Below, piece by piece: positions 1-64,000 of a stretch of DNA of 64,000 nucleotides. Numbering within the stretch: position 1 is the stretch's first letter; each line of letters starts with the position of its first letter. The DNA comes from Rathayibacter sp. VKM Ac-2857 (lineage in GTDB: Bacteria; Actinomycetota; Actinomycetes; Actinomycetales; Microbacteriaceae). Both the position numbers and the translations under genes were made by a program. The DNA is taken from NCBI RefSeq assembly GCF_013205025.1, contig NZ_JABMLE010000003.1, positions 434,001 through 498,000 of the forward strand, in the 5' to 3' direction. The notes under the pieces were generated by a model. That model worked only from the letters and a program-made list of their open reading frames with translations. It did no database searches and was not told the origin of the DNA.

Positions 1-585
1 GTGGATGACGGTGAAGAGCACCTCGACCTCGGCGGCGCTGAGGGCGCTGGTCGGCTCGTCCATGATCAGGATCCGCGCGTCGACGGAGAGGGCGCGGGCG
101 ATCTCGATCAGCTGCTGCTGACCGAGCCGCAGGTCGGCGACGAGGGTCAGCGGATCGATGTCCTCGCCGAGCTCCTCCAGCACCGCTCGGGCCTGGCGCG
201 CCTCCTCGGCGTAGTCGACGCCGGAGGGGCCGGTGATCTCGCGGCCGAGGAAGATGTTGTCGCGCACCGAGAGGTTCGGGGCGAGGCTCAGCTCCTGGTG
301 GATGATCGAGACGCCGTGCTCGCGGGCGTCGACGGTGTCCTCGAAGGCGACCGCGGTGCCGTTCAGCACGATCTCGCCCGAGGTGGGCTGCTCGACGCCG
401 GACAGGATCTTCATCAGCGTCGACTTGCCGGCGCCGTTCTCGCCGAAGAGCGTGGTGACCTGCCCGCGGTGCACCGAGAAGCCGACGCCCTTGAGCGCGC
501 GGGTGGCGCCGTAGGTCTTGACCACGTCGACGGCCTCGAGGACGACCTCGCCGATGCCGGCGACCGGGGGCGCGGCGGTGCTCAC
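1..585 (-). CDS. Sugar ABC transporter ATP-binding protein (RbsA/XylG/MglA type), partial
   Basis: Cytoplasmic ATPase of a CUT2-type monosaccharide/polyol importer. The N-terminal ~195 residues are present; the rest lies beyond the window edge. Visible are Walker A GENGAGKST, the Q-loop region IIHQELSL, a signature-like LRLGQQQLIEIARAL and Walker B ILIMDEPTSAL, so the first ATPase domain is complete. CUT2 ATPases normally carry two such domains in about 500 aa. The GTG start at 585 overlaps the stop of the upstream DUF2291 gene (GTGA), so the two are translationally coupled. Substrate is inferred only from context: the divergent neighbours are dehydrogenase and kinase genes of sugar-alcohol breakdown. 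Family very sure, substrate uncertain. Confidence 0.93.
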   Translation of the reverse strand, partial: MSTAAPPVAGIGEVVLEAVDVVKTYGATRALKGVGFSVHRGQVTTLFGENGAGKSTLMKILSGVEQPTSGEIVLNGTAVAFEDTVDAREHGVSIIHQELSLAPNLSVRDNIFLGREITGPSGVDYAEEARQARAVLEELGEDIDPLTLVADLRLGQQQLIEIARALSVDARILIMDEPTSALSAAEVEVLFTVIH

Positions 586-1241
586 TGGACCACCAGCTCG
601 GACGGCGTGACGAGCCAGCCGGCCGGGTTGATCAGCTGGAACGCGCCGGTGACCTGGATCGTCTTCCCCTCGAGCGCGGTGGTGTCGACCGCGCCGAGCA
701 CGGTCGTCTTCAGCTGCTCGTTGAGGGCGCTCGCCGCGTCCTGGTAGTCGATCTGGTTGGTGAACTGGCCGAACTCGACGGTGCCGGTGGCGTCGCGGAG
801 GTCGGTGCCGTTGATCGCGGGGCCGGTCTGCACGCGGATCAGGACGTCGCCGGGGACACCCTCGACGGTCACGGGGTAGATGCCGTTCTGGCCGGCGCCG
901 ACCGTGCCGGTGAAGGTGGTGGAGAACTCGGGGCCGGTGCCGCCGGGGAGGCCGTACTCGGTCGCGGCGCCCGCGCTGTCGGCGGCGATCGCGGTGGCGA
1001 GGGTGGCGGCGTCGACCGCGCGGTCGGCGATGCCCTCCTGTATCACGGGGAAGTTCTCGGCGGCCCAGGACTCGGCCGAGAACTCGGCGGGTCCGGCGCC
1101 CAGGTCGGAGTCGGCGCCGACGACCTTGGTGCTGAACGCCATCGCGGCGAGGACGACCACGACGACCGCGGCGAGGATCAGGCGCTTCCGGGAGGCGCCG
1201 ATCGGGGGCCTGCTCGTGGTGGGAGGGAGTGCACGCGTCAT
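582..1241 (-). CDS. DUF2291 family membrane-anchored protein of a sugar ABC operon
   Basis: 219 aa. One N-terminal membrane helix (about residues 20-38) follows a short basic cytoplasmic stretch; the rest is extracytoplasmic. The tail, with FQLINPAGWLVTPSELVVQ at the very end, and the overall layout match DUF2291, a family commonly placed just before ribose-type ABC ATPase genes. Its molecular role is not established. It is first in its operon and overlaps the ATPase start by 4 nt. The 273-bp divergent promoter region behind it holds two related operator-like palindromes. No lipobox cysteine follows the helix, so it is probably a signal-anchored protein rather than a lipoprotein. Confidence 0.82.
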   Translation of the reverse strand: MTRALPPTTSRPPIGASRKRLILAAVVVVVLAAMAFSTKVVGADSDLGAGPAEFSAESWAAENFPVIQEGIADRAVDAATLATAIAADSAGAATEYGLPGGTGPEFSTTFTGTVGAGQNGIYPVTVEGVPGDVLIRVQTGPAINGTDLRDATGTVEFGQFTNQIDYQDAASALNEQLKTTVLGAVDTTALEGKTIQVTGAFQLINPAGWLVTPSELVVQ

Positions 1242-1348
1242 CGCGGTGTCCGTTCGCTGGTCGGGGAGTGCCGGTGGTGGTCGTGGCGACGGCGTCCCCC
1301 GGGGGCGGCTCCGTCGCTGCGGGAGGTGGGCGAACCGCCTCCGGAGAA

Positions 1349-1373
1349 GAAATTATGTTCAACACAGAATTTC
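1349..1373. promoter_or_regulatory. Operator-like imperfect palindrome, distal site
   Basis: GAAATTATGTTC at 1349-1360 faces an imperfect inverted copy ending in AATTTC at 1373 (9 of 12 arm positions pair). It matches GAAATTCTGTTC in the proximal palindrome (1427-1438) at 11 of 12 positions. It is AT-rich in a GC-rich background and lies between divergent operons. The binding regulator is not in the window. Confidence 0.6.
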
Positions 1374-1421
1374 CGCAAGGGCTGCGACGGAATTGGCGGC
1401 GGATCGGCCACGCCCCGCGGA

Positions 1422-1466
1422 GAACAGAAATTCTGTTCTTGACAAGTGTTCCGGACGGGGTAGGTT
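1422..1466 (+). promoter_or_regulatory. Promoter with adjoining 17-bp operator for the dehydrogenase-kinase operon
   Basis: GAACAGAA-A-TTCTGTTC (1422-1438) is a perfect palindrome with 8-bp arms. It directly abuts a -35 TTGACA (1439-1444), followed by a 16-nt spacer and -10 TAGGTT (1461-1466), 49 nt before the ATG at 1515. The abutting position suggests repression by steric blocking of the -35. Confidence 0.65.
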
Positions 1467-1514
1467 CGGGAAGGCCGCGACGAAGCGGCCCCGCGAACCC
1501 CTCGGAGGCTCCCC

Positions 1515-2690
1515 ATGACCATCACCACTCCTTCCCCGCAGACGGCCCCGCAGTCGCGGCAGTCCGGCGGCTCCGACGTGCCCGAGTCCATGCGCGCCGT
1601 CGTCGTGCACGGCCCGGAGGACTACCGCCTCGAGACCGTGCCCGTGCCGGTCCCCGCCGCCGGCGAGCTGCTGCTGCGCGTCGACGCGGTCGGTGTCTGC
1701 GCGAGCGACCTGAAGTGCTACCACGGCGCCGCCAAGTTCTGGGGCGACGAGAACCGCCCCGCCTGGGCCGAGCGCGACCGGATCGCGGGCCACGAGTTCG
1801 TCGGCACCGTCGTGGCCGGCGACGACGCGGCGCTCGCCAAGCGCGGCGTCGCGCTGGGCGACCGCATCGCCTGCGAGCAGATCGTGCCGTGCTGGGAGTG
1901 CCGCTACTGCCTGATGGGCGCGTACTGGATGTGCGGACCGCACGACATGTTCGGCTTCAAGGGCTTCGACGGCGCGATGGCCGAGTACGTGCTGGTCCCG
2001 ACCCGCGCGCTCACCCACCCCGTCAGCCGCGACCTCGCCCCGCAGGTCGCCGCGTTCAGCGAGCCGCTGTCCTGCGCCATGCACGCGGTCGAGCGCGGCA
2101 GCATCCAGTTCGACGACGTCGTCGTCATCGCGGGCGCCGGCCCGATCGGCCTCGGCGCGATCGCGGGCACCCGCCAGAAGAACCCGAAGATGGTCATCGC
2201 GCTCGACATGAGCGACGAGAAGCTCGCGCTCGCCACCAAGGCCGGCGCCGACCTGGTCATCAACATCACGAAGCAGGACGCGGTCGCCGTCGTCAAGGAG
2301 CTCACCGGCGGCTACGGCGCCGACGTCTACATCGAGGCCACCGGGCATCCGTCCGCGGTCTCGCAGGGCCTCAACATCCTGCGCAAGCTCGGCACCTACG
2401 TCGAGTACTCCGTCTTCGGCTCGAACGCGTCGGTCGACTGGTCGATCATCAGCGACGACAAGGAGCTCAACGTCCTCGGCGCCCACCTCGGCCCGAACTG
2501 CTGGCCCGCCGCGATCAAGCTGCTCGAGAGCGGGATCCTGCCGATGGACGAGATCTGCACGCACCAGTTCCCGCTCGAGCAGTTCCAGGAGGCGCTCGAC
2601 CTCGTCGCCGACAGCCAGGGCGGCTCGGTCAAGGTCTCGATCGTCCCGTCGCTGACCGAGGCGGTCGTCGCGGCCGACGCCCGGAGCTGA
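1515..2690 (+). CDS. Zinc-dependent alcohol dehydrogenase (sugar-alcohol/tetritol dehydrogenase-like)
   Basis: 391 aa medium-chain dehydrogenase, NAD(P)-dependent, cytoplasmic. Catalytic-zinc ligands C62 (GVCASDL) and H93-E94 (GHEF), and the structural-zinc quartet C126, C129, C132 and C140 are all present. The nucleotide-binding GAGPIGLGA lies near residue 210. The start is the ATG at 1515, preceded by CTCGGAGG. A fused dihydroxyacetone-type kinase and an RpiB isomerase follow. This dehydrogenase-DhaKL-RpiB set is the logic of mycobacterial tetritol catabolism (tetritol to erythrulose, phosphorylation, isomerisation to erythrose-4-phosphate), so an erythritol or threitol dehydrogenase is the best inference. 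Another polyol remains possible. Confidence 0.85.
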   Translation: MTITTPSPQTAPQSRQSGGSDVPESMRAVVVHGPEDYRLETVPVPVPAAGELLLRVDAVGVCASDLKCYHGAAKFWGDENRPAWAERDRIAGHEFVGTVVAGDDAALAKRGVALGDRIACEQIVPCWECRYCLMGAYWMCGPHDMFGFKGFDGAMAEYVLVPTRALTHPVSRDLAPQVAAFSEPLSCAMHAVERGSIQFDDVVVIAGAGPIGLGAIAGTRQKNPKMVIALDMSDEKLALATKAGADLVINITKQDAVAVVKELTGGYGADVYIEATGHPSAVSQGLNILRKLGTYVEYSVFGSNASVDWSIISDDKELNVLGAHLGPNCWPAAIKLLESGILPMDEICTHQFPLEQFQEALDLVADSQGGSVKVSIVPSLTEAVVAADARS

Positions 2691-2694
2691 CGGC

Positions 2695-4479
2695 ATGACG
2701 ACGATCTACGACGACCCCGACGAGTTCGCCGAGGACCAGCTCGCCGGCTTCCTCTCCCTCTACGCGGACCGCCTGCGCGGCGTGCCCGGCGGAGTGGTCG
2801 CGCACCGCACCGCGGGCGCCGAGCCGCAGGTGGCGGTCGTCATCGGCGGCGGCTCCGGGCACTACCCGGCGTTCAGCGGCACGGTCGGGCCGGGCCTCGC
2901 GACCGGGGCCGTGGTGGGCAACATCTTCACCTCGCCCTCGGCGGCGCAGGCGTACTCGGTGGCGAAGGCGGCCGATCAGGGTCGCGGAGTGGTGTTCAGC
3001 TTCGGCAACTACGCCGGCGACACGATGAACTTCGGCATCGCGGCCGAGCGGCTGCGCAAGGAGGGGATCGACACCCGGATCGTCGTCGTCACGGACGACA
3101 TCGCCTCGGCGGAGGAGATCGGGAAGCGCCGCGGGATCGCGGGCGACTTCCCGGTGTTCAAGGCGATGGGAGCGGCCGCGGCCGAGGGGCTGTCCCTCGA
3201 CGAGGTCGAGCGGGTCGGGAACGCGAGCAACGCGGCGACCCGCACGCTCGGCGTCGCGTTCTCGGGCTGCACGATGCCCGGTGCCGCCGAGCCGCTGTTC
3301 AGCGTGCCCGAGGGGCACCTGGGTCTCGGGCTCGGGATCCACGGCGAGCCCGGCATCCAGGACATCGAGCTGCTGCGCGCGGCGGAGCTGGCCGACCTGT
3401 TCGTCGACCGGCTGCTGGCGGACCTCCCCGAGGGTGCCGGGGCGGAGGGCGGCACGACGCGCGTCGCCCCGATCCTCAACGGGCTCGGCACCACGAAGTA
3501 CGAGGAGCTCTTCCTGCTCTGGCGCCACGTCGCGCGCCGGCTGGAGGAGGCAGGTCTGCGGACCGTCGAGCCCGAGGTCGGCGAGCTGGTCACCAGCCTC
3601 GACATGGGCGGCGTCTCGCTGACGCTGCAGTGGCTCGACGACGAGCTCGAGCGCTACTGGCGGGCCGACGCCTACACGCCGGCCTACCGCCGGGTCGCGG
3701 CGCCGGTGGCGGCGCTGCTGGCGCCCTCGGGCGAGGACGCGGCGGCGGGCGAGGAGGAGTCCGCTCCTTCCGCCACCGATGCGGCCGTGGCGCTCGGCGA
3801 GATCGTGCGCGCGGCCCTCGCCCGGATGCACGAGCTGCTGCAGCGCGAGGAGGAGACCCTCGGGCGGATCGACGCGGTCGCGGGCGACGGCGACCACGGC
3901 CGCGGGATGCTCAAGGGCATCGGCGCGGCGACCCGGCGCCTCGACCGGATCGAGGAGCGCGCGGGCGGCGCCTGGCTGCTGTCCCGCGCGGGGCAGTCCT
4001 GGGCGGAGCAGGCCGGCGGCACCTCCGGGGTGCTCTGGGGCGCGGCGCTCGAGGCGCTCGGCGCATCGCTCACCGACGGGCGAGAGGAGTACCGGGCGGC
4101 GGACGTCGTGGCCGGCGTCGACGCCTTCGCGGAGTCGATCGTCGATCTCGGGCGCGCGAGCGAGGGCGACAAGACGATGCTCGACGCGCTGGTGCCGTTC
4201 GCGCGCGTGCTGCGCGAGCGGGTGGCGGGCGGCTCGTCGCTCGTCGAGGCGTGGCGGGAGGCGGCGGGCGTCGCCGTCGAGTGCGCCGCGGCGACCGCGG
4301 ACCTGCGGCCGAAGGTCGGCCGCGCACGCCCCCTGGCCGAGAAGAGCCTGGGCACACCGGACGCGGGCGCGACGTCGATGGGGATGATCCTGACCGCGGT
4401 CGGCGACGTCCTCGCGGAGCGCGCCGGTGCGGGGGCCACCACAGAAGCGCACGCCACCATAGAAGGAGGAGCAGCATGA
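2695..4479 (+). CDS. Fused DhaK-DhaL kinase, probable erythrulose/dihydroxyacetone kinase
   Basis: 594 aa ATP-dependent kinase of the single-chain DhaKL type. The DhaK half (about 1-335) carries H216 in GIHGEPG, the histidine that binds the keto substrate covalently. The DhaL half (about 360-560) carries GDGDHGRG (D398, D400, H401), the Mg-ADP binding motif. Because both halves are fused, no PTS partner is needed. The start ATG lies 4 nt after the dehydrogenase stop, with GGAG upstream, and the stop overlaps the RpiB start (ATGA). Neighbours suggest phosphorylation of D- or L-erythrulose made by the dehydrogenase. Dihydroxyacetone itself cannot be excluded from sequence. Confidence 0.88.
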
Positions 4480-4964
4480 CCACCACCTATCGGGTCGTCG
4501 TCGGATCGGACGACGCGGGCTACGACTACAAGGAGGCGCTGAAGTCCGACCTGATGAAGGACGACCGCGTCTCGCTGGTGACCGACGTCGGCGTCGACTC
4601 CGAGAGTCACACCGACTATCCGGACATCGCGGTCACGGCCGCGCGGATGATCGCCGACGGGTCCGCGGACCGCGCGATCCTGGTCTGCGGCACGGGCCTG
4701 GGCGTCGCGATCGCGGCGAACAAGGTGCCGGGGGTGCGCGCGGTAACGGCGCACGACTCCTACTCGGTGGAGCGGTCGGTGCTGTCGAACAACGCGCAGG
4801 TCCTCTGCCTGGGGCAGCGCGTGGTCGGGCTGGAGGTGGCGCGGCGGATGGCGCGGGAGTGGCTCGGCTACGAGTTCGATCCGTCGAGTGCGTCGGCGGG
4901 CAAGGTCGCGGCGATCTGCGGGTACGACGGGAGCGCGCCGAAGGGCGTGGACGCTCAGGCTTAG
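4476..4964 (+). CDS. RpiB/LacAB family sugar-phosphate isomerase
   Basis: 162 aa. Aldose-ketose isomerase fold with the CGTGLG motif (C71 is the general base position) followed by [10 protein letters not shown], and an N-terminal [11 protein letters not shown]. Canonical ribose-5-phosphate isomerase B has H in GSDHAG; here it is D, a change fitting the erythrulose-phosphate subgroup rather than a housekeeping RpiB. The start follows AGGAGG (4464-4469) and overlaps the kinase stop. The stop TAG (4962-4964) shares bases with the convergent FGGY kinase stop, so nothing separates the two transcription units. Predicted step: erythrulose-4-phosphate to erythrose-4-phosphate (inference). Confidence 0.88.
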
Positions 4965-6445
4965 CGGTCGGTTCCGCGGCTCCGCTGCGCCAGGCGGTGC
5001 ACGGTGGCGCGGGTCTCGGGGTAGAGCCGGCGGAAGTCGGCGTACAGCTCGTCGTAGAGCGCGGCGACGGCCGGGTCGGGCACGAGGGTCGTCGCCGCGG
5101 GGTTCCACTCCTCGATGTCGACCTCGGTGACCAGGCCCGCCGCGAGCACGGCCGAGCCGTACGCCGCGCCGACCGAGACCGTCGGGATCACCTGCTCCAG
5201 GCCGCAGACGTCGCTGACGATCTGCGGCCAGAGCTCGGCGGCGACCCCGCCGCCCGCGCCGACCAGCGCCTCGACCCGCACGCCGTGCTCGCGGAGCACC
5301 TCGAGGTGGTGCCGGACGGCGAAGGCCGTCGCCTCGAGGACCGCGCGGTAGAGGTCGCCGCGGGTGGAGCCGACGCCGAGCCCGGCGATCACGCCGCGGG
5401 CGTCGGAGTCGGCGAACGGCGAGCGCTCGCCGGCGAAGTAGGGCAGCACGAGCAGTCCTCCGGCGCCCGGTCCGGACCGCGCGGCCTCGTCGAGCAGCTC
5501 GGTCCAGGTGGCGCCGGTCAGCCGGCGCAGCCAGTCGGTCACGGCGCCCGAGGTGGCCATGCCGCCGGCCGCGGTCGGCTCGCCCGGGGCGGCGCCGACG
5601 GTCGTCCACATCCCGCCGAGCGGGGTCGGGGCGGCCATCGGCGCGACCAGGAACATGGTCGTGCCGTACTGGAGGAACACCCGGCCGGGTCGGCGGCGCC
5701 CGGCGCTGAGGCTCTCGGCCCAGGCGTCGATGGTGCCGAAGACCACCGGCACGCCGGCCGGCAGCCCGGTCGCGGCGGCGGCCTCGGGAGTGATGCGGCC
5801 GGCGGTCTCGCCGGGCCAGCCGAGGCGGGGGAGCGCGAGGCCGGGGGCGAGGAGGGCGGCCCACTCGTCGATCCACTCCTCGCGGGCGACGTCGTAGAGC
5901 GGGGTGCACTGGCTGGCGGAGTGGTGGTCGAGCACGTACTCGCCGGTGAGCAGCTCGACGATCCGCGAGGAGGGCATGGTGAAGCGGACGGCGCGGCGCC
6001 AGAGCTCCGGCTCGTGGCGGGCGACCCAGGCGAGCTTGACGCCCGCGGCCTGCGCCGAGAGCCCGGAGCCGGTGCGGGCGCGCATCGCCTCCTCGCCGCC
6101 GAGCAGCGCGGTCACCTCGTCGAGCATGCCGACGCTGCGGGTGTCGACGCCGTAGAGGATCGCGGGGCGGAGCTCGTCGCCGGCCGCGTCGGTGAGGAGC
6201 ACGCACGGGCCCATGCCGCTGACGCCGACCGCGACGACGACCCCGTGCGGCGCGGCGGCGATGAGCTCGGCGGCGAGGCTGCGGAACTCGGACCACCAGA
6301 CGCCCGAGTCCATCTCGACCCAGCCCTGCCGCGGCCGGTCGACGACGTGCGCGCGGGCCGCCTCGGCGACCACCCGGCCGTCGAGGCCGACGAGGATCGC
6401 CTTCGTGCTGGACGTGCCGACGTCGACTCCGAGAACAACGTCCAC
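4961..6445 (-). CDS. FGGY-family carbohydrate kinase
   Basis: 494 aa. The N-terminal actin-like domain starts [18 protein letters not shown] (phosphate-1 loop). The C-terminal domain has [18 protein letters not shown] and the adenosine loop [18 protein letters not shown]. Length and motifs match xylulokinase/gluconokinase-like FGGY enzymes, which phosphorylate pentuloses, polyols or erythritol. GTG start at 6445 with AGGAGGA eight nt upstream. It lies convergent to the isomerase and its TAA overlaps that gene's TAG. It may serve the same sugar-alcohol pathway as an alternative entry kinase, but its substrate cannot be read from sequence. Confidence 0.88.
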
Positions 6446-6560
6446 GTCTCGTCCTCCTGCTGGGCTGCACCGACCACCGACGCCTCGAGCTTAGGGCGGC
6501 CGCCTGCGGCCCCCGGCGGGCGGGGTCGCAGGCGGTTCGGCGAGCGGGCCTGGGGCCCCG

Positions 6561-6638
6561 CATGCTGATCGAGCAACCGGAGGTGGCCGCCCCATGCTGG
6601 TCGAGCAGTCCGCTGCGCGGCCTACTCGATCAGCATGG
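6561..6638. repeat. Intergenic inverted repeat, CATGCTGATCGAG family
   Basis: CATGCTGATCGAG (6561-6573) and CTCGATCAGCATG (6625-6637) are perfect 13-bp inverted arms, with a third near-copy CATGCTGGTCGAG at 6593-6605. The same core recurs at 21141-21259 in another gene gap. It looks like a REP-type interspersed element. Confidence 0.7.
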
Positions 6639-6652
6639 ACCTGGAGTGCGCC

Positions 6653-6724
6653 GCCGAGGCGTCCTCGAACGGTCGAGGCGTCCCGCTGCTCCTGGACGTC
6701 TCGACCGTTCGAGGACGCCTCGGC
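6653..6724. repeat. Long perfect hairpin
   Basis: 25-bp perfectly complementary arms (6653-6677 and 6700-6724) continue inward for five more pairs after one G-T wobble, leaving a 10-nt loop. No U tract follows on either strand. It lies 13 nt past the RidA stop codon, so it could end RidA transcription, but its length exceeds normal terminators and it may be a mobile REP-like unit. Confidence 0.6.
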
Positions 6725-6736
6725 CGGAGGCGGGCG

Positions 6737-7264
6737 TCAGCGGGGCCGGCACTCCAGGCTGAGCCAGAGCTCGAAGCAGGCGCTGCGGGAGAGGGCGGTG
6801 GCGCCGATGGAGGCGCGGCCCATGCGGCCGGCGTCGGGGCCGAAGACGTCGAGGAGGAGGTCGCTCGCGGCGTTCGAGACCTCGTTGAGGCGCTCGAAGC
6901 CGGGCGGGCAGAGCACGAAGCAGAGGCCGCGCGAGAGGGCGACGACCTCGTCGAGCGAGCCGAGGGCCGCGCGGATCATGCCGAGCGCGTTGACGGCGGT
7001 GTAGCGGGCCGCCTCCCGTGCCTGCTCGAGGGTGATGTCGACGCCGACCGCGCCGGGGTGCAGCAGGGCGCCGTCGCGGGACTCGGGGGTGATGCCGCTG
7101 AGTTCGAGCAGGTCGCCGGTGCGGTGGAACGCCCGCAGGGTGCTGCCGCCGTAGCGGCCGCCGTAGGGCGGGTCGAGGTAGTCGGGGATCGCGAGGCCGA
7201 GCTCGCGGGAGCGCTGCTCGGGGGAGTGCTGCTCGGCGGAGTGCTCAACGGCGGGGTGGCTCAT
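6737..7264 (-). CDS. RidA family protein (YjgF/YER057c/UK114, subgroup 1)
   Basis: 175 aa. Rid proteins hydrolyse reactive enamine/imine intermediates made by PLP enzymes and amine oxidases. The segment LLELSGITPESRDG followed by GVDITLEQAREAARYTAVNALGMIRAALGSLDEVV is the conserved core of the longer RidA subgroup. The catalytic arginine of classical RidA is not obvious in this subgroup. It is divergent from an operon holding an aminotransferase and two amine oxidases, enzymes that release imines, so shared function is a natural inference. ATG at 7264. An inverted repeat (7292-7324) sits in the shared promoter. Confidence 0.85.
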   Translation of the reverse strand: MSHPAVEHSAEQHSPEQRSRELGLAIPDYLDPPYGGRYGGSTLRAFHRTGDLLELSGITPESRDGALLHPGAVGVDITLEQAREAARYTAVNALGMIRAALGSLDEVVALSRGLCFVLCPPGFERLNEVSNAASDLLLDVFGPDAGRMGRASIGATALSRSACFELWLSLECRPR

Positions 7265-7291
7265 GCCGCCAGCGTATCCGGCGGTAGCCAG

Positions 7292-7324
7292 AATGGATAC
7301 AACCTGCGTACGATGGGATCCATT
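7292..7324. promoter_or_regulatory. Inverted repeat between divergent ridA-like and aminotransferase genes
   Basis: AATGGAT (7292-7298) and ATCCATT (7318-7324) form 7-bp perfect arms 19 nt apart. A -10-like TACGAT (7309-7314) lies between them, oriented toward the aminotransferase. This is a candidate operator for a regulator not found nearby. Confidence 0.45.
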
Positions 7325-7365
7325 AAGGGGTCGGCGGTACGGCGACCGCGAGAAGGGACCTGCAG

Positions 7366-8586
7366 ATGACGATCGGCCTCACCGGTGGCGCCCCCGCCCG
7401 GACGTCCATCGATGTGGCCGCCGAGCGCGCTCGCACGGCCGGAACCGCCGGCCGGCACTACTTCAACGCGGCCGGCGCGGGCCTGATGAGCGACTCCGTC
7501 CTCGAGACCGTCATCGCGCACCTCCGACTCGAGCAGCGGATCGGCGGCTACGAGGCCGCGAACGCCGTCGTCGAGCGGGTCGACGCCGCCTACGCCACCG
7601 CCGCCGCGCTGCTCGGCGCCGACGCCGACGAGATCGCCTTCTTCGACAGCGCGACCAGCGGCCTCCGCGCGATCTTCGACGCCCTCCGCCTCGGCCCCGG
7701 CGACACCGTGCTCGCCCCGCGCTCGAGCTACGTCAGCCAGGCGCTGCGGCTGCTCGCGCTCGAGCGCTACGACGGCGTCCGGCTGACCCTCCTTCCCAAC
7801 GACTCCAGCGGCGGCCTCGACGTCGAGGCGCTCGAGAGCGCCCTCGCCACCGCGAGCGGCCGCACCGTGATCAGCGCCGTGCACGTCCCCACCTCCTCCG
7901 GACTCGTCGAGCCGGTCGCCGCGATCGGCGCGCTGGCCCGCCGCTACGGCGCGATCACGGTGCTCGACGCGACCCAGTCGGTCGGGCAGCTCGACATCGA
8001 CGTGCGCGCGATCGGCTGCGACGCCCTCGTCACGACCGGGCGCAAGTTCCTCCGCGGGCCGCGCGGGACCGGGCTGGTCTACCTCCGCCGCGGCCTGCTC
8101 GACGGCATCGGGGCCTGGGCGCCCGACGTGCGAGGCTCGCTGTGGACGAGCGAGCAGGAGTGGACGATGGACGGAACGGCGCGAGCCCTCGAGACCTGGG
8201 AGTCGTCGGTGGCCCTCCGGCTCGGACTCGGCGAGGCCCTGCGCGAGGCGCACGAGCGCGGCACGGCGGCGACCGAGGCGCACCTGGTGGCGCTCGGCGC
8301 CCGGCTGCGCACCGAGCTGTCCGCGATCGACGGCGTCACCGTGGCGGATCCGCCCGCGTCGCCCTCCGGGATCGTCACGTTCACCGTCGACGGCGTCCCC
8401 GGCAAGACCGTCTCGGCACGGCTGCGCGAGGCGGCCGTCGACTCGCTCGCGGTGCCCGCCTCGCACGCGCAGTGGGACCTCGGTGCGCGCGGCCTCGCCA
8501 GCGTCGTCCGGGTGTCGCCGCACGTGTACACGGACGAGTCGGACGTCGAGGCGCTGCTGACGGCGGTCGCCGGAGTGACCTCGTGA
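7366..8586 (+). CDS. Class-V PLP-dependent aminotransferase
   Basis: 406 aa, cysteine-desulfurase-like fold type I. K227 in TTGRKFLRGPRGTG is the PLP Schiff-base lysine and D201 in LDATQSVGQ the pyridine-nitrogen aspartate. No active-site cysteine loop of the NifS kind is seen, so transamination or lyase chemistry is likelier than desulfuration. It is the first gene of a five-gene run and its stop overlaps the next start (GTGA 8583-8586). The context of flavin and copper amine oxidases suggests handling of an amino acid or amine side chain. The exact substrate is unknown. Confidence 0.85.
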   Translation: MTIGLTGGAPARTSIDVAAERARTAGTAGRHYFNAAGAGLMSDSVLETVIAHLRLEQRIGGYEAANAVVERVDAAYATAAALLGADADEIAFFDSATSGLRAIFDALRLGPGDTVLAPRSSYVSQALRLLALERYDGVRLTLLPNDSSGGLDVEALESALATASGRTVISAVHVPTSSGLVEPVAAIGALARRYGAITVLDATQSVGQLDIDVRAIGCDALVTTGRKFLRGPRGTGLVYLRRGLLDGIGAWAPDVRGSLWTSEQEWTMDGTARALETWESSVALRLGLGEALREAHERGTAATEAHLVALGARLRTELSAIDGVTVADPPASPSGIVTFTVDGVPGKTVSARLREAAVDSLAVPASHAQWDLGARGLASVVRVSPHVYTDESDVEALLTAVAGVTS

Positions 8587-9677
8587 CGGTCTCCGACGAC
8601 ACCGTTCACGACGCGATCGTCGTCGGCCTCGGCATCCACGGCTCCGCCACCGCCTACGAGCTCGCCGTGCGCGGGCGCGACGTCGTCGGGATCGAGCAGT
8701 TCGGCCCCGGCCACGTGCGCGGCTCCTCGCACGGCGCCACTCGGATGATCCGCCGCGCGTACCCGAGCCCGGTCTGGAACGACCTGGTCGACCGCGCCTT
8801 CCGCGGCTGGGACCGCTGGTCCGCCGCCGCCGGCACGCCGTTCGTTCACCCCACCAGCGGCCTCTACGCGCACCGCGGCGAGGCGGCGCTGCAGGGCGGG
8901 CGCAGTCGGCCGGTCCAGCGGCCCGACACGTCCTTCAGTCCGCCCGCCGACTACGGGGTCGTCCACGATCCGGACGCCGGCGTCGTCGAGGCCGCCCGTG
9001 CGCTCGCCTTCGCGCAGTCCGCCGCGACCGCCGCAGGCGCGGAGCTGCGCTTCGACGAGGAGGTGCTCGACTGGAGCGTCGACGACAGCGCCGGCGTCGT
9101 CACCGTCCGCACCTCCGCCGGAGAGCTGCGCGCGCGCCGGCTCGTCGTCTCCGGTGGCGCCTGGGTCGAGCGGCTGCTGCCCGAGACCGCCGGCTTCTTC
9201 GAGGTGCAGCGGATCCTCACCCTCACCGTCCCGGCCGGGCAGAGCGTCGCGCAGCCGCCGGCGCTCGGCTGCTTCTCCGTCGATCTGCCGGACGGGCTCG
9301 TCTTCGGCCTGCCCGAGGCGGCCGGTTCCGGCGCCAAGATCGGCGTCGACGCGGGGCCCGTGTGGGATCCGGCCGTGCCCGTCACCCCGCCGACCGAGGC
9401 CGAGGTCGCGCACCTCGAGAGCCTGCTGCAGCGCTTCGTGCCCGGGATCGACACGGCCGGCGGCGAGGCCGTCGCCTGCCTCTACACGATGACCCCCGAC
9501 AAGCGCTTCGTCGTCGGCGCGCTGCCCGGCCGGCCCGAGGTGCTGGTCGCCGCGGCCTGCTCCGGCCACGGCTTCAAGTTCGGCCCCGCGATCGGCGAGG
9601 CGCTCGCCGACCTCGTCGACGGCGTCGCCCGCCCCGACCTCGCATTCCTCAGCCCGGACCGGACGGTGACCGCATGA
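8583..9677 (+). CDS. FAD-dependent oxidase of the monomeric sarcosine oxidase/N-methyltryptophan oxidase family
   Basis: 364 aa. The dinucleotide-binding GLGIHG is at residues 15-20. SSHGATRMIRRAY matches the MSOX flavin-contact motif, C299 in CLYTMTPDKRF is at the site of covalent 8-alpha-S-cysteinyl FAD, and the CSGHGFKF segment near the end is also typical. The enzyme oxidises secondary amino acids or N-methyl amino acids with O2, giving imine/aldehyde and H2O2. GTG start chosen because it overlaps the aminotransferase stop and gives the family's normal length. Its stop overlaps the gamma-glutamyltransferase start. Product imines fit the divergent RidA. Confidence 0.88.
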   Translation: MTVSDDTVHDAIVVGLGIHGSATAYELAVRGRDVVGIEQFGPGHVRGSSHGATRMIRRAYPSPVWNDLVDRAFRGWDRWSAAAGTPFVHPTSGLYAHRGEAALQGGRSRPVQRPDTSFSPPADYGVVHDPDAGVVEAARALAFAQSAATAAGAELRFDEEVLDWSVDDSAGVVTVRTSAGELRARRLVVSGGAWVERLLPETAGFFEVQRILTLTVPAGQSVAQPPALGCFSVDLPDGLVFGLPEAAGSGAKIGVDAGPVWDPAVPVTPPTEAEVAHLESLLQRFVPGIDTAGGEAVACLYTMTPDKRFVVGALPGRPEVLVAAACSGHGFKFGPAIGEALADLVDGVARPDLAFLSPDRTVTA

Positions 9678-11194
9678 CCTCCTCCCCTCCTCCCGCCCGC
9701 GTCGCCGTCGCGGCGCCGCACCCCGCCGCGCTCGACGCCGCCGCCCGCGCGATCGCCGACGGCGGCGACGCGATCGACGCCGCCCTCGCCGCCGCGACCG
9801 CGCTCACGGTTGTCTACCCGCACCAGTGCGGGCTCGGCGGCGACCTGATCGCGCTGGTCCGCCGCCCCGGCGAGGACGTCGTCGCGGTGGTCTCCGCCGG
9901 AGCGGCGCCCGCCGGCATCGACGTCGCGGCGCTCGCCCGCGCGGAGCGGATGCCGCGGCAGGGCCCGCAGACCGTCACCATCCCCGGAGCCGTCGCCGGC
10001 TGGCAGGCGATCGCCGGTCTCGGCGGTCGCCTCGGCCTCGACACCCCGCTCCGCCGGGCCGCGACGCTCGCCGCCGAGGGCTTCCCGATCTCCGCGGGGC
10101 TCGGCCGCGCGATCGCCCTGCGCCGCGACGAGCTGCTCGCCGACGAGGGCATGCGCGGCGTCTTCGGCGACGGCGACGGCGGGCTCCTCGGCGAGGGCGA
10201 CCTGCTGGTGCAGCCCGCGCTCGCCGCCTCGCTGACCGAGCTCGTCGATGACCCCGGAGCGTTCTACCGCGGCCGGATCGCCGACTCCCTCGCCGCGCGC
10301 CTGGCCGCCCTCGGCGGCGCGCACACCCCCGCCGACTTCGCGGCGCACGAGGCCGAGCTGGTCGAGCCGGCCGCCTCCCGCGAGGGCGGCGTGCGCTGGT
10401 GGGTGGCTCCGCCGCCGAGCCAGGGCGTGGTGCTGCTCGGCGTCCTGCCCGAGGCGCTCTCCGGCGACACGGCGCAGTTCGTCGAGGCGGTCCGCGACGC
10501 GGCGCTCGTGCGGCAGTCCGCGCTCGGTGACCCGCGCGGTGGAGCGATCGACGTCGCCGCCATGCTCGACCCCCGCTCCCTCTCCCGCGGCTCCCTGCCG
10601 CGGGCCGGCCGCGCGCTCGGCGACACGGTCGCGGTCACCGCGGCCGACACCGACGGCACCGTCGTCACCCTGATCCAGAGCGTCTACCAGCTCTTCGGCT
10701 CGGGGATCCTCGACCCCGGCACCGGCATCGTCCTGCACAACCGCGGCTCCGCCTTCAGCACCGACCCCGCCCACCCCGGCCGGGTCGGCCCGGGCCTGCG
10801 CCCGCCGCACACCCTGCTGCCGGTCATCGCCGAGAGCGGGGACCTCGTGCTCGGCCTCGGCTGCCAGGGCGGCAGCGCCCAGCCGTGGATCCTCGCGCAG
10901 CTCGTCCGCGAGCTGCTCGATCCCGCCACGGATCCGGAAGCCGTGCTCGAGCGGCCGCGCTTCGTCGTCGGGGCGCGGGATCTCGGGCACGAGGAGCTGA
11001 CGCTCGTGGCGGAGCCGGGGGTCCCCGAGGCCGTCGCAGCGGCGCGTGATCTGGGGCTGCCGGTCGCTGAAGCCGCCGGACCGATCGACGAGGCCGGGCA
11101 CGTGCAGCTCGTGCGGTTGCACCGCGACGGGTGGCTGGATGCCGCCAGCGATCCGCGGGCCGACGGCCGCGCGATCGTCGCGGGGGCGGGCTGA
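9674..11194 (+). CDS. Gamma-glutamyltransferase/hydrolase family protein
   Basis: 506 aa Ntn-hydrolase that self-cleaves into two subunits. The probable nucleophile is T318 in LGDTVAVTAADTDGTVV, followed by QSVYQLFGSGI-DPGTGIVLHNRG, the small-subunit core of the YwrD-like group. No signal peptide is visible, so it probably acts in the cytoplasm, unlike periplasmic glutathione-degrading enzymes. ATG overlaps the previous stop (ATGA). In this operon it may remove a gamma-glutamyl group from an imported or intermediate amide before amine oxidation (inference). Confidence 0.87.
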   Translation: MTSSPPPARVAVAAPHPAALDAAARAIADGGDAIDAALAAATALTVVYPHQCGLGGDLIALVRRPGEDVVAVVSAGAAPAGIDVAALARAERMPRQGPQTVTIPGAVAGWQAIAGLGGRLGLDTPLRRAATLAAEGFPISAGLGRAIALRRDELLADEGMRGVFGDGDGGLLGEGDLLVQPALAASLTELVDDPGAFYRGRIADSLAARLAALGGAHTPADFAAHEAELVEPAASREGGVRWWVAPPPSQGVVLLGVLPEALSGDTAQFVEAVRDAALVRQSALGDPRGGAIDVAAMLDPRSLSRGSLPRAGRALGDTVAVTAADTDGTVVTLIQSVYQLFGSGILDPGTGIVLHNRGSAFSTDPAHPGRVGPGLRPPHTLLPVIAESGDLVLGLGCQGGSAQPWILAQLVRELLDPATDPEAVLERPRFVVGARDLGHEELTLVAEPGVPEAVAAARDLGLPVAEAAGPIDEAGHVQLVRLHRDGWLDAASDPRADGRAIVAGAG

Positions 11195-11325
11195 CCGCTG
11201 TCGACCGTCGCGGCCGGGAACCGCGCCCGCCTCGACGGACCGGCCCCGTCACTCCGCTCCTCTTCTCCTCCCGCTGAACGCCCCCCTTCTTCTGCACCCC
11301 TGACGCTTCCAACCGAAGGACCGCC

Positions 11326-13344
11326 ATGAGCTCCACCAGCACCCTCACCACTCACTCGCACGTGCTCGACCCGCTCGCCGCCGCCGAGATCGCGTCCTTC
11401 GTCGCCGCCGTCCGCGCGAGCGACCGCATCGGCGCCCGCCCGCGCTTCTGGGGCATCAGCCTCGACGAGGAGAAGGCCCGCGGCATCGCGCCCGGCGGAG
11501 CGCGCCCGGTCCGCCTGGTCGTGCTCGACCCGGACGCCCGCGCCGCCTGGGAGGTGCGCGGCTGGACCGCCGGCCCCGACAGCCCCGCGATCGTCGAGGT
11601 CTGGACCGACGTCGACCACCGCCGCCCCGGCGTCTCCAGCGACGAGGCGCGCCTGATCGCCCAGGCGGCCCGCAACTCGCCCCTGCTCACGGAGGCGCTC
11701 GCCCTCCGCGGCATCACCGACACCTCGCTGGTCTGGGTCGACCCGGAGTCGATCACCGGCTTCGTCCCCGACGACCTCGCCGACCGCCGGCTCAGCTGGG
11801 GCACGGTCTGGTACCGCGAGTTCCCCGAGGACAACGGCTACGCCCGCCCGGTCGCCGGCCTGGTGCCGATCCTCGACCTCGACACGCTCGAGGTGATCCG
11901 GATCGAGGACCACGGCGTGATCCCGATGGCGAGCGAGACCGGCGTCTACACCGCCGGTACCTGGGGCCCCGACCGCGAGGTGTCGAAGCTTGACATCGTC
12001 CAGGCCGACGGCCCGGGCTTCGCGATCGAGGGGCACCGGGTCGAGTGGCAGAACTGGTCGTTCCGGGTCGGCTTCAGTCACCGCGAGGGCCTCGTGCTGC
12101 ACGAGCTGACCTACCGCGACGGCGACGTCGAGCGACCGGTGCTGGCGCGCGCCGCCGTCAACGAGATGTATGTGCCGTACCTCGACAGCGACCCGACCGC
12201 CTACCGCAAGAACTTCTTCGACTGGGGCGAGTACGGCGCCGGCCCGCTCACCGCGAGCCTCGAGCTGGGCTGCGACTGCCTCGGCGAGATCCGCTACTTC
12301 GACGTCGACTACCTCGACGGCCACGGCGAGCCGCAGACCATCGTCAACGGCATCTGCCTGCACGAGGAGGACGACTCGATCCTCTGGAAGCACGTCAACA
12401 CCCGCACCGGCAGCGCCGAGGTGCGCCGCAGCCGCCGCCTGGTGATCTCCAGCTTCGCGACCGTCGCGAACTACGACTACGGCTTCTACTGGTCGCTGTA
12501 CCAGGACGGCTCAGTCGAGCTCGAGGTGAAGCTGACCGGATTGATGTCGGTGAGCGGCATCGCCGACGGCGAGTCGCCGCGCTCGGGGCGGATGGTCGCG
12601 CCGAACGTGCAGGCGCCGATCCACCAGCACTACTTCGCCGTCCGCCTCGACACCGCGATCGACGGCCCGCTCAACCGCCTGGTCGAGGTGCACGCCGAGG
12701 CCGACCCCGACGAGACGACCAACCCCTACGGCAACGCCTGCCTCGCCGTCGAGACGCCGCTCGCCTCGGAGGCGGTGGCCGCCCGCCGCGCCGACCCGTC
12801 GCGCGCGCTGCACTGGCGGATCGAGAGCGAGTCGGCGCAGAACCGCTACGGCGAGGCGACCGCCTACCGCCTCGCGCTGCAGAACACCGCGCAGCTCTAC
12901 GCCCGCCCGGGCAGCGTCGTCGAGCGGAAGGCTCCCTTCGTCGGGCAGCACCTCTGGGCGAGCGCCTTCGACCCGGAGCAGCGGTTCATCGCCGGCGAGT
13001 ACCCCAACCAGGGCGAGCTCGGCGACGACGGCGTGCACGTCTGGCAGCAGGCCGACCGCTCGCTCGAGAACGAGCGCCTCGTGCTCTGGCCGGTCCTCGG
13101 CGTGCACCACTTCCCGCGGCCGGAGCAGTGGCCGATCATGCCCGTCGACCGGATCAGCCTGCGGCTCGAGCCGGACGGCTTCTTCGACCGGAATCCGTCG
13201 CTCGACGTGCCGGCGTCGGAGTCGGCGCACTGCGCGCCGGGGGGCTCCGGTGATGCGCACGCGTGCCACACGGACAGCGCGTCCGACGCCCACGCGGGGC
13301 ACGAGCACGCCGAGCAGCAGCACGGGCACGAGGGCGGCCGCTGA
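11326..13344 (+). CDS. Copper-containing primary-amine oxidase with His-rich tail
   Basis: 672 aa. The topaquinone precursor Y383 lies in the diagnostic N-Y-D-Y motif (382-385). Copper ligands are H433 and H435 (HQH) and probably H594. It deaminates primary amines oxidatively to aldehyde, NH3 and H2O2. No signal peptide, so a cytoplasmic enzyme as in Arthrobacter. The last ~40 residues are an unusual extension rich in His with two Cys (CHTDSASDAHAGHEH), possibly a metal-loading tail. It starts 131 nt after the transferase gene, and its stop overlaps the amidase start. Confidence 0.93.
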   Translation: MSSTSTLTTHSHVLDPLAAAEIASFVAAVRASDRIGARPRFWGISLDEEKARGIAPGGARPVRLVVLDPDARAAWEVRGWTAGPDSPAIVEVWTDVDHRRPGVSSDEARLIAQAARNSPLLTEALALRGITDTSLVWVDPESITGFVPDDLADRRLSWGTVWYREFPEDNGYARPVAGLVPILDLDTLEVIRIEDHGVIPMASETGVYTAGTWGPDREVSKLDIVQADGPGFAIEGHRVEWQNWSFRVGFSHREGLVLHELTYRDGDVERPVLARAAVNEMYVPYLDSDPTAYRKNFFDWGEYGAGPLTASLELGCDCLGEIRYFDVDYLDGHGEPQTIVNGICLHEEDDSILWKHVNTRTGSAEVRRSRRLVISSFATVANYDYGFYWSLYQDGSVELEVKLTGLMSVSGIADGESPRSGRMVAPNVQAPIHQHYFAVRLDTAIDGPLNRLVEVHAEADPDETTNPYGNACLAVETPLASEAVAARRADPSRALHWRIESESAQNRYGEATAYRLALQNTAQLYARPGSVVERKAPFVGQHLWASAFDPEQRFIAGEYPNQGELGDDGVHVWQQADRSLENERLVLWPVLGVHHFPRPEQWPIMPVDRISLRLEPDGFFDRNPSLDVPASESAHCAPGGSGDAHACHTDSASDAHAGHEHAEQQHGHEGGR

Positions 13345-14783
13345 TGGCGGGGCTGACGAGCGCAGGGCTGGCTCCGCACCTCGCCGACAGCTCGGCCGTC
13401 GCGCTCGCCGCGGCCGTCGCCTCCCGCGAGGTCTCGGCCGTCGAGGTGATGCGCGCGCACCTGGAGCGGATCGAGGAGCGGAACCCCGCGATCCGCGCCG
13501 TCGTCTCGCAGCAGCCCGACTCGGTCTCGCTCGCCGCCGCCGAGGCCGCCGACCGGCGCACCGCCGAGGCGCTCGCGGCCGGCGAGGCGCTGCCTCCGCT
13601 GCACGGCCTGCCGACCGCGGTGAAGGACCTGATGGACGTCGCCGGCTTCCCGACGACGAACGGCTCCGCCGCCTTCGCCGACGCCGCGCCCGCCGCGCAC
13701 GACAGCGTGCTCGCCACGCTGCTCCGCGAGTCCGGCGCCCTGATCATCGGCAAGACCAACACCCCCGAGATGGGCCAGGGGGTGCTCACCTTCAACCCGG
13801 TCTTCGGCACCACCGTGAACCCGTGGGACCTCTCGCGGCACGCCGGCGGGTCGAGCGGAGGCGCGGCCGCCGCCCTCGCCGCGCGGATGCTGCCGATCGC
13901 CGACGGCTCCGACAGCGGCGGCAGCCTGCGCTACCCGGCCGCGTTCTGCAACGTCGTCGGCGTGCGGCCGAGCCCCGGCCGCGTGGCGAGCGGACGGACC
14001 GGCAACGCCTGGACCCCGCACGGCGTCACCGGCCCGATGGCCCGCGACTCCGCCGACGCCGCCCTCTTCCTCGACGCGCTCTCGGTCGAGAAGAGCGTCT
14101 GGCCGCTGTCGTCGCTGCCCGTGCACGCGGCGCGCCCGGTCGCGGTCGACGGCCTGCGGATCGCCTGGAGCGCCGACGCCGGCGGGCTGCCGATCGACCC
14201 CGACGTGCGCGCCGTGCACGCCGCGTTCGCCGCGCAGCTGTCCGGACTCGGTGCCGTCGTCGAGGCCGACGAGCCCGACTTCGCGGGCGCCGACGAGGCC
14301 TGGGAGACCATCGAGACCTTCGAGTTCTTCCTCGGCGGCCGGCACGCCGTCGACGCGGGCGCCACCGGCTTCCGCCCCGACTACGTCCGCAACGTCGAGC
14401 AGGGCCGAGCGATGTCGGCGACGCAGCTCGCCGACGCCTACGAGCGCCGCACCCGCCTCTTCCGCGACACCGCCCGCGTCCTCGAGACGCACGACGTGCT
14501 GATCCTGCCGGCGACCCCCGTCGTCGCGCCACCCGCGGAGCTCGAGTGGGTGCCGTCCGTGGACGGCCACGACTTCGACCGCTACTTCACCTGGCAGATG
14601 CTCGCCAACCGCCTGACGCTGACCGCCCACCCCGTCGTCGTCACCTCCGCCGGCTTCACCCCCGACGGCCTCCCCGTCGGCGTCCAGGTCGTGGGGCGCC
14701 ACGGCCGCGAGGCCCAGCTGCTGGCGGTGACCCGCGCCCTCGAGGAAAAGACGGGCTGGATCGCCCGCGTCCCTTCGTTCTGA
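13344..14783 (+). CDS. Amidase-signature family hydrolase
   Basis: 479 aa. The Ser-cisSer-Lys triad is visible: the lysine in PTAVKDLMDVAG, the cis-serine in the GGSSGG run and the nucleophile in IADGSDSGGSLRYPAAFC. Cytoplasmic, hydrolysing a carboxamide to acid and ammonia or amine. The start is the ATG overlapping the amine oxidase stop (TGATG); an upstream open frame was ignored. It is the last gene of the amine cluster. Its partners suggest it opens an amide bond in the same substrate as the gamma-glutamyltransferase, but that pairing is inference. Confidence 0.9.
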   Translation: MAGLTSAGLAPHLADSSAVALAAAVASREVSAVEVMRAHLERIEERNPAIRAVVSQQPDSVSLAAAEAADRRTAEALAAGEALPPLHGLPTAVKDLMDVAGFPTTNGSAAFADAAPAAHDSVLATLLRESGALIIGKTNTPEMGQGVLTFNPVFGTTVNPWDLSRHAGGSSGGAAAALAARMLPIADGSDSGGSLRYPAAFCNVVGVRPSPGRVASGRTGNAWTPHGVTGPMARDSADAALFLDALSVEKSVWPLSSLPVHAARPVAVDGLRIAWSADAGGLPIDPDVRAVHAAFAAQLSGLGAVVEADEPDFAGADEAWETIETFEFFLGGRHAVDAGATGFRPDYVRNVEQGRAMSATQLADAYERRTRLFRDTARVLETHDVLILPATPVVAPPAELEWVPSVDGHDFDRYFTWQMLANRLTLTAHPVVVTSAGFTPDGLPVGVQVVGRHGREAQLLAVTRALEEKTGWIARVPSF

Positions 14784-14860
14784 CGCCGGGGCGCCTCGCC
14801 CGCGAGTGCTTCTCTCGCGCCAGCTCAGTCGGAGCCGTCCGGCAGCGCTACCTTCGCGGG

Positions 14861-15751
14861 GTGGCTGTTGAGTGGGAGTCGATCGACATCGAGCGGTCCG
14901 TGGACGGGCGATCCGACGATGAACCGCTGGGGACGAAGGAGAAGTTCTGGCTGGTCTCCGACGGAGAGCTCTGGCTGTTCAAGTTCGCGCGGGACAGTGG
15001 CGGTGTCACGCGCGGCGAGGATTGGGCCGAGTGGGTGTCCTTCCACCTCGGAAGAGAGCTGTCGATCCCCTGCGCGGAGGTGCGCCCTGCGCGGGTAGCC
15101 GGACGCAGGGGCATCATGTCCCGCTCGGTCGTGGAGACCGATCTCAGTCAGCGGCTCGAGCACGGCAACAGCCTTCTCAGAGAATCCGACCGGCACTACG
15201 TCTCGTCCGGGACCCGCGAGAACGAGCGGTACACCGTCGAGGCAGTGCGGAGAGCACTCGACGGGGTGGCCGCTCCGCCCGGCTTCACCGGACCGGCCGC
15301 GCTCTCCGGGTTCGACGTGTGGGCGGGCTACCTGCTCTTCGACGCCTGGATCGCCGGGCAGGACCGTCACCACGTCATCAGCGGCAGGCCGCACCGGCGT
15401 CTCTCCCCGTCCTACGACCACGGCAATTCGCTCGGGTTCCAGGAATCGGAGGTGAAGCGGCTCTCCTGCCTCGCCGAGCGCGCGGTGTTCGAGACTTGGC
15501 TTCGGCGCGGACGCAGCCCTCACTTCGCAGGACGCCCTCGTCTCACGGATCTGGCGCGACAGGGGCTCGCTTCGGCATCTCCCTCGGCGAGGGAGTTCTG
15601 GGTCGAACGACTTGCCTCGGTACGTGCGGATCATGTCAGCGCGGTGATCGCAGCTGTGCCTCCCGCGCTCATGTCGGTCACGTGCGCTAGCTTCACAGAA
15701 GAGTTGCTCGTGACGAATCGAAGGAGGTTGCTCGATGACCTTGCTCACTGA
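14861..15751 (+). CDS. HipA-like protein kinase, lacking the HipA N-terminal domain
   Basis: 296 aa. The catalytic loop GQDRHHVI (D168, with V where HipA has the metal-binding Asn) and the DFG-like YDHGNSLG (D186) mark a HipA/CtkA-type Ser/Thr kinase fold, with KFWLVSDGELWLFKFARD as the probable nucleotide-binding strands. The protein is shorter than HipA (about 440 aa) because the N-terminal subdomain is separate: a matching segment begins the next gene, which overlaps by 17 nt. That split recalls HipT with its HipS partner, but no HipB-like DNA-binding gene precedes it. GTG start; no Shine-Dalgarno, but TACCTT ends 7 nt before GTG, so a leaderless mRNA is possible. Toxicity is untested. Confidence 0.72.
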   Translation: MAVEWESIDIERSVDGRSDDEPLGTKEKFWLVSDGELWLFKFARDSGGVTRGEDWAEWVSFHLGRELSIPCAEVRPARVAGRRGIMSRSVVETDLSQRLEHGNSLLRESDRHYVSSGTRENERYTVEAVRRALDGVAAPPGFTGPAALSGFDVWAGYLLFDAWIAGQDRHHVISGRPHRRLSPSYDHGNSLGFQESEVKRLSCLAERAVFETWLRRGRSPHFAGRPRLTDLARQGLASASPSAREFWVERLASVRADHVSAVIAAVPPALMSVTCASFTEELLVTNRRRLLDDLAH

Positions 15752-16454
15752 GCACCGCGGGGTCGCGGTCGAGCGCGCCGGACGCGAGCTCCTGCTCATC
15801 TGGCGCAATCCGTCCACTCGACGGTTCTCGAAGGTCGGTGTCCTCTCCGTCTCGACAGACGGCTTCCGCTTCCGTTACGCCGACCAGGCGAGGTCGGATC
15901 CCGACTTCTTTCCTCTCGACGAGTTCCCTCGACTCGAGGACGACTACTCCTCGTCGTCGATGCCGCCGTTCTTCGCCAACCGGATCATGTCTCCCGCTCG
16001 CACCTCTTACGACGACTACCTCGGCTGGCTCGCCCTCGAGCTGGAGTCGCCCGACCTTCCCGTCGAGATCCTGGTGCGGACCGGAGCATCGCGGGTGACC
16101 GACACGTTCCACATCGTTGAGAAGCCGTCACGCGGCGCGCGCACCTTCGTCAGTCGCTTCTTCGTCTCGGGCGTCCGTCACCAGCCCGAGCACCCGGTCT
16201 CGGTCGATGCGCTGACGACCGGCGAGCGCCTGATGCTCGATCCCGACGGCGGCAACGCGGTCAATCCCGAGGCGTACCGGGTCGTCTCGCGTCGAGGAGT
16301 TCCGATCGGCTGGGTGCCTGATTGGCTGTGCGGTGAGATAGACGAGCTCGCCTCGTCCGGTTGGCGCTTCGACGCGATCGCCGAGAAGGTGAGCCCCGGA
16401 GCTCCTGCTCATGTCCAAGTGCTCTGTCACGTCATCGCACACCTCGACGGCTGA
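15735..16454 (+). CDS. HipA_N-like/HIRAN domain protein, kinase partner
   Basis: 239 aa. The N-terminal half (about 14-100) contains SSSMPPFFANRIMSPARTSY, resembling the PFF-LLPEG end of the HipA N-terminal subdomain. The C-terminal part (about 140-235, FFVSGVRHQ, the AYRVVSRRGVPIGWVPDWLCGEI run) matches a HIRAN domain, known from HLTF/Rad5 helicases and some HipA-kinase loci. Strong AAGGAGG (15721-15727) before an ATG that lies inside the kinase's last codons, so synthesis is coupled. By analogy with HipS it may restrain the kinase (inference). A close paralogue lies at 20385-21104. Confidence 0.7.
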   Translation: MTLLTEHRGVAVERAGRELLLIWRNPSTRRFSKVGVLSVSTDGFRFRYADQARSDPDFFPLDEFPRLEDDYSSSSMPPFFANRIMSPARTSYDDYLGWLALELESPDLPVEILVRTGASRVTDTFHIVEKPSRGARTFVSRFFVSGVRHQPEHPVSVDALTTGERLMLDPDGGNAVNPEAYRVVSRRGVPIGWVPDWLCGEIDELASSGWRFDAIAEKVSPGAPAHVQVLCHVIAHLDG

Positions 16455-17139
16455 CCTCGGAGAGGGAGCTCCCCTGACCGCCCTGCTCCTCCGCGGCGAC
16501 GGCCGCTACTCCGATCCCTGGCACCCCTTCGCGGAGACCGCGGCGGCCCTTGCTGCGCTGCTCTCGGCGCGCGGGCACGAGGTCGAGGTCCGCGGCGACG
16601 TCGACCAGGCGCTCGCCGACCTCGCGGCCGGGCGAACGCCGCTCCCGGACCTGCTCGTCGTCGACGTCGGCCAGCCGCGCGACGGCGGCGCGAGCCCGCT
16701 CCCCGAGGGCGCGGCGGCGCTCGCCCTGCTCGACCGGTCGGCGGTCCCGGTGCTCGGGATCCACGTCAGCTCCACGAGCTTCGGGGACTCGCCGGAGTGG
16801 GCGGCGCTCCTCGGCGGCCGCTGGATCCGCGGCACGACCATGCACCCGGACTACGGGCCGGCCCGCATCGCGATCGCGGCCGGCGCGCATCCGATCACCG
16901 CGGGTCTCGGCGACTTCGACGTGCAGGACGAGCGCTACTCCTGGCTCGAGGTCGCGCCCGCCGCCCGGATCCTCGCGACGCACGAGCACGACGGCGAGCG
17001 GCACCCGATCGCCTGGGCGCTCGAGCGCGAGGGCGGCGGCCGCACCGTCTACGACGCGCTCGGCCACGATGCCGCGTCGTACTCCTCGGCCGGGCACGTG
17101 CGGCTGCTCGCGGCGGCCCTCGACTGGCTCGAGGGCTGA
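16411..17139 (+). CDS. ThuA-like domain protein
   Basis: About 220-242 aa. Conserved ThuA core: ALLLRGDGRYSDPWHPF at the start, LVVDVGQP, GIHVSSTSFGDSPEW, and GRTVYDALGHDAASYSS near the end. These are glutamine-amidotransferase-like folds found with sugar utilisation genes; the biochemical role is not defined. The only standard start in frame is ATG 16411, which overlaps the HIRAN gene by 44 nt. The family's similarity begins at about 16477, where CTG 16474 is preceded by GGAGAGGGAG, so a CTG start is an alternative. Convergent with the SDR gene. Confidence 0.78.
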   Translation: MSKCSVTSSHTSTADLGEGAPLTALLLRGDGRYSDPWHPFAETAAALAALLSARGHEVEVRGDVDQALADLAAGRTPLPDLLVVDVGQPRDGGASPLPEGAAALALLDRSAVPVLGIHVSSTSFGDSPEWAALLGGRWIRGTTMHPDYGPARIAIAAGAHPITAGLGDFDVQDERYSWLEVAPAARILATHEHDGERHPIAWALEREGGGRTVYDALGHDAASYSSAGHVRLLAAALDWLEG

Positions 17140-17153
17140 CCGCGGGTCACGCT

Positions 17154-18098
17154 TCAGAGATCGACGCCGACCCCCGCGAGCTGCTCGACCTGGCGCCAGA
17201 GCCGGTCCGCCGCGTCCGCCGGGGGAGCGGCGGTCCGCGCCGGCGGCGCGACGAGCACGGGCGCGCCCCGCAGGCGGCCCCGCGGGGAGACGTACTCGCC
17301 GCCCTGCAGCTGCGGATCGGTGAGCGCCCGGACGGCGGACCACGCGGCGGTGTCCTTGCCCTGCGCCCACGGCGTGTACGGATTGCGCTGGTAGGGCGTC
17401 GTGGCGTCGCGGATCCCCTGCCGCTCCGGGGTCTTCGCGTCGACGCCCACCCCCGGCCGCGTGACGATCGAGGCGACCGGGACGCCCGCGGCCCGCAGCC
17501 GGCGGTCGAGCTCGAAGGCCCAGACCTCGGTCGCCGTCTTGGCCTTCGTGTAGGCGCTGATGCCCACTCGGGGGACCCGGCGCAGGTCGTCGACGCGCAT
17601 CGGGAACTGCTGCACGAACCCCGTCGAGGTGTGCACGATCCGGCTCCGGCCGCCGTGCTCGGCCGCGGTGCCCGCCAGCGCGGGCAGCAGCCGCGCGACC
17701 AGTCGCGCGTTGGCGGCGACGTGCGTGCCGAGCAGGAGCGGCAGCCCGTCCTCGGTGACCGCGCGCGGGTCCATGCTCATCGCGCCGCCGTTGAGCAGGA
17801 CGCCGTCCAGGCGCGGCAGCGCGGCGAGCTCCGCGGCGGCCCGGTCGACGGAGGCGGAGGAGCCGAGCTCGAGCACGACGGTCCGCACCCGAGCGCCGGG
17901 GACCGCGCCGCGGAGGGTGTCCGCCGCTCGCCGGAGCTTGCCCTCCGAGCGCGACGCCAGGACGACGTCCGCGCCTGCGCCGGCCAGCTGCTCGGCGGCG
18001 AAGTAGCCGATGCCCGCGGTCGCGCCGGTCACGACGACGGTGCGCCCGGTCCGGTCGGGGAGTCGTGCGGTGTCCCAGGTCGGCTGCTCGCTCGTCAT
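17154..18098 (-). CDS. Short-chain dehydrogenase/reductase (retinol dehydrogenase-like)
   Basis: 314 aa. Classical Rossmann motif TGATAGIG near residue 23, the NNAG counterpart LLNGGA, catalytic Ser in IVHTSTGF and the YTKAK motif (Tyr-x-x-x-Lys). NAD(P)-dependent oxidoreductase of unknown substrate, similar in layout to the retinol dehydrogenase/WW-domain oxidoreductase group. ATG 18098 is preferred over an upstream one at 18137 because the longer frame would run through the operator and a GAGGA motif precedes 18098. It is divergent from a TetR gene with two matching operators between, so that TetR probably represses it. Confidence 0.85.
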   Translation of the reverse strand: MTSEQPTWDTARLPDRTGRTVVVTGATAGIGYFAAEQLAGAGADVVLASRSEGKLRRAADTLRGAVPGARVRTVVLELGSSASVDRAAAELAALPRLDGVLLNGGAMSMDPRAVTEDGLPLLLGTHVAANARLVARLLPALAGTAAEHGGRSRIVHTSTGFVQQFPMRVDDLRRVPRVGISAYTKAKTATEVWAFELDRRLRAAGVPVASIVTRPGVGVDAKTPERQGIRDATTPYQRNPYTPWAQGKDTAAWSAVRALTDPQLQGGEYVSPRGRLRGAPVLVAPPARTAAPPADAADRLWRQVEQLAGVGVDL

Positions 18099-18118
18099 GC
18101 GGTCCTCGTCTCTCGAAA

Positions 18119-18181
18119 GCGGATGATCTATCCGCATCGGACGCTAGCACGAAACGGATGGGTGATCCGCTTGCGTAGGAT
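18119..18181. promoter_or_regulatory. Twin TetR operators and leaderless tetR promoter
   Basis: GCGGAT-GATCT-ATCCGC (18119-18135, perfect) and ACGGAT-GGGTG-ATCCGC (18154-18170, 5 of 6 pairs) have identical half-sites and spacing and are 35 bp apart between divergent SDR and TetR genes. TAGGAT (18176-18181) lies 7 nt before the TetR ATG, so that transcript probably starts at the start codon. Confidence 0.7.
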
Positions 18182-18188
18182 GGGGCGC

Positions 18189-18761
18189 ATGGCAGTCCTC
18201 CGATCCGATGCGGCGCGGAGCCGCGCGCGCATCCTCGAGGTCGCGCGGACCCACGACCGCGGAACGCTGCGGCTGAACGAGGTCGCCCGCGAGGCCGGGG
18301 TCGGCGTCGCCACCGTCTACCGGCACTTCCCGACCGTGCACGCGCTCGTCGAGGCCCTCTCCGCCGACACCCTCGACGCGATGCTCGCCGTCTCGCGTCG
18401 CGCCGCCGCGCTGCCCGACCCCGGCGCGGCCCTCGCCGTCTATCTCCGCGAGGCGCTCGACCTCCAGCTGTCCGACGGCGGACTCCAGGCGGTGCTGCTC
18501 TCGCCGGAGGACGAGGCCGAGTCCGTCCGCGCGGCCAAGCGCGAGATCTTCGAGTCCTTCGCGGCCGTGCTCGCGGCGGCGCGCGCCGCGGGCGCCGTCC
18601 GCCCCGACCTCACGATCGACCACCTCGAGCACCTCGTCTGCGGTATCGAGCACGCCGTCCGCCTCGGCTCTCCCGCCGACCGGGCGGTGCTGCTCGACGT
18701 GCTGCTCGACGGCCTGCGGCCACGTCGTCTCCCGTCGGCGATCGTCGGTCGACCTCGCTAG
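18189..18761 (+). CDS. TetR-family regulator
   Basis: 190 aa. The N-terminal helix-turn-helix (about 10-55) includes LNEVAREAGVGVATVYRHFPT, the standard TetR recognition helix; the rest is an alpha-helical ligand/dimer domain. It lies divergent from the SDR gene with two matching operators in the 90-bp gap, one close to its own start, so autorepression plus control of the SDR is likely. ATG 18189 chosen for the HTH position and for the -10 box seven nt upstream. No Shine-Dalgarno is present. Confidence 0.9.
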   Translation: MAVLRSDAARSRARILEVARTHDRGTLRLNEVAREAGVGVATVYRHFPTVHALVEALSADTLDAMLAVSRRAAALPDPGAALAVYLREALDLQLSDGGLQAVLLSPEDEAESVRAAKREIFESFAAVLAAARAAGAVRPDLTIDHLEHLVCGIEHAVRLGSPADRAVLLDVLLDGLRPRRLPSAIVGRPR

Positions 18762-18775
18762 GATCCGAGCATCAC

Positions 18776-18813
18776 GGCCGATCGCGCGGGTCTTCGCGCT
18801 CAGGCGATCGGCC
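18776..18813 (+). terminator. Possible terminator after tetR
   Basis: GGCCGATCGC (18776-18785) and GCGATCGGCC (18804-18813) pair perfectly across 18 nt. The right arm overlaps the 3' codons of the convergent hydrolase. No T run follows, so this is tentative. Confidence 0.35.
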
Positions 18814-19579
18814 GGCGCGCGGCGACGTCCGCGGCCTGCGCGACTCCGGACCGCCACGGCACCCCGTGCCCGGGCAGCAGCACGTCCGCCCCGGTCGCCG
18901 CCAGCACCTCGAGCGACGCGAGCGAGACCGCCGTGTCCGCGGTCGCCGCCCGGGCCACGAGGTGCGGACCGGTCCGAGCCGAGTACGGATCGAGCGTCAC
19001 CAGGGCGTCGCCGCCGATCACCGCCCCGCGCTCAGGCAGGTGCAGCGAGACGTGCCCGTCGGTGTGCCCGGGAGTCGCCAGCACGACGGGCGAGCCGGGC
19101 ACGTCGAGCACGGCACCCGGCTCCAGCGGCGTCGTGCCGGTGAGCGGAGGGACCCGCAGCGCCCCCGCCCGCGCCATCGCGCCGAGCACCGGAACGGCCG
19201 ACGGGTGGCGCAGCGGGTACAGCAGCGGCGTGCGCTGCCGGCGGTAGGAGTAGGGGTGCGCGGCGAGCCGGGCGTCCGCGTCGTGCAGCCACACCGGCAC
19301 GCCGCGCTCGCGCAGCCGCCGCGCGAAGCCGAGGTGGTCGAAGTGCGCGTGCGTGAGCACCAGCGCGTCGATGTCGCTGAGCCCGCGGCCGAGGACGTTC
19401 AGCGTCCGGAGGAGGTGCGGCCAGGTCCCGGGCAGTCCCGCGTCGACGACGGTCAGCCGCCCGCCCTCCTCCAGCAGGAACACGTTGGTGAACGCGTGCT
19501 CGATCCGGTGCACCCCCTCGACCTCGTGCCGGTGGAGGCTCGGGCCCCCGCGCCGCCGCCCGCCCGTGTACGCGCTCAT
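18800..19579 (-). CDS. Metallo-beta-lactamase fold hydrolase
   Basis: 259 aa. The zinc motif T-HAHFDH is at 76-82, a further His in TPGHTDGH, the bridging Asp in GGDALVTLD and the last His in LLPGHG. This is the full set for a binuclear zinc hydrolase of the glyoxalase-II/lactonase-like superfamily. Nothing in the sequence selects between lactone, thioester or other ester substrates. ATG 19579. It is transcribed toward tetR, convergently, and has no operon partner. Confidence 0.88.
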   Translation of the reverse strand: MSAYTGGRRRGGPSLHRHEVEGVHRIEHAFTNVFLLEEGGRLTVVDAGLPGTWPHLLRTLNVLGRGLSDIDALVLTHAHFDHLGFARRLRERGVPVWLHDADARLAAHPYSYRRQRTPLLYPLRHPSAVPVLGAMARAGALRVPPLTGTTPLEPGAVLDVPGSPVVLATPGHTDGHVSLHLPERGAVIGGDALVTLDPYSARTGPHLVARAATADTAVSLASLEVLAATGADVLLPGHGVPWRSGVAQAADVAARRPIA

Positions 19580-19941
19580 GCCGCCTCCTGCTCGTCCGCA
19601 CCCGGGCGCTCACCCGGATCCGACGACGGTAGGCCGCCCCACCCCGCCGGCATCAGGGCGTTGACTGCGGCGCCGTCCATCGGAACGGATGACATGACGA
19701 CGACTCCCGAAGTCCCTCGTACGGGAACGAGGCGTACTGCGCCCGGGCGGATGACGCGCCAGGCAGGCGGACGTCTCGACAACTGCTTCGAGGCGATCTA
19801 TCGTCTACTCCGCAGGCCCCTCCGCACACGTGGATCAGGGGGCCTCGCTGTTTAAGGGCTTGAGGACCGTGGTCAGGGGCCGGTCTGTCGAAGGCGCCCC
19901 CTCGCCCTGCCGAGGCGACGCCCAAGAGGAGAGGGTGCTAA
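19580..19941. other. 362-bp gap without a convincing gene
   Basis: Two small hairpins are visible: CCTCGT/ACGAGG (19715-19732) and AGGCCCC/GGGGCCT (19814-19845), the latter terminator-like on the plus strand. Short open frames in either direction lack ribosome-binding sites and family features. I see no tRNA fold. Confidence 0.4.
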
Positions 19942-20040
19942 ATGAGTCGAGGTGTCGGGTCGCCGTTCTCGGCCGCTGCCGCGGTGTCGAGCACCCTCTC
20001 CCGCAGTGATCGACCGCTCTCGAAGCCGGTCGTTCGATGA
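19942..20040 (+). CDS. Possible 32-aa leader peptide
   Basis: ATG 19942 follows a good AGGAGAGGG (19927-19935). The 32-residue frame is Ser/Arg-rich with no recognised motif. It ends in ATGA shared with the next small membrane-protein gene. The coupling and the ribosome-binding site are the only support, so it may be a translated leader or a chance frame. Confidence 0.4.
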   Translation: MSRGVGSPFSAAAAVSSTLSRSDRPLSKPVVR

Positions 20041-20279
20041 CGTTCCCCTGGATCGGGCTGCTCGGCGGAATCGCCGTCATCATCGCCTCGATCGTGATGA
20101 TCGTGAAGCGCGACGCCGTCGCCCGGTGGAATGCGAAGAGCATCACGCGGATGTGGGGCTCACTCGCCGCACCGGTGTCCCGATCGTCGCAGCCCCGCAC
20201 GCTGGTCTTCGTGGCCCTCGGCTACATCTTCATCGCGTCGGTCTTCGTGCTGCGATCGCTGGAGACGTTGCTCGAGTGA
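20037..20279 (+). CDS. Small two-helix membrane protein
   Basis: 80 aa. Two hydrophobic segments (about 4-23, IGLLGGIAVIIASIVMIV, and 56-73, LVFVALGYIFIASVFVLR) flank a basic loop, which predicts a hairpin with both ends on one side. No family recognised. The start overlaps the stop of the 32-aa frame (ATGA), and it lies directly upstream of the kinase relic and the second HIRAN gene. It could be unrelated cargo inserted there, or a membrane-active partner. Evidence is the coupling and clean membrane topology only. Confidence 0.5.
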   Translation: MTFPWIGLLGGIAVIIASIVMIVKRDAVARWNAKSITRMWGSLAAPVSRSSQPRTLVFVALGYIFIASVFVLRSLETLLE

Positions 20280-20401
20280 CGACGGCGCTTCTGTCAGGAG
20301 CGGCGGTGCCCGCAGAGGTGAGGTCAGCGGCACGTGCTGACTTCCCGTCAGAGTTGCTCGCGGCGAATCGGAGGAGGCTGCTCGATGACCTTGCTCACTG
20401 A
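20261..20401 (+). pseudogene. C-terminal relic of a HipA-like kinase
   Basis: The last ~46 codons, ending ELLAANRRRLLDDLAH, match the C-terminus of the intact kinase at 14861-15751 (ELLVTNRRRLLDDLAH), and the 17-nt overlap with the following HIRAN gene is also conserved. Nothing of the catalytic loops remains upstream, where the small membrane-protein gene now sits. The second locus therefore descends from a kinase-HIRAN pair that lost its kinase. Confidence 0.75.
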
Positions 20402-21104
20402 TCGACCGTCGGCCGACGTCGAGCGCTCAGGTCGCGAACTGCTCCTCATCTGGCAGAACCCGGGAACGCGCCGCTTCGTGAAGGCAGGGCTCTTGTCGAT
20501 CGCGGCCGAGGGGTATCGCTTCCGCTATGCGGAGGAGGCGAGAGCGGATCCGGAGTTCTTCCCGCTGGGCGAATTCCCGCAGCTGGACGGCGAATACCGG
20601 TCGTCGTCCATGCCGCCGTTCTTCGCCAACCGAGTGATGTCCTCGGCGAGGACCTCCTACGACGACTACCTCCGGTGGCTGGCCCTCGAGGCCGAGTCGC
20701 CCGATCTCCCCGTCGAGATCCTCGTTCGGACAGGTGCCTCGCGAGCGACCGATACCTTCCACGTCGTCGAGAAGCCGACTCGGGGAGCGCGGAGCTTCGT
20801 CAGCCGCTTCTTCGTCTCCGGCATCGGCCACCTGCCGGCTCCTACGGGCCTCGATGAAGCGCTCAGAACCGGCGATCACGTGCTCCTCGAGCAGGAGGGC
20901 GACAACGTCGTCAACGCGGATGCGCATCGCGTCGTGTCGCTGCGAGGCGTGCAGATCGGCTGGGTACCGGACTGGCTCTGCGGAGAGGTCGCCGAGCTGG
21001 CGGACGCCGGATGGCGCTTCGAGGCGATCGCCGAGAAGGTCAGCCCGGAAGCGCCTGCCCACGTGCGAGTCCTCTGCCGTTTGACGGCTCATCGCGACGC
21101 CTGA
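20385..21104 (+). CDS. HipA_N-like/HIRAN protein, orphan paralogue
   Basis: 239 aa, the same length as the protein at 15735-16454 and clearly homologous throughout: GRELLLIW, SSSMPPFFANR, ARTSYDDYL, EKPTRGARSFVSRFFVSG and the IGWVPDWLCGEV HIRAN core are nearly identical. ATG 20385 follows GGAGGAGG. Its reading frame is intact and conserved although its own kinase is reduced to 46 codons, suggesting selection on the partner alone. It could neutralise the kinase at 14861 or a related kinase (inference). Confidence 0.72.
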   Translation: MTLLTDRPSADVERSGRELLLIWQNPGTRRFVKAGLLSIAAEGYRFRYAEEARADPEFFPLGEFPQLDGEYRSSSMPPFFANRVMSSARTSYDDYLRWLALEAESPDLPVEILVRTGASRATDTFHVVEKPTRGARSFVSRFFVSGIGHLPAPTGLDEALRTGDHVLLEQEGDNVVNADAHRVVSLRGVQIGWVPDWLCGEVAELADAGWRFEAIAEKVSPEAPAHVRVLCRLTAHRDA

Positions 21105-21140
21105 CGGCGGGTCCGCCGGCCTGCCCTCCTGAACGGGGTT

Positions 21141-21259
21141 GGTCTCGATACGCCCCTGCGGGGCTACTCGACCAGCATGGAGGGGCAGCGGCTGCGCCCT
21201 TTCCGTCCTGGGGAATCCATGCTGATCGAGTAGCCCGCGGAGCGGGCGTATCGAGATCC
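21141..21259. repeat. Intergenic inverted repeat, CTACTCGACCAGCATGG family
   Basis: The outer arms are GGTCTCGATACGCCC (21141-21155) and GGGCGTATCGAGATCC (21244-21259); the inner arms are CTACTCGACCAGCATGG (21164-21180) and CCATGCTGATCGAGTAG (21217-21233). This is a nested 119-bp imperfect palindrome in a gene gap, sharing its core with 6561-6638. Confidence 0.75.
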
Positions 21260-21272
21260 ACCGGCGCCTACC

Positions 21273-22061
21273 TCACGCCCGCGAGCCGCCGCCCGCCGCC
21301 TCCTCCGCGAGGCGCTGCAGCACGCGCTCCGACGCCGACGACATCTCGGACGGGACGTCGAGGGCGGTGAGGTACTCGACGACGGAGGTCATCTCGTGGC
21401 TGCGGCGGACGGCGTGCTTGCGGCTGCCGGTCTCGTAGCGGTCGATCTTCGCCTCGACGTCGCCGGAGAGCTGGGCGGCGATCTGCTCGCGGATCCACGG
21501 CTCGCAGCCGGCGGCGCGGCCGGCGGTGACAGCCTCGACGACGACCGCGGCGAGGCTCTTCATCAGCACGCTCCGGAGCAGCTTGCGCGAGGTCGCGACG
21601 CCGGCCGGGCCGTCGATCCGCTCGACCTCGGCGCCGAGCGCCGACAGCCACGCCTCCACGTCCGCCGCTGCGGCGCCGCTGACGATGGTCTCGGTCCGCG
21701 CGCCCTTCGCGGGCACCGGGCCGAGGATCGCGACGTCGGCGAAGCGGGCGCCCGCGGCGTCGATCACCCGCTCGACCGCCTCCATCGTGGCGGGGGAGGC
21801 GGTGGTGAAGTCGGCGTAGACGGCGCCCGCGCGCAGGTGCGGGGCGGCGTCGTCCGCGATCCGCTCGCTCAGCGACGCCGCCGTCAGCACGACGACGAGG
21901 TCGGCGGAGGAGACGGCGCCCGCCAGGTCAGCCGTCCGCTCCACCCCCTCGGGCGTGGTCGCGGCGGCCGGGTCGTAGCCCGATACCGTGTCGCCGTGGG
22001 CGGCAGCGGCCGCCGCGTAGAGGGCTCCGGCCTCTCCGAGTCCGATGAATCCGATGCGCAT
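21273..22061 (-). CDS. NAD(P)-dependent beta-hydroxyacid dehydrogenase-like protein (DUF1932 C-terminus)
   Basis: 262 aa. The N-terminal Rossmann GFIGLGEAG and the substrate-loop region ILGPVPAKGARTETIVSG resemble 6-phosphogluconate/hydroxyisobutyrate dehydrogenases. SRKLLRSVLMKSLAAVVVEA with its lysine begins the helical C-terminal domain of the DUF1932 type. Probably oxidises a hydroxyacid or reduces its keto form. It is the last gene of a minus-strand set with an aldolase, an IclR regulator and a TRAP permease, so it likely acts on the same organic acid. Confidence 0.82.
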   Translation of the reverse strand: MRIGFIGLGEAGALYAAAAAAHGDTVSGYDPAAATTPEGVERTADLAGAVSSADLVVVLTAASLSERIADDAAPHLRAGAVYADFTTASPATMEAVERVIDAAGARFADVAILGPVPAKGARTETIVSGAAAADVEAWLSALGAEVERIDGPAGVATSRKLLRSVLMKSLAAVVVEAVTAGRAAGCEPWIREQIAAQLSGDVEAKIDRYETGSRKHAVRRSHEMTSVVEYLTALDVPSEMSSASERVLQRLAEEAAGGGSRA

Positions 22062-22101
22062 CGCGCGTCCTTCCTTCGCCGGACGCTCGCGCTCCGGCTG
22101 A

Positions 22102-22860
22102 TCAGCGCTGGAGGGCGTTCGCCGCTCGGCGCAGTTCTGGCACCTGCGCCTCGAGGTGGGCGCGGGGGGTGGTCTCGAGGGGACCCGAGGCCGAGATCGC
22201 GGCGATCACGTCACCGGCAGCGTCCTGCAGAGGGACGCTCACGGCGGCGACGCCGGTCTCGCGTTCGTTGATGGAGATGTGGAAGCCGTCTCGGCGGACC
22301 TGCTCGAGCTGCTCGCGCAGCTCCCGGGTCGTGATCCGCTCGCCGGCCGCGGTGTCGGTGTCGCCGAGCCCGTCGAGGATCCGGTCGCGCTCGTCCTCGG
22401 GCAGGGCGGCCAGGATGTTCTTCCCGGCGCCGACGTGCAGCGGGAGCCGGCGGCCGAGCGGGAGCTGGTAGCGCAGCGGGTCCTGCCCGTCGACGCGGAC
22501 CGTGAGGATCCGGGAGTCGCCGATCCGCACGTAGAGCGAGGCGGTCAGCCCCGTGCTCCCGGCCAGCTGCTGCAGCACCGGGCGGGCCCGGGTGCCCAGC
22601 GGATCCGCGGCCAGGTAGCTGTGCCCCATCCCCAGCGCCGCCGGGCCCAGGCGGTAGAGCCCGTTCTCGGTGGCGACGAGTCCGCGGTGCTGCAGCGAGC
22701 CGAGGATCCGCAGCACGGTCGCGTTCTGCAGTCCGGAGCCGCGGCTCAGCTCGACCAGCCGCAGCGGGGAGTCGCTGCGCTCGAGGAGCTCGAGCAGGTC
22801 GAGCGCGCGGTCGACGCTGCGCACGGTCGAGGCGGACGCGTCCGCGGGAGTCTGGGCCAT
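22102..22860 (-). CDS. IclR-family regulator
   Basis: 252 aa. The winged HTH (about 10-65, LVELSRGSGLQNATVLRILGSLQHRGL) is followed by the IclR effector domain (GAGKNILAALPEDERD, DGFHISINERETGVAAVSVPL). Start chosen at ATG 22860; ATG 22869 and 22890 and GTG 22897-22899 are in frame but have no better ribosome-binding site. It lies inside the TRAP/aldolase gene set and probably senses that pathway's organic acid. The perfect palindrome at 25269-25285 upstream of the permease gene is a candidate operator. Confidence 0.9.
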   Translation of the reverse strand: MAQTPADASASTVRSVDRALDLLELLERSDSPLRLVELSRGSGLQNATVLRILGSLQHRGLVATENGLYRLGPAALGMGHSYLAADPLGTRARPVLQQLAGSTGLTASLYVRIGDSRILTVRVDGQDPLRYQLPLGRRLPLHVGAGKNILAALPEDERDRILDGLGDTDTAAGERITTRELREQLEQVRRDGFHISINERETGVAAVSVPLQDAAGDVIAAISASGPLETTPRAHLEAQVPELRRAANALQR

Positions 22861-22914
22861 GGAGCCCATTGTCCCGGGCCGTGCCGTCATGAGCGGCACC
22901 GGCGTGAGTGCTCG

Positions 22915-23514
22915 TCACGGCCCCGCCAGGATGCTCTTCCGGGTCGCGGTCTCCGTGGCGTGCTTGGCCTCCGCCCGCTCCAGTACGGCCTCCGCCTCGC
23001 CGCGCGGGACGACCGCGAGGCCGTCGGAGTCGCCGAGCACGAGGTCGCCGGGGGAGACCACGACCGAGCCGATCGCGACGGGCACGCCCAGCCGGAACGG
23101 CCCGTTCTTGTAGGGGCCGGCCGGGCTGACCGCGCGGGCGAAGGCGGGGAAGCCCATCTCCTCCAGGTCGTCGACGTCGCGCAGGGCGCCGTCGATCACG
23201 ATGCCGACGCAGCCGACCTTGCGCAGCCGCTCGCCGATCAGCTCGCCGACGAGGGCGCGGTCCTGCACGCCGTGGCCGTTGACGACGAGGACGTCACCGG
23301 GGCTGAGCCGGCCGATCGCCTCGTGGATGCCGGCGTTGTCGCCGCCGGCGACCTCCACCGTGAAGGCGGGGCCGGCCAGGCGGGCGCCGCGCCAGACGGG
23401 GCGGATCGCGGCGTCGACGACGCCGAGGCGGTCCATCGAGTCGCCGACGTTGGCGACGGGGAGAGCGGCGAAGCGCTCGAGGAGGGATCTCGGTGTTCTC
23501 TCGTTCTCGGTCAT
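22915..23514 (-). CDS. RraA-like protein (HMG/CHA aldolase family)
   Basis: 199 aa. The family core GDNAGIHEAIGRLSPGDVLVVNG and VIDGALRD (R112, D113 binding Mg and substrate) are present. Members cleave 4-hydroxy-4-methyl- or 4-carboxy-4-hydroxy-2-oxoacids to pyruvate or decarboxylate oxaloacetate; some are only regulators of RNase E. Next to a TRAP permease and a hydroxyacid dehydrogenase, the catabolic role is preferred. ATG 23514 was chosen because upstream sequence in frame is Arg-rich and non-conserved. Confidence 0.82.
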   Translation of the reverse strand: MTENERTPRSLLERFAALPVANVGDSMDRLGVVDAAIRPVWRGARLAGPAFTVEVAGGDNAGIHEAIGRLSPGDVLVVNGHGVQDRALVGELIGERLRKVGCVGIVIDGALRDVDDLEEMGFPAFARAVSPAGPYKNGPFRLGVPVAIGSVVVSPGDLVLGDSDGLAVVPRGEAEAVLERAEAKHATETATRKSILAGP

Positions 23515-23546
23515 GTCGTTCTCGTTCCGTGTCGAGGGGGCGCCGC

Positions 23547-23825
23547 CTAGTCGGCGGGCTTCCAGCCGTGGGCGTAGGAGAGGAGGAGCGTCCAGATGCC
23601 GAGCACGCCGGCGACGCCGAACGTCCACGGGCTGAGCGCGGCGGAGGCGTCGGCGATGAGGGTGCCGTTCACGACGATCAGGCCGGCGATCTGCAGCAGG
23701 ACGAGGATCGTGCCGAGCACGAGCATCGTGACGAGGAGGACCACGAAGACCGTGGTCATCAGCGAGATGACGCGCTGACGGCCGGGGCCGTGCGGGGTGT
23801 CGCGGGGGGCGGTTTCTTCGGACAT
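23547..23825 (-). CDS. Small membrane protein, putative TRAP small-subunit analogue
   Basis: 92 aa. Two hydrophobic helices (about 20-55 and 65-85) after a polar N-terminus. It is shorter than usual DctQ subunits (four helices, about 160 aa) and I see no DctQ motif. Its place, immediately downstream of the large permease gene on the same strand, is the reason for the call. Alternative: an unrelated small membrane protein. Confidence 0.55.
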   Translation of the reverse strand: MSEETAPRDTPHGPGRQRVISLMTTVFVVLLVTMLVLGTILVLLQIAGLIVVNGTLIADASAALSPWTFGVAGVLGIWTLLLSYAHGWKPAD

Positions 23826-23886
23826 CAGTGTCTCCAGGACGAGGGCGGGAAAACGGCGGCGGGGCGGACGCGGGGGCGGGTGCGCA

Positions 23887-25233
23887 TCAGTGCGGCACCG
23901 GCAGCCAGCCCGGCCCGATGAGGGCGGCGATGAGCAGGATCGGGAGGACGTAGAGCACGATCAGCGGGACGAACGTCTTCACCGGGTTCACCTGTGCGAT
24001 GCCGGTCGCGATGTAGATCGCGGCGGCGCCGGGTGGCGAGGCGCCCTCGGTGGAGGCGGCGACGAGGACGACGCACGCCGCGAGCACGGGGTCGACGCCT
24101 GAGGCGACGAGGACGCTGAAGCCGATGCCGCCGATCGTCGCGATGGTCGCGGTCGAGCTCAGCGGACCGGCGACCAGGACGACCATCACGGCGACGATCA
24201 CCGACATCACGACGGGCGAGGCGTTCAGGCCGTTGAGCACGCTGGAGAGCTGCTCCGCGAGCCCGAGCTCGGTGAGCACCGCGCCGCCGGCGAAGGCGAA
24301 GACCAGGGTCGCGCCGATGTCGCGGTAGCGGGGCGCCGTCTTCGCGACGAAGCCGTACCACTCCCGGCCCGACTTCGGCAGGCCGCGCCAGCCCAGCGCG
24401 CCGGCGAAGAGGCCGAGCAGCACGGGGATCCAGACGATGATGCTGATCGCGTCCATCACGTCCGCGCCGAGCACGCCGGTCAGCGCCTCGCCGGTGGGGC
24501 CGAGGGTGACGACGACGGGGATGATGATGCCGAGGAAGACGAGCAGCGAGGTCCAGCCGCGGCGGAACGACTTCGCGAACGGCAGGATGTCGGCGGCGGC
24601 GACCCGGCCGATCTTGTACTTCCGCACGAAGTAGAAGACGACGATCAGGCGCCAGAGGATGCACCAGCCGGCGGCGGCGAACATCGCGAGCAGCAGCTGG
24701 TCGATCGAGATGTACGGCGCGACGGTGGCGGTGCCGATCAGGATGAAGAACGAGGCGCTCGGCGGGATCACGGTGCCGTTGCCCGCATTGCCGGCGATCA
24801 GCGTCGCGGCCACGTGCGGCGGCCAGTTCGAGCGCTTCATCCACGGGATCGCGACCGAGCCCATGGTCGCCGCGTTCGCGGATCCGGAGTGCGCGACCGC
24901 GCCGAACAGCGCCGAGCCGACGGTGGCGACGTAGCCCGCGCCGCCGCGGAGGCGGCCGAGCAGCGAGTTCAGCAGGTCGACCTGCCGGTCGATCACGCCG
25001 GTGGAGGCGAGCAGGAAGCCGATGAAGGTGAAGGCCAGCGCGGCGAACACGATCTCCTGATCGAAGGCGGCCTGCATGCCGACCAGCACCAGGCGGAGGA
25101 AGTCGCCGCCGCCGAAGGCGCAGACGACCAGGAAGCCGACCACCATGGCCTCGCCGATGCCGCGCTTGAGCGCGACGCTCCAGATCACGATGACCGCGAT
25201 GTACGCGATGAGGGCCCAGACAGCCAACCCCAT
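23887..25233 (-). CDS. TRAP-type transporter large permease-like protein (DctM family)
   Basis: 448 aa with about 11-12 hydrophobic helices. AHSGSANAATMGSVAIPWMKR and NAGNGTVIPPSASFFILIG, with the repeat counterpart PLSSTATIATIGGIGF and ASTEGASPPGAAAIYIATG, are the paired re-entrant motifs of DctM/IT-superfamily porters. ATG 25233 with GGAAGGAA upstream; a longer frame to 25275 would run through the palindrome. It imports an organic acid using an ion gradient. No DctP binding protein is encoded here, so the substrate might reach it without one. Confidence 0.82.
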   Translation of the reverse strand: MGLAVWALIAYIAVIVIWSVALKRGIGEAMVVGFLVVCAFGGGDFLRLVLVGMQAAFDQEIVFAALAFTFIGFLLASTGVIDRQVDLLNSLLGRLRGGAGYVATVGSALFGAVAHSGSANAATMGSVAIPWMKRSNWPPHVAATLIAGNAGNGTVIPPSASFFILIGTATVAPYISIDQLLLAMFAAAGWCILWRLIVVFYFVRKYKIGRVAAADILPFAKSFRRGWTSLLVFLGIIIPVVVTLGPTGEALTGVLGADVMDAISIIVWIPVLLGLFAGALGWRGLPKSGREWYGFVAKTAPRYRDIGATLVFAFAGGAVLTELGLAEQLSSVLNGLNASPVVMSVIVAVMVVLVAGPLSSTATIATIGGIGFSVLVASGVDPVLAACVVLVAASTEGASPPGAAAIYIATGIAQVNPVKTFVPLIVLYVLPILLIAALIGPGWLPVPH

Positions 25234-25268
25234 GGGGTGTTCCTTCCGCTCGTCGTTGAGGGATGCGA

Positions 25269-25285
25269 AGTTCACTAGGTGAACT
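25269..25285. promoter_or_regulatory. Palindromic operator candidate upstream of the TRAP operon
   Basis: AGTTCAC-TAG-GTGAACT is a perfect 17-bp palindrome with 7-bp arms, 36 bp before the permease start. It lies in a locally AT-richer stretch and is the likely site of the operon's IclR protein (inference). Confidence 0.55.
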
Positions 25286-25412
25286 CAAAGTTCGTTTTGA
25301 CGAGTATGGAGGGCGGGAGCGGGAGGGGTCAAGTCGGAGGGATGGCGCACTTCGCCTCCGGCACCCGGGCGATGAACGCGAAGACCGACGCCTCCTTCGA
25401 CGGGAAGAGCCG

Positions 25413-25772
25413 GGCTCCTGGAACAAGAAGACGACCTCCGCCAGCTACAACAAGGGCGTCCGGTGGACCACCTCGGCGCTGCGCCGAGAGAAGATCCTCG
25501 AAGTCGCGGACCTCACCAGCATGGGCCGCGGACCGGCGATCATGCTCTCCTCCGGCGCCCGCGCCGCCCTGGTCGACACGGTTCCCTGGTACAACGGGCC
25601 GAAGGAGCAGGTCGCCGCGATCAACGCCTCCATCGCCGCCCACGACGCCAGCAGCGGACCAGCGAACACCGCAAACGTCTCACCCGTCGTGACGGTCATG
25701 CCTCCGCTCGAGGCTCAGCCTGCGGCGGACGTCGACGCGGACCAGAACGCGACTCTCTGGGGTGAGCGATGA
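25413..25772 (+). pseudogene. 5'-truncated conjugative coupling protein (TraG/TraD, TraM-recognition end)
   Basis: About 119 C-terminal residues. WNKKTTSASYNKGVRWTT, TSALRREKILEVADLTSMGRG-AIMLSSGARAALVDTVPWYNGP is the C-terminal part of actinobacterial VirD4/TraG-type coupling ATPases, which take plasmid or ICE DNA to the secretion channel. The ATPase motifs are missing and no start lies upstream in a recognisable context. The stop overlaps the DUF4913 start (ATGA), the usual neighbour in actinobacterial conjugative elements. Confidence 0.68.
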
Positions 25773-26230
25773 GCGACGAGGACCTGTTCGACGTCGACAC
25801 TGATGCGTTCTCGGCTCCGGTTCGACCCGTCAGCCTGCACCCCGTCGAGGTGGATGACGTGGATGAGGAGGAGGTTCCGGCGACGTACTTCGGGTCCGCC
25901 GACGAGTGGGTGCGCAAGTTCCTCCGGCCCTCCTATCGGCGCCGGGTGACGGCGAAGGGCCAGGCGGCGGGCGATCGGTGGGCGGCTGAGTGGTGGAGCA
26001 GCGTCGAGGCGCTGACCCGCATCGAAGCCCTCTGGCGGATGTGGGAAGAGATCCGTACCAGCGCCGGGTCACTCAGCGCGTACTGGATCAACCACCTCGA
26101 CCCCCACATGCGAGTCCTGCTCTCACCCAGCGGCCCGTTCGCGACATCGACTGACGAGAACCGGCCAGGCGACCTGCTGCCCTACACCGCACCGCCCAAC
26201 GGGATGTTTCCGCCCGACAAGCAGGCATGA
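25769..26230 (+). CDS. DUF4913 family protein of a conjugative element
   Basis: 153 aa, acidic N-terminus. YFGSADEWVRKFLRPSYRRRV, GDRWAAEWWSSVEALTRIEALWRMWE and the tail GDLLPYTAPPNGMFPPDKQA are characteristic of DUF4913, found in actinobacterial ICEs and plasmids next to coupling-protein genes. Function unknown. The frame is intact although its upstream partner is truncated, so it is probably a remnant. Confidence 0.85.
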   Translation: MSDEDLFDVDTDAFSAPVRPVSLHPVEVDDVDEEEVPATYFGSADEWVRKFLRPSYRRRVTAKGQAAGDRWAAEWWSSVEALTRIEALWRMWEEIRTSAGSLSAYWINHLDPHMRVLLSPSGPFATSTDENRPGDLLPYTAPPNGMFPPDKQA

Positions 26231-26281
26231 AACGTCGCCAACGCGCACGTGGCGTCGCTGCGCACCGGCCTGCCCTCCGGC

Positions 26282-26872
26282 TCAGTCGGGTTCTCGGGAC
26301 GGCGCAAGCGCACTGAAGGACGCGCTGGCGATGCGTGCGATCCGGGTACGAGCTGTTGATTCATCAGTGAAGGCTCGAAAGTTGAGCACGAGCACTGAGA
26401 GGGCGCCGAGGGCGGCAGTGACCGTGAGTCCTCGATCGACGTCCATCGGCGCCGGTGGAGTCGGGAGTCCGAACATCCGGAACAGAGAGTCGCCGATCGG
26501 AAGCAGCATCGTGTTGAGGGTGTCGTCATTGATAGTGGTGACGGAAGCGATCACAAGCGCTATGAATCCGGGACGCTCGAGTCCAACGCGAGTGAGCTCC
26601 TCGATCGCGCGATGATCGCGCGCAGGCCCCTCAGCGATCCCTTCAACGTCTGCCAGGGCCTGCCGCCCGAGGTCGATGCACTGGTCAATGACGCGAGTGA
26701 CGAGGAGTTCCTTCGTCTCGAAGCGCGCGAACATCGCAGCTTTGGAGTAGCCGGTCGTGGCCGCGAGGGTCTGCATCGACGTGCCCTTGATTCCATGGCT
26801 GGCGAGGAGCCCGGCCGCGACGTCGAGGATCTCGCGATCGATCTCTTCCTTCGACATTCGGATGCGGGCCAT
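26282..26872 (-). CDS. TetR-family regulator
   Basis: 196 aa. The N-terminal HTH includes SMQTLAATTGYSKAAMFARFETKELLV, followed by a helical effector domain. Divergent from the membrane-anchored hydrolase at 26978. ATG 26872 is preceded by TAAACT six nt upstream and no Shine-Dalgarno, indicating a leaderless mRNA. Two TGACCG-based operator candidates lie in the shared gap, so it probably represses both itself and the hydrolase. Confidence 0.9.
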   Translation of the reverse strand: MARIRMSKEEIDREILDVAAGLLASHGIKGTSMQTLAATTGYSKAAMFARFETKELLVTRVIDQCIDLGRQALADVEGIAEGPARDHRAIEELTRVGLERPGFIALVIASVTTINDDTLNTMLLPIGDSLFRMFGLPTPPAPMDVDRGLTVTAALGALSVLVLNFRAFTDESTARTRIARIASASFSALAPSREPD

Positions 26873-26880
26873 GGCAGCAG

Positions 26881-26925
26881 TTTACAGAAATGACCGCTCT
26901 GGTCTAGCATTGACCGAAACGGTCA
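26881..26925. promoter_or_regulatory. Divergent promoter with two TGACCG operators
   Basis: TGACCG-AAA-CGGTCA (26911-26925) is a perfect palindrome; TGACCGCTCTGGTCT (26891-26905) is a degenerate copy 20 bp away, placing both on the same helix face. A plus-strand promoter TTTACA (26881) and TAGCAT (26905-26910) lies between them. The minus-strand -10 TAAACT overlaps 26879-26884. Confidence 0.62.
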
Positions 26926-26977
26926 GCTCTCGACTCGAGAGGTTGGCGTGCGGCTGGCATGGAGAGGGCGACAGCGA

Positions 26978-28210
26978 ATGGTCGAGGCGACCGAGAAGAC
27001 GACAGCGGGGGATGACTCCGCCCGCAGTACCGCTGCAAAGGTTCTCTGGCTGATCGGGCTCACTGTCGCGCTGGCGCTCGGTGCTGTCGCCACGCTGATC
27101 GGAATCGTGTCGCTGATTCCGGGGCTGGGTCTTCTGAGCATGGCGGGGGCACTGCTAGCTCCGACCGTCGCGCCGCTGGTCGCAGTGCTGGGGCTGGTCA
27201 CTCTCGCTATCGGCCTCATCGCTGTCCGCCGAGGTCTTCGGCGCAGCGGCGGTGTCACGTCGATTCTCGGCGGGATCGCTGCTGTCACGAACATCTTCGT
27301 CGTCGCGGTCATCGTCGGCGCGGTGGTCTCGGCCGGCGGTTCAGTGAACCTCTTCACCGCCACCTTCGGCCTCTCAGCGATGGGATCCTCTGCTCCCGAT
27401 CGGGAAGAGGTGTACGGCGCCTCGAGCACAGGGGAAGACCTGTCCGTGTCCATCTACGAACCGGCGGCGTCAACGGGTACGGCGGCGACGATCATGTTCG
27501 TCCACGGCGGCGGCTGGATTTCGGGAGAGCCGGACACCCTCAGCTCCGAGCTGCGTACTCTCGCCGACAACGGCTATCTCGTGGTCTCGGTCGAGTACGA
27601 GCTCGCCACTGCGGAGATCGCGACATGGCAGAGCGCCCCCGCTCAGGTCGCCTGTGCCGCCACCTGGATCCAGGCGAACGCCGCTGACCTCGGGGCGGAT
27701 CTCAATCGTCTCGCGTTCTGGGGTGAGAGCGCCGGCGGAAATCTCGTCATCAACACCGCTAGCGCTGCCGCCGAGGGCACGGCCGTGTCGTCCTGTGGAG
27801 GCACGGTTCCCATCCCGACGGCAGTCGTCGCCGACTTCCCAGCCGTCGACGTGACGAGCGTCTACGAGAACACCTTCGATACCGCCGGCATCAGCACCCG
27901 GAACTTCGCGACCAGCTACACCGGCGGATCGCCGGAGGAGTTCCCCGAACGCTACGCGGCAGTGAACGCTGCCACCTACCTCAACGCTGCGATTCCGCAG
28001 ACGCTCGTGATGACTCCGATGCGTGATGACCTGATCGCTCCGGCCGACCAGTTCGCGTGGGCCGACGCCGCGCGTGATCTTGGAGTCGAGGTCGAGACCG
28101 TCCCGATCCCACTGGCGAATCATGCTTACCCGCAGTTCGCGAAGAACTCCCTCGGTAGCCAGGGGCACCTCAGCATCGCCGAGTCCTACCTCGCCGAACG
28201 ACTCGCCTAG
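26978..28210 (+). CDS. Membrane-anchored alpha/beta hydrolase (esterase/lipase)
   Basis: 410 aa. Three hydrophobic helices (about 22-45, 50-83, 96-120) precede a hydrolase domain with the oxyanion HGGGW (176-180), nucleophile S251 in GESAGG, an acid in TPMRDDLIAP and H in LANHAYPQF, the hormone-sensitive-lipase/carboxylesterase pattern. The catalytic domain probably faces outward. ATG 26978 with GGAGAGGG upstream is preferred to GTG 26948. Divergent from its putative TetR repressor. The small polar or acyl ester substrate is unknown. Confidence 0.85.
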   Translation: MVEATEKTTAGDDSARSTAAKVLWLIGLTVALALGAVATLIGIVSLIPGLGLLSMAGALLAPTVAPLVAVLGLVTLAIGLIAVRRGLRRSGGVTSILGGIAAVTNIFVVAVIVGAVVSAGGSVNLFTATFGLSAMGSSAPDREEVYGASSTGEDLSVSIYEPAASTGTAATIMFVHGGGWISGEPDTLSSELRTLADNGYLVVSVEYELATAEIATWQSAPAQVACAATWIQANAADLGADLNRLAFWGESAGGNLVINTASAAAEGTAVSSCGGTVPIPTAVVADFPAVDVTSVYENTFDTAGISTRNFATSYTGGSPEEFPERYAAVNAATYLNAAIPQTLVMTPMRDDLIAPADQFAWADAARDLGVEVETVPIPLANHAYPQFAKNSLGSQGHLSIAESYLAERLA

Positions 28211-28237
28211 ACCCACCCGCACATCGTCGCCACTCCA

Positions 28238-28279
28238 CGGTGAGCGCCTCGTCACACTGGCGTGAGGAGGCGCTCACCG
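28238..28279. terminator. Bidirectional terminator
   Basis: CGGTGAGCGCCTC (28238-28250) and GAGGCGCTCACCG (28267-28279) form a perfect 13-bp stem with a 16-nt loop between two convergent genes. Confidence 0.75.
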
Positions 28280-28302
28280 ACTTCCGGCGATCAGCAGTTG
28301 TT

Positions 28303-29349
28303 TCAGCGTGCCGCGCTGGTGACCCGGGATGCTTCGCGCTCAGCGCGGGTGTTCTTCTTGCCAGCGCGAGAGCCGTTGAGCTTCGCCTTGATGTGCTCTT
28401 CGACGGTGACCGGCTCGTAGAGAGGCGTGCGTCCGTTCGCGAGGAACGAAGGAAGAGTCGGGATCACGGAATCTGCGTTGCCATCGTGGAAGAACGCGGC
28501 AGAACGGCGGCGTTCGATCGTGCCGTTCACGATCGGCGGCTTCACACGGTGGAGCGTCGACATCCACTCGTCGTTGGTCAGCCGGGCGGCGATGTCACCG
28601 AGGTTGATCAGTAAGGCTCCGTCGGCGGGCTGAACGTCGTGCCAGCCCCCGTCAGTCCCGAGCACTTGAAGGCCGGCGACTTGATCGGCCCAGAGGACGG
28701 TCACGAGCCCGAAGTCGGTGTGCTCACCCATTCCAGTCAGCTCGGCACCGAGCTCGATGTCGCCAGGCGGCAGCGCGTAGTTGTTCATTCGAAGCACGTC
28801 GATCGAGTGGTCGGTGAACGCGTCGAAGAAGGCGCGGTCGATCCCGAGCGCGTCGGCGAACACCGCGGTCAAGGCATGCGCCACGCGTCGGGACTCCGAG
28901 AAGTACGCGTCGATCCTGGCGCGGAATCCGGCCGGCACCTCCGGCCAGACCGACGCCGCATAGAGCCTTTCGTCGACTGCGGCGTGCGGGTACTCGGCGG
29001 CGGAGGTGCCGACGTTGAACGCTTCGAAGAAGTCGTTCATGCGCGTCACTGGATCGATGCCGAGGCTGTAGCTCAGGGACTCGCTCTTGGGTGGGCTGTA
29101 GCCGCGGTTCTCGTGCGAGGGGCGGACGTACTGCTTCTTCTCCGCCAGAGACAGAGCGAAAAAGCCGTCCATCGCCTGCGTCAGTCCGGTGAGCACGTCG
29201 TCGGGAACTCCGTGCCCGACGATCTGAATGAAGCCGACGGTTCTGCAAGCGTGGTCGAGAGCGGCCGCGACGGACGCCCTGTCGGCAGGAGTCCCGCCGG
29301 AAACGTACGACGAGATATCGACGGTGGGCACGGTGAAAGGCTCGGTCAT
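28303..29349 (-). CDS. 2-oxoglutarate/Fe(II)-dependent oxygenase, isopenicillin-N-synthase-like
   Basis: 348 aa. The iron triad H210-x-D212 (GEHTDFG) and H267 (STLHRV), and the R281-x-S283 co-substrate motif, are present; the N-terminal DIOX_N region includes GFIQIVGHGVPDD. It uses O2 and 2-oxoglutarate to hydroxylate or cyclise a small molecule. ATG 29349 with CAGGAGC upstream. It is downstream of a cupin-type XRE regulator on the same strand, which likely controls it. Substrate not predictable. Confidence 0.88.
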   Translation of the reverse strand: MTEPFTVPTVDISSYVSGGTPADRASVAAALDHACRTVGFIQIVGHGVPDDVLTGLTQAMDGFFALSLAEKKQYVRPSHENRGYSPPKSESLSYSLGIDPVTRMNDFFEAFNVGTSAAEYPHAAVDERLYAASVWPEVPAGFRARIDAYFSESRRVAHALTAVFADALGIDRAFFDAFTDHSIDVLRMNNYALPPGDIELGAELTGMGEHTDFGLVTVLWADQVAGLQVLGTDGGWHDVQPADGALLINLGDIAARLTNDEWMSTLHRVKPPIVNGTIERRRSAAFFHDGNADSVIPTLPSFLANGRTPLYEPVTVEEHIKAKLNGSRAGKKNTRAEREASRVTSAAR

Positions 29350-29403
29350 GGCTGCTCCTGGGTCGGGGACGGGGGCCACGACGATAATAAGCAGCAATAA
29401 AAG

Positions 29404-30039
29404 TTAATCTGTGTCTATCGGATGACGATCGTGTTTCGCGGGCGTCTCGCTGCTGTGCACCAGCAGGATCGTGGCGTTCTCGTCAACGACTCGCCAGCTG
29501 TTCAGTAGCCCGCCGGGGTAGCTGATCGATTCGCCGGCGCCGACGGTCCACTCACCGTGGTCCTCGATGACGACCTGGATCGAGCCCTCGGCGACGTAGA
29601 CGAGGAGTTCGCCGTCCGACTGGAAGTGCTCACCGAGATCCTCGTGGGAATGCACGCGGTACTCCGTGACCGTCGTCGATCTGCCATCACCCGAGGACAG
29701 CATGCGGCCGACCGCTGCGTTCGCCGCCTCGGAGACCGGCACCTGCGGACCCTCGTCTCTCCGCACGACATGGATGCGCGGTTGGGCGACAGCGCTCGGC
29801 ACCAGCTCGGAGACCGGCACATCGAGCGCTCGAGCAAGCCGATAGAGGGTCAGGAGCGAGGGAAGGGTGCGGCCGTTCTCGATCTGGCTGAGGAACGGCT
29901 GGCTTATTCCAGCTTCCAGGGCGACCGTTCGCATGGGCAATTGACGAGCCACGCGAGCGGCGCGCACCGAGTTGCCGAGCGCCATCAGCACTGCGGCTTC
30001 GTCTACGGCCGCAGGAGTATCGGACACGTTCGACGGCAT
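29404..30039 (-). CDS. XRE-family regulator with C-terminal cupin domain
   Basis: 211 aa. HTH_3 domain at about 25-80 (PMRTVALEAGISQPFLSQIENGRTLPSLLTLYRLARALDV), then a double-stranded beta-helix with the H-x-H-like HSHEDLGEHF and YPGGLLNSWRV. Such HTH-cupin proteins sense small molecules of the pathway they control. ATG 30039 chosen because a TTGGCG-17-TACTCT promoter ends 6 nt upstream; longer frames cross it. Followed after 54 bp by the 2OG oxygenase gene. Confidence 0.87.
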   Translation of the reverse strand: MPSNVSDTPAAVDEAAVLMALGNSVRAARVARQLPMRTVALEAGISQPFLSQIENGRTLPSLLTLYRLARALDVPVSELVPSAVAQPRIHVVRRDEGPQVPVSEAANAAVGRMLSSGDGRSTTVTEYRVHSHEDLGEHFQSDGELLVYVAEGSIQVVIEDHGEWTVGAGESISYPGGLLNSWRVVDENATILLVHSSETPAKHDRHPIDTD

Positions 30040-30045
30040 CCGCCC

Positions 30046-30074
30046 AGAGTAGGCCCGCACCCCTCGGTCGCCAA
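30046..30074 (-). promoter_or_regulatory. Leaderless promoter of the HTH-cupin gene
   Basis: On the minus strand, -35 TTGGCG (30069-30074), a 17-nt spacer and -10 TACTCT (30046-30051) end six nt before the ATG, so transcription should begin at or next to the start codon. Confidence 0.6.
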
Positions 30075-30196
30075 TCAGGCCGGCGTACTCCACCCACTCC
30101 CGCACTGCACGGAGCCCGGAAGCAGCGCCTGATCGCGCCATGCGCAGAAGGGGCTCGGCGCGCTGATCGGGCAGACCCCTCACTCGAAGCGACTCG

Positions 30197-30212
30197 ACTG
30201 ATACGATTCAGT
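30197..30212. promoter_or_regulatory. LacI-type operator, site 1
   Basis: ACTGATACGATTCAGT, a near-palindrome (14 of 16 positions match the perfect site at 40943), lies 41 bp before the TTG start of the first LacI gene, so autoregulation is expected. Confidence 0.72.
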
Positions 30213-30252
30213 GATCCGATCCACTAGTCGACTCGAGTGCGGAGGACACGCG

Positions 30253-31254
30253 TTGGTAACAAGGTCACGGCGAGTGACGGCTTACGACGTCGCGGTCGCG
30301 GCGGGTGTGTCGAAGACCACGGTCAGTTATGTCCTCAACGATTCCCCGGGGCAGACCATCCCGATGACCACTCGCTCGAGGGTCCTCCAAGCCGTTCGTG
30401 ACCTGGGGTATGTGCCGTCATCCACCGCGCGGGCACTGCGGACCGGGCGAGACAACAGCGTGCTGCTGGTGTTGCCGGACTGGCCGCTCTCCGGAGCGGT
30501 GTCCGCCGTGATCGAAGGGCTCCTGGATGAACTCGAAAAGCATGGTCTTGCACTGAAGACCCGCCGGGAGACCTCGTCCTCGCCGTTCCGGAACGACTGG
30601 GTGCACATCGCTCCGCAAGCTGTTGTCGCCCTGCACGAGCTCGATCCGGATCAGGAGCGGCGTCTGCGCGGGGACGGCATCCTCGTCGCTCACGCCCTTC
30701 TCGCCGCCCCGCAAGGCTCGGGGCAGTCGGCTACGTTCCCGCAGGAACGAATCGGCGGTCTCCAGGTGCAGCACCTGGTTTCCCGGGGGCGCCGGCGACT
30801 CGGCTATGTCGCTCCACGGGACGCACGGGTTGCGACCTTCTCGGGTCTTCGAGTGGACGGCGCACGAGAGACGGCGGCGGAGCTCGGCGTTGAGGATCTG
30901 CTCGTGGAGCACATCGATCCGAGCCGCGATGAGGCCACTGCGCTCCTGCGCAGGTGGACCGCTTCTGCGACGAAGGTGACAGGGATTGCTGCGTACAACG
31001 ATCACTTCGCAGCTGCGCTGCTCGCCGCCGCTCGTGATCTCCGGATCGACGTGCCGGGCGACCTCTCGGTGATCGGGGTCGACAACGACCACCTCTCGGA
31101 ATTCACTTCTCCGCCGTTGACCACCATCGACCAGCACTCAAATGTCGTCGCTCGTCACCTGTCCGCTCTGATCCTGGCCGGGATCGCTGGCCGACAGGGA
31201 GATGCGGGACCCAGCCAGGATCTCCTCTCCCTCGTCGTCCGCAGCTCCTCCTGA
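30253..31254 (+). CDS. LacI-family regulator 1 (rhamnoside module A)
   Basis: 333 aa. N-terminal LacI HTH with recognition segment SKTTVSYVLN and hinge region SSTARALRTG, then a periplasmic-binding-like effector domain that opens with LLVLPDWPL. TTG 30253 with GGAGGA upstream is preferred over GTG 30211, which lies inside the operator. Close paralogue of the protein at 37419 (identical recognition segment) and more distant from that at 56032. The operator it sits behind also occurs at three other promoters of this module, so it probably acts there too, perhaps with its paralogue. Confidence 0.88.
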   Translation: MVTRSRRVTAYDVAVAAGVSKTTVSYVLNDSPGQTIPMTTRSRVLQAVRDLGYVPSSTARALRTGRDNSVLLVLPDWPLSGAVSAVIEGLLDELEKHGLALKTRRETSSSPFRNDWVHIAPQAVVALHELDPDQERRLRGDGILVAHALLAAPQGSGQSATFPQERIGGLQVQHLVSRGRRRLGYVAPRDARVATFSGLRVDGARETAAELGVEDLLVEHIDPSRDEATALLRRWTASATKVTGIAAYNDHFAAALLAAARDLRIDVPGDLSVIGVDNDHLSEFTSPPLTTIDQHSNVVARHLSALILAGIAGRQGDAGPSQDLLSLVVRSSS

Positions 31255-31323
31255 GCAGGCGCCTCTCCTCTACGAACGGACTTTCATGCCGATGCCACCC
31301 CACCGTTTCAGCGGGCTGTTCCG

Positions 31324-32303
31324 GTGACCTCGCTCGACAGCCGGACTCGCATCCCGTTCGGACGCTGGCTGCTCACGTACACGGCGAAAGTCGTTCTGTC
31401 GCCGACGCTCAAACCCCTGAAGCACCGCTTCAGCCCGCGAAGTATCGCGGAACCCGTCGAAGTGATGGTGCCGACCCGTCATGGAGAGGTGCGTTGCTTC
31501 ATCTACTCTCCGCACCCGGATGCGCCGCTCGCGACGATCAAGCTCACCCCGCCGGTCCACATCAATATTCACGGCGGAGGGTTCATCTTCACCAACGCCC
31601 TCCAGGACGACCACATCGCCCGGTATATCGCCGCTGAGGTCGGGGCGTTCGTGGTGAGCATCGACTACAGCACCGCCCCCAACGTGCTGTTCCCCGTCGC
31701 CGAGGAGCAGTGCTTCGACGTCCTTAGTGGGCTGCCGACCGCGGAGCCGCCGATCACGGGTGGGACAGCCGCCGCATCAGCGTCGGTGGAGGAAGCGCCG
31801 GCGCCAAACTCACGCTCAACACTCTCCAGCTCGTGCGCCGCAACGGCGGCCCGACGATCAAGGCCGCGGCTCTGATCGTCCCCTTCGTCGACGCGACGCT
31901 GCCGCCGGAGAGCTATACGTCTCCCCTCGAGAAGCCCGTCATCTCACCCTTCGCGATGAGGCTGATTCTCGGCGCGTACTTCGCTGACGTCGCACGACGC
32001 CCCGACCCGCTCTGCTCGCCAGGACTTGACCCTGACCTCGCGGCCGCGATGCCTCCCACGGTCATTCTCACGGGACAGTACGACACCGTCGGCGTGCAGG
32101 GACGGGCCCTCGTCACGAAACTCCTGGACGGCGGCGCCCCCATTCTTCACCAGGACTTCGCGAAGTGCGATCATGACTGGATCGCCAACACGAAGACGCC
32201 GATCGGGGTCGTCCAGGCCAGCCTCGATCTCATCGGTCAGCACCTGCTGCGTCACCTGCGCAGCGCCGGGCCCTCAATGTCGTCCAGCTCGCAGCAGAAG
32301 TGA
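31324..32303 (+). pseudogene. Frameshifted alpha/beta hydrolase (acetyl-esterase type)
   Basis: The frame from GTG 31324 carries the oxyanion HGGGF (83-87) and continues to FDVLS at about 31726. One base is then missing, and the family sequence resumes in another frame as WAADRGAADHGWDSRR, then VGGGSAGAKLTLNTL with the nucleophile Ser, and ends with D and H regions (TGQYDTVGVQ, CDHDW) at 32303. Both halves are otherwise well conserved, so the lesion is young or a sequencing error. It follows LacI regulator 1 on the same strand. If intact it would be a ~325-aa esterase removing acyl groups. Confidence 0.82.
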
Positions 32304-32443
32304 CGAGGAGCCCCACCCTCGTTCGTGACCGGGCATGACTTCGTGGGTGACGAGGTGACAGTCGCACCACCCCCCCCCCTCGTGACCTATAGCGGAAACG
32401 TCGTTGGGTCTTTGGCGACGGAGATCTGGCAATCCGAGCGGCT

Positions 32444-33706
32444 CTACTTGTCTCGGCGGGGGATGATGGCGATCGATCCCGTCACGACGGAGACACGGTA
32501 GGCGCGATCGTCGGCTCGGATGGGCTGAGCGATGAGGATGACGACGAGCGCGGAGGCAGCGAAGCCGGCGCCGAGCCAGGCATTCAGCGTGTACGGAGGA
32601 CCGGAGCTCAGAAGCACGCCTCCGATGCTGGACCCGAGAAGGTTCGCGAGTCCGATCGCGCTCTGAGTGAGGGCGGCCGCGAAGGCCGGCGCGAAGGGAG
32701 CTGCGTCCATGAGCCGGATCTGCAACGGCAAGATGATCAGCTGCGCTGAGACGCCGATGCCGAACGCTGCGATGAAGACGGAAGCGGGGCTGCTCATGGT
32801 CAGCGCGAAGAGGACCATCACGACGCCGGTCACCGAGAAAGCGATGACGAGCGCGCCCTTCACGGAGCGGTCCGCGATACGACCGCCGGCGACCGCTCCG
32901 ATCGTCATCCCGATTCCGAAGAGCATGAGAATCCACGGAGTGGCACTCGAGGCGAGCCTTGCGTCCGACGCGATGACGGAGATGTAACCGTAGACCGAGT
33001 TGATGGACGCGAATCCGATCGCACCGATCATGATCCCGAGCTAGATCTGGGGCAGCCTGAGCGCGCGCAGGTCCTCCGACACGGGCCCGACGACACGCGA
33101 GGACGTTCGCGGGATCAGAACGACGATGGCAAGGGCGGCGGCGGTGAAGACGACGGTGATGGCGAGGAACACCGCACTCCAGCCCGCGGTTTCGCCGATG
33201 GCAGTCGCGAGCGGGACGCCGGCAATGTTCGCGATCGTCTGCCCGAGCACGACGGCGGAGGCGGCGCGTCCTCTGTGCTCCGGAGCCAGCAGCGTCATCG
33301 CGGTCGCTGCAGCGGCGCCGAAGAACGCGCCGTGGGGGAGTCCGGAGAGGAATCGGGCGAGGACGAACACCTCGAGGGTCGGGCTGGACGCGGTGAGCAG
33401 CGTCGCCACGGCGAGTAGCGCGGCCTCCACGATCAGTACGCGCTTGAGGGAGAGCCGACGCAGGAACAGGGTGAGGAGCGGTGCTCCGAGCAGCGCGCCG
33501 AAGGCGTACCCGCCGATGGCTACGCCGACTGCCTGGTCGGAGGATCCGAACGCCTCTGCAATGTTCGGCAGCAGGCCGACGACGGCGAATTCGGTGGTCC
33601 CGAGTCCGAAGGTGCCGAGCGCCAGCGCCGTCAGCGCCAGGCCGGCGGCCCCTCGGTGCGGGCTGTTGCGCTGAGAGCGGCCGGCCGCGACGTGGGGGCC
33701 GCTCAT
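32444..33706 (-). pseudogene. MFS transporter with in-frame amber codon
   Basis: A 420-codon MFS drug/sugar-efflux type porter (AraJ/CmlA-like) with 12 predicted helices, read in a single frame from ATG 33706 to 32444, but codon 222 (33041-33043) is TAG. The N-half ends RALRLPQI and the C-half continues LGIMIGAIGFASINSVYG with no frame change, so one base change explains it. The break falls between helices 6 and 7. ATG 33706 overlaps the upstream esterase stop (ATGA). It is probably non-functional, unless the TAG is read through or the two halves assemble. Confidence 0.82.
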
Positions 33707-34644
33707 TCAGGCAGGTCCGGATTCCAGCCCATCGGCTCGACGACGTCGGGAGCGGGCGTGATCCACTCGGAGCCCAGCCAGGAGGCCATCCGACGGATGC
33801 TGCGCTGAGCGCCGATCGTCTCCGGGGTGCTCAGGTGCCCGTGAACTGTGCCCCGCTCCAGCAGCGATACGACGTCGACACCAGCGGCGGCCAGCTCGCC
33901 GGCGAAGGCGGCGCTGGAGGCGCGGAGCGTGTCGGTGTCGGAGTGGATGACGAGCGTGGGCGGGAACCCGGTCACATCGTGACCAGCTGGGAAGGCGTAG
34001 GGATCGTCGAGGGCGTCCTGGTCGCCGTCGACGTAGTTCAGAGTGATCAACCGAACGGTCTCGCGAGTCAGCGGGATGCCGGTCTGCTCTGTCTGGGCGT
34101 CGAGCTTCGCCGCCAGTTCGGGGGTGTACGGAGGAAGTTCGGGGTGCAGCAGCGGGTAGACGAGAACGAGTCGAGGAGGGAGTGCTCGCCCGGAGTCGAG
34201 GAGCCTTTTCGTCGCCGACGCGGCGATGGTGCCGCCCGCGCTGGCTCCGCCGAGCGCCCAGCCGACGGGGCTGAGAGCGCGCAGCTCCGTGTCGGCCCAG
34301 GCGAGAACGGTCTCCGCTTCCGTGCGAGCGACGGGGTAGAAGGAGGTTCCACGCCCCTCGGGCGCACCGATTTCCAGAGCCCAAGCGGGGACGGGGGTGA
34401 GACGGTAGTCGACGGCAACGACAGCGATCCCGACTTCGGCGAGGCTGCGTGCGACCCAGTCGCTTTCGGGCTCGTCGAGGGTTCCGTAGGCGTAAGCGCC
34501 GCCATGGCACCAGACGAGACCACGAGGGTTGGACGTCCGCTGGTGGGCCGGGTGGTAGATGCGGACCGGGATGTCTCCGTGTGGTCCTGGGATGAGAAGG
34601 TCCTCCGTGAGGGTGGCGGAAGAGGTGATGTCGTCGGATGTCAT
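33703..34644 (-). CDS. Alpha/beta hydrolase (esterase, HSL family)
   Basis: 313 aa. HGGA oxyanion motif at 47-50, nucleophile S135 in GGASAGG, Asp in HSDTDTLRASS and His in GTVHGHLSTP. Cytoplasmic (no signal sequence). ATG 34644 follows AAGGA. It lies between the rhamnosidase gene and the broken MFS gene on the same strand, so it is probably co-transcribed and may deacylate the imported glycoside. A truncated homologue is at 44528. Confidence 0.87.
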   Translation of the reverse strand: MTSDDITSSATLTEDLLIPGPHGDIPVRIYHPAHQRTSNPRGLVWCHGGAYAYGTLDEPESDWVARSLAEVGIAVVAVDYRLTPVPAWALEIGAPEGRGTSFYPVARTEAETVLAWADTELRALSPVGWALGGASAGGTIAASATKRLLDSGRALPPRLVLVYPLLHPELPPYTPELAAKLDAQTEQTGIPLTRETVRLITLNYVDGDQDALDDPYAFPAGHDVTGFPPTLVIHSDTDTLRASSAAFAGELAAAGVDVVSLLERGTVHGHLSTPETIGAQRSIRRMASWLGSEWITPAPDVVEPMGWNPDLPE

Positions 34645-34672
34645 GGCGATGTCCTTTGCGGTGAGGAGGCGG

Positions 34673-37144
34673 TCAGCGAGAGAGCGCTGCGCGCAGCTTC
34701 TCGGCGATGTCGGTCGTGTCGCCGGGGATGCTCTTGAGGATCTCCTCGAGCGTCTGTTCGGGCGAAGTGGCGACCTGGTCCAGTTCGATGCCGGGGAACT
34801 GCGCCTGCACAAGGGTGCTCACGGTCTTGCGGCCTCTCGGGTCCGACTGAATCTCCCGCAGCGACGAGCCAAGGTGCAGGTGCGCTCGCTGGCCGTATCC
34901 GGTCGGCAGGTCGTACGTCCAGGAGTGGGTGCCGGCGCCCACGCTGAAAGGCTCAGGGGCGGTGGCGAAAGGCAGCTCGACGCTCGCGCGCGTTCCCTCC
35001 GGAATGACGGCGTCGACGGTGATGGTGCCGTCGTGGAGATACCAGGAGACCGCGGCCTTGCCTCGAGGACTGTCGTGCACAGCGGAGGCGGACGTGAGGC
35101 CTCCGCCGGGTCGCGGTGCGATGGCGAGCGCGGCCCAGCCCGGCTCGGTACGGGCGAGTCCGGCGACGACACGGTGCAGCCAGTCGGCGACCGCGCCGAG
35201 CGCATAGTGGTTCAGCGACGTCATTCCCGTGGAGTTCAGTGTCCCGTCGGGAAGGACGGAGTCCCACCGCTCCCAGATGGTCGTCGCGCCCTTGAGAACG
35301 GGGTAGAGGTAGGAGGGCGCCTGCTCTTGCAGCAGCATCTCGTAGGCGTCGTCGAGGTAGCCCGTCGAGGAGAGGGCGTCGGTGACGAGGGGAGTGCCCG
35401 CGAAGCCGGTGGAGATGCGATGCCCGACGCCGGTGACGATGTCGGACAGGCGACGGCCGGCAGTGGTTCGCTGGTCGCCGTCGAGCAGGTCGAACACGAT
35501 CACGAGCGCATAGGCCGTGGCGCTCTCGTTGACGACGCGGCCGGAGCCGGTGACGTACTCGTGGCGGAACGCTTCGCGCACGCGGGTAGCGAGCTCGAAG
35601 AAGTGCTGGGCGTCGGCGTTCTCTCCGAGCAGCGCAGCGGTCTCGGCGAGCTCCCGCGTGGTCTTGCAGAGGAATGCGCAGGCGACGAGGTGCGCGTCGG
35701 TCTTGCCAGCCGAGGGGCTGGAGGCGGGGGCATCCGGGTCCAGCCAGTCGCCGAACTGGAATCCGCGGTTCCAGAGGCCGCGCGGGTCGAGGTCCGCTTC
35801 GATCCTTCGCATCAGAGTGGTCATGCCGGGGTAGGCGCGGCGGAGGATGTCGACGTTGCCGGATTCGAGGTAGAGCTGCCAGGGCAGGCTCACGACGACA
35901 TCGCTCCAGAGAGCGGTGGGGGTCATCGGCGTGCTGCCGACCATGGGGACGTACCAGGGGACGTCGCCGAAGGCTCGCTGCTCAGCCCAGACGTCCTCGA
36001 GCCAGGATTCGAGGACCGGCTGCGCGTTGTAGAGGAACGTGGCGGTGGGGGCGAAGGCGTTGATGTCGCCGGTCCAGCCGAGTCGCTCGTCGCGTTGGGG
36101 ACAGTCCGTGGGCAGTCCGACGAAGTTGTCGCGCATCGACCAGACCACGTTCTCGTGCAGCTTCGTGACGCGCGGGTCGGAGGATTGGAACCATCCGGTG
36201 CGCGTCATGTCGCTGTGCACGACCACGGCGCGGATGGCGTCGATGTCGAGCCGGCCGGGCCAACCACTGATTTCGACGTAACGGAAGCCGTGGAAGGTGG
36301 TGCGAGGCTCCCAGGTCTCCTCGCCATCACCCCGGAGCGTGTAGGTGTCGGTCGCGCGGGCGGTGCGGTTGCTCTCGACTTCGATTCCTCCGTCGGGACG
36401 CTGGAGCTCGGCGAATCGCAGAGTGATCTTTCGTCCGGTGGGCCCGGTCACCCGCAGGCGCACCCACCCGGAGATGTTCTGGCCGAAGTCGATGACGAAT
36501 CGGTCCTCGTCATCCGCGTGGATCTCCCGAGGCGAGAGCTCCTCGATGGGGCGAATCGGCGGCGCGGTGCGGGGAGCGAGCGAGCTGAGGTCCCATTCGA
36601 GCGGAAGAGCCGTCATCCACGCGCTGTCATCGAAGCCGGGAAGCAGCCAGCCGTGCGGCTCGAGGCGGGCGTCGAAGTCCTCGCCGTAGTAGATCCCGTT
36701 GCCTCGCAGCCCACCGGTCGAGACCCGGAACTGACAGTCCGTTCCGACGGTCTCGACGTGATCGGAGTACTCGAGGGTCAGCAGGGCGTAGAAGGCGGGC
36801 CGGTCGCTGTAGACGTGGCGGAGGTTGTCCCAGCTCAGCTCGCCGACAGCCCATCCCTCGCCGACAACGCCGGCGAGGACGTTGTCGCCTTCGCTGATCT
36901 GCGCGGTGACGTCGACAGTGCTCGTGAGCAAGCGGTGCCGGTAGGACGTCCAGCCCGGCGCGAGAGCTTCGTCGCTGAGCCGTTCGCCGTTGAGATACGG
37001 AGTGACCACGCCGAGGGCGGTCACCGTCAGTTCGGCCCGGACGATTCCGCGTGCGACAGCGAACTCTCGTCGGAAGTACGGTGCGGCGTCACCCTTCGCA
37101 GAGGGCGCTCCCGCGCTGATGAGCTGGGCGGATGAGCGGGTCAT
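34673..37144 (-). CDS. GH78 alpha-L-rhamnosidase 1
   Basis: 823 aa. The GH78 signature is complete: FVIDFGQNISGWVRLRVTGP in the beta domain and CPQRDERLGWTGDINAF in the catalytic (alpha/alpha)6 barrel, with D352/E353 and D360, and the conserved GATTIWERWDS and MTSLNHYALGAV near the C-terminal part. No signal peptide, so it cleaves terminal alpha-L-rhamnose from glycosides brought into the cytoplasm. ATG 37144 after GGACAGGGA. The LacI operator at 37221-37236 lies in its promoter. Paralogue at 57193. Confidence 0.94.
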   Translation of the reverse strand: MTRSSAQLISAGAPSAKGDAAPYFRREFAVARGIVRAELTVTALGVVTPYLNGERLSDEALAPGWTSYRHRLLTSTVDVTAQISEGDNVLAGVVGEGWAVGELSWDNLRHVYSDRPAFYALLTLEYSDHVETVGTDCQFRVSTGGLRGNGIYYGEDFDARLEPHGWLLPGFDDSAWMTALPLEWDLSSLAPRTAPPIRPIEELSPREIHADDEDRFVIDFGQNISGWVRLRVTGPTGRKITLRFAELQRPDGGIEVESNRTARATDTYTLRGDGEETWEPRTTFHGFRYVEISGWPGRLDIDAIRAVVVHSDMTRTGWFQSSDPRVTKLHENVVWSMRDNFVGLPTDCPQRDERLGWTGDINAFAPTATFLYNAQPVLESWLEDVWAEQRAFGDVPWYVPMVGSTPMTPTALWSDVVVSLPWQLYLESGNVDILRRAYPGMTTLMRRIEADLDPRGLWNRGFQFGDWLDPDAPASSPSAGKTDAHLVACAFLCKTTRELAETAALLGENADAQHFFELATRVREAFRHEYVTGSGRVVNESATAYALVIVFDLLDGDQRTTAGRRLSDIVTGVGHRISTGFAGTPLVTDALSSTGYLDDAYEMLLQEQAPSYLYPVLKGATTIWERWDSVLPDGTLNSTGMTSLNHYALGAVADWLHRVVAGLARTEPGWAALAIAPRPGGGLTSASAVHDSPRGKAAVSWYLHDGTITVDAVIPEGTRASVELPFATAPEPFSVGAGTHSWTYDLPTGYGQRAHLHLGSSLREIQSDPRGRKTVSTLVQAQFPGIELDQVATSPEQTLEEILKSIPGDTTDIAEKLRAALSR

Positions 37145-37220
37145 GGTCGTTCCCTGTCCTTGCTGATGGTCGAGGTGCATCGCAGTGAGGTCGCTCCGCG
37201 ACGATGTCGGCACACCTCCA

Positions 37221-37257
37221 ACTGATTCGATTCAGTGGATCGGTTCAGTGAATCAGT
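37221..37257. promoter_or_regulatory. LacI-type operator, site 2 (with added half-site)
   Basis: ACTGATTCGATTCAGT (37221-37236) lies between the divergent rhamnosidase and LacI-2 genes. GAATCAGT at 37250-37257 is an extra half-site in inverted orientation, which could allow two dimers to bind. Confidence 0.75.
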
Positions 37258-37418
37258 CGGTCAGAATTGAGTCAAGAGAGCCGCAGCTTCGAAGGGCCCG
37301 GGAGCTCCTGATCGCTGCGCGGCTGCGTCACTGGATCGCGTGCTGCCGAGGAAGTGGCGTGGCGGGGCCTGGTTAAGGTGGCAAGGGATGTCGCGCTGGC
37401 GGCGGGAAGAGAGCGACC

Positions 37419-38417
37419 ATGACTCAGCGGCGGCGGCGAGTAACGGCGTTGGACGTCGCTCGTGAAGCGGGGGTCTCGAAGACAACGGTCAGTTATGTCC
37501 TGAACGACACTCCTCATCAGACGATTCCGGCCGAGACGCGCGATCGCGTTCTGGCCGCGGTGCGCACTTTGAACTACACGCCGTCCTCGTTGGCGCGGGC
37601 GCTGAGGAAGGGGCGCAGCGATGTCGTGCTGCTGGTGCTGCCTGATTGGCCTCTCGGTCGTGTCGTGTCCCGCATCATCGATGCGATGACGGCGGAGCTC
37701 GATAAGAGCGGGCTCTCGTTGATGACCCGCCGGGAGCGGGAAGGGGAGCCTCTCGCCGCGCTCTGGCAGGAGACCGCTCCCGCCGCAGTCGTCGCTTTCC
37801 ATGTGATCGCGGAGGAGGATCGTCAGGCTTTGAGCGACGCCGGCGTCTACGCGGCTACGGCGATCCTCGCGGAAGAGGAGTCCACCGACGAGGCCGTCGA
37901 CCTACCGCAGGAAACGATCGGAGTGCTGCAGGTGCGGCACCTGGCCGCGAACGGCCACGACATCATCGGCTACGCCTCCGTGCGGGATCCTCGGGTAAGA
38001 ACGTTCCGGGATCTGCGTCTTCGGGGAGTCCGGCGCGCATGCGCGGAGCTGGGCTTGGAGGAGCCGGTGGTGATCGATCTAGACGCGGAGCTCGATCCGG
38101 CGATCGACGCCGTCCGGATGTGGCGGGGCTCCGCGAAGCCGGTGACCGGCATCGCGGCCTACAACGATGAGCTGGCGGCCGCGGTGCTAGCGGCGATGCG
38201 CGCCCTCGACCTGAGCGCGCCGACGGATCTTGCGGTGATCGGCGTCGACGACGAGCCTCTCGCGCGGTTCGCCTGCCCGCCCCTGAGCACCGTCAAGCAG
38301 GACGAGGTCATGATCGCCGCGCATCTCGCGCACGGGATCGTCGAGGGCATCGCCGGCAGACCGACCAGGCCTCTCGGGTCGGAGGCGATCAGCCTCGTCG
38401 TCCGCGAGTCGGCCTGA
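37419..38417 (+). CDS. LacI-family regulator 2 (rhamnoside module A)
   Basis: 332 aa. HTH with SKTTVSYVLN identical to regulator 1, hinge SSLARALRKG, and effector domain opening LLVLPDWPL. Divergent from the GH78 gene with the module operator between them, and convergent with GH3-1 across a hairpin. ATG 37419 after GGAAGAGAG. Because its recognition helix equals that of regulator 1, both can be expected to compete for the same sites, possibly with different inducers (inference). Confidence 0.92.
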   Translation: MTQRRRRVTALDVAREAGVSKTTVSYVLNDTPHQTIPAETRDRVLAAVRTLNYTPSSLARALRKGRSDVVLLVLPDWPLGRVVSRIIDAMTAELDKSGLSLMTRREREGEPLAALWQETAPAAVVAFHVIAEEDRQALSDAGVYAATAILAEEESTDEAVDLPQETIGVLQVRHLAANGHDIIGYASVRDPRVRTFRDLRLRGVRRACAELGLEEPVVIDLDAELDPAIDAVRMWRGSAKPVTGIAAYNDELAAAVLAAMRALDLSAPTDLAVIGVDDEPLARFACPPLSTVKQDEVMIAAHLAHGIVEGIAGRPTRPLGSEAISLVVRESA

Positions 38418-38420
38418 TCC

Positions 38421-38448
38421 CCGGTCGGCGACAGGCGCCACCGACCGG
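38421..38448. terminator. Bidirectional hairpin between lacI-2 and GH3-1
   Basis: CCGGTCGG (38421-38428) and CCGACCGG (38441-38448) form a perfect 8-bp stem with a 12-nt loop between convergent stops. Confidence 0.5.
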
Positions 38449-38465
38449 AGGATCGTGTTCGCTCG

Positions 38466-40718
38466 TCAGCGGGTCGGGGTGGTCTCGAGGGACGTGAGCA
38501 GCTGCTGGACGATGTCGGCGCCGTCCGCGGTGCCGGCGATCGAGACGACGGTCGGGAGCGGCATCGACTCCGCGATCCGGAGTGTCTCCGGGTCATCCAG
38601 CAGCGCGGCGCCCGGGCCCAGTGTCCCGAGCAGCTCGGCGAAGGCGGCGGAACCGGTGGGGTGCGTCATCCACTCCTTCAACGAGGAGGACAGGGTGAGC
38701 TCCCGCACGGGGACCGGCACCTCGAGGACGATCTGCTCGCGTGCGCGGAGGTCGCGGGAGGACGCTCCGACCTCGATCGTGAAGGCGCCCGGCTCCACCA
38801 GCCAGCCCTCCTCGCTCCAGAAGGCGAATGCGCGCTCGCCGAGCGCGAAGCGCACGCGCTGGGACTCCCCGGGTGCGAGCTGTATCTTCTCGAACGCGCG
38901 CAACTCGCGGCCGGGGCGGTCGACGCTCGCGTCGGGATCACCGACGTAGAGCTGCACGACCTCGGAGCCTGTCCTCGCACCGGTATTGGTCACCGTGATC
39001 TCCACCTCGGCTGCGGCGACGCTCGCATCGGCGATGTGCACGGCGAGGTCGGTGTAGCTGTAGGAGGTGTAGCCGAGTCCGTGTCCGAAGGGGAAGGCGA
39101 CGTCGCGGTCGGTGAGGTCGTACCAGCGGTACCCCACGTAGATCCGCTCGCCGTAGAGCACGTGGCCGTTCGCGCCCGGCCAATTGCCGATCGCGGGGGT
39201 GTCGGTGAGGCGGTGGGGGATTGTCTCGGCGAGCCGGCCTCCCGGCTCGGAGTCTCCGAAGAGGACGTCGCAGGCAGCGGATCCGGAGGCCTGACCGCCC
39301 AGCCACATCTCGAGGACCGCCGGGACGCTGCCGGCGATGCCCTCGAGCGACACGACGGAACCGTTGCTGAGAACGACGACGGTCGACGCGTTCACGCCGC
39401 GGATCCGCTCGAGCAGCGCGAGCTGATCCGCAGGAAGGCGGAGGTGGGTGCGGTCGAACCCTTCGGACTCGGCGGAGTCGGGCAGACCGAGGAACAGGAC
39501 GACGACGTCCGCCTTCTCCGCCGCCGCAACGGCGGCCGATGCGAGCTCCTCCGTCTGCTCGGAAGTGGTCTTCTCAAGCGTGAAGCCGGCCTCGAAGGCG
39601 ACCTCCCGCTGGGTGCGGGCCCGGATCGCGGTCAGCGCGTCGTCGAGCCGGGTGGGGTTGATGTGGGAGCTGCCGGCGCCCTGGTACCGGGGCGTGCGCG
39701 CGAACTCACCGATGACCGCGATGCTCCCGGTACCGGCTGCGTCCAGGGGGAGGAGGCCGGTGTCGTTCGCGAGCAGCACGGCCCCTGCGGCCGCGGCGCG
39801 GCGCGCGAGCTGGTGGTGCGCGTCCAGGTCGAGGGCGGTTTGCGTCTCGCGGCGGGCGCGCAGTGCGTCGTTGACGGTGAGGATGCGCGACACGGCGGCA
39901 TCGAGGAGGGCCTCGTCGAGCTCTCCGCCGTCGACGGCGGCCGCGATCGCGGTCGGGCCGCGGTCCCCTGTGGAGGGCATTTCGAGGTCGTTCCCGGCAG
40001 CGACTGCAGCGACGGGGTCGACGACTCCACCCCAGTCGGACACGACGAAGCCCTCGAAGCCCCACTCCTCGCGGAGCAGGTCGGTGAGCAGCCGGGTGTT
40101 CTGCGACGCGTGCACGCCGTTGATGCGGTTGTAGGAGCTCATCACCGTGGCCGGCCGGGAGCGGGTGACGACGGTCTCGAAGGCCGGAAGGTAGATCTCG
40201 CGGAGGGTGCGCTCGTCCACGTCCGCGCTGATGCGCATCCGGTCGGACTCCTGGTTGTTGGCGGCGAAGTGCTTCACCGAGACGCCGACACCGCGCGACT
40301 GGACACCGTCCGTCCACGCCGCGCCGAGGGCGCCCGAGAGGAAGGGGTCCTCGGAGAGGTACTCGAAGTTCCGGCCGCACAGGGGGGAGCGCTTGATGTT
40401 GACGCCCGGCCCGAGAAGGATGTCGACTCCGAGCGCGCGGGCCTCCCGGCCCAGCGCCTCGCCGACCCGCGTCGCGAGCTCCCTGTCCCAGGAGGATCCG
40501 AGCGAGGACGCCGTGGGGAATGCGGTCGCCGGCACGCTCGCGTTCAGCCCGAGGTGGTCGGTGCCGGCGGGCTGGAACCGGACTCCGTGGGGACCGTCCG
40601 ACAGAGTCAGGGCCTCGATGCCGAGGCGCTCGATCGCCGTGGTGGTCCAGAACGTGGCACCGGAGACGAGAGCAGCTTTCTCGGCCAGGGTCAGACGCGA
40701 GACGAGGGGATGGGTCAT
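38466..40718 (-). CDS. GH3 beta-glucosidase 1
   Basis: 750 aa. GH3 N-domain with SVKHFAANNQESDR and nucleophile D228 in FVVSDWGG, C-domain (GLPDSAESEGFDRTHL), then an FnIII-like domain ending near 700 (AFAFWSEEGWLVEPGAFTIEVG). No signal peptide; acts in the cytoplasm on beta-glucosides such as those exposed after rhamnose removal. ATG 40718 after GAAGGAA. Operator site 3 lies 82 bp upstream. Paralogue at 59682 shares order and most motifs. Confidence 0.93.
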   Translation of the reverse strand: MTHPLVSRLTLAEKAALVSGATFWTTTAIERLGIEALTLSDGPHGVRFQPAGTDHLGLNASVPATAFPTASSLGSSWDRELATRVGEALGREARALGVDILLGPGVNIKRSPLCGRNFEYLSEDPFLSGALGAAWTDGVQSRGVGVSVKHFAANNQESDRMRISADVDERTLREIYLPAFETVVTRSRPATVMSSYNRINGVHASQNTRLLTDLLREEWGFEGFVVSDWGGVVDPVAAVAAGNDLEMPSTGDRGPTAIAAAVDGGELDEALLDAAVSRILTVNDALRARRETQTALDLDAHHQLARRAAAAGAVLLANDTGLLPLDAAGTGSIAVIGEFARTPRYQGAGSSHINPTRLDDALTAIRARTQREVAFEAGFTLEKTTSEQTEELASAAVAAAEKADVVVLFLGLPDSAESEGFDRTHLRLPADQLALLERIRGVNASTVVVLSNGSVVSLEGIAGSVPAVLEMWLGGQASGSAACDVLFGDSEPGGRLAETIPHRLTDTPAIGNWPGANGHVLYGERIYVGYRWYDLTDRDVAFPFGHGLGYTSYSYTDLAVHIADASVAAAEVEITVTNTGARTGSEVVQLYVGDPDASVDRPGRELRAFEKIQLAPGESQRVRFALGERAFAFWSEEGWLVEPGAFTIEVGASSRDLRAREQIVLEVPVPVRELTLSSSLKEWMTHPTGSAAFAELLGTLGPGAALLDDPETLRIAESMPLPTVVSIAGTADGADIVQQLLTSLETTPTR

Positions 40719-40799
40719 CGGACGGTTCCTTCGAAAGTGAGGCAGAGGCGACGCGGGGGATGAGATCGAACGCTGAACCGCGTCGATGCGAGCATCACC

Positions 40800-40815
40800 A
40801 CTGATTCGATTCAGC
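40800..40815. promoter_or_regulatory. LacI-type operator, site 3
   Basis: ACTGATTCGATTCAGC in the GH3-1 promoter differs from site 2 only in the last base. Confidence 0.72.
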
Positions 40816-40942
40816 AACCTAGCACCGCGTCGAGGCGTTCGGTAGGCGGGGTCCGATCAGCAGGCCTGAAGTCGTTCGTCGAGCGGATTCTTCTCGGTCC
40901 TTGCGTTCGCCGCGGGCGCGCAGTACCGTACTGACTCGATCC

Positions 40943-40958
40943 ACTGATTCGAATCAGT
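40943..40958. promoter_or_regulatory. LacI-type operator, site 4 (perfect palindrome)
   Basis: ACTGATTC-GAATCAGT, a perfect 16-bp palindrome, 28 bp before the MFS start. It is the best candidate for the module's consensus operator. Confidence 0.78.
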
Positions 40959-40985
40959 ATTGCTATCCCGATCAAAGGAGATCCC

Positions 40986-42269
40986 GTGTCCGCACCGAAG
41001 ACCCGCAGAGAACCCGGCTTCCGGTTCGTCACCGTCGTGTGCGGACTCGCGTCCTACCTCGACGCCGCCGCGCTCGTCTCGACCGGTCTCGCGCTGGTCA
41101 TCTACCAGCAGGCCATCGGCATCACCGCGGATCAGCTCGGCATCCTGACCGCCCTCCTGACCCTGTTCGTCGGTCTCGGCTCCGTCGTCGGCGGCCGACT
41201 CGGCGACCGGTTCGGCCGGCGCCGCATCTTCACGATCACGATGGTCTTCATCGCCGTAGGGGCGACACTGCTCACCATCGGCGGCTCCTTCCCGATCATC
41301 GTCGCGGGCATCATCCTCATGGGCGCCGGAATCGGAGCCGACCTGCCGGTCTCGCTCGCCACGATCTCCGAGGCGGCCACCAACGCGAACCGCGGCAGCG
41401 CCATCGTCTTCTCCCACGTCCTCTGGACCGCCGGCATCCTCGTGACCCTCGCCGTCTCGGCCGCCATCGGGAACCTGGGACTGATCGCCGGACAGATTCT
41501 CTTCGGCCAGGTCGGCGTCATCGCGCTCATCGTCCTCGCCCTGCGTCTGACGATCCCCGAGTCGCAGCTCTGGCTGCAGACCCGCGGCATCAGCACCGTC
41601 GCCGCCACCTCCGGCGGCACCCGAGTCCGCGACCTCGCCCGCGCGCCCTACCTCGTCCCCCTCCTCGTCCTCGCAGTGACCTACTCGCTGCTGGCCATCG
41701 GAGCGGGCACCATCGCCGGCTTCGGAGCGTTCATCGCCGTCAACCTCGCCGACGTCGACGTGCAGACCTTCTCGCTCATCGTCCTCGTGATCTCCGTCCT
41801 CGCCATCGGCGCAACGCTCTGGTTCGCCCGCATCGTCGACACCAAGTGGCGGATGACCTACTTCGCGATCGGCTCCGTGATGATGGTCTCGGGCTACGCG
41901 ATCATCGCTCTCTTCGGCTTCAGCCTCCCCACTCTGATCGCGGGCATCGCCCTCAGCAATCTCGGCATGTGCTTCGCCTTCGAGACGATCCTCAAGGTCT
42001 GGATGCAGGAGGCGTTCCCGACCCTGCTGCGCGGCACCGCGCAGGGCACGATCATGGCCGTGGGCCGCTTCGTCCCCGTCTTCGTGCAGGCCGTCACCCC
42101 CGGTCTCCTGCTCGCGAACGGCCAGCTGTTCTACGGCGTGCTGAGCATCGTCACCCTCGGATCCACCATCGCCCTCTGGTTCACCTTCCGGAATCGCCGC
42201 TCCGCTGAGTTCGAGGCCGTCGAGAGCCCCGTCGAGGAGAAGGTGAGCACCGTCCCGCTCGTGAACTGA
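40986..42269 (+). CDS. MFS sugar porter-like transporter (module A)
   Basis: 427 aa, 12 predicted helices. Loop 2-3 motif GGRLGDRFGRRRIF is the MFS signature with extra Arg. PESQLWL at the end of the N-half recalls the PESPRWL of sugar porters. GTG 40986 with AAGGAG upstream, which together with its surroundings is almost identical to the leader of the next gene (42426-42443). Divergent from GH3-1 and controlled by operator site 4; it is the likely importer for the rhamnoside or its glucoside. Confidence 0.88.
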   Translation: MSAPKTRREPGFRFVTVVCGLASYLDAAALVSTGLALVIYQQAIGITADQLGILTALLTLFVGLGSVVGGRLGDRFGRRRIFTITMVFIAVGATLLTIGGSFPIIVAGIILMGAGIGADLPVSLATISEAATNANRGSAIVFSHVLWTAGILVTLAVSAAIGNLGLIAGQILFGQVGVIALIVLALRLTIPESQLWLQTRGISTVAATSGGTRVRDLARAPYLVPLLVLAVTYSLLAIGAGTIAGFGAFIAVNLADVDVQTFSLIVLVISVLAIGATLWFARIVDTKWRMTYFAIGSVMMVSGYAIIALFGFSLPTLIAGIALSNLGMCFAFETILKVWMQEAFPTLLRGTAQGTIMAVGRFVPVFVQAVTPGLLLANGQLFYGVLSIVTLGSTIALWFTFRNRRSAEFEAVESPVEEKVSTVPLVN

Positions 42270-42362
42270 CGCCGCTCACGTTGCACGACCACTGACGCAC
42301 GAGCACCCTCGCCAGCTTCGCGGCCCTCCGCGCCGAAAGCATGCGACACCCACTAGTACCGC

Positions 42363-42395
42363 AAGGCCCCGTCTCGCCCCCTCGAGCGGGGCCTT
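42363..42395 (+). terminator. Terminator-like hairpin after the MFS gene
   Basis: AAGGCCCCG (42363-42371) and CGGGGCCTT (42387-42395) pair perfectly around a 15-nt loop, between the MFS gene and the secreted hydrolase gene. Confidence 0.6.
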
Positions 42396-42440
42396 CCGGT
42401 CTCACCACGCTAGGCAACCCGCAGGATCAAAGGAGATACC

Positions 42441-44309
42441 GTGCAGAGAAGTTCGTCAGTGCCAATCAAGGGACAGCCCCGGCGACGACACCCCTCAACG
42501 ACCCGCAGAGGGGTCGCACTCGCGGCCACAGTGGCACTGATCGGCGGGGGAGTGAGCCTCACTGCCACGCCGGCGAACGCCGCCTCCGGGTACACGACCC
42601 AGGCGCTCCACTTCGCCGTCGCGGTCGGACCCGACGACTCGACGAAATGCGACATCATCGGCGATCTGTACCTCCCCGCTGACACCACCTCGACCAACCG
42701 CGTCCCCGCGCTGCTGACCACGAACGGGTGGGGCGCCTCGAAGGACGAATCAGCCGGCCTGGCTCGCGGCTTCGCTGAGCGCGGCTACGCCGTTCTCAGC
42801 TACTCCGGCCTCGGATTCGGCGGATCATCGTGCAACGTCACGATCGACGACCGCGACTACGACGGCAAAGCCGCCAGCCAGTTGGTGAGCTTCCTCGGTG
42901 GAGCCGCCGGTATCGCCTACACGGACGCCGCGCACACGAACGCGATCACTCCACTGAACGTGATCCAGAAAGACCAGAAGGACCACGACGGCGTCGCCCG
43001 CCCGAACGACCCACGAGTCGGCATGTTCGGCATGTCCTACGGCGGCGGCGCACAGTTCTCGGCCGCCAGTGTCGACCACCGCATCGACACCATCATCCCC
43101 ATGATCACCTGGAACGACTTCAGCCAGGCCCTCGCCCCGAACGACGGCGTCCAGACCTCCGTCCCCGGAGACACACCCGGCGTCGCCAAGACCGTCTGGC
43201 TCAGCGCACTCCTCGCTCTGCAGGCCAAGAGCTGGCTCACCCAGCCGACCGACCCCCAGACCATTCAGGGCTGCCCTGGCCTTGAGGACTACTTCTGCCA
43301 AGCGGTCCTGTCCGGACTGACTACCGGTTCGCTCACTCTCGACCAGATCAGCGAGCTCCGCGAGGACTCCGTCGCGAGCTACATCACCATCATCAAGGTT
43401 CCCGTGCTGCTCAGCCACGGTCTGAGGGACACCGTCTTCCCGGTCAACCAGGCTGTCGCGACCTACAAGGCACTCAAGCAACAGAGCACTCCCGTGAAGA
43501 TGATCTGGCACGAATGGGGCCACGACTCCGGACCCGTCGCCGGCGAGCTCACCTACGAGAACCCCGACTTCACCACCGAATACCTGCCCCAGCGCTACCT
43601 CAACTGGTTCGACTTCTACCTCAAGGGCAAGAAGGTCGATACCGGCGCCGGATTCGAGTACTTCCGCGACTGGGTCAACTACTCCGGTCCGGCCCAGCCC
43701 GCGTACGTCAAGGCACCGTCGTATCCCTCGACGAACACCGCCAAGAAGATGTACCTCTCGGGAGCCGGAGGCCTGGTGGACTCGACCTCGTCGATCCTGC
43801 CGGGCAGCCAGGCGTTCGTGACGGTCGGAGCGGGCGCGCCGACCTCGATCGAGCCCGCCCACGCGGTCAGCTCGCTCGTGCCCTTCACGCCACTGCCCGA
43901 GCTCGATCTCCCGGGAACCGCAGTCGCCTGGTCGTCGGCCACGCTGAGCCAGCCCGTCGACGTCGTCGGTATCCCCAAAGCGACACTCGAGGTCGACGCT
44001 CCGACGGCGCAGCTGACGCAGGGAATGGGCCCCTCCGGACAGCTGGTCGTCTTCGTGAAGCTCCTCGACGTCGCACCCGACGGGACAGCGACCGTGATCA
44101 ACGGCCTGGTCAGCCCGGTCCGCATCGCCGACGTGTCCAAGCCGGTCGAGGTCAGCCTGCCCGGAATCGTGCACCGGTTCGCCCCGGGACACCAGATCCG
44201 ACTCGTCGTCTCGGGCGGATCCCTCAACTACCGCGGCGGCGTGCTTCCCACTCCAGTGACCGTGTCGGCCGGCGCCGGACAGTCGCTGACCCTTCCGACC
44301 ACTCCGTAA
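42441..44309 (+). CDS. Secreted S15/CocE-type alpha/beta hydrolase (X-Pro dipeptidyl-peptidase-like)
   Basis: 622 aa. A twin-arginine-free signal peptide (about 1-48, ending TPANA-A) follows a basic, Arg-rich N-terminus. Catalytic S199 in GMSYGGG, Asp in GLRDTVFPV and His in HEWGHDSG. The C-terminal jelly-roll domain (VDVVGIPKATLEVDAPTAQL to the end) is typical of the CocE/NonD and X-Pro dipeptidyl-peptidase group. Exported, cutting a proline peptide or acyl ester outside the cell. GTG with AAGGAG. A strong terminator follows. Confidence 0.85.
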   Translation: MQRSSSVPIKGQPRRRHPSTTRRGVALAATVALIGGGVSLTATPANAASGYTTQALHFAVAVGPDDSTKCDIIGDLYLPADTTSTNRVPALLTTNGWGASKDESAGLARGFAERGYAVLSYSGLGFGGSSCNVTIDDRDYDGKAASQLVSFLGGAAGIAYTDAAHTNAITPLNVIQKDQKDHDGVARPNDPRVGMFGMSYGGGAQFSAASVDHRIDTIIPMITWNDFSQALAPNDGVQTSVPGDTPGVAKTVWLSALLALQAKSWLTQPTDPQTIQGCPGLEDYFCQAVLSGLTTGSLTLDQISELREDSVASYITIIKVPVLLSHGLRDTVFPVNQAVATYKALKQQSTPVKMIWHEWGHDSGPVAGELTYENPDFTTEYLPQRYLNWFDFYLKGKKVDTGAGFEYFRDWVNYSGPAQPAYVKAPSYPSTNTAKKMYLSGAGGLVDSTSSILPGSQAFVTVGAGAPTSIEPAHAVSSLVPFTPLPELDLPGTAVAWSSATLSQPVDVVGIPKATLEVDAPTAQLTQGMGPSGQLVVFVKLLDVAPDGTATVINGLVSPVRIADVSKPVEVSLPGIVHRFAPGHQIRLVVSGGSLNYRGGVLPTPVTVSAGAGQSLTLPTTP

Positions 44310-44312
44310 CAC

Positions 44313-44354
44313 CAACCCTCGGAGGCGCCGCAGTGGCGTCCCTCCGAGGGTTGG
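44313..44354 (+). terminator. Strong terminator
   Basis: CCAACCCTCGGAGG (44313-44326) and CCTCCGAGGGTTGG (44341-44354) form a perfect 14-bp stem continued inside the loop by CGCC/GGCG. It follows the S15 hydrolase stop by three nt. Confidence 0.8.
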
Positions 44355-44388
44355 CTCGGTCGCAGCTTCCAAACGCCGCTCCGCTTAC

Positions 44389-44415
44389 AAACTGACAAAA
44401 TCTCGATTTTTGGAT
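44389..44415 (-). other. dif-like 27-bp site, left copy
   Basis: AT-rich site matching 63391-63417 at 22 of 27 positions in the same orientation. On the minus strand the right arm reads TTTTGTCAGTTT, compared with TTATGTCAGTTT in the other copy. It is the more degenerate copy. Interpreted as an old recombination (Xer or tyrosine-recombinase) boundary; not proven. Confidence 0.45.
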
Positions 44416-44527
44416 GCGCAGCCTCGTTTCCCGGGAAGCGGGTCTCGTGGCGACCCTTCGAGAACGACCGTCCCGACAAGCACCCGGAAGGCCCTCGACA
44501 CCGCGAGGAGGACGGCCAACCGTGAGC

Positions 44528-44905
44528 TCAGCCTCCAGATCGTGCCGTGTCGAGCAACCAGCCGATGATCGTGGAGAGTGTCTGGGCACCAGGCGCACTG
44601 TCGAGGTCGACGAGGGCGGCGTGCGGGGCGGCTTGCACGATGATGAGCGACACATCGCCCCCGGCCTCCTCGACGGCCCTTGCATATGCCTCGCCTGACG
44701 GTCTGATGCTGTCGTACTCGGAAGTGACGATCAGGATCGGAGGCTGGCCACTTAGGTCACCATTCGCCGGGAACGCATAGGGGTCGCTGAGAACGGCTCG
44801 TCGGCCCGCGTAGTTGTGGGCGATCAACCTGAGATCGTCGGGCTCGAACACCTGATGCGGAGCGCCCTCCTTCATCCGCTGCAGCTCGTACGCCCGTTTC
44901 CGCGC
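44528..44905 (-). pseudogene. 5'-truncated alpha/beta hydrolase
   Basis: Only the C-terminal ~125 residues remain. LRLIAHNYAGRRAVLSDPYAFPANGDLSGQPPILIVTSEYDSIRPS with Asp, and QAAPHAALVDLD with His, match the end of the esterase at 33703 (LNYVDGDQDALDDPYAFPAG). HGG and GxSxG motifs are missing. Similarity stops at about 44905, where another truncated gene begins on the other strand. Confidence 0.75.
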
Positions 44906-45143
44906 CGCGCCGCCGGCCCCCGGCACGCGCTTCGTGCTCACCGTCGGCGAGCTGGAGGTCGACCGTGTCCTCGATATCCCGTCGCTCTACACGGCCGCCC
45001 ACGAGTTCACCGGCCTCCTCCGACAGCTCGGCTTCGACGTCACGCTCCTCACCGGCCCGCTCGGCCACGACTACTTCTCCTCCCACGTTCTCTTCGCACA
45101 CGGGCTCCGAATGCTGCTCGGCACCGGGGGCGAGCTCCGCTAA
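44905..45143 (+). pseudogene. 5'-truncated esterase-like gene
   Basis: About 75 C-terminal residues (TRFVLTVGELEVDRVLD, FTGLLRQLGFDVTLLTGPLGHDYFSSHVLFAHGLRMLLG). The GLGFDV-GH-F pattern resembles the end of a CE1/esterase-D-like alpha/beta hydrolase with its catalytic His in GPLGHDY. No start or N-terminal half exists; it abuts the reverse-oriented relic at 44528-44905. Family call is tentative. Confidence 0.5.
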
Positions 45144-45411
45144 CCCGTCGGCGTTCCGTCGCGGTCGGCGTTCACCGCGCTCACACCGCCCTCCTCCTGA
45201 AGATCCCCCTGCCTGACAGCCTCGGCGCCCCTACGACGGTACCCGCGAGCGTCCAGCGCATCGTGGTCGGCCGGAGCCGTCGAGACCCCCGAGCGCGGAC
45301 CTCGGGCCGGACTGTAATGAGAGCGTGCTGAGGAGGTAATGCGCTTGAAACACCCGGGGCCTAGGTTCGTTCACGACCCGGCTTCGACCGGGACTTTCCC
45401 GCCGCACTTCC

Positions 45412-45424
45412 GCTACAACGTCGC
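45412..45424. promoter_or_regulatory. ROK-type operator candidate, distal
   Basis: GCTACAACGTCGC matches the proximal palindrome at 45493-45505 in 11 of 13 positions; 81 bp separate them. Confidence 0.5.
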
Positions 45425-45492
45425 ATGATTCGGTCAACCCGGAGCCCGCGACTTACGCACCCCCTCCATCCCCTCGCCTCGCGCCCATTTCT

Positions 45493-45505
45493 GCTACAAA
45501 GTAGC
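45493..45505. promoter_or_regulatory. ROK-type operator candidate, proximal
   Basis: GCTAC-AAA-GTAGC is a perfect palindrome flanked by TTTC and GAAA, 28 bp before the ABC operon's first ATG. The ROK regulator at the end of the operon is the obvious candidate binder. Confidence 0.58.
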
Positions 45506-45533
45506 GAAATTAGCCCGGACCCCAGGAGCCCCC

Positions 45534-46820
45534 ATGAAGCGCACCTCCCGCCTCGCCCTAGTCGGCGGTGCCGTCGCCGTGACGGCCCTCGTCCTCACCG
45601 GTTGCGGCCGCTCGGCCGACGTCGGCACCGCCGCCGCCGTCACCACGGTCGACGACTCCGCGGCTACCGGCACCGTCACCCTCTGGGCGCCGGACGGGGA
45701 CGCCACGCAGCTCGACGCGGTCCTCGCCGACTACCGGGCCGAGAATCCGGACCTCGATCTCGAGATCACTCTGGTCCCCTCCGATGAGTACAACACCAAG
45801 CTGCAGACCGCCGTCGCCGCGGGCACCGCGCCCGACATCGCCTTCCTCTACACGGAGGCGCAGGCGCAGTTCCTCGCCTCCGACGCCTTCGCGCCGGTGC
45901 CCGACGGTCTGGTCGATTCGAGCAGCTTCTTCGAGGGCTCCTGGGAGGCCGGCGAGCGCGACGGCGCGACCTACTCCGTGCCCTGGTACGCCTACACGCG
46001 GGTGCTGATCTACCGCTCCGACTTCGCGGACGCGGGCGGGGTGAGCGCCCCGACGACGTGGGACGAGACCATCCCGTTCTTCGAGGGACTTGAAGCGGGC
46101 GGGGCCGAGAGCGGTTACGGCGCGGAGGTCGGCTGGGACACCTACAACGGCCAGGCCCTCGTGACCTACGCGCACCAGGCGGGTGCCGATCTGCTGAGCG
46201 AGGACGGCTCGGAGTGGACCCTGGACACCCCCGAGATGCTCGCGGCGGCCGAGTACAACGCGTCCGTCTTCACCGACGGCGTCTCCTCGCCCGACACCCC
46301 GCAGTTCCTCGACGCCCAGCCGTACCTCGTGTCCGGGCGGACGGGCTCGATGATCAGCGGCCCCTGGGTCGTCGCGACTCTCGACACGACCGCCGGGGAG
46401 GAGGGCTGGACCGACTCGCACATCGCGACCGCCGTCCTCCCCGCCGGCCCCGACAGCGGCTCCGGGCAGCTCGCCGGAGGCAGCTGGGGAGTGACCGCCG
46501 GCTCCGACAACGCCGCGTCGGCGTGGAAGGTCGTCCGTGCCACGGCGGAGCAGGACACCCAGATCGCGCAGTACGAGGCGGCCGGCAGCATGCCCGCCGT
46601 GGTCGACGCGTGGCAGGACCCGGTGATCGCCGACCAGCCCCTGCTCGACGCGTTCTTCGAGCAGCTCCAGAACGTCGAGCCGCTGCCCGCCGTCAGCACG
46701 TGGACGCAGGTGTCGACGCTGCTCGGCCAGGAGATGGAGAAGGTCGCCCGGGGCAAGGAGTCGGCCGCCGACGCCCTCGCCGCCGTGCAGAAGCAGGCCG
46801 ACTCGATCGGCACGGAGTGA
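45534..46820 (+). CDS. Sugar ABC transporter substrate-binding lipoprotein (CUT1)
   Basis: 428 aa. Signal peptide with lipobox LTGC (C24) and then a type-2 binding fold starting TVTLWAPDGDATQLDAVLADY. APDIAFLYTEAQAQFL and SMISGPWVVATLD are typical of the UgpB/MalE family. Anchored on the outer face of the membrane and delivering a sugar or oligosaccharide to the two permeases that follow. AGGAG (45522-45526) precedes the ATG. No ATPase gene is in the cluster, so a shared MsiK-type ATPase elsewhere is likely. Confidence 0.92.
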   Translation: MKRTSRLALVGGAVAVTALVLTGCGRSADVGTAAAVTTVDDSAATGTVTLWAPDGDATQLDAVLADYRAENPDLDLEITLVPSDEYNTKLQTAVAAGTAPDIAFLYTEAQAQFLASDAFAPVPDGLVDSSSFFEGSWEAGERDGATYSVPWYAYTRVLIYRSDFADAGGVSAPTTWDETIPFFEGLEAGGAESGYGAEVGWDTYNGQALVTYAHQAGADLLSEDGSEWTLDTPEMLAAAEYNASVFTDGVSSPDTPQFLDAQPYLVSGRTGSMISGPWVVATLDTTAGEEGWTDSHIATAVLPAGPDSGSGQLAGGSWGVTAGSDNAASAWKVVRATAEQDTQIAQYEAAGSMPAVVDAWQDPVIADQPLLDAFFEQLQNVEPLPAVSTWTQVSTLLGQEMEKVARGKESAADALAAVQKQADSIGTE

Positions 46821-46824
46821 CGAC

Positions 46825-47757
46825 GTGGCTCTGACCGCCCTCGCCGGCCGGTCCGCGGCGGGAGCGGTGCGCGAGCGCCGCTCCCGCCACGGGCGCCACT
46901 CCGGCATCGCCTGGCTCTTCCTCGCCCCCTTCGCCGTGATCTTCGTGGTGTTCACGGCCATCCCCGTGCTCGCCTCGATCGGCATGAGCGTCACCGACAT
47001 CCGCGGTGCCGATCTGCAGCAGCCGTTCGGCGTCGAGTTCACCGGGCTCGCGAACTACGCGACCCTCCTGAGCGACGCCGCGTTCCTCCGCGCGCTGCTC
47101 AACACCCTGTACTTCGTCGTCATCGGCGTGCCCGTCACGATGCTCGTGGGCTTCGTGCTCGCGCTCGCGCTCGACTCGGGCATCCGGCGCCTGCGCGGTG
47201 TCTTCCGCGCCCTCTTCTACGCCCCCGTGGTGACCAACATCGTCTCCGTGGCACTGATCTGGCAGTACGCGTTCAACCAGAACGGAACCGTCAACGAGGT
47301 GCTCGGCGCGATCGGCTTCGCCGGACCCAACTGGCTCGGCGACGAGCAGCTCGCCATGCCCGTGGTGATCCTCCTCGGCATCTGGCGCAACTTCGGCACG
47401 GCGATGCTCCTGTTCCTCGCCGGACTGCAGTCGGTGCCGGAGGACGTGCACGAGGCCGCCTCGCTCGACGGGGCGAGTCCGTGGCGTCGCCTGGTCTCGA
47501 TCACCGTGCCGCTGCTGATGCCCACCACGCTGCTGATCTCGGTGCTGCTGTCGGTCTTCTTCCTCCAGGTCTTCGATGAGCCGTACCTGCTCACGGGCGG
47601 CGGTCCGGTCGGCTCGACCGAGTCGATGGCGCTGTACACCTATCGCCAGTTCGGCTTCGGCAACATCGGCCTGTCCTCGGCCGCCTCCTTCCTCCTCCTG
47701 CTCATCGTCGTGCTCGTCAGCGCGCTGCAGTTCCGTCTGCTGAGGTCCCGCTCATGA
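46825..47757 (+). CDS. Sugar ABC transporter permease 1 (MalF/UgpA-like)
   Basis: 310 aa with six predicted helices. The coupling loop EAASLDGASPWRRLVSITVPLLMP is the EAA motif contacting the ATPase. GTG 46825 lies 4 nt after the binding-protein stop. It forms a heterodimer with the next gene product, whose start overlaps its stop (ATGA). Confidence 0.93.
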   Translation: MALTALAGRSAAGAVRERRSRHGRHSGIAWLFLAPFAVIFVVFTAIPVLASIGMSVTDIRGADLQQPFGVEFTGLANYATLLSDAAFLRALLNTLYFVVIGVPVTMLVGFVLALALDSGIRRLRGVFRALFYAPVVTNIVSVALIWQYAFNQNGTVNEVLGAIGFAGPNWLGDEQLAMPVVILLGIWRNFGTAMLLFLAGLQSVPEDVHEAASLDGASPWRRLVSITVPLLMPTTLLISVLLSVFFLQVFDEPYLLTGGGPVGSTESMALYTYRQFGFGNIGLSSAASFLLLLIVVLVSALQFRLLRSRS

Positions 47758-48662
47758 CCGTCACCACCGCCCCCCGGCCCACCGCGACGGCTCCCGCGCC
47801 GCCGCGTCCGCCCGCCCGGGAGACCGGCACGCGCGCCTCGGCCGAGCGCCGGCGCCACCTCGTGCTCTACCCGCTGCTCGCGCTGCTCGCGGCGATCACC
47901 CTGCTGCCCTTCGTCTGGGTGATCTCCGGGTCGCTGCGCACGACGGCCGACATCAGCGCCGACCCCGGTGCGTGGCTCCCGTCGGCGGTGACGCTCGACA
48001 ACTTCGCCCGGCTCTTCTCGCAGGCGGGCTTCACCGGCTACCTCGCCAACAGCCTGATCGTCGCCGGAGTCGTCGTGGCCGGGAACGCGGTCGCCGCGGC
48101 CGCCGCCGGCTACGCGCTCGCCAAGCTCGACTTCGCGGGCAAGCGGTTCGCCATGGCCGCGGTGCTGATCTCGCTGATGATGCCGTTCTCGGCGGTCTTC
48201 GTGCCGCAGTTCGTGGTCACGGTGCGCCTGGGACTGGTGAACACGCTGGCCGGCATCGCGCTGCCCTCGCTCGTGCTGCCGATCTCGATCTTCATCGTCC
48301 GCCAGTTCGCGGAGAGCGTCCCGGAGGAGCTCCTCGAGGCCGCGCGGATCGACGGAGCGAGCGAGCTGCGGATCTTCGCCCAGGTGTTCCTGCCGCTCGC
48401 GGGGCCCGCGCTCGCGACGGTGACGATCATGTCGTTCCTCGCCGCGTGGAACAACTTCATCTGGCCGCTGCTGGTCGCGCAGGACGCCTCGACCTACACG
48501 CTCCCGGTGGGCCTGGCGGCCACGCGGCAGGCGGCGCAGAACGTCACCGACTACGGGCTCGTGCTGGCCGGCGCGGTGGTCGTGATGCTGCCGGTGCTGG
48601 TGCTCTTCCTGCTCCTGCAGCGCTACTTCGTGCAGGGTATCGTCGCGACGGGCCTGAAATGA
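47754..48662 (+). CDS. Sugar ABC transporter permease 2 (MalG/UgpE-like)
   Basis: 302 aa, six helices after a Pro/Arg-rich cytoplasmic N-terminus. EAA loop EAARIDGASELRIFAQVFLPLAGP. Its start overlaps permease 1, and its stop overlaps an in-frame ATG at 48659 leading into the ROK gene, so transport and regulator genes are one unit. Confidence 0.93.
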   Translation: MTVTTAPRPTATAPAPPRPPARETGTRASAERRRHLVLYPLLALLAAITLLPFVWVISGSLRTTADISADPGAWLPSAVTLDNFARLFSQAGFTGYLANSLIVAGVVVAGNAVAAAAAGYALAKLDFAGKRFAMAAVLISLMMPFSAVFVPQFVVTVRLGLVNTLAGIALPSLVLPISIFIVRQFAESVPEELLEAARIDGASELRIFAQVFLPLAGPALATVTIMSFLAAWNNFIWPLLVAQDASTYTLPVGLAATRQAAQNVTDYGLVLAGAVVVMLPVLVLFLLLQRYFVQGIVATGLK

Positions 48663-48760
48663 GCGGATCGATCGGGGGTGGTGCCCGTGTCACGCAGGAT
48701 CTGCTCACCGACGGACAGGGCGTGCCGGGGCCCGGCACCGCGGACGTGGGGGAGGAGCGC

Positions 48761-49918
48761 ATGAGCGCAGGAGTGGCGCCGAGCACCCTCCGTCGACTCA
48801 ACTCGGGAGTCGTGCTGCGCGCCCTCGCCGAGCACGAGGACCCGGTGACCATGGCCGTCCTGGTCAATGAGGTGCAGCTCTCCCGCCGCACGGTCGAGCT
48901 CATCCTGGTGCGCCTCAGCGAGGAGGGCTGGGTCGAGGAGACCGCACCCGATCCAGCCCGTTCCGACGTCGGCCGGCCGCCGCGCACGTTCCGCTTCCGT
49001 GCTGACCGTGCCCTCGTCGCGGCCGTCCGCATCGACACCGACTATGCGTCGGCGGTCGTCTGCGACATCCGCGGGCGGATCCTCGGCCGCGACCTGCGCC
49101 CCCTGCGGGACTACCACGCGCCCGAGGCCACGGTCGAGGACGCGGTCCTCGCGATCGAGGCGGCGGTCGCCGACTCCGGCCGGTCGAGCGATCTGATCCG
49201 CGCCGGTGCCATCGCGGCCGGTGGCGCGATCGACGAGGACGGCGTCGTCACGCGGCTCGTCAACTCCCCGCGCTGGAGCGGCTTCGCGGTCGCGGAGGTC
49301 GTCTCCGCTCGGCTCGGAGTGCCGGTCTTCGCCGACAACGACGCCAACCTGGCCGCCCTCGCCGAGCGGTGGCGCGGCGTGGGCGCGCACTCCAGGACCT
49401 CCGCCTGGTGCATCTTCGGCGACCGAACCGGTATCGGCCTCGTCATCGACGGGTCCGTGCACCGCGGCTTCCGCGGAGCGGCCGGCGAGGTCGTCGAGGC
49501 CGGTGCGCTCGGTGCGAGCCGGATGGAGAACACCCCGTTCGGCCGGCTGAGCTCCCCGCGCCGCGAGCATCGTGCGAGTGCCCTCCTGGCCGTCGAGGCC
49601 GCGCGCGCGGGCGACCCGGAGGCACTGCGCGAGCTCGACGCCTTCGTCGAGCACCTCGCCGGCCTGCTCTCGGCTCTGGCGTGGACGGTCTCGCCCGACC
49701 TGTTCGTCCTCGGCGGCGGGCTCGAGGACGCGGCCGACATCCTCCTCCCGCGGCTCGTCGACGCGCTTGCAACGCTGCGCACGCTCGACGTTCCCATCCG
49801 CTCCACAGCGCTCGGCACCGACGCACCCCTACTGGGCGCGGTGAAGTTCGCCCTCGACCGCATGGACGGCGCCTTCTACGGCCCCACCCTCACCGCCGCC
49901 GCCGAGCGCGCGGTCTGA
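48761..49918 (+). CDS. ROK-family transcriptional regulator
   Basis: 385 aa. N-terminal winged HTH (TMAVLVNEVQLSRRTVELILVRLSEEGWV) with the linker GRPPRTFRF, then a ROK domain with AGAIAAGGAIDEDGVV, PVFADNDANLAALAE and GDRTGIGLVIDGSVHRGFRGAAGEV. The usual ROK CxCGxxGC zinc motif is absent, replaced by ENTPFGRLSSPR, so it is not a typical sugar kinase. ATG 48761 with GGGGGAGGAG is preferred to ATG 48659. It probably binds the GCTAC-type sites ahead of the ABC operon. Confidence 0.87.
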   Translation: MSAGVAPSTLRRLNSGVVLRALAEHEDPVTMAVLVNEVQLSRRTVELILVRLSEEGWVEETAPDPARSDVGRPPRTFRFRADRALVAAVRIDTDYASAVVCDIRGRILGRDLRPLRDYHAPEATVEDAVLAIEAAVADSGRSSDLIRAGAIAAGGAIDEDGVVTRLVNSPRWSGFAVAEVVSARLGVPVFADNDANLAALAERWRGVGAHSRTSAWCIFGDRTGIGLVIDGSVHRGFRGAAGEVVEAGALGASRMENTPFGRLSSPRREHRASALLAVEAARAGDPEALRELDAFVEHLAGLLSALAWTVSPDLFVLGGGLEDAADILLPRLVDALATLRTLDVPIRSTALGTDAPLLGAVKFALDRMDGAFYGPTLTAAAERAV

Positions 49919-49971
49919 CCTCGTCCTCTTCCCCACCCCGCGCGTTCCTCGCGCGGTTCGACAGGAGCACC

Positions 49972-51498
49972 ATGCCTGAGACCACCACGCCCGTCGACGT
50001 CCTGCTCATCGGGAGCGGGATCATGGGGGCCGCGCTCGCCCGCGGACTCCGCGACGCCGACCCCGCACTCCGGATCCTGATGATCGACGGAGGCCCCGCC
50101 GTCGGCTCGGTCGCCGGCCTCCATCTGCACGACAGCGAGGAGCCCGCGATCTGGAGCCGCTACAACCAGCGGGTGGCCACCGGCGTGCAGGGCATGTACA
50201 CCGGGGCGGATGTGACCCCCGACATCACCGACGAGCTGCGCTCGGTCGCGCCCGGGATGTACAACCTCTCGGCACTGGGCGAGGACGCCGCGGCGATGCC
50301 CGCAGGCGCGGTTTCTTGGAACGTCGGCGGGATGGGCGTGCACTGGACCGCAGCGACCCCCTGGCCGGCGGGCGACGAGGTCTTCGACGGCGGCGACGCC
50401 GCGCAGTGGGAGCAGGACCTCGATCGGGCGCGCCGGCTGCTCGACGTCCACCCGTCCCCGCTCGGACCCACCGCCCCGGGACAGGTCGTCCTCGACGTCC
50501 TCGAGGACGCCTTCGGCGAGGTGAGCGCGCCGGGACGGGGCCCGCAGCCGATGCCGATGGCCGTCGCGGGCAACCCCACTGGGCCGCTCCTGCGCACCGG
50601 GCCGAGCCGGATCTTCCCGCCGATCGCGCACGGCGGCGACGACGCGTTCGAGCTGCGGCCGGGGACCCTCGCGGTCGCGATCCGCCGCGACGGCGACCGC
50701 GCCGTCGGGGTCCGGGCGCGCGAGATCGCCACCGGTCGCGAGTACGACATCGACGCGCGCACGACCGTGGTCTGCGCCGATGCGGTCCGGACGCCGCAGC
50801 TCCTCTTCGCCTCGGGCATCCGCCCGGCCGCGCTCGGCCAGTACCTGAACGAGCACGCCTTCGTCACCGCTCGCGTGGTGATGGACCTCGAGCGCTTCGC
50901 CCTCGCCGGGGGGTCGCTGCCGCGTCTGCGCGAGGGCGAGTTCGCGACCGACTCGCTCTGGCTGCCTCAGAACGGCGGCGCTCAGCCCTTCCACGGTCAG
51001 ATCATGAACACCGTCTTCATCGACGAGCAGCACGAGCCGTTCGCCTACTCCGTCGGTCTCTCCTTCTACACCCCCGTCGAGTCGCGGCCGGAGAACCGGC
51101 TTGTGTTCTCCGAGGACGAGGTGGACGTCACCGGCCTGCCCCGGCTCCGGGTCGACTTCGAGTACAGCGATCGCGACCGCGAGCTGATCGCGGCGGCCCA
51201 GGAGCGCGTCCGCGAGATCGCCGAACGCTTCGGCGCCTTCGACCCGTCGACCGAATGCGCCGTCCTCGCGCCGGGATCCTCCCTGCACCTGACCGGGACC
51301 GTCCGGTCCGGAGACACCGATGACGGTGCGAGCGTCTGCGACCCGACCGGCCGGGTCTGGGGCGTCGAGGGCCTCTATCTCGCCGGCAACGGCGTGATCC
51401 CGACGCCGATCGTCTGCAACGCGACGCTGACCGGCACGATCACCGCCGTCCGGGCGACCCGAGCCGTGCTAGCCGAACTCGCGGCCGCGCGAGTCTGA
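49972..51498 (+). CDS. GMC-family FAD oxidoreductase (bacterial pyranose/C-glycoside oxidase-like)
   Basis: 508 aa. FAD-binding GSGIMG at 14-19, an AVSWNVGGMGVHWTAATPWP segment, and a catalytic His/Asn pair H439 (LHLTGT) and N483 (IVCNATLTG). Length and these motifs fit the bacterial pyranose-2-oxidase-like group, members of which oxidise C3 or C2 of sugars or C-glycosides. No signal peptide. It follows the sugar ABC importer and its regulator, with GACAGGAG before ATG. The 3-keto product would suit the TIM-barrel isomerase two genes on (inference). Confidence 0.85.
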   Translation: MPETTTPVDVLLIGSGIMGAALARGLRDADPALRILMIDGGPAVGSVAGLHLHDSEEPAIWSRYNQRVATGVQGMYTGADVTPDITDELRSVAPGMYNLSALGEDAAAMPAGAVSWNVGGMGVHWTAATPWPAGDEVFDGGDAAQWEQDLDRARRLLDVHPSPLGPTAPGQVVLDVLEDAFGEVSAPGRGPQPMPMAVAGNPTGPLLRTGPSRIFPPIAHGGDDAFELRPGTLAVAIRRDGDRAVGVRAREIATGREYDIDARTTVVCADAVRTPQLLFASGIRPAALGQYLNEHAFVTARVVMDLERFALAGGSLPRLREGEFATDSLWLPQNGGAQPFHGQIMNTVFIDEQHEPFAYSVGLSFYTPVESRPENRLVFSEDEVDVTGLPRLRVDFEYSDRDRELIAAAQERVREIAERFGAFDPSTECAVLAPGSSLHLTGTVRSGDTDDGASVCDPTGRVWGVEGLYLAGNGVIPTPIVCNATLTGTITAVRATRAVLAELAAARV

Positions 51499-51532
51499 CC
51501 CTCTTCCATCCGCTGCTCCCCAGGAGGACCCC

Positions 51533-52144
51533 GTGAACATCGACCGCCTCGCCACCCGCTACGAGATCGCCCTGCCCGCCTGGATCGAGGACGCCGTGCG
51601 CGACGTCCCGGAGGTCCTGCCCGAGCGCGAGGACCGCATGGCCCTCGTGCACGCGCTCGCCGACCGCAACTTCCGCGAGGGCAACGGCGGTCCGTTCGCC
51701 GCGATCGTCGTGGAGCGCGACTCCGGCCGCGTGGTCTCGGTGGGCGTGAACGTGGTGCTGGGCAGCGGGGTCTCCTCCGGGCACGCGGAGGTCACCGCGC
51801 TGGGTCTCGCGCAGACCGCCCTCGGCTCGTGGGACCTGGGCGGCGAGGGGCTGCCGGCGCACGAGCTGGTCGTGAACTGGCGGCCGTGCGTGCAGTGCTA
51901 CGGAGCGACGCTGTGGTCGGGTGTGCGGCGCCTGGTGGTCGCGGGGTCGGGTCCGGAGCTGGAGGAGATCTCCACGTTCGACGAGGGTCCGATGCGCGAG
52001 GACTGGGCCGCGCAGTTCGAGGCGCGCGGCATCGAGGTCGTCGACGGCGTGCTCCGCGACGAGGCGCTGGAGGTCTTCCGCGCCTACCGCGCGCACGTGG
52101 ACGCGGGCGAGGTGCTCGTCTACAACGCCCGCGCCGCCGACTGA
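51533..52144 (+). CDS. Nucleoside/cytidine deaminase-like zinc hydrolase
   Basis: 203 aa. Zinc motifs GHAEVTAL (His, catalytic Glu) and RPCVQCYGA (two Cys) place it in the CMP/dCMP-guanine deaminase superfamily; GGPFAAIVVERDSG is the substrate strand. GTG 51533 with AGGAGGA. Its role beside a sugar oxidase and isomerase is unclear: it may act on a nucleoside or an amino-sugar derivative. Confidence 0.85.
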   Translation: MNIDRLATRYEIALPAWIEDAVRDVPEVLPEREDRMALVHALADRNFREGNGGPFAAIVVERDSGRVVSVGVNVVLGSGVSSGHAEVTALGLAQTALGSWDLGGEGLPAHELVVNWRPCVQCYGATLWSGVRRLVVAGSGPELEEISTFDEGPMREDWAAQFEARGIEVVDGVLRDEALEVFRAYRAHVDAGEVLVYNARAAD

Positions 52145-52191
52145 GCCGTCGCCGCTCCCGTCTCCGCTCCACTCGACTCGAAAGGCCCGCC

Positions 52192-53145
52192 ATGCTCCGC
52201 CGCTCCCAGTTCGCCCTCAACGCCATCCAGTGGATCAACGTGAAGGCCGACCCCGCCGACCCGACGAGCGAATCGCTCTGGCGCTTCGCCGACCCGGACT
52301 TCCGGGACGACTACCCGGACGTGCTCCGCGAGATCCGCGAGTCCGGCTTCGGCGCCACGATGCTGGAAGTCCTCGCGACGCAGACCCTGCAGGACTACGC
52401 CCGGATGATCGAGGACTCCGGCCTCGCGCTCGCCCCCGGCTACGCCTCGATCGCCCTCCCCGAGGACCACGGCCGCAGCTTCCAGCGCGGCTCGGCCGAG
52501 TGGATCCACTGGTTCGACGGCGTGCGCCGCAAAGCGGAGGAATCGAACTACGTCGGTCTCGACACGGTGTTCCTCGCACCGGAGGTGAGCTTCGAGCCGG
52601 GAGTGGTCCGCACGCGCGAGGCCGTGGCGGTCGGTGCCCTGTTCGACGAGGCGCGGCTCGACCGCGTGATCGAGCTCCTGGGCGATGCGGCGGAGGTGCT
52701 GCGCGCTGAGGGCGTCCGCGCCGGACTGCACAACCACGTCGGGACCTGGGTCGAGACGGAGCACGAGATCGACCGCGTGCTCGGCGCGATCGACGCCGAC
52801 CTGCTCGGCGCCTCGTTCGACGTCGGCCACCTGGTCTGGGCGGGGATCGACCCGATCGCGATCCTGCGGCGCTACTCCGACCGGCTCGTGGATCTGCACA
52901 TCAAGGACCTCGATCTCGGCATCGCGGAGGCCAGCCGGGCGACGCCGACCGCCTACGACCGCGCCACCGACAGCGGGATCTTCCTCGAGCCCGGCCTCGG
53001 CGGCATCGATCTCGACGGAGTGCTGGCCGCCCTGCCCGGGGAATTCGGCGGATGGATCATCGTCGAGGTCGACCGGGCGAGCATGCCGCCCACGGACAGC
53101 GCCAAGGTCAGCGCGACGTGGGTCGATCGGGTGACTGCGCACTGA
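52192..53145 (+). CDS. Sugar phosphate isomerase/epimerase-like TIM barrel protein
   Basis: 317 aa, AP-endonuclease-2-like fold. Metal-site segments: GLHNHVGT, ASFDVGHLVWAG, DLHIKDLDLG and the final IIVEVDRA. Such proteins isomerise or epimerise ketoses, dehydrate inosose, or eliminate 3-keto-glycosides. AAAGG precedes ATG 52192. It is the last gene of the ABC/ROK/GMC unit. No DUF6379-type partner, as in known C-deglycosidases, is seen next to it. Confidence 0.87.
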   Translation: MLRRSQFALNAIQWINVKADPADPTSESLWRFADPDFRDDYPDVLREIRESGFGATMLEVLATQTLQDYARMIEDSGLALAPGYASIALPEDHGRSFQRGSAEWIHWFDGVRRKAEESNYVGLDTVFLAPEVSFEPGVVRTREAVAVGALFDEARLDRVIELLGDAAEVLRAEGVRAGLHNHVGTWVETEHEIDRVLGAIDADLLGASFDVGHLVWAGIDPIAILRRYSDRLVDLHIKDLDLGIAEASRATPTAYDRATDSGIFLEPGLGGIDLDGVLAALPGEFGGWIIVEVDRASMPPTDSAKVSATWVDRVTAH

Positions 53146-53279
53146 CGGGCCGATCGAGCGCCGGTCCGCGGGCGACGTCACTCACCTCGCCCCTGGGCTG
53201 TTCCGCGAGCCCCCTCCACGACGACCGGCATGCCCACGTGCTTCAACCCATCGGGCTCACCGCCCCCGTCGACGACGAG

Positions 53280-53867
53280 TCAGCCCTCAGGGTGGAGGCT
53301 CGTGTCGGCAGGCCCGGTCCGCCAGGCGGCGAAATGGACCGTGAGGTCGTCGCTGGACGGCGCGCAGCAGAACGGCCCCGCGGACACCGCCGCCTCGGGG
53401 TCGAGGGGCGCGACTCGTACCAGTCGCCACGGCTCGTCGTCCGCGCGGGCCCGGACGGTCAGGGCGTCGCCGGACCGGCTGGCGCGCACCGTGACGAGCC
53501 GTCCGTGCCAGTCCGGGACGGGCGAGAGCGACCAGTCCGAGACGCCGCGGGTGACGACCGCACCGAGGCTGTCCTGGCCGTCGCTCCGCTCGACACCGGT
53601 CTTGATCCAGGTCGCGTCGTCGACCTTCACGAAGATCCCGGCCTGGTCGAACTGGGCGGAGAAGTCGAGGCGGAAGGACACCTCGACGGCCGTGTCCTGC
53701 TCGAGCGGCGCGAGGAGGGCGTGCTCGGTGTCGTGAACGAACCCGTAGGAGGTGATGCGCCAGGCGTCGCTCTCCTGCTTCGCCGTGACCCGCAGCCCGT
53801 CCTCCGCGATGTCGGAGCGGGCGGGTGCGGTGGTCCAGGAGCCGGAGGCCCAGTCGATGTCCATCAT
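53280..53867 (-). CDS. DUF1349 family protein (concanavalin-like fold)
   Basis: 195 aa. The segments YGFVHDTEHALLAPL, VEVSFRLDFSAQFDQAGIFVKVDDATWIKTGVE and GPFCCAPSSDDLTVHF are the DUF1349 pattern: a beta-jelly-roll likely to bind carbohydrate. No signal peptide. The first ATG is at 53867, and a -10 TACACT (53875-53880 on the minus strand) ends 7 nt upstream, so a leaderless mRNA is predicted; a perfect palindrome covers that -10. It is convergent with the isomerase gene. Function unknown. Confidence 0.83.
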   Translation of the reverse strand: MMDIDWASGSWTTAPARSDIAEDGLRVTAKQESDAWRITSYGFVHDTEHALLAPLEQDTAVEVSFRLDFSAQFDQAGIFVKVDDATWIKTGVERSDGQDSLGAVVTRGVSDWSLSPVPDWHGRLVTVRASRSGDALTVRARADDEPWRLVRVAPLDPEAAVSAGPFCCAPSSDDLTVHFAAWRTGPADTSLHPEG

Positions 53868-54480
53868 GACGATAAGTGTACGATCGTACACATTGATCTG
53901 TCTCCAGGCACCGCTAGCGGGTCCGAAGGACGGCGCTCCGTCCTCGAGTCACGGCGCGCCAGCGTCAGCAGCCCACCCAGGCCGAGGAGGAGCGCTGCGG
54001 CTGCCCATAGCCAGCCTCCATCGGAGCCGGTCGACGCGAGACCCCCGCCATTCGAGCCGTGCGCGCCGGTCGTCGGCGCGCTGGCGCTGCTCGAAGGCTG
54101 GGGCGCTGCTCCAGGGTTCGGAGTCGGGCTTCGCGTCGCAGGGGGAGCCGGCGTGACTGTGAGGGCGACAGCGACCTCAGCGCCGTCGGCGCGCACGGCG
54201 GCGGCGGCGCTGTTGCCAGCGGGTGTCGAAGCGGGCACGGTCAGCACTGCTCTGGGTGACGCTCCTGAGGGTGACGGGTCCGACGAGGCCTGCAGGCTGC
54301 AGGACCTTGCCGTCCTCGTGAATGACGTACGCCTGGTACTGCGTGTACGCCGTCGGATCGCTGATGTACAGCCCGGCCGATCCGGCACGCCGGTTGGTTT
54401 TCACCGGCTGGACGTTGATCTCGATGAGATTCTCACCGTCGATGAGAGCGGGAGCGATGTCGACCGTGGAGTATCGACCG
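53864..54480 (-). pseudogene. 3' relic of an LPXTG-type surface protein, frameshifted
   Basis: The upstream part reads STVDIAPALIDGENLIEINV, then TNRRAGSAGLYIS and VIHEDGKVLQPAG in one frame. At about 54246-54260 the frame changes by one base and continues as AVLTVPASTPAGNSAAAA, a Pro/Ser-rich wall-spanning stretch, LASTG sorting motif, hydrophobic helix WLWAAAALLLGLGGLLTL and ARRDSR. No N-terminal part exists; the MFS gene begins right behind. It appears to be the tail of a secreted glycoside-active enzyme anchored by sortase. Confidence 0.72.
53876..53891. promoter_or_regulatory. Palindromic operator over the DUF1349 promoter
   Basis: GTGTACGATCGTACAC, a perfect 16-bp palindrome overlapping the minus-strand -10. 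The pattern fits GntR- or TetR-type sites; no such regulator gene is adjacent. Confidence 0.62.
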
Positions 54481-54494
54481 AGCGGTCGGCTCGG

Positions 54495-55844
54495 TCAGCG
54501 CACCGAGCGGATCCGGAGGATGACGAGGCCACCCGCGATGACCACTGCGGCGGCGAGGAAGAACAGGATCGAGTAGTTCTTGTCGCCATTGGCGGCGACT
54601 CCGATCCCGACGAAGATCGGGGCGATGAGGGGGGCGACGGACTGGGGGATGGTCGCAGCGAATCCGATGATGCCCATGTACCGGCCAGCGTCCGTCTCGC
54701 GCTCGGGGAGCACGTCCAGCAGGAGCGCCTGGTCGACGGCGGAGAAGGTGCCGATGCCGAGCGCGGTGAGAGCGCCTCCGATGTAGAGCATCTCGATGCC
54801 GGGGGCGAGTCCGGTCACGATCGCGCCTCCCGCGTAGATCAGAGCCGAGACGAGGACGAAGACTCGTCGGCGCTTGAGCTTGTCGGAGAGGAATCCGCCA
54901 CCGATCGCGCCGAGGGTCGTCGCCACGAGGCCGATGAGGGACAGGGGCACGAGCACGCCGGCGACCTCCTGCAAGGTCACGCCGAGTCGCTGAGCGAAGA
55001 AGTACGCCGTGTAGGTCGTGCTCAGTGCGAGACCGAAGTAGAAGAGGAAGCGTCCGAGCCAGTTCCAGGCGTAGTCCTTGTGCTTGCGGGGGTTGAAGAC
55101 GAACTTGGTCAGGATCACGGGGAGGCTGAGGCGTCCGTTGAGGGGCATCTCCCGACTGTCGGCCTCCTTGATGAAACCGACGAACGCGAGCGTCAGGACG
55201 ATGCCGATGGCGCCGGGGACCAGGAACAAAAGGAGGTTGTCGTATGCGAGAGCTCCCGCGATGCCCACACCCAGTGCCGGCGCGACCTGGGTCGCGAATC
55301 CACCCAGGCCCGCGACCTTGCCCCGCTGTGCCGGGGAGAGCCTGTCGGCGGTGCTCGTCGTGACACCGGAGAGGGCGCCTGCACCCCACCCGATCTGGGA
55401 CAGGATCCAGCCCAGCGCCAGAACCGGGATGGACGTCGCCGTCGCCATGATGAACAGGGCGATCGTTCCGACCACGACACCGCCGAGGATGAACGGCCGT
55501 CGGCGTCCGAAGCGGGAGCGGGTCCGGTCGCTCAGCATGCCGAAGAGAGGCGTGGTGATCACCGCGGCCAGCGCTCCCAGACCCGTGATGTAGCCGAGCA
55601 CCTCCTCCTGCCCCGGCGCGATCTGGGACACCTTGATCGCGAGCGAGATAGCGATCGGCGTGATGAAGGCGACGAAGATGCCGAACTGAGCGAGCACGAC
55701 GAACCAGATGTACTTCGTGCCGACGGGCTTCTGAGAGAGCAGCGGCGCTGTCTTCAGGGAGAAGTCGTCCGCGACCGCCGCCTGCGGGATCGGGTACGGC
55801 ACGGGGGGCGTCTGGGACTCGGGTCCCTCGAAGCTGTTGGTCAT
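54495..55844 (-). CDS. MFS sugar transporter (module B)
   Basis: 449 aa, 12 helices with a 35-residue cytoplasmic N-terminus. MLSDRTRSRFGRRRPFILGG is the loop 2-3 signature of the SLC45/GPH-like sugar transporters, and GGGFLSDKLKRRRVFV its repeat in the C-half. Probably imports a disaccharide or glycoside by H+ symport for the cytoplasmic GH78/GH3 pair. ATG 55844. Two LacI-3 operator candidates lie 27-76 bp upstream. Confidence 0.88.
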   Translation of the reverse strand: MTNSFEGPESQTPPVPYPIPQAAVADDFSLKTAPLLSQKPVGTKYIWFVVLAQFGIFVAFITPIAISLAIKVSQIAPGQEEVLGYITGLGALAAVITTPLFGMLSDRTRSRFGRRRPFILGGVVVGTIALFIMATATSIPVLALGWILSQIGWGAGALSGVTTSTADRLSPAQRGKVAGLGGFATQVAPALGVGIAGALAYDNLLLFLVPGAIGIVLTLAFVGFIKEADSREMPLNGRLSLPVILTKFVFNPRKHKDYAWNWLGRFLFYFGLALSTTYTAYFFAQRLGVTLQEVAGVLVPLSLIGLVATTLGAIGGGFLSDKLKRRRVFVLVSALIYAGGAIVTGLAPGIEMLYIGGALTALGIGTFSAVDQALLLDVLPERETDAGRYMGIIGFAATIPQSVAPLIAPIFVGIGVAANGDKNYSILFFLAAAVVIAGGLVILRIRSVR

Positions 55845-55870
55845 GAGACTCCATCGTCGATTCGACAGCG

Positions 55871-55920
55871 CTAGCGCGCGCTACCTGAGGACAGTATCGC
55901 GGAGGACTAGCGCGCGCAAC
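55871..55920. promoter_or_regulatory. LacI-3 operators, MFS side
   Basis: CTAGCGCGCGCTAC (55871-55884) and CTAGCGCGCGCAAC (55907-55920) are near-palindromes 36 bp apart in the promoter of the module B transporter. Confidence 0.7.
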
Positions 55921-56031
55921 TGATCTGCCGCGGAAACCTCGGTCGCCGACACCCGCGAGCTCTCAGGCGTCGATCAGGACCGCTCCGCCTCGCTCAACGA
56001 CGCGAGGCGGCGGCCATCGGGGTGCGGCCGG

Positions 56032-57021
56032 TCAGGAGGATTCGCGCTCGATCAGGGACACCTGCTGGTCGGGGACCGTCGCGGGTGCGGACTCGCCCTT
56101 CGCGGCGGCGAGGGCGAGCTGTGCGAAGTAGCGTCCCAAGCCGGCGTCATCGACGTGCACAGAGGTGAGCGCCGGCAGGAACACGCGCGCCAGCGGCGAG
56201 TCGTCGTGACCGACGACGGCGAGGTCTGCCGGGACGGCGAGCCCGAGTCGAACGGCGGCGCCGACCACCAGCGCGGCGATGTCGTCGTTGTAGGCCACGA
56301 CGCCGGTGATCCCGGCACGGTGCCACTGGGCAACCAGCTCCTTCACGTGATCACCGTCGACGTCGACCCGCTCGAGGCCGAGGATCCCGCTCGCAAGCGC
56401 CGCCGCCGCCGCGACCGCGAACCGCGACGCGACGAGCTCGCCGAGGCGCGGGTCGGAAGAGGCCGCGAAGACGATCCGGCGATGCCCCCTCGCAAGAAGG
56501 TGCTCGACCTGCAGCCGAGGCCCTCCCGTGAAGGAGAGCTCGCCTCGCTCGGTGCGGTCCTCCGGTGCGGGGATCACGACGGGCACCCCGGCTGCGCGGA
56601 TCTCCTCGACCCGCTCGGACGTGAACGGCATCATCCCCATCACGACGTCCGGCTGCAGCGTCTCCCAGAGCGGCCGCGCCTTGCCGCCGGCATGCGGTGT
56701 CATCGTGACCAGGGAGTAGCCGGCCTCGTCGAGCGCGATCGACGCCTCGTCGACGTGCCGGCGCATGCTGTACTCCATCGGCCAGTCGGGCAGCACCAGG
56801 AGGATGATGCGGCTCCGGCCGCGAGCCAGCGCTTGCGCGGCGAGGTGCGGGCGGTAGCCCAGGCGACGGGCGGCATCGAGGACCCGGGTCTTGGTCGCCT
56901 CGGAGATCGTCTGACCGGGGGTGTCGTTCAGGACGAAGCCGACGGTCGCCCGCGAGACGCCGACAGCACGCGCGATGTCGGCCGCGGTCACCCGCTTCTC
57001 CGTCGCCGTCGTGTTCGTCAT
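56032..57021 (-). CDS. LacI-family regulator 3 (rhamnoside module B)
   Basis: 329 aa. HTH with recognition segment SRATVGFVLN, differing from SKTTVSYVLN of regulators 1 and 2 in K/R, T/A, S/G and Y/F, and effector domain opening LLVLPDWPM. ATG 57021. It lies between the transporter and GH78-2 genes, each of which has two CTAGCGCG-type sites instead of the ACTGATTC-type of module A. The changed helix together with the changed operator supports specific control of module B. Confidence 0.92.
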   Translation of the reverse strand: MTNTTATEKRVTAADIARAVGVSRATVGFVLNDTPGQTISEATKTRVLDAARRLGYRPHLAAQALARGRSRIILLVLPDWPMEYSMRRHVDEASIALDEAGYSLVTMTPHAGGKARPLWETLQPDVVMGMMPFTSERVEEIRAAGVPVVIPAPEDRTERGELSFTGGPRLQVEHLLARGHRRIVFAASSDPRLGELVASRFAVAAAAALASGILGLERVDVDGDHVKELVAQWHRAGITGVVAYNDDIAALVVGAAVRLGLAVPADLAVVGHDDSPLARVFLPALTSVHVDDAGLGRYFAQLALAAAKGESAPATVPDQQVSLIERESS

Positions 57022-57106
57022 GCCGTTCCGTCCCCAGTCGATGAGCAGCCTACGGCCTGTCCACCCGAGCTGCTCCGGCGTCGGCAGCTGTCGGGGAGCG
57101 GCCCCG

Positions 57107-57158
57107 GTTGCGCGTGCTAGCGAACCGAAGTAGCCTCTCGACAACTAGCCCGCGCTAG
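57107..57158. promoter_or_regulatory. LacI-3 operators, GH78-2 side
   Basis: GTTGCGCGTGCTAG (57107-57120) matches the reverse complement of 55907-55920 at 13 of 14 bases. CTAGCCCGCGCTAG (57145-57158) is a palindrome with one mismatched pair. Both lie between regulator 3 and GH78-2, whose ATG is 34 bp further on. Confidence 0.72.
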
Positions 57159-57192
57159 CGCCGTCTGCTGCCGACAATGGAGTCCTCCTCTG

Positions 57193-59685
57193 ATGCTCGT
57201 TCCCTCGTCCGCCGTCTTCATCGCACCCCTCTCGACCACCGGCGACGCCGACGAACCCGCGTCGTATCTGCGACAGGAGTTCGACGTCGCCGAGCTGCCC
57301 GTTCGAGCGACGCTGCGCAGCACCGCAGTCGGGCTGATCGAGCCGCATCTGAACGGCGACATCGTCGGCGACGAGGTCCTCGCACCGGGGTGGACCTCGT
57401 ACCGGCACCGCCTCGTGGTCAGCAGTCACGACGTCACCTCCCTCGTCGTGATCGGCGGGAACGCCGTCGGCGCCGTCCTCGGCGAGGGCTGGGCGGTGGG
57501 CCGCCTGGGCTGGGAGGAGAAGCGGCGCCATTACTCGGACAAGCCGGCCGCCTGGCTGCAGCTCGAGCTCGAGTACTCCGACGGCCGCACCGAGATCATC
57601 GGCAGCGGGACGGACTTCCGCGCGGCGACCGGCGGCGTGCGGGCGAACAGCATCTACGACGGCGAGGAGTACGACGCCCGTCTCGAACCGATCGGCTGGG
57701 ACAGCGCCGGCTTCGACGACTCCGCGTGGGGCGACGTCGAGCGCGTCGACTGGCCCCTCGACGCGCTTGTCGAGCCGATCGCACCTCCGATCCGCCGGAT
57801 CGAGGAACTGGCCCCGGTCGAGATCCTGACCACCCCCGCCGGCCGCACCGTCGTCGACTTCGGCCAGAACATCTCCGGCTGGGTCCGCCTGTCCGTCAGC
57901 GGACCCGAGGGCACGACGATCACCCTCCGCCACTCCGAGGTGCTGATCGGCGGCGAGGCCGACTTCGAGACCATCCGCACCGCCGCCGCGACCGACCGGT
58001 TCACGCTGCGCGGCGAGGGTACCGAGACATGGGAGCCGCGCTTCACGTTCCACGGCTTCCGCTACGTCGAGATCGACGGCTGGCTGGGGGAGCTCGACGC
58101 GTCCGCCCTGCGCGCCGTCGTGGTCCACTCCGACATGACCCGCACGGGCTGGCTCGAGACGTCGGAGCCGCTGCTGAACCAGCTGCACTCCAACGCCGTC
58201 TGGTCGATGCGCGACAACTTCGTCGGAGTCCCCACCGACTGCCCGCAGCGGGACGAGCGCCTGGGCTGGACGGGCGACATCAACGCCTTCGCGCCGACGG
58301 CCGCGTTCCTCTACGACGTGCGCGGAGTGCTCGGCTCGTGGCTGCGCGACCTCGCCGTCGAGCAGGAGGAGAAGGGCTTCGTGCCGTGGGTCGTCCCGGA
58401 CGTCCTCTCCATGCCGTCCTCGCCGACGGCGCTCTGGAGCGATGTCGCGGTGAGCCTGCCCTGGGCGCTGTACCGCGAGTACGGCGACGAGCGGATCCTG
58501 GTCGACGCCTACGACTCGATGACGGCGTTCATCCGGCAGGTCGCCGGTCTCCTCGACGAGAACGGGCTGTGGAGCAGGGGCTTCCAGTACGGGGACTGGC
58601 TCGACCCGGACGCGCCGAACGACAATCCCGCCGGTGGCAAGACCGACCGCTACCTCGTCGCGGCCGCCTACCTCTGCCGCACGACCCGCGAGATGACGGA
58701 CACCGCCTCCGTGCTCGGCCGCACCGCCGAAGCCGAGGAGTTCCGCGCTCTCGCGCAGCGGGTGCACGCGGCCTTCCTCGACGAGTTCGTGTCGAAGACC
58801 GGGCGCGTGGTGAACGAGACCGCGACCGCGTACGCCCTCGCGATCACCTTCGACCTCCTCGACGACGCCCAGAAGGCGCACGCCGGCGATCGGCTCGCCG
58901 ACATCGTCGCCCGCGCCGGCTACCGGATCTCGACCGGCTTCGCCGGGACGCCGCTCGTCACGGACGCACTCTCCGCCACCGGCCATCTCGACGAGGCGTA
59001 CCTGCTGCTGCTCGAGACCGGCTGCCCCTCCTTCCTCTACCCGGTGACGATGGGCGCGACCACGATCTGGGAGCGCTGGGACTCCGTCCGCCCCGACGGC
59101 ACGATCAATCCCTCGGGCATGACCTCGCTCAACCACTACGCGCTCGGCGCCGTCGTCGACTGGATGCACCGCACCATCGGCGGCGTGACCGCCATCGAGC
59201 CCGGGTACCGCCGGATGCGCATCGCTCCGCTGCCCGGGGGAGGACTCACCTCGGCCACCCTGCTGCACACGACCGCGCAGGGAGAGGTCCGCGTCGCCTG
59301 GCGCCTCGAGGGCGGAACCGTCACCTTCGACGTGACCGTCCCCGACGGCACCACCGCCGAAGTGCTGCTCCCGCTGAGCACTGATCGCCAGAGCATCGAC
59401 GTCCCGGCAGGGGAGCACCACTGGAGCTACGACGTCGATCCGGCGGAGGTCCGCGGCTCGTTCGATCTCGACTCGACCCTCGGCCAGATCGCCGGAGACG
59501 CCGAGGCCTGGCGTCGGTTCACCGAGGTCTTCACGCGCTCCTTCCCGGGCGTCCCGCTCGACGGGCGCGCTCCGGAGGCGGCGGGCATGCCTGTCCGCAC
59601 CCTGCTCGACTACCTCCCCGGCGTCTCCGACGAGTTCCGCGCCGACCTGACCACCTCTCTCACTTCGACCGGAGCCTCCGCATGA
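57193..59685 (+). CDS. GH78 alpha-L-rhamnosidase 2
   Basis: 830 aa. TVVDFGQNISGWVRLSVSGP and CPQRDERLGWTGDINAF (D354, E355) with GATTIWERWDS and MTSLNHYALGAV. The protein aligns from end to end with GH78-1 (34673-37144), including the C-terminal helical tail. No signal peptide: cytoplasmic removal of terminal rhamnose. Its stop overlaps the GH3-2 start (ATGA), so the two enzymes are made together. Confidence 0.95.
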   Translation: MLVPSSAVFIAPLSTTGDADEPASYLRQEFDVAELPVRATLRSTAVGLIEPHLNGDIVGDEVLAPGWTSYRHRLVVSSHDVTSLVVIGGNAVGAVLGEGWAVGRLGWEEKRRHYSDKPAAWLQLELEYSDGRTEIIGSGTDFRAATGGVRANSIYDGEEYDARLEPIGWDSAGFDDSAWGDVERVDWPLDALVEPIAPPIRRIEELAPVEILTTPAGRTVVDFGQNISGWVRLSVSGPEGTTITLRHSEVLIGGEADFETIRTAAATDRFTLRGEGTETWEPRFTFHGFRYVEIDGWLGELDASALRAVVVHSDMTRTGWLETSEPLLNQLHSNAVWSMRDNFVGVPTDCPQRDERLGWTGDINAFAPTAAFLYDVRGVLGSWLRDLAVEQEEKGFVPWVVPDVLSMPSSPTALWSDVAVSLPWALYREYGDERILVDAYDSMTAFIRQVAGLLDENGLWSRGFQYGDWLDPDAPNDNPAGGKTDRYLVAAAYLCRTTREMTDTASVLGRTAEAEEFRALAQRVHAAFLDEFVSKTGRVVNETATAYALAITFDLLDDAQKAHAGDRLADIVARAGYRISTGFAGTPLVTDALSATGHLDEAYLLLLETGCPSFLYPVTMGATTIWERWDSVRPDGTINPSGMTSLNHYALGAVVDWMHRTIGGVTAIEPGYRRMRIAPLPGGGLTSATLLHTTAQGEVRVAWRLEGGTVTFDVTVPDGTTAEVLLPLSTDRQSIDVPAGEHHWSYDVDPAEVRGSFDLDSTLGQIAGDAEAWRRFTEVFTRSFPGVPLDGRAPEAAGMPVRTLLDYLPGVSDEFRADLTTSLTSTGASA

Positions 59686-61928
59686 CGCACGACATCAGCA
59701 CCCTCACCCTCGAGCAGAAGGCCTCGCTGCTGTCAGGCCACGACTTCTGGACGACGAAGGCGATCGACGAGGCGGGCATCCCCGCGGTCACGCTCACCGA
59801 CGGACCGCACGGCGTGCGCAAGCAGGACGGCGCCGCCGACCACCTCGGCATCAACGACGCGCTGCCCTCGACCTGCTTCCCGCCCGCCGTCGCCGTCGGC
59901 TCGAGCTGGGACCCGGAGGTCGCTGCGCAGCTCGGCGCCGCGGTCGGCCGCGAGGCCCTCGCGCTCGGCGTCTCGGTCGTGCTCGGCCCGGGCGTGAACA
60001 TCAAGCGCTCACCGCTGTGCGGCCGGAACTTCGAGTACTACTCCGAGGACCCGCTCCTCTCGGGAGTACTCGGCGCCGCCCACGTCACCGCGATGCAGGA
60101 GGTCGGCCCGGGCGCATCGGTGAAGCACTTCGCCGCGAACAACCAGGAGCACGAGCGGATGCGCATCAGCGCCGACGTCGACGAGCGCACCCTGCGAGAG
60201 ATCTACCTCCCCGCCTTCGAGCGCGTGGTGAAGGAATCGGCGCCCGCCACCGTGATGGTCTCCTACAACAAGGTCAACGGCGTCTACGCCTCCCACAACC
60301 CGTGGCTGCTCACCGAGGTGCTGCGCGAGGACTGGGGCTTCGAGGGCGCCGTCGTGTCCGACTGGGGGGCGGTGAGCGACCGCGTCGCCGGCGTCGCCGC
60401 GGGGATGGACCTCGAGATGCCGGGCAGTGGCGGTGCCACCGACCAGCAGATCGTCGACGCCGTCCGCTCCGGCCGGCTCTCCGAGGACGCCGTCGACACC
60501 GCGGTCCGCCGCGTCCTCGCGCTGACCGACCTGGTCCGCGAGGCGACGGGGGAGTTCGACGTCGACGCGCACCATGCCCTCGCGCGGACGCTCGCCGGCG
60601 ACTCGGTCGTGCTGCTCAAGAACGACGACGGCGTGCTGCCCATCACTCCGACGGGTCGGATCGCGGTGATCGGCGCCTTCGCCGTCGAGCCGCGCTTCCA
60701 GGGCGGCGGCAGCTCCCACCTCAACCCCACTCGCGTCGACGTGCCGCTCGAAGCGATCCGGGACCTCGCGGTCGAACGGGGCATCGCCATCGAGCACGCC
60801 GCCGGCTTCGTGCTCGGCGACGACGCGGAAGCGGACGCGCGCCGTGCCGAAGCGGTCGAGACCGCCTCCCGCGCCGACGTCGCGATCGTCTTCGCCGGCC
60901 TCGGCGACAGCGAGGAGTCGGAGGGCTTCGACCGCAGCCATCTCGACCTGCCCCAGGCGCAGATCGACGTCATCCGGGCGGTCGCAGCGACCTCGGCCCG
61001 CAGCGTCGTCGTGCTCTCGAACGGAGGCGTGGTCTCGCTCGAGGGCTGGCACGACGACGTCGACGCGATCCTCGAGGGCTGGCTGCTCGGCCAGGCCGGC
61101 GGAGCAGCGATCGCCGACGTGCTCTTCGGAGCAGTGAACCCCTCCGGCCACCTCGCCGAGACGATCCCGCTGCGACTGCAGGACACGTCGAGCTGGAGCA
61201 ACTTCCCCGGCGAGCAGGGACACGTCCGCTACGGCGAAGGCGTCATGGTCGGCTACCGCCACTTCGAGACCGCCGAGGTCGCGGTGCGCTACCCGTTCGG
61301 GCACGGCCTCAGCTACACCGCCTTCCGCACGACGCAGCTGAGTGCGGTCCCGACCAGCGACGACTCCGTCCGAGTGTCGGTCACGGTCGAGAACACCGGA
61401 ACGGTCGCCGGCAAGCACGTCGTCCAGGTGTACGTGGCCACGCAGACCGGACCGGTCCGCCGGCCCGTGCGCGAGCTACGTGCGTTCTCGAAGGTCGCGC
61501 TCGAGCCCGGCGAGTCGCGCACCGTCGAGCTCGACCTCGACCGACGTGCCTTCGCGTACTGGGACATCGAGCTCTCGACGTGGGTCGTCCCCGGCGGCGA
61601 GTACGCGATCCAGATCGGGGAGAACTCCTCCGACATCGTCGCCGAGGAGTCGATCACGCTCACGGGCGACGTCATCCGACGAGTGCTGACGCTGGACTCC
61701 ACCGTCGGCGACTGGTTCGCCCACCCGACCGTCGGGCCCGCCGTGCAGCAAGGCCTCGCCGCCGGCATGAGCGCCGAGCAGTCGGCTCATGCGGAGGAGA
61801 ACACCGACGCGCTGCGCATGGTCGAGTCGATGCCGATGCAGCAGTTCCTCGCGTTCATCGGCGGCGCCATCCCGATGGAGACCCTCGAGCAGCTCATGGC
61901 CCTGAGCGCGGAGGAGGCGGCCGCATGA
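59682..61928 (+). CDS. GH3 beta-glucosidase 2
   Basis: 748 aa. SVKHFAANNQEHER, nucleophile D227 in VVSDWGAV, C-domain GLGDSEESEGFDRSHL, and FnIII-like end (AFAYWDIELSTWVVPGGEYAIQIG). Homologous over its full length to GH3-1 but adjacent to its rhamnosidase rather than divergent. No signal peptide. Its stop overlaps the next gene (ATGA). Together with GH78-2 it would strip rhamnose then glucose from rutinose- or neohesperidose-type units (inference). Confidence 0.94.
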   Translation: MTHDISTLTLEQKASLLSGHDFWTTKAIDEAGIPAVTLTDGPHGVRKQDGAADHLGINDALPSTCFPPAVAVGSSWDPEVAAQLGAAVGREALALGVSVVLGPGVNIKRSPLCGRNFEYYSEDPLLSGVLGAAHVTAMQEVGPGASVKHFAANNQEHERMRISADVDERTLREIYLPAFERVVKESAPATVMVSYNKVNGVYASHNPWLLTEVLREDWGFEGAVVSDWGAVSDRVAGVAAGMDLEMPGSGGATDQQIVDAVRSGRLSEDAVDTAVRRVLALTDLVREATGEFDVDAHHALARTLAGDSVVLLKNDDGVLPITPTGRIAVIGAFAVEPRFQGGGSSHLNPTRVDVPLEAIRDLAVERGIAIEHAAGFVLGDDAEADARRAEAVETASRADVAIVFAGLGDSEESEGFDRSHLDLPQAQIDVIRAVAATSARSVVVLSNGGVVSLEGWHDDVDAILEGWLLGQAGGAAIADVLFGAVNPSGHLAETIPLRLQDTSSWSNFPGEQGHVRYGEGVMVGYRHFETAEVAVRYPFGHGLSYTAFRTTQLSAVPTSDDSVRVSVTVENTGTVAGKHVVQVYVATQTGPVRRPVRELRAFSKVALEPGESRTVELDLDRRAFAYWDIELSTWVVPGGEYAIQIGENSSDIVAEESITLTGDVIRRVLTLDSTVGDWFAHPTVGPAVQQGLAAGMSAEQSAHAEENTDALRMVESMPMQQFLAFIGGAIPMETLEQLMALSAEEAAA

Positions 61929-63397
61929 TCGGACGGCGCCGCGTGTTCCTGACCGGCGCGGCCGGCAACTGGGGGCGCGCGGTGCTGGAGGCGTTCCGCG
62001 AGCGGGAGGACGAGTTCGAGGTCGTCGCCCTGGTCCTCCCGACGCCGAAGGACACCGCAGCGATCCGGCGCTTCGAGGACATGGAGAACCTCGAGGTCGT
62101 GTTCGGCGACCTCACCGACTACTCCGCGGTCGGGCGATGCGTGCGAGGCGCCGACGTCGTGCTGCACATCGGAGCGATCGTCTCGCCCTTCGCCGACGAC
62201 CACCCGGAGCTCGCTCACCGGGTGAACGTGGGGAGCATCCGGAACATCATCCGCGCAGTGAAGGCGCAGCCGGATCCGTCGGCGATCGCGGTGGTCGGTA
62301 TCGGCACCGTCGCCGAGACGGGTGACCGCACTCCTCCGCAGCACTGGGGCAGAGTCGGCGACCCGCTGCGCGTCTCCCGGTACGACGAGTACGGGCAGAG
62401 CAAGGTCATCGCCGAGAAGGAGCTCGTCGACTCGGGCCTGCCGCGCTGGACATGGCTGCGGCAGACCGGGATCCTCCACGCCGGGATGCTCGAGATCCGC
62501 GACCCGATCATGACCCACTCGACCCTCGGGGGAGTGATGGAGTGGGTGACCGCCGAGGACGCCGCCCGGCTGATGGTGGGAGTCTCTGAGGCCGACGTCC
62601 CCGACGAGCTGTGGGGCGGGATCTTCGACATCGGCGGCGGCGAGCAGTGGCGGCTGACGAACTGGCAGCTGCAGACCCGCATCGCTGCCGCCCTCGGCGT
62701 CGCCGATCCGCGGGCCTGGTACGACCGCGACTGGTTCGCCACCCGCAACTTCCACGGCCAGTGGTACACCGACTCCGACCGTCTGAACGAGCTCGTCCCC
62801 TTCCGCCGGGACACTCCCGACGCGGCGCTGGCACGTGCCGTCGCCGCGAACCCCCGCCTCAGAGCCGCTGGTCGAGTGCCGCCCTGGATCGTGAAGAACC
62901 TGGTGATGAAGCCGCTCACCCTGAAGCACCGGGGCACCATGGGCTATCTGCGCGACGGCGACGAGCAGGCGATCGCCGCCTACTTCGGATCGCGGGCGGA
63001 CCACGACGCGATCGGCGACTGGAGCACCTTCTGGCCGCCACGCCCCAGCCGCGTCCCGGTGCAGCTCGCCCACGGCTACGACGAGAGCCTCCCGGCCGAC
63101 CGATGGGACAAGAGAGTGCTCGCGGGTGCGGCGGAGTTCCGCGGAGGAGTACTCCTCTCGGACACCGTGCGGCCCTTGGACGCGGCCACTCCGCTGCACT
63201 GGCAGTGCGCCTTCGGCCACGAGTTCTCCGGAAGCGCCCGTCTCGTCCTCATCGCCGGGCACTGGTGCCCGGTCTGTATCCGCGACGTCGCAGGCTACCC
63301 CGCACAAGCGGAGCGCAACCGCTTCCTCGCCCAGCTCGACGAGCTTGCACCGCCACCCTCGACGAGATCGGACCAGGAGCACCTTCACCAAAACTGA
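61925..63397 (+). CDS. Extended SDR (NAD-dependent epimerase/dehydratase) with C-terminal zinc-knuckle-like segment
   Basis: 490 aa. FLTGAAGNWG Rossmann motif at 8-17, DVVLHIGAIVSPF, and the active-site YDEYGQSK with Tyr-x-x-x-Lys. The SDR part ends near 290. The C-terminal part is unusual and has CAFGH (C428, H432) and CPVC (C448, C451), a likely single zinc site of treble-clef type. Third gene of the GH78-GH3 unit by ATGA overlap, so probably acts on the released sugar or aglycone. The last codons overlap the right dif-like site. Confidence 0.82.
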   Translation: MIGRRRVFLTGAAGNWGRAVLEAFREREDEFEVVALVLPTPKDTAAIRRFEDMENLEVVFGDLTDYSAVGRCVRGADVVLHIGAIVSPFADDHPELAHRVNVGSIRNIIRAVKAQPDPSAIAVVGIGTVAETGDRTPPQHWGRVGDPLRVSRYDEYGQSKVIAEKELVDSGLPRWTWLRQTGILHAGMLEIRDPIMTHSTLGGVMEWVTAEDAARLMVGVSEADVPDELWGGIFDIGGGEQWRLTNWQLQTRIAAALGVADPRAWYDRDWFATRNFHGQWYTDSDRLNELVPFRRDTPDAALARAVAANPRLRAAGRVPPWIVKNLVMKPLTLKHRGTMGYLRDGDEQAIAAYFGSRADHDAIGDWSTFWPPRPSRVPVQLAHGYDESLPADRWDKRVLAGAAEFRGGVLLSDTVRPLDAATPLHWQCAFGHEFSGSARLVLIAGHWCPVCIRDVAGYPAQAERNRFLAQLDELAPPPSTRSDQEHLHQN

Positions 63398-63417
63398 CAT
63401 AATATCAATTATCGGAT
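63391..63417 (-). other. dif-like 27-bp site, right copy
   Basis: On the minus strand it reads CCGATAAT, a 5-6-nt centre, and TTATGTCAGTT, the arm-spacer-arm layout of bacterial dif sites bound by XerC and XerD. It overlaps the stop codon of the SDR gene. The left copy is 19.0 kb away at 44389. Function inferred only from sequence form. Confidence 0.5.
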
Positions 63418-63620
63418 TTTCCTCAGCTGTGAGGAGGGGCGAAGGTGCCGAGAACTGCACGCACAAGCGAGCCGACCGGGCGGTTGCTTCGAAGGGGCCT
63501 TGACCGTCGAGATCTCCTGGGCGCAACCGCATCGCATGAAGTGTCGCCCCTGGTTCCGATGGAGGAAAGTCGCCCTCGGCTCGCCTGTCACTGCTGGCTG
63601 ACCCTAGCTGCGAGATCTCG

Positions 63621-64000
63621 TCAGTGGAACGGGCAGCGTGCGGGAGCTTCGGCGGCTCGTACGTCGCCTCCTGAGGCCGGCTTGGTCGGCAGTCGACGTC
63701 GGTTCACGCTCAGCCCGCTGCCCAGGATCCGAAGCCGTGGGTCGCTGAGCGCGGCGATCGCCGTCGCGAGGCCGGCGATGGCCGGCTTCTCCCCGGGGCA
63801 GCGATGACCGGTGGCGACGTCCGCTCCGCCGTGCGGAATGAAGACGGAGACGGACTCGTAGTCGTCGATACCGACGAAGCGCTCGGGGTCGAAGACGTCG
63901 GCGCGGGGCCAGGACTGCTCGTCCGTGTCGGTGCCCAGGATGTCCAGCAGCACTCGTCCTCCGGCGGGCAGTCGGGCGCCGTCGAGTTCGACGTCCGTGA
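63621..64000 (-). CDS. Cytochrome P450 (CYP152 fatty-acid peroxygenase-like), partial
   Basis: The C-terminal ~125 residues are in the window; the start lies beyond. The heme-ligand loop FIPHGGADVATGHRCPGE has the GHRCPGE form of CYP152 peroxygenases, which use H2O2 to hydroxylate or decarboxylate fatty acids. PERFVGIDDYE precedes it. Stop at 63621. The 223 bp between it and the SDR gene carry the dif-like site and no gene. Confidence 0.82.
   Translation of the reverse strand, partial: TDVELDGARLPAGGRVLLDILGTDTDEQSWPRADVFDPERFVGIDDYESVSVFIPHGGADVATGHRCPGEKPAIAGLATAIAALSDPRLRILGSGLSVNRRRLPTKPASGGDVRAAEAPARCPFH

Follow-up and report, generated by a model that had tools for sequence, protein, structure and literature searches.

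Genes and sites of the 19-kb block

The DNA analysed here is a 64,000-nucleotide stretch of contig C3 of Rathayibacter sp. VKM Ac-2857 (genome G000), hereafter called the window. It contains a 19-kb block, L-R, lying between two dif-like sites (L and R), and an island whose left end carries the relic of a conjugation gene. The features are as follows.

25346..26230, plus strand: left end of the island, conjugation-gene relic (T4CP/TraG C-terminus) and DUF4913; counterpart on contig C7 of Rathayibacter sp. Leaf185 at 92% identity
26231..44388: further cargo, on the left of L, including separate rhamnosidase, GH3 and LacI-like genes (the last named by eye)
44389..44415, minus strand: L, decayed dif-like site, AAACTGACAAAATCTCGATTTTTGGAT; 21/27 to host dif, PWM 29.3
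44416..63390: the 19 kb enclosed by L and R, GC 70.8%
44528..44941, minus strand: truncated alpha/beta hydrolase, debris just inside L; C-terminal part of Abhydrolase_3 (profile positions 121-208 of 210)
44934..45143, plus strand: second claimed truncated gene; no Pfam match
45534..53145, plus strand: unit A; sugar-binding protein, two ABC permeases, ROK protein, GMC oxidoreductase, deaminase, xylose-isomerase-like protein
53280..63397: unit B; DUF1349, MFS and LacI (minus strand), alpha-L-rhamnosidase, GH3 enzyme and NAD-dependent epimerase-like protein (plus strand)
63391..63417, minus strand: R, well-kept dif-like site, AAACTGACATAATATCAATTATCGGAT; 24/27 to host dif, PWM 44.1
63418..64000: right outer flank; 94% identical to G005 from R on, continuing to 68967 on the contig

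The two sites were found at the positions originally predicted, in one orientation and identical at 22/27 bases (5 mismatches), and both match the host dif as listed. On the minus strand, R reads CCGATAA-TTGATA-TTATGTCAG, and L consists of an XerC-type arm CCAAAAA, the spacer TCGAGA and an XerD-type arm TTTTGTCAG. After R and L, the best identity to the host-dif 27-mer in the rest of the window was 16, and the top identity in dinucleotide shuffles of the window (n = 60) was 18. With a PWM built from 22 sites, R being in the training set and L outside it, the next score in the window was 7.9 at 19689, outside the island, and no third site was found at the island's left end (25.3 kb); the dinucleotide-shuffle maximum was 12.6, and 531 kb of mononucleotide-shuffled sequence gave no score >13. 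Each site lies just 3' of a gene reading towards it, and the last gene of unit B runs into R, whose XerD-type arm is the source of its TGA stop (63395-63397).

The spacers of L and R (TCGAGA and TTGATA) are unlike at 2/6 bases and the L arms are decayed, so that present-day excision of L-R is unlikely. According to PMC13141974, excision requires direct orientation and high spacer identity; L-R is direct but its spacers are unlike, and by this rule the block is expected to be fixed now.

A Pfam scan recovered both predicted gene sets, namely the sugar ABC/oxidase unit (A) and the rhamnosidase/GH3/LacI unit (B). None of the 14 called L-R genes matched a recombinase family, in agreement with the claim that no integrase lies inside, and the same scan detected no phage and no conjugation genes among them. 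Judged from the Pfam families, the cargo would serve rhamnoside and sugar catabolism. Two abutting truncated genes had also been proposed near L; the one at 44528-44941 was confirmed by its Abhydrolase_3 match, and the one at 44934-45143 found no Pfam counterpart.

Several further observations were made around the block. Two rhamnosidase/GH3 sets with LacI-type genes, at 34673-40718 and 56032-61928, lie one on each side of L with ~70% DNA identity, and further stretches similar to them (73-74%) are present on contigs C2 and C5. Two 239-codon genes 4 kb apart (15735-16454 and 20385-21104) are similar in their first 40 residues, and the second matches HIRAN. Short repeats, represented by 21090-21268 (mostly intergenic) and L047:19636-19800, occur in many copies in 40 kb of G005. 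We also considered a tRNA-anchored island and rejected it: the tRNA-Phe called by ARAGORN at 24338-24410 lies wholly within a 462-codon DctM-family transporter gene (23887-25275) and is probably spurious, and its 15- and 18-base ends were not repeated in the 84 kb examined.

The block and its flanks in relatives

Comparison with G005, a single-contig relative, gave 94% identity rightward from the first base of R (63391) over 5.6 kb, and no collinear match was obtained left of R until the relic at 25.4-26.2 kb. The homology thus begins at the site itself, supporting the proposal that R is a recombination junction. Between the relic, whose T4CP/TraG domain was named from its counterparts in G005 and G007, and R, G005 has 13 kb of other DNA as against 37 kb in G000, so that 26231-44388 is replaced jointly with L-R. 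The left flank in G006 and G007 stops at 25308-25313 and is not followed by the relic. The 94% match starting from the site was found in G005 only, indicating that no genus-wide core has its edge at R; a part of the same flank further in is 73-78% identical in G004, G008 and G009 and 88% identical on contig C5 of G000. A search of 15 genomes with a pattern from the outer side of R hit only its own genome, G005 giving no match at <=3 mismatches; this result favours neither side. Close to the C5 end, a decayed dif-like site (L090:17666, that is G000:C5:171666; score 19.1) lies ~50 bp from the 88% copy of this flank.

The original proposal called for a check of relatives for precise absence of 44.4-63.4 kb. 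No relative was found in which the two outer flanks of L-R meet at a single site, and L shared no flank with the 14 relatives among the matches listed. The proposal of an Xer-using element, or of a block between old att sites, therefore stands for R as a junction and for the dif-like nature of both sites, and lacks comparative support at L. Unit A (45.3-53.15 kb) is present in six relatives at 79-92% identity, always starting near 45.3 kb and with no dif-like site (<=2 mismatches) alongside, so that part of the cargo exists outside the L-R context too. For unit B, 57217-63339 is 84% identical in G003, and the match stops 52 bp short of R, the protein tails being different. The GC content is 73.5% at 1-24300, 67.1% at 26232-44388 and 70.8% at 44416-63390. 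Despite the latter two block means, L was rejected as a border of base composition, since the best placement of a single GC step over 36-53 kb is 45510, at the start of unit A and 1.1 kb inside L.

These results bear on whether L-R is a unit at all. A true Xer junction at R and a leftover of an older, unrelated event at L could have come to lie 19 kb apart by accident, units A and B having been assembled by ordinary recombination and deletion, with the dif-module system described below still at work in the genus. We regard this account as evenly poised between true and false. The start of unit A near 45.3 kb, never with L, in six relatives, the truncated gene debris between L and unit A, the decay of L and its want of a common flank among the matches listed, and the unlike spacers all fit it, and the GC step at 45510 rather than at L strengthens it while weakening the explanation that we prefer. 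On the other hand, L is far from chance (21/27 against a shuffle best of 18), and of the neighbouring site pairs <=50 kb apart 16/20 are direct repeats, L-R among them, and 4/20 are inverse. Movement of L-R as one unit has about an even chance at best.

The host dif and dif-like sites across the genus

The original prediction asked for the chromosomal dif and its arms. We located the host dif at C4:492913 as CCGATAA-TGCACA-TTATGTCAG, the single canonical dif of the genome, and the arms of R are equal to its arms. A chromosomal dif inside the window was thereby ruled out, and L-R, being on C3, is not at dif; in G005, an R-type site lies ~2 Mb from dif. In G000, 8 sites were found at <=3 mismatches, as against 0 in the reversed control. 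Using the pattern CCGATAAT-N5-TTATGTCAG at <=2 mismatches, we found two or more sites in 12 of 15 Rathayibacter genomes and one in the remaining 3/15, the number reaching nine in G006; among genomes of other genera and families, 13/15 had exactly one site, 1/15 three and 1/15 none. At <=1 mismatch, two or more sites were present in at least 26 of 199 Microbacteriaceae genomes. Every one of the 15 Rathayibacter genomes has one site with the spacer TGCACA or TGTACA, which we took as the true dif because its core is that of the dif suggested for Frankia alni, whose spacer is TGCACA (PMC3025954). By their spacers, L, R and the other non-TGCACA/TGTACA sites are extra sites and not chromosomal dif. 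A scan of public genomes for non-canonical spacers returned 74 stretches, 32 of them from Nocardioides, where such a spacer may be that of the normal dif. In other genera of the family, several contigs start within ~110 bases of a dif-like site (G157:C9:56, G157:C10:56, G117:C19:56, G164:C18:111 and G164:C23:111), as if the assemblies had broken at these sites.

To characterize the extra sites, we compared the flanks of 48 sites (PWM >17; stretches from 12 genomes) all-vs-all; five of the 48 were dif, and ten further dif sites of the genus were left out. A pair was counted as one-sided when one flank was common (>=80 bp, starting <=36 bp from the site centre) and the other was not. There were 14 one-sided pairs, R being one of these junctions, and 0 two-sided pairs; the 14 are not independent and correspond to about eight events by our reading. 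When all points were shifted by 0.5-2.5 kb, the ten control sets gave 0-1 one-sided and 0-9 two-sided pairs each, and 20 random control sets gave 0-1 of either kind. Judged from these flanks, the extra dif-like sites of the genus are recombination junctions at which homology breaks, and the one-sided breaks fit with strand exchange in the spacer.

A similar picture was obtained at the chromosomal dif itself. A ~0.7-kb flank from the XerD side of the G005 dif, used as a query against the 15 genomes with distances measured at query base 21, was found in 7/15 and not in the other 8. Its distance to dif was 9 bp in G003, G012 and G014 and 26 bp in G005, the query source, and it was displaced to 0.65 kb in G000, 9.5 kb in G008 and 83 kb in G006 (the last measured from a later query base). 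Each displaced junction carries a dif-like site, weak and decayed (scores 21.0, 22.2 and 26.7 in G000, G008 and G006), which precedes the flank by 9 bp in G000 and G008 and by 40 bp in G006. The XerC-side flank of G005 adjoins dif in no other genome of the genus among the matches listed, lying 2.2 kb away in G000. In G006, the first 237 bp after dif terminate in a site, and 155 bp of them are 90% identical to a DUF4913 3'-end stretch that immediately precedes a site on G006's own contig C3, where a T4CP gene is present as well. The displaced DNA of G006 forms an 83-kb row starting at the chromosomal dif (G006:C1:2022650-2105765; L082, L083, L084, L114 and L115, with 2090001-2095000 left out), with six dif-like sites in a single orientation; its second block is a locus with GH32 and sugar-binding-protein genes.

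These comparisons also speak to the view that the extra sites are regulatory or DNA-binding sites resembling dif, with breaks arising by chance or through short-homology recombination. The motif is partly palindromic and LacI-type genes are present in several of the sampled cargo blocks, as such a role would suggest. We nevertheless consider it very improbable, given that L and R lie downstream of genes reading towards them and not upstream, that the shared arms are the same as in the host dif, that the breakpoint test gave 14 one-sided pairs against 0-1 in the controls, and that insertions are located at dif itself.

Modules were also found away from dif. A SnoaL-like single-gene module, ~0.62 kb between two sites, occupies three places in three genomes: next to dif in G000; on C7 of G007, with T4CP and DUF4913 genes a few kb away; and in the array on C1 of G006, where the right-hand site is decayed by eye and under the score cut-off. 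The copies are 94-97% identical, and their outer flanks are unlike. In G011, a YhcG-type nuclease gene lies between two sites. The larger sampled blocks contain GH32, GH30, GH2, rhamnosidase and ABC transporter genes, and the sugar-use cargo loci among them span 9-21 kb. Taken together, the SnoaL module, the 14 junctions and the series at dif support the claim that the genus shifts modules at dif-like sites. G004 has a 3.36-kb piece with a tyrosine recombinase gene in 99.8% identical copies, one beside dif and one beside a second site (L087:9396-12758 and L112:7737-11099). No dif-like site was detected at the other end of the piece. The conjugation backbone is shared by two complete R. festucae plasmids, but these contain no site (45,025/45,025 and 50,000/51,372 bases scanned; best score 12.3), so that carriage on plasmids rests on the contigs with conjugation genes, as putative plasmids, in other genomes.

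The sampled modules gave no match to a phage gene other than the G004 tyrosine recombinase. The pattern of the sites does occur in 21 IMG/VR contigs, as would be expected if dif-integrating phages (IMEX) used them for attachment and the blocks were what remains of such phages. We give this reading very little weight, since neither L-R nor the sampled modules contain a phage gene apart from that exception, and the cargo consists of sugar-use genes, the SnoaL protein or the YhcG nuclease.

Proposed mechanism and known module systems

Four Phage_integrase genes are present in the genome of G000, none on the window's contig. One is XerD (TIGR02225, 336 bits, over the cut-off) and one is XerC (best model TIGR02224, 310 bits, under the cut-off of 335); the two others lie on C1, on which no sites were detected, and on C5, >65 kb from its sites. 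We infer that XerC and XerD are most likely the acting enzymes. A dedicated tyrosine recombinase of a mobile element, with the dif-like sites as its attachment sites, could act in their place: G000 has two candidates beyond XerC and XerD, and in G004 a 300-aa Phage_integrase gene lies ~0.4 kb from dif, with the 99.8% identical 3.36-kb copy at a second site. Against this, close relatives (45-48%) occur in only G001, G004 and G009 of the 15 genomes, the other matches listed being at 28-34%; G006, which has nine sites, is without one; and the two candidates of G000 are placed as described above. We thus think such an enzyme unlikely to be the general one, although the gene beside dif in G004 suggests that another enzyme could act in places.

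Our preferred explanation, which we hold to be probable, is that L and R are extra Xer sites of a dif-module system of the genus, in which modules join or exchange at dif-like sites, most likely through the host XerC/XerD. DNA pieces bearing a dif-like site would join to, or exchange at, further such sites, both chromosomal ones and those of contigs that contain conjugation genes, with strand exchange by XerC and XerD. The DNA left of R would have arrived as one or more modules with a conjugative element, of which the T4CP/DUF4913 remnant at 25.3-26.2 kb may be what is left, and L would be an older site of the same kind as R that has since decayed. The dif-module system of the genus is well supported on sequence grounds, and we favour reading the block as cargo that adjoins a genuine Xer junction at R and a fossil junction at L.

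The closest known counterparts are the dif (pdif) modules of Acinetobacter, which likewise place their cargo between additional dif-like sites whose arms are conserved and whose 6-bp spacers vary (PMC6449649, PMC13141974, PMC12907356). As in Rathayibacter, the same module can be present in a chromosome and in a contig with conjugation genes, and modules form rows; as in L-R, no recombinase lies within. L-R is flanked on both sides by dif-like sites, as Acinetobacter modules are, L being decayed. However, standard Acinetobacter modules have inverse flanking sites with C and D modules alternating (PMC13141974), and L-R, which is direct like 16/20 of the pairs, lacks such inverse sites. Because of this orientation, we call the Rathayibacter system a variant that works like dif modules and not a member of them. 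The same module in different contexts with breaks at the sites was found for the SnoaL module and others, and for L-R at the R end only. The host is an actinobacterium, from another phylum, the sampled cargo includes sugar-use loci of 9-21 kb, and insertions occur at the chromosomal dif itself, on the XerD side, a place where Acinetobacter modules may insert as well.

IMEX, such as Legionella LME-1, resemble the present case in inserting at the chromosomal dif and leaving a changed site downstream (PMC9765430); in contrast to IMEX as described there, the sampled small modules contain cargo only, with no phage gene and no conjugation gene except the DUF4913 tail in G006. L-R itself is not at dif and has no phage or conjugation genes inside, the conjugation relic being 18 kb further left.

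Integron cassettes, with their attC hairpins, each hold one gene and line up in one direction at a fixed site. The modules found here resemble them in including single-gene units lined up in this way, but their sites are dif-like and not attC hairpins, and none of the four Phage_integrase genes of the genome reaches the cut-offs for an integron integrase.

PMC6449649 (2019) describes dif modules as a characteristic feature of Acinetobacter, reports a module inserted in a Proteus prophage, and states that the origin of the extra sites was not studied in detail. Among the papers listed in searches of the open-licence PMC literature, we found no description of dif modules in actinobacteria, only those of Acinetobacter and the Proteus prophage case.

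A broader reading is more tentative, and we hold it as the less probable side of the question. The dimer-resolution machinery may serve as a general means of gene capture, in which modules bearing one dif-like site are added in direct orientation next to the chromosomal dif, separating it from the flank on its XerD side, and also at secondary sites located on plasmids and islands. The result would be an integrase-free, integron-like store of sugar-use genes, in which the 19-kb block is a former module fixed by the decay of its left site.

Rathayibacter would provide a second, distant home of dif modules, with direct-repeat sites, in which the series of empty and filled dif sites would make the gain and loss of modules measurable. 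Furthermore, it would link Xer recombination with how sugar-use genes have spread among these bacteria.
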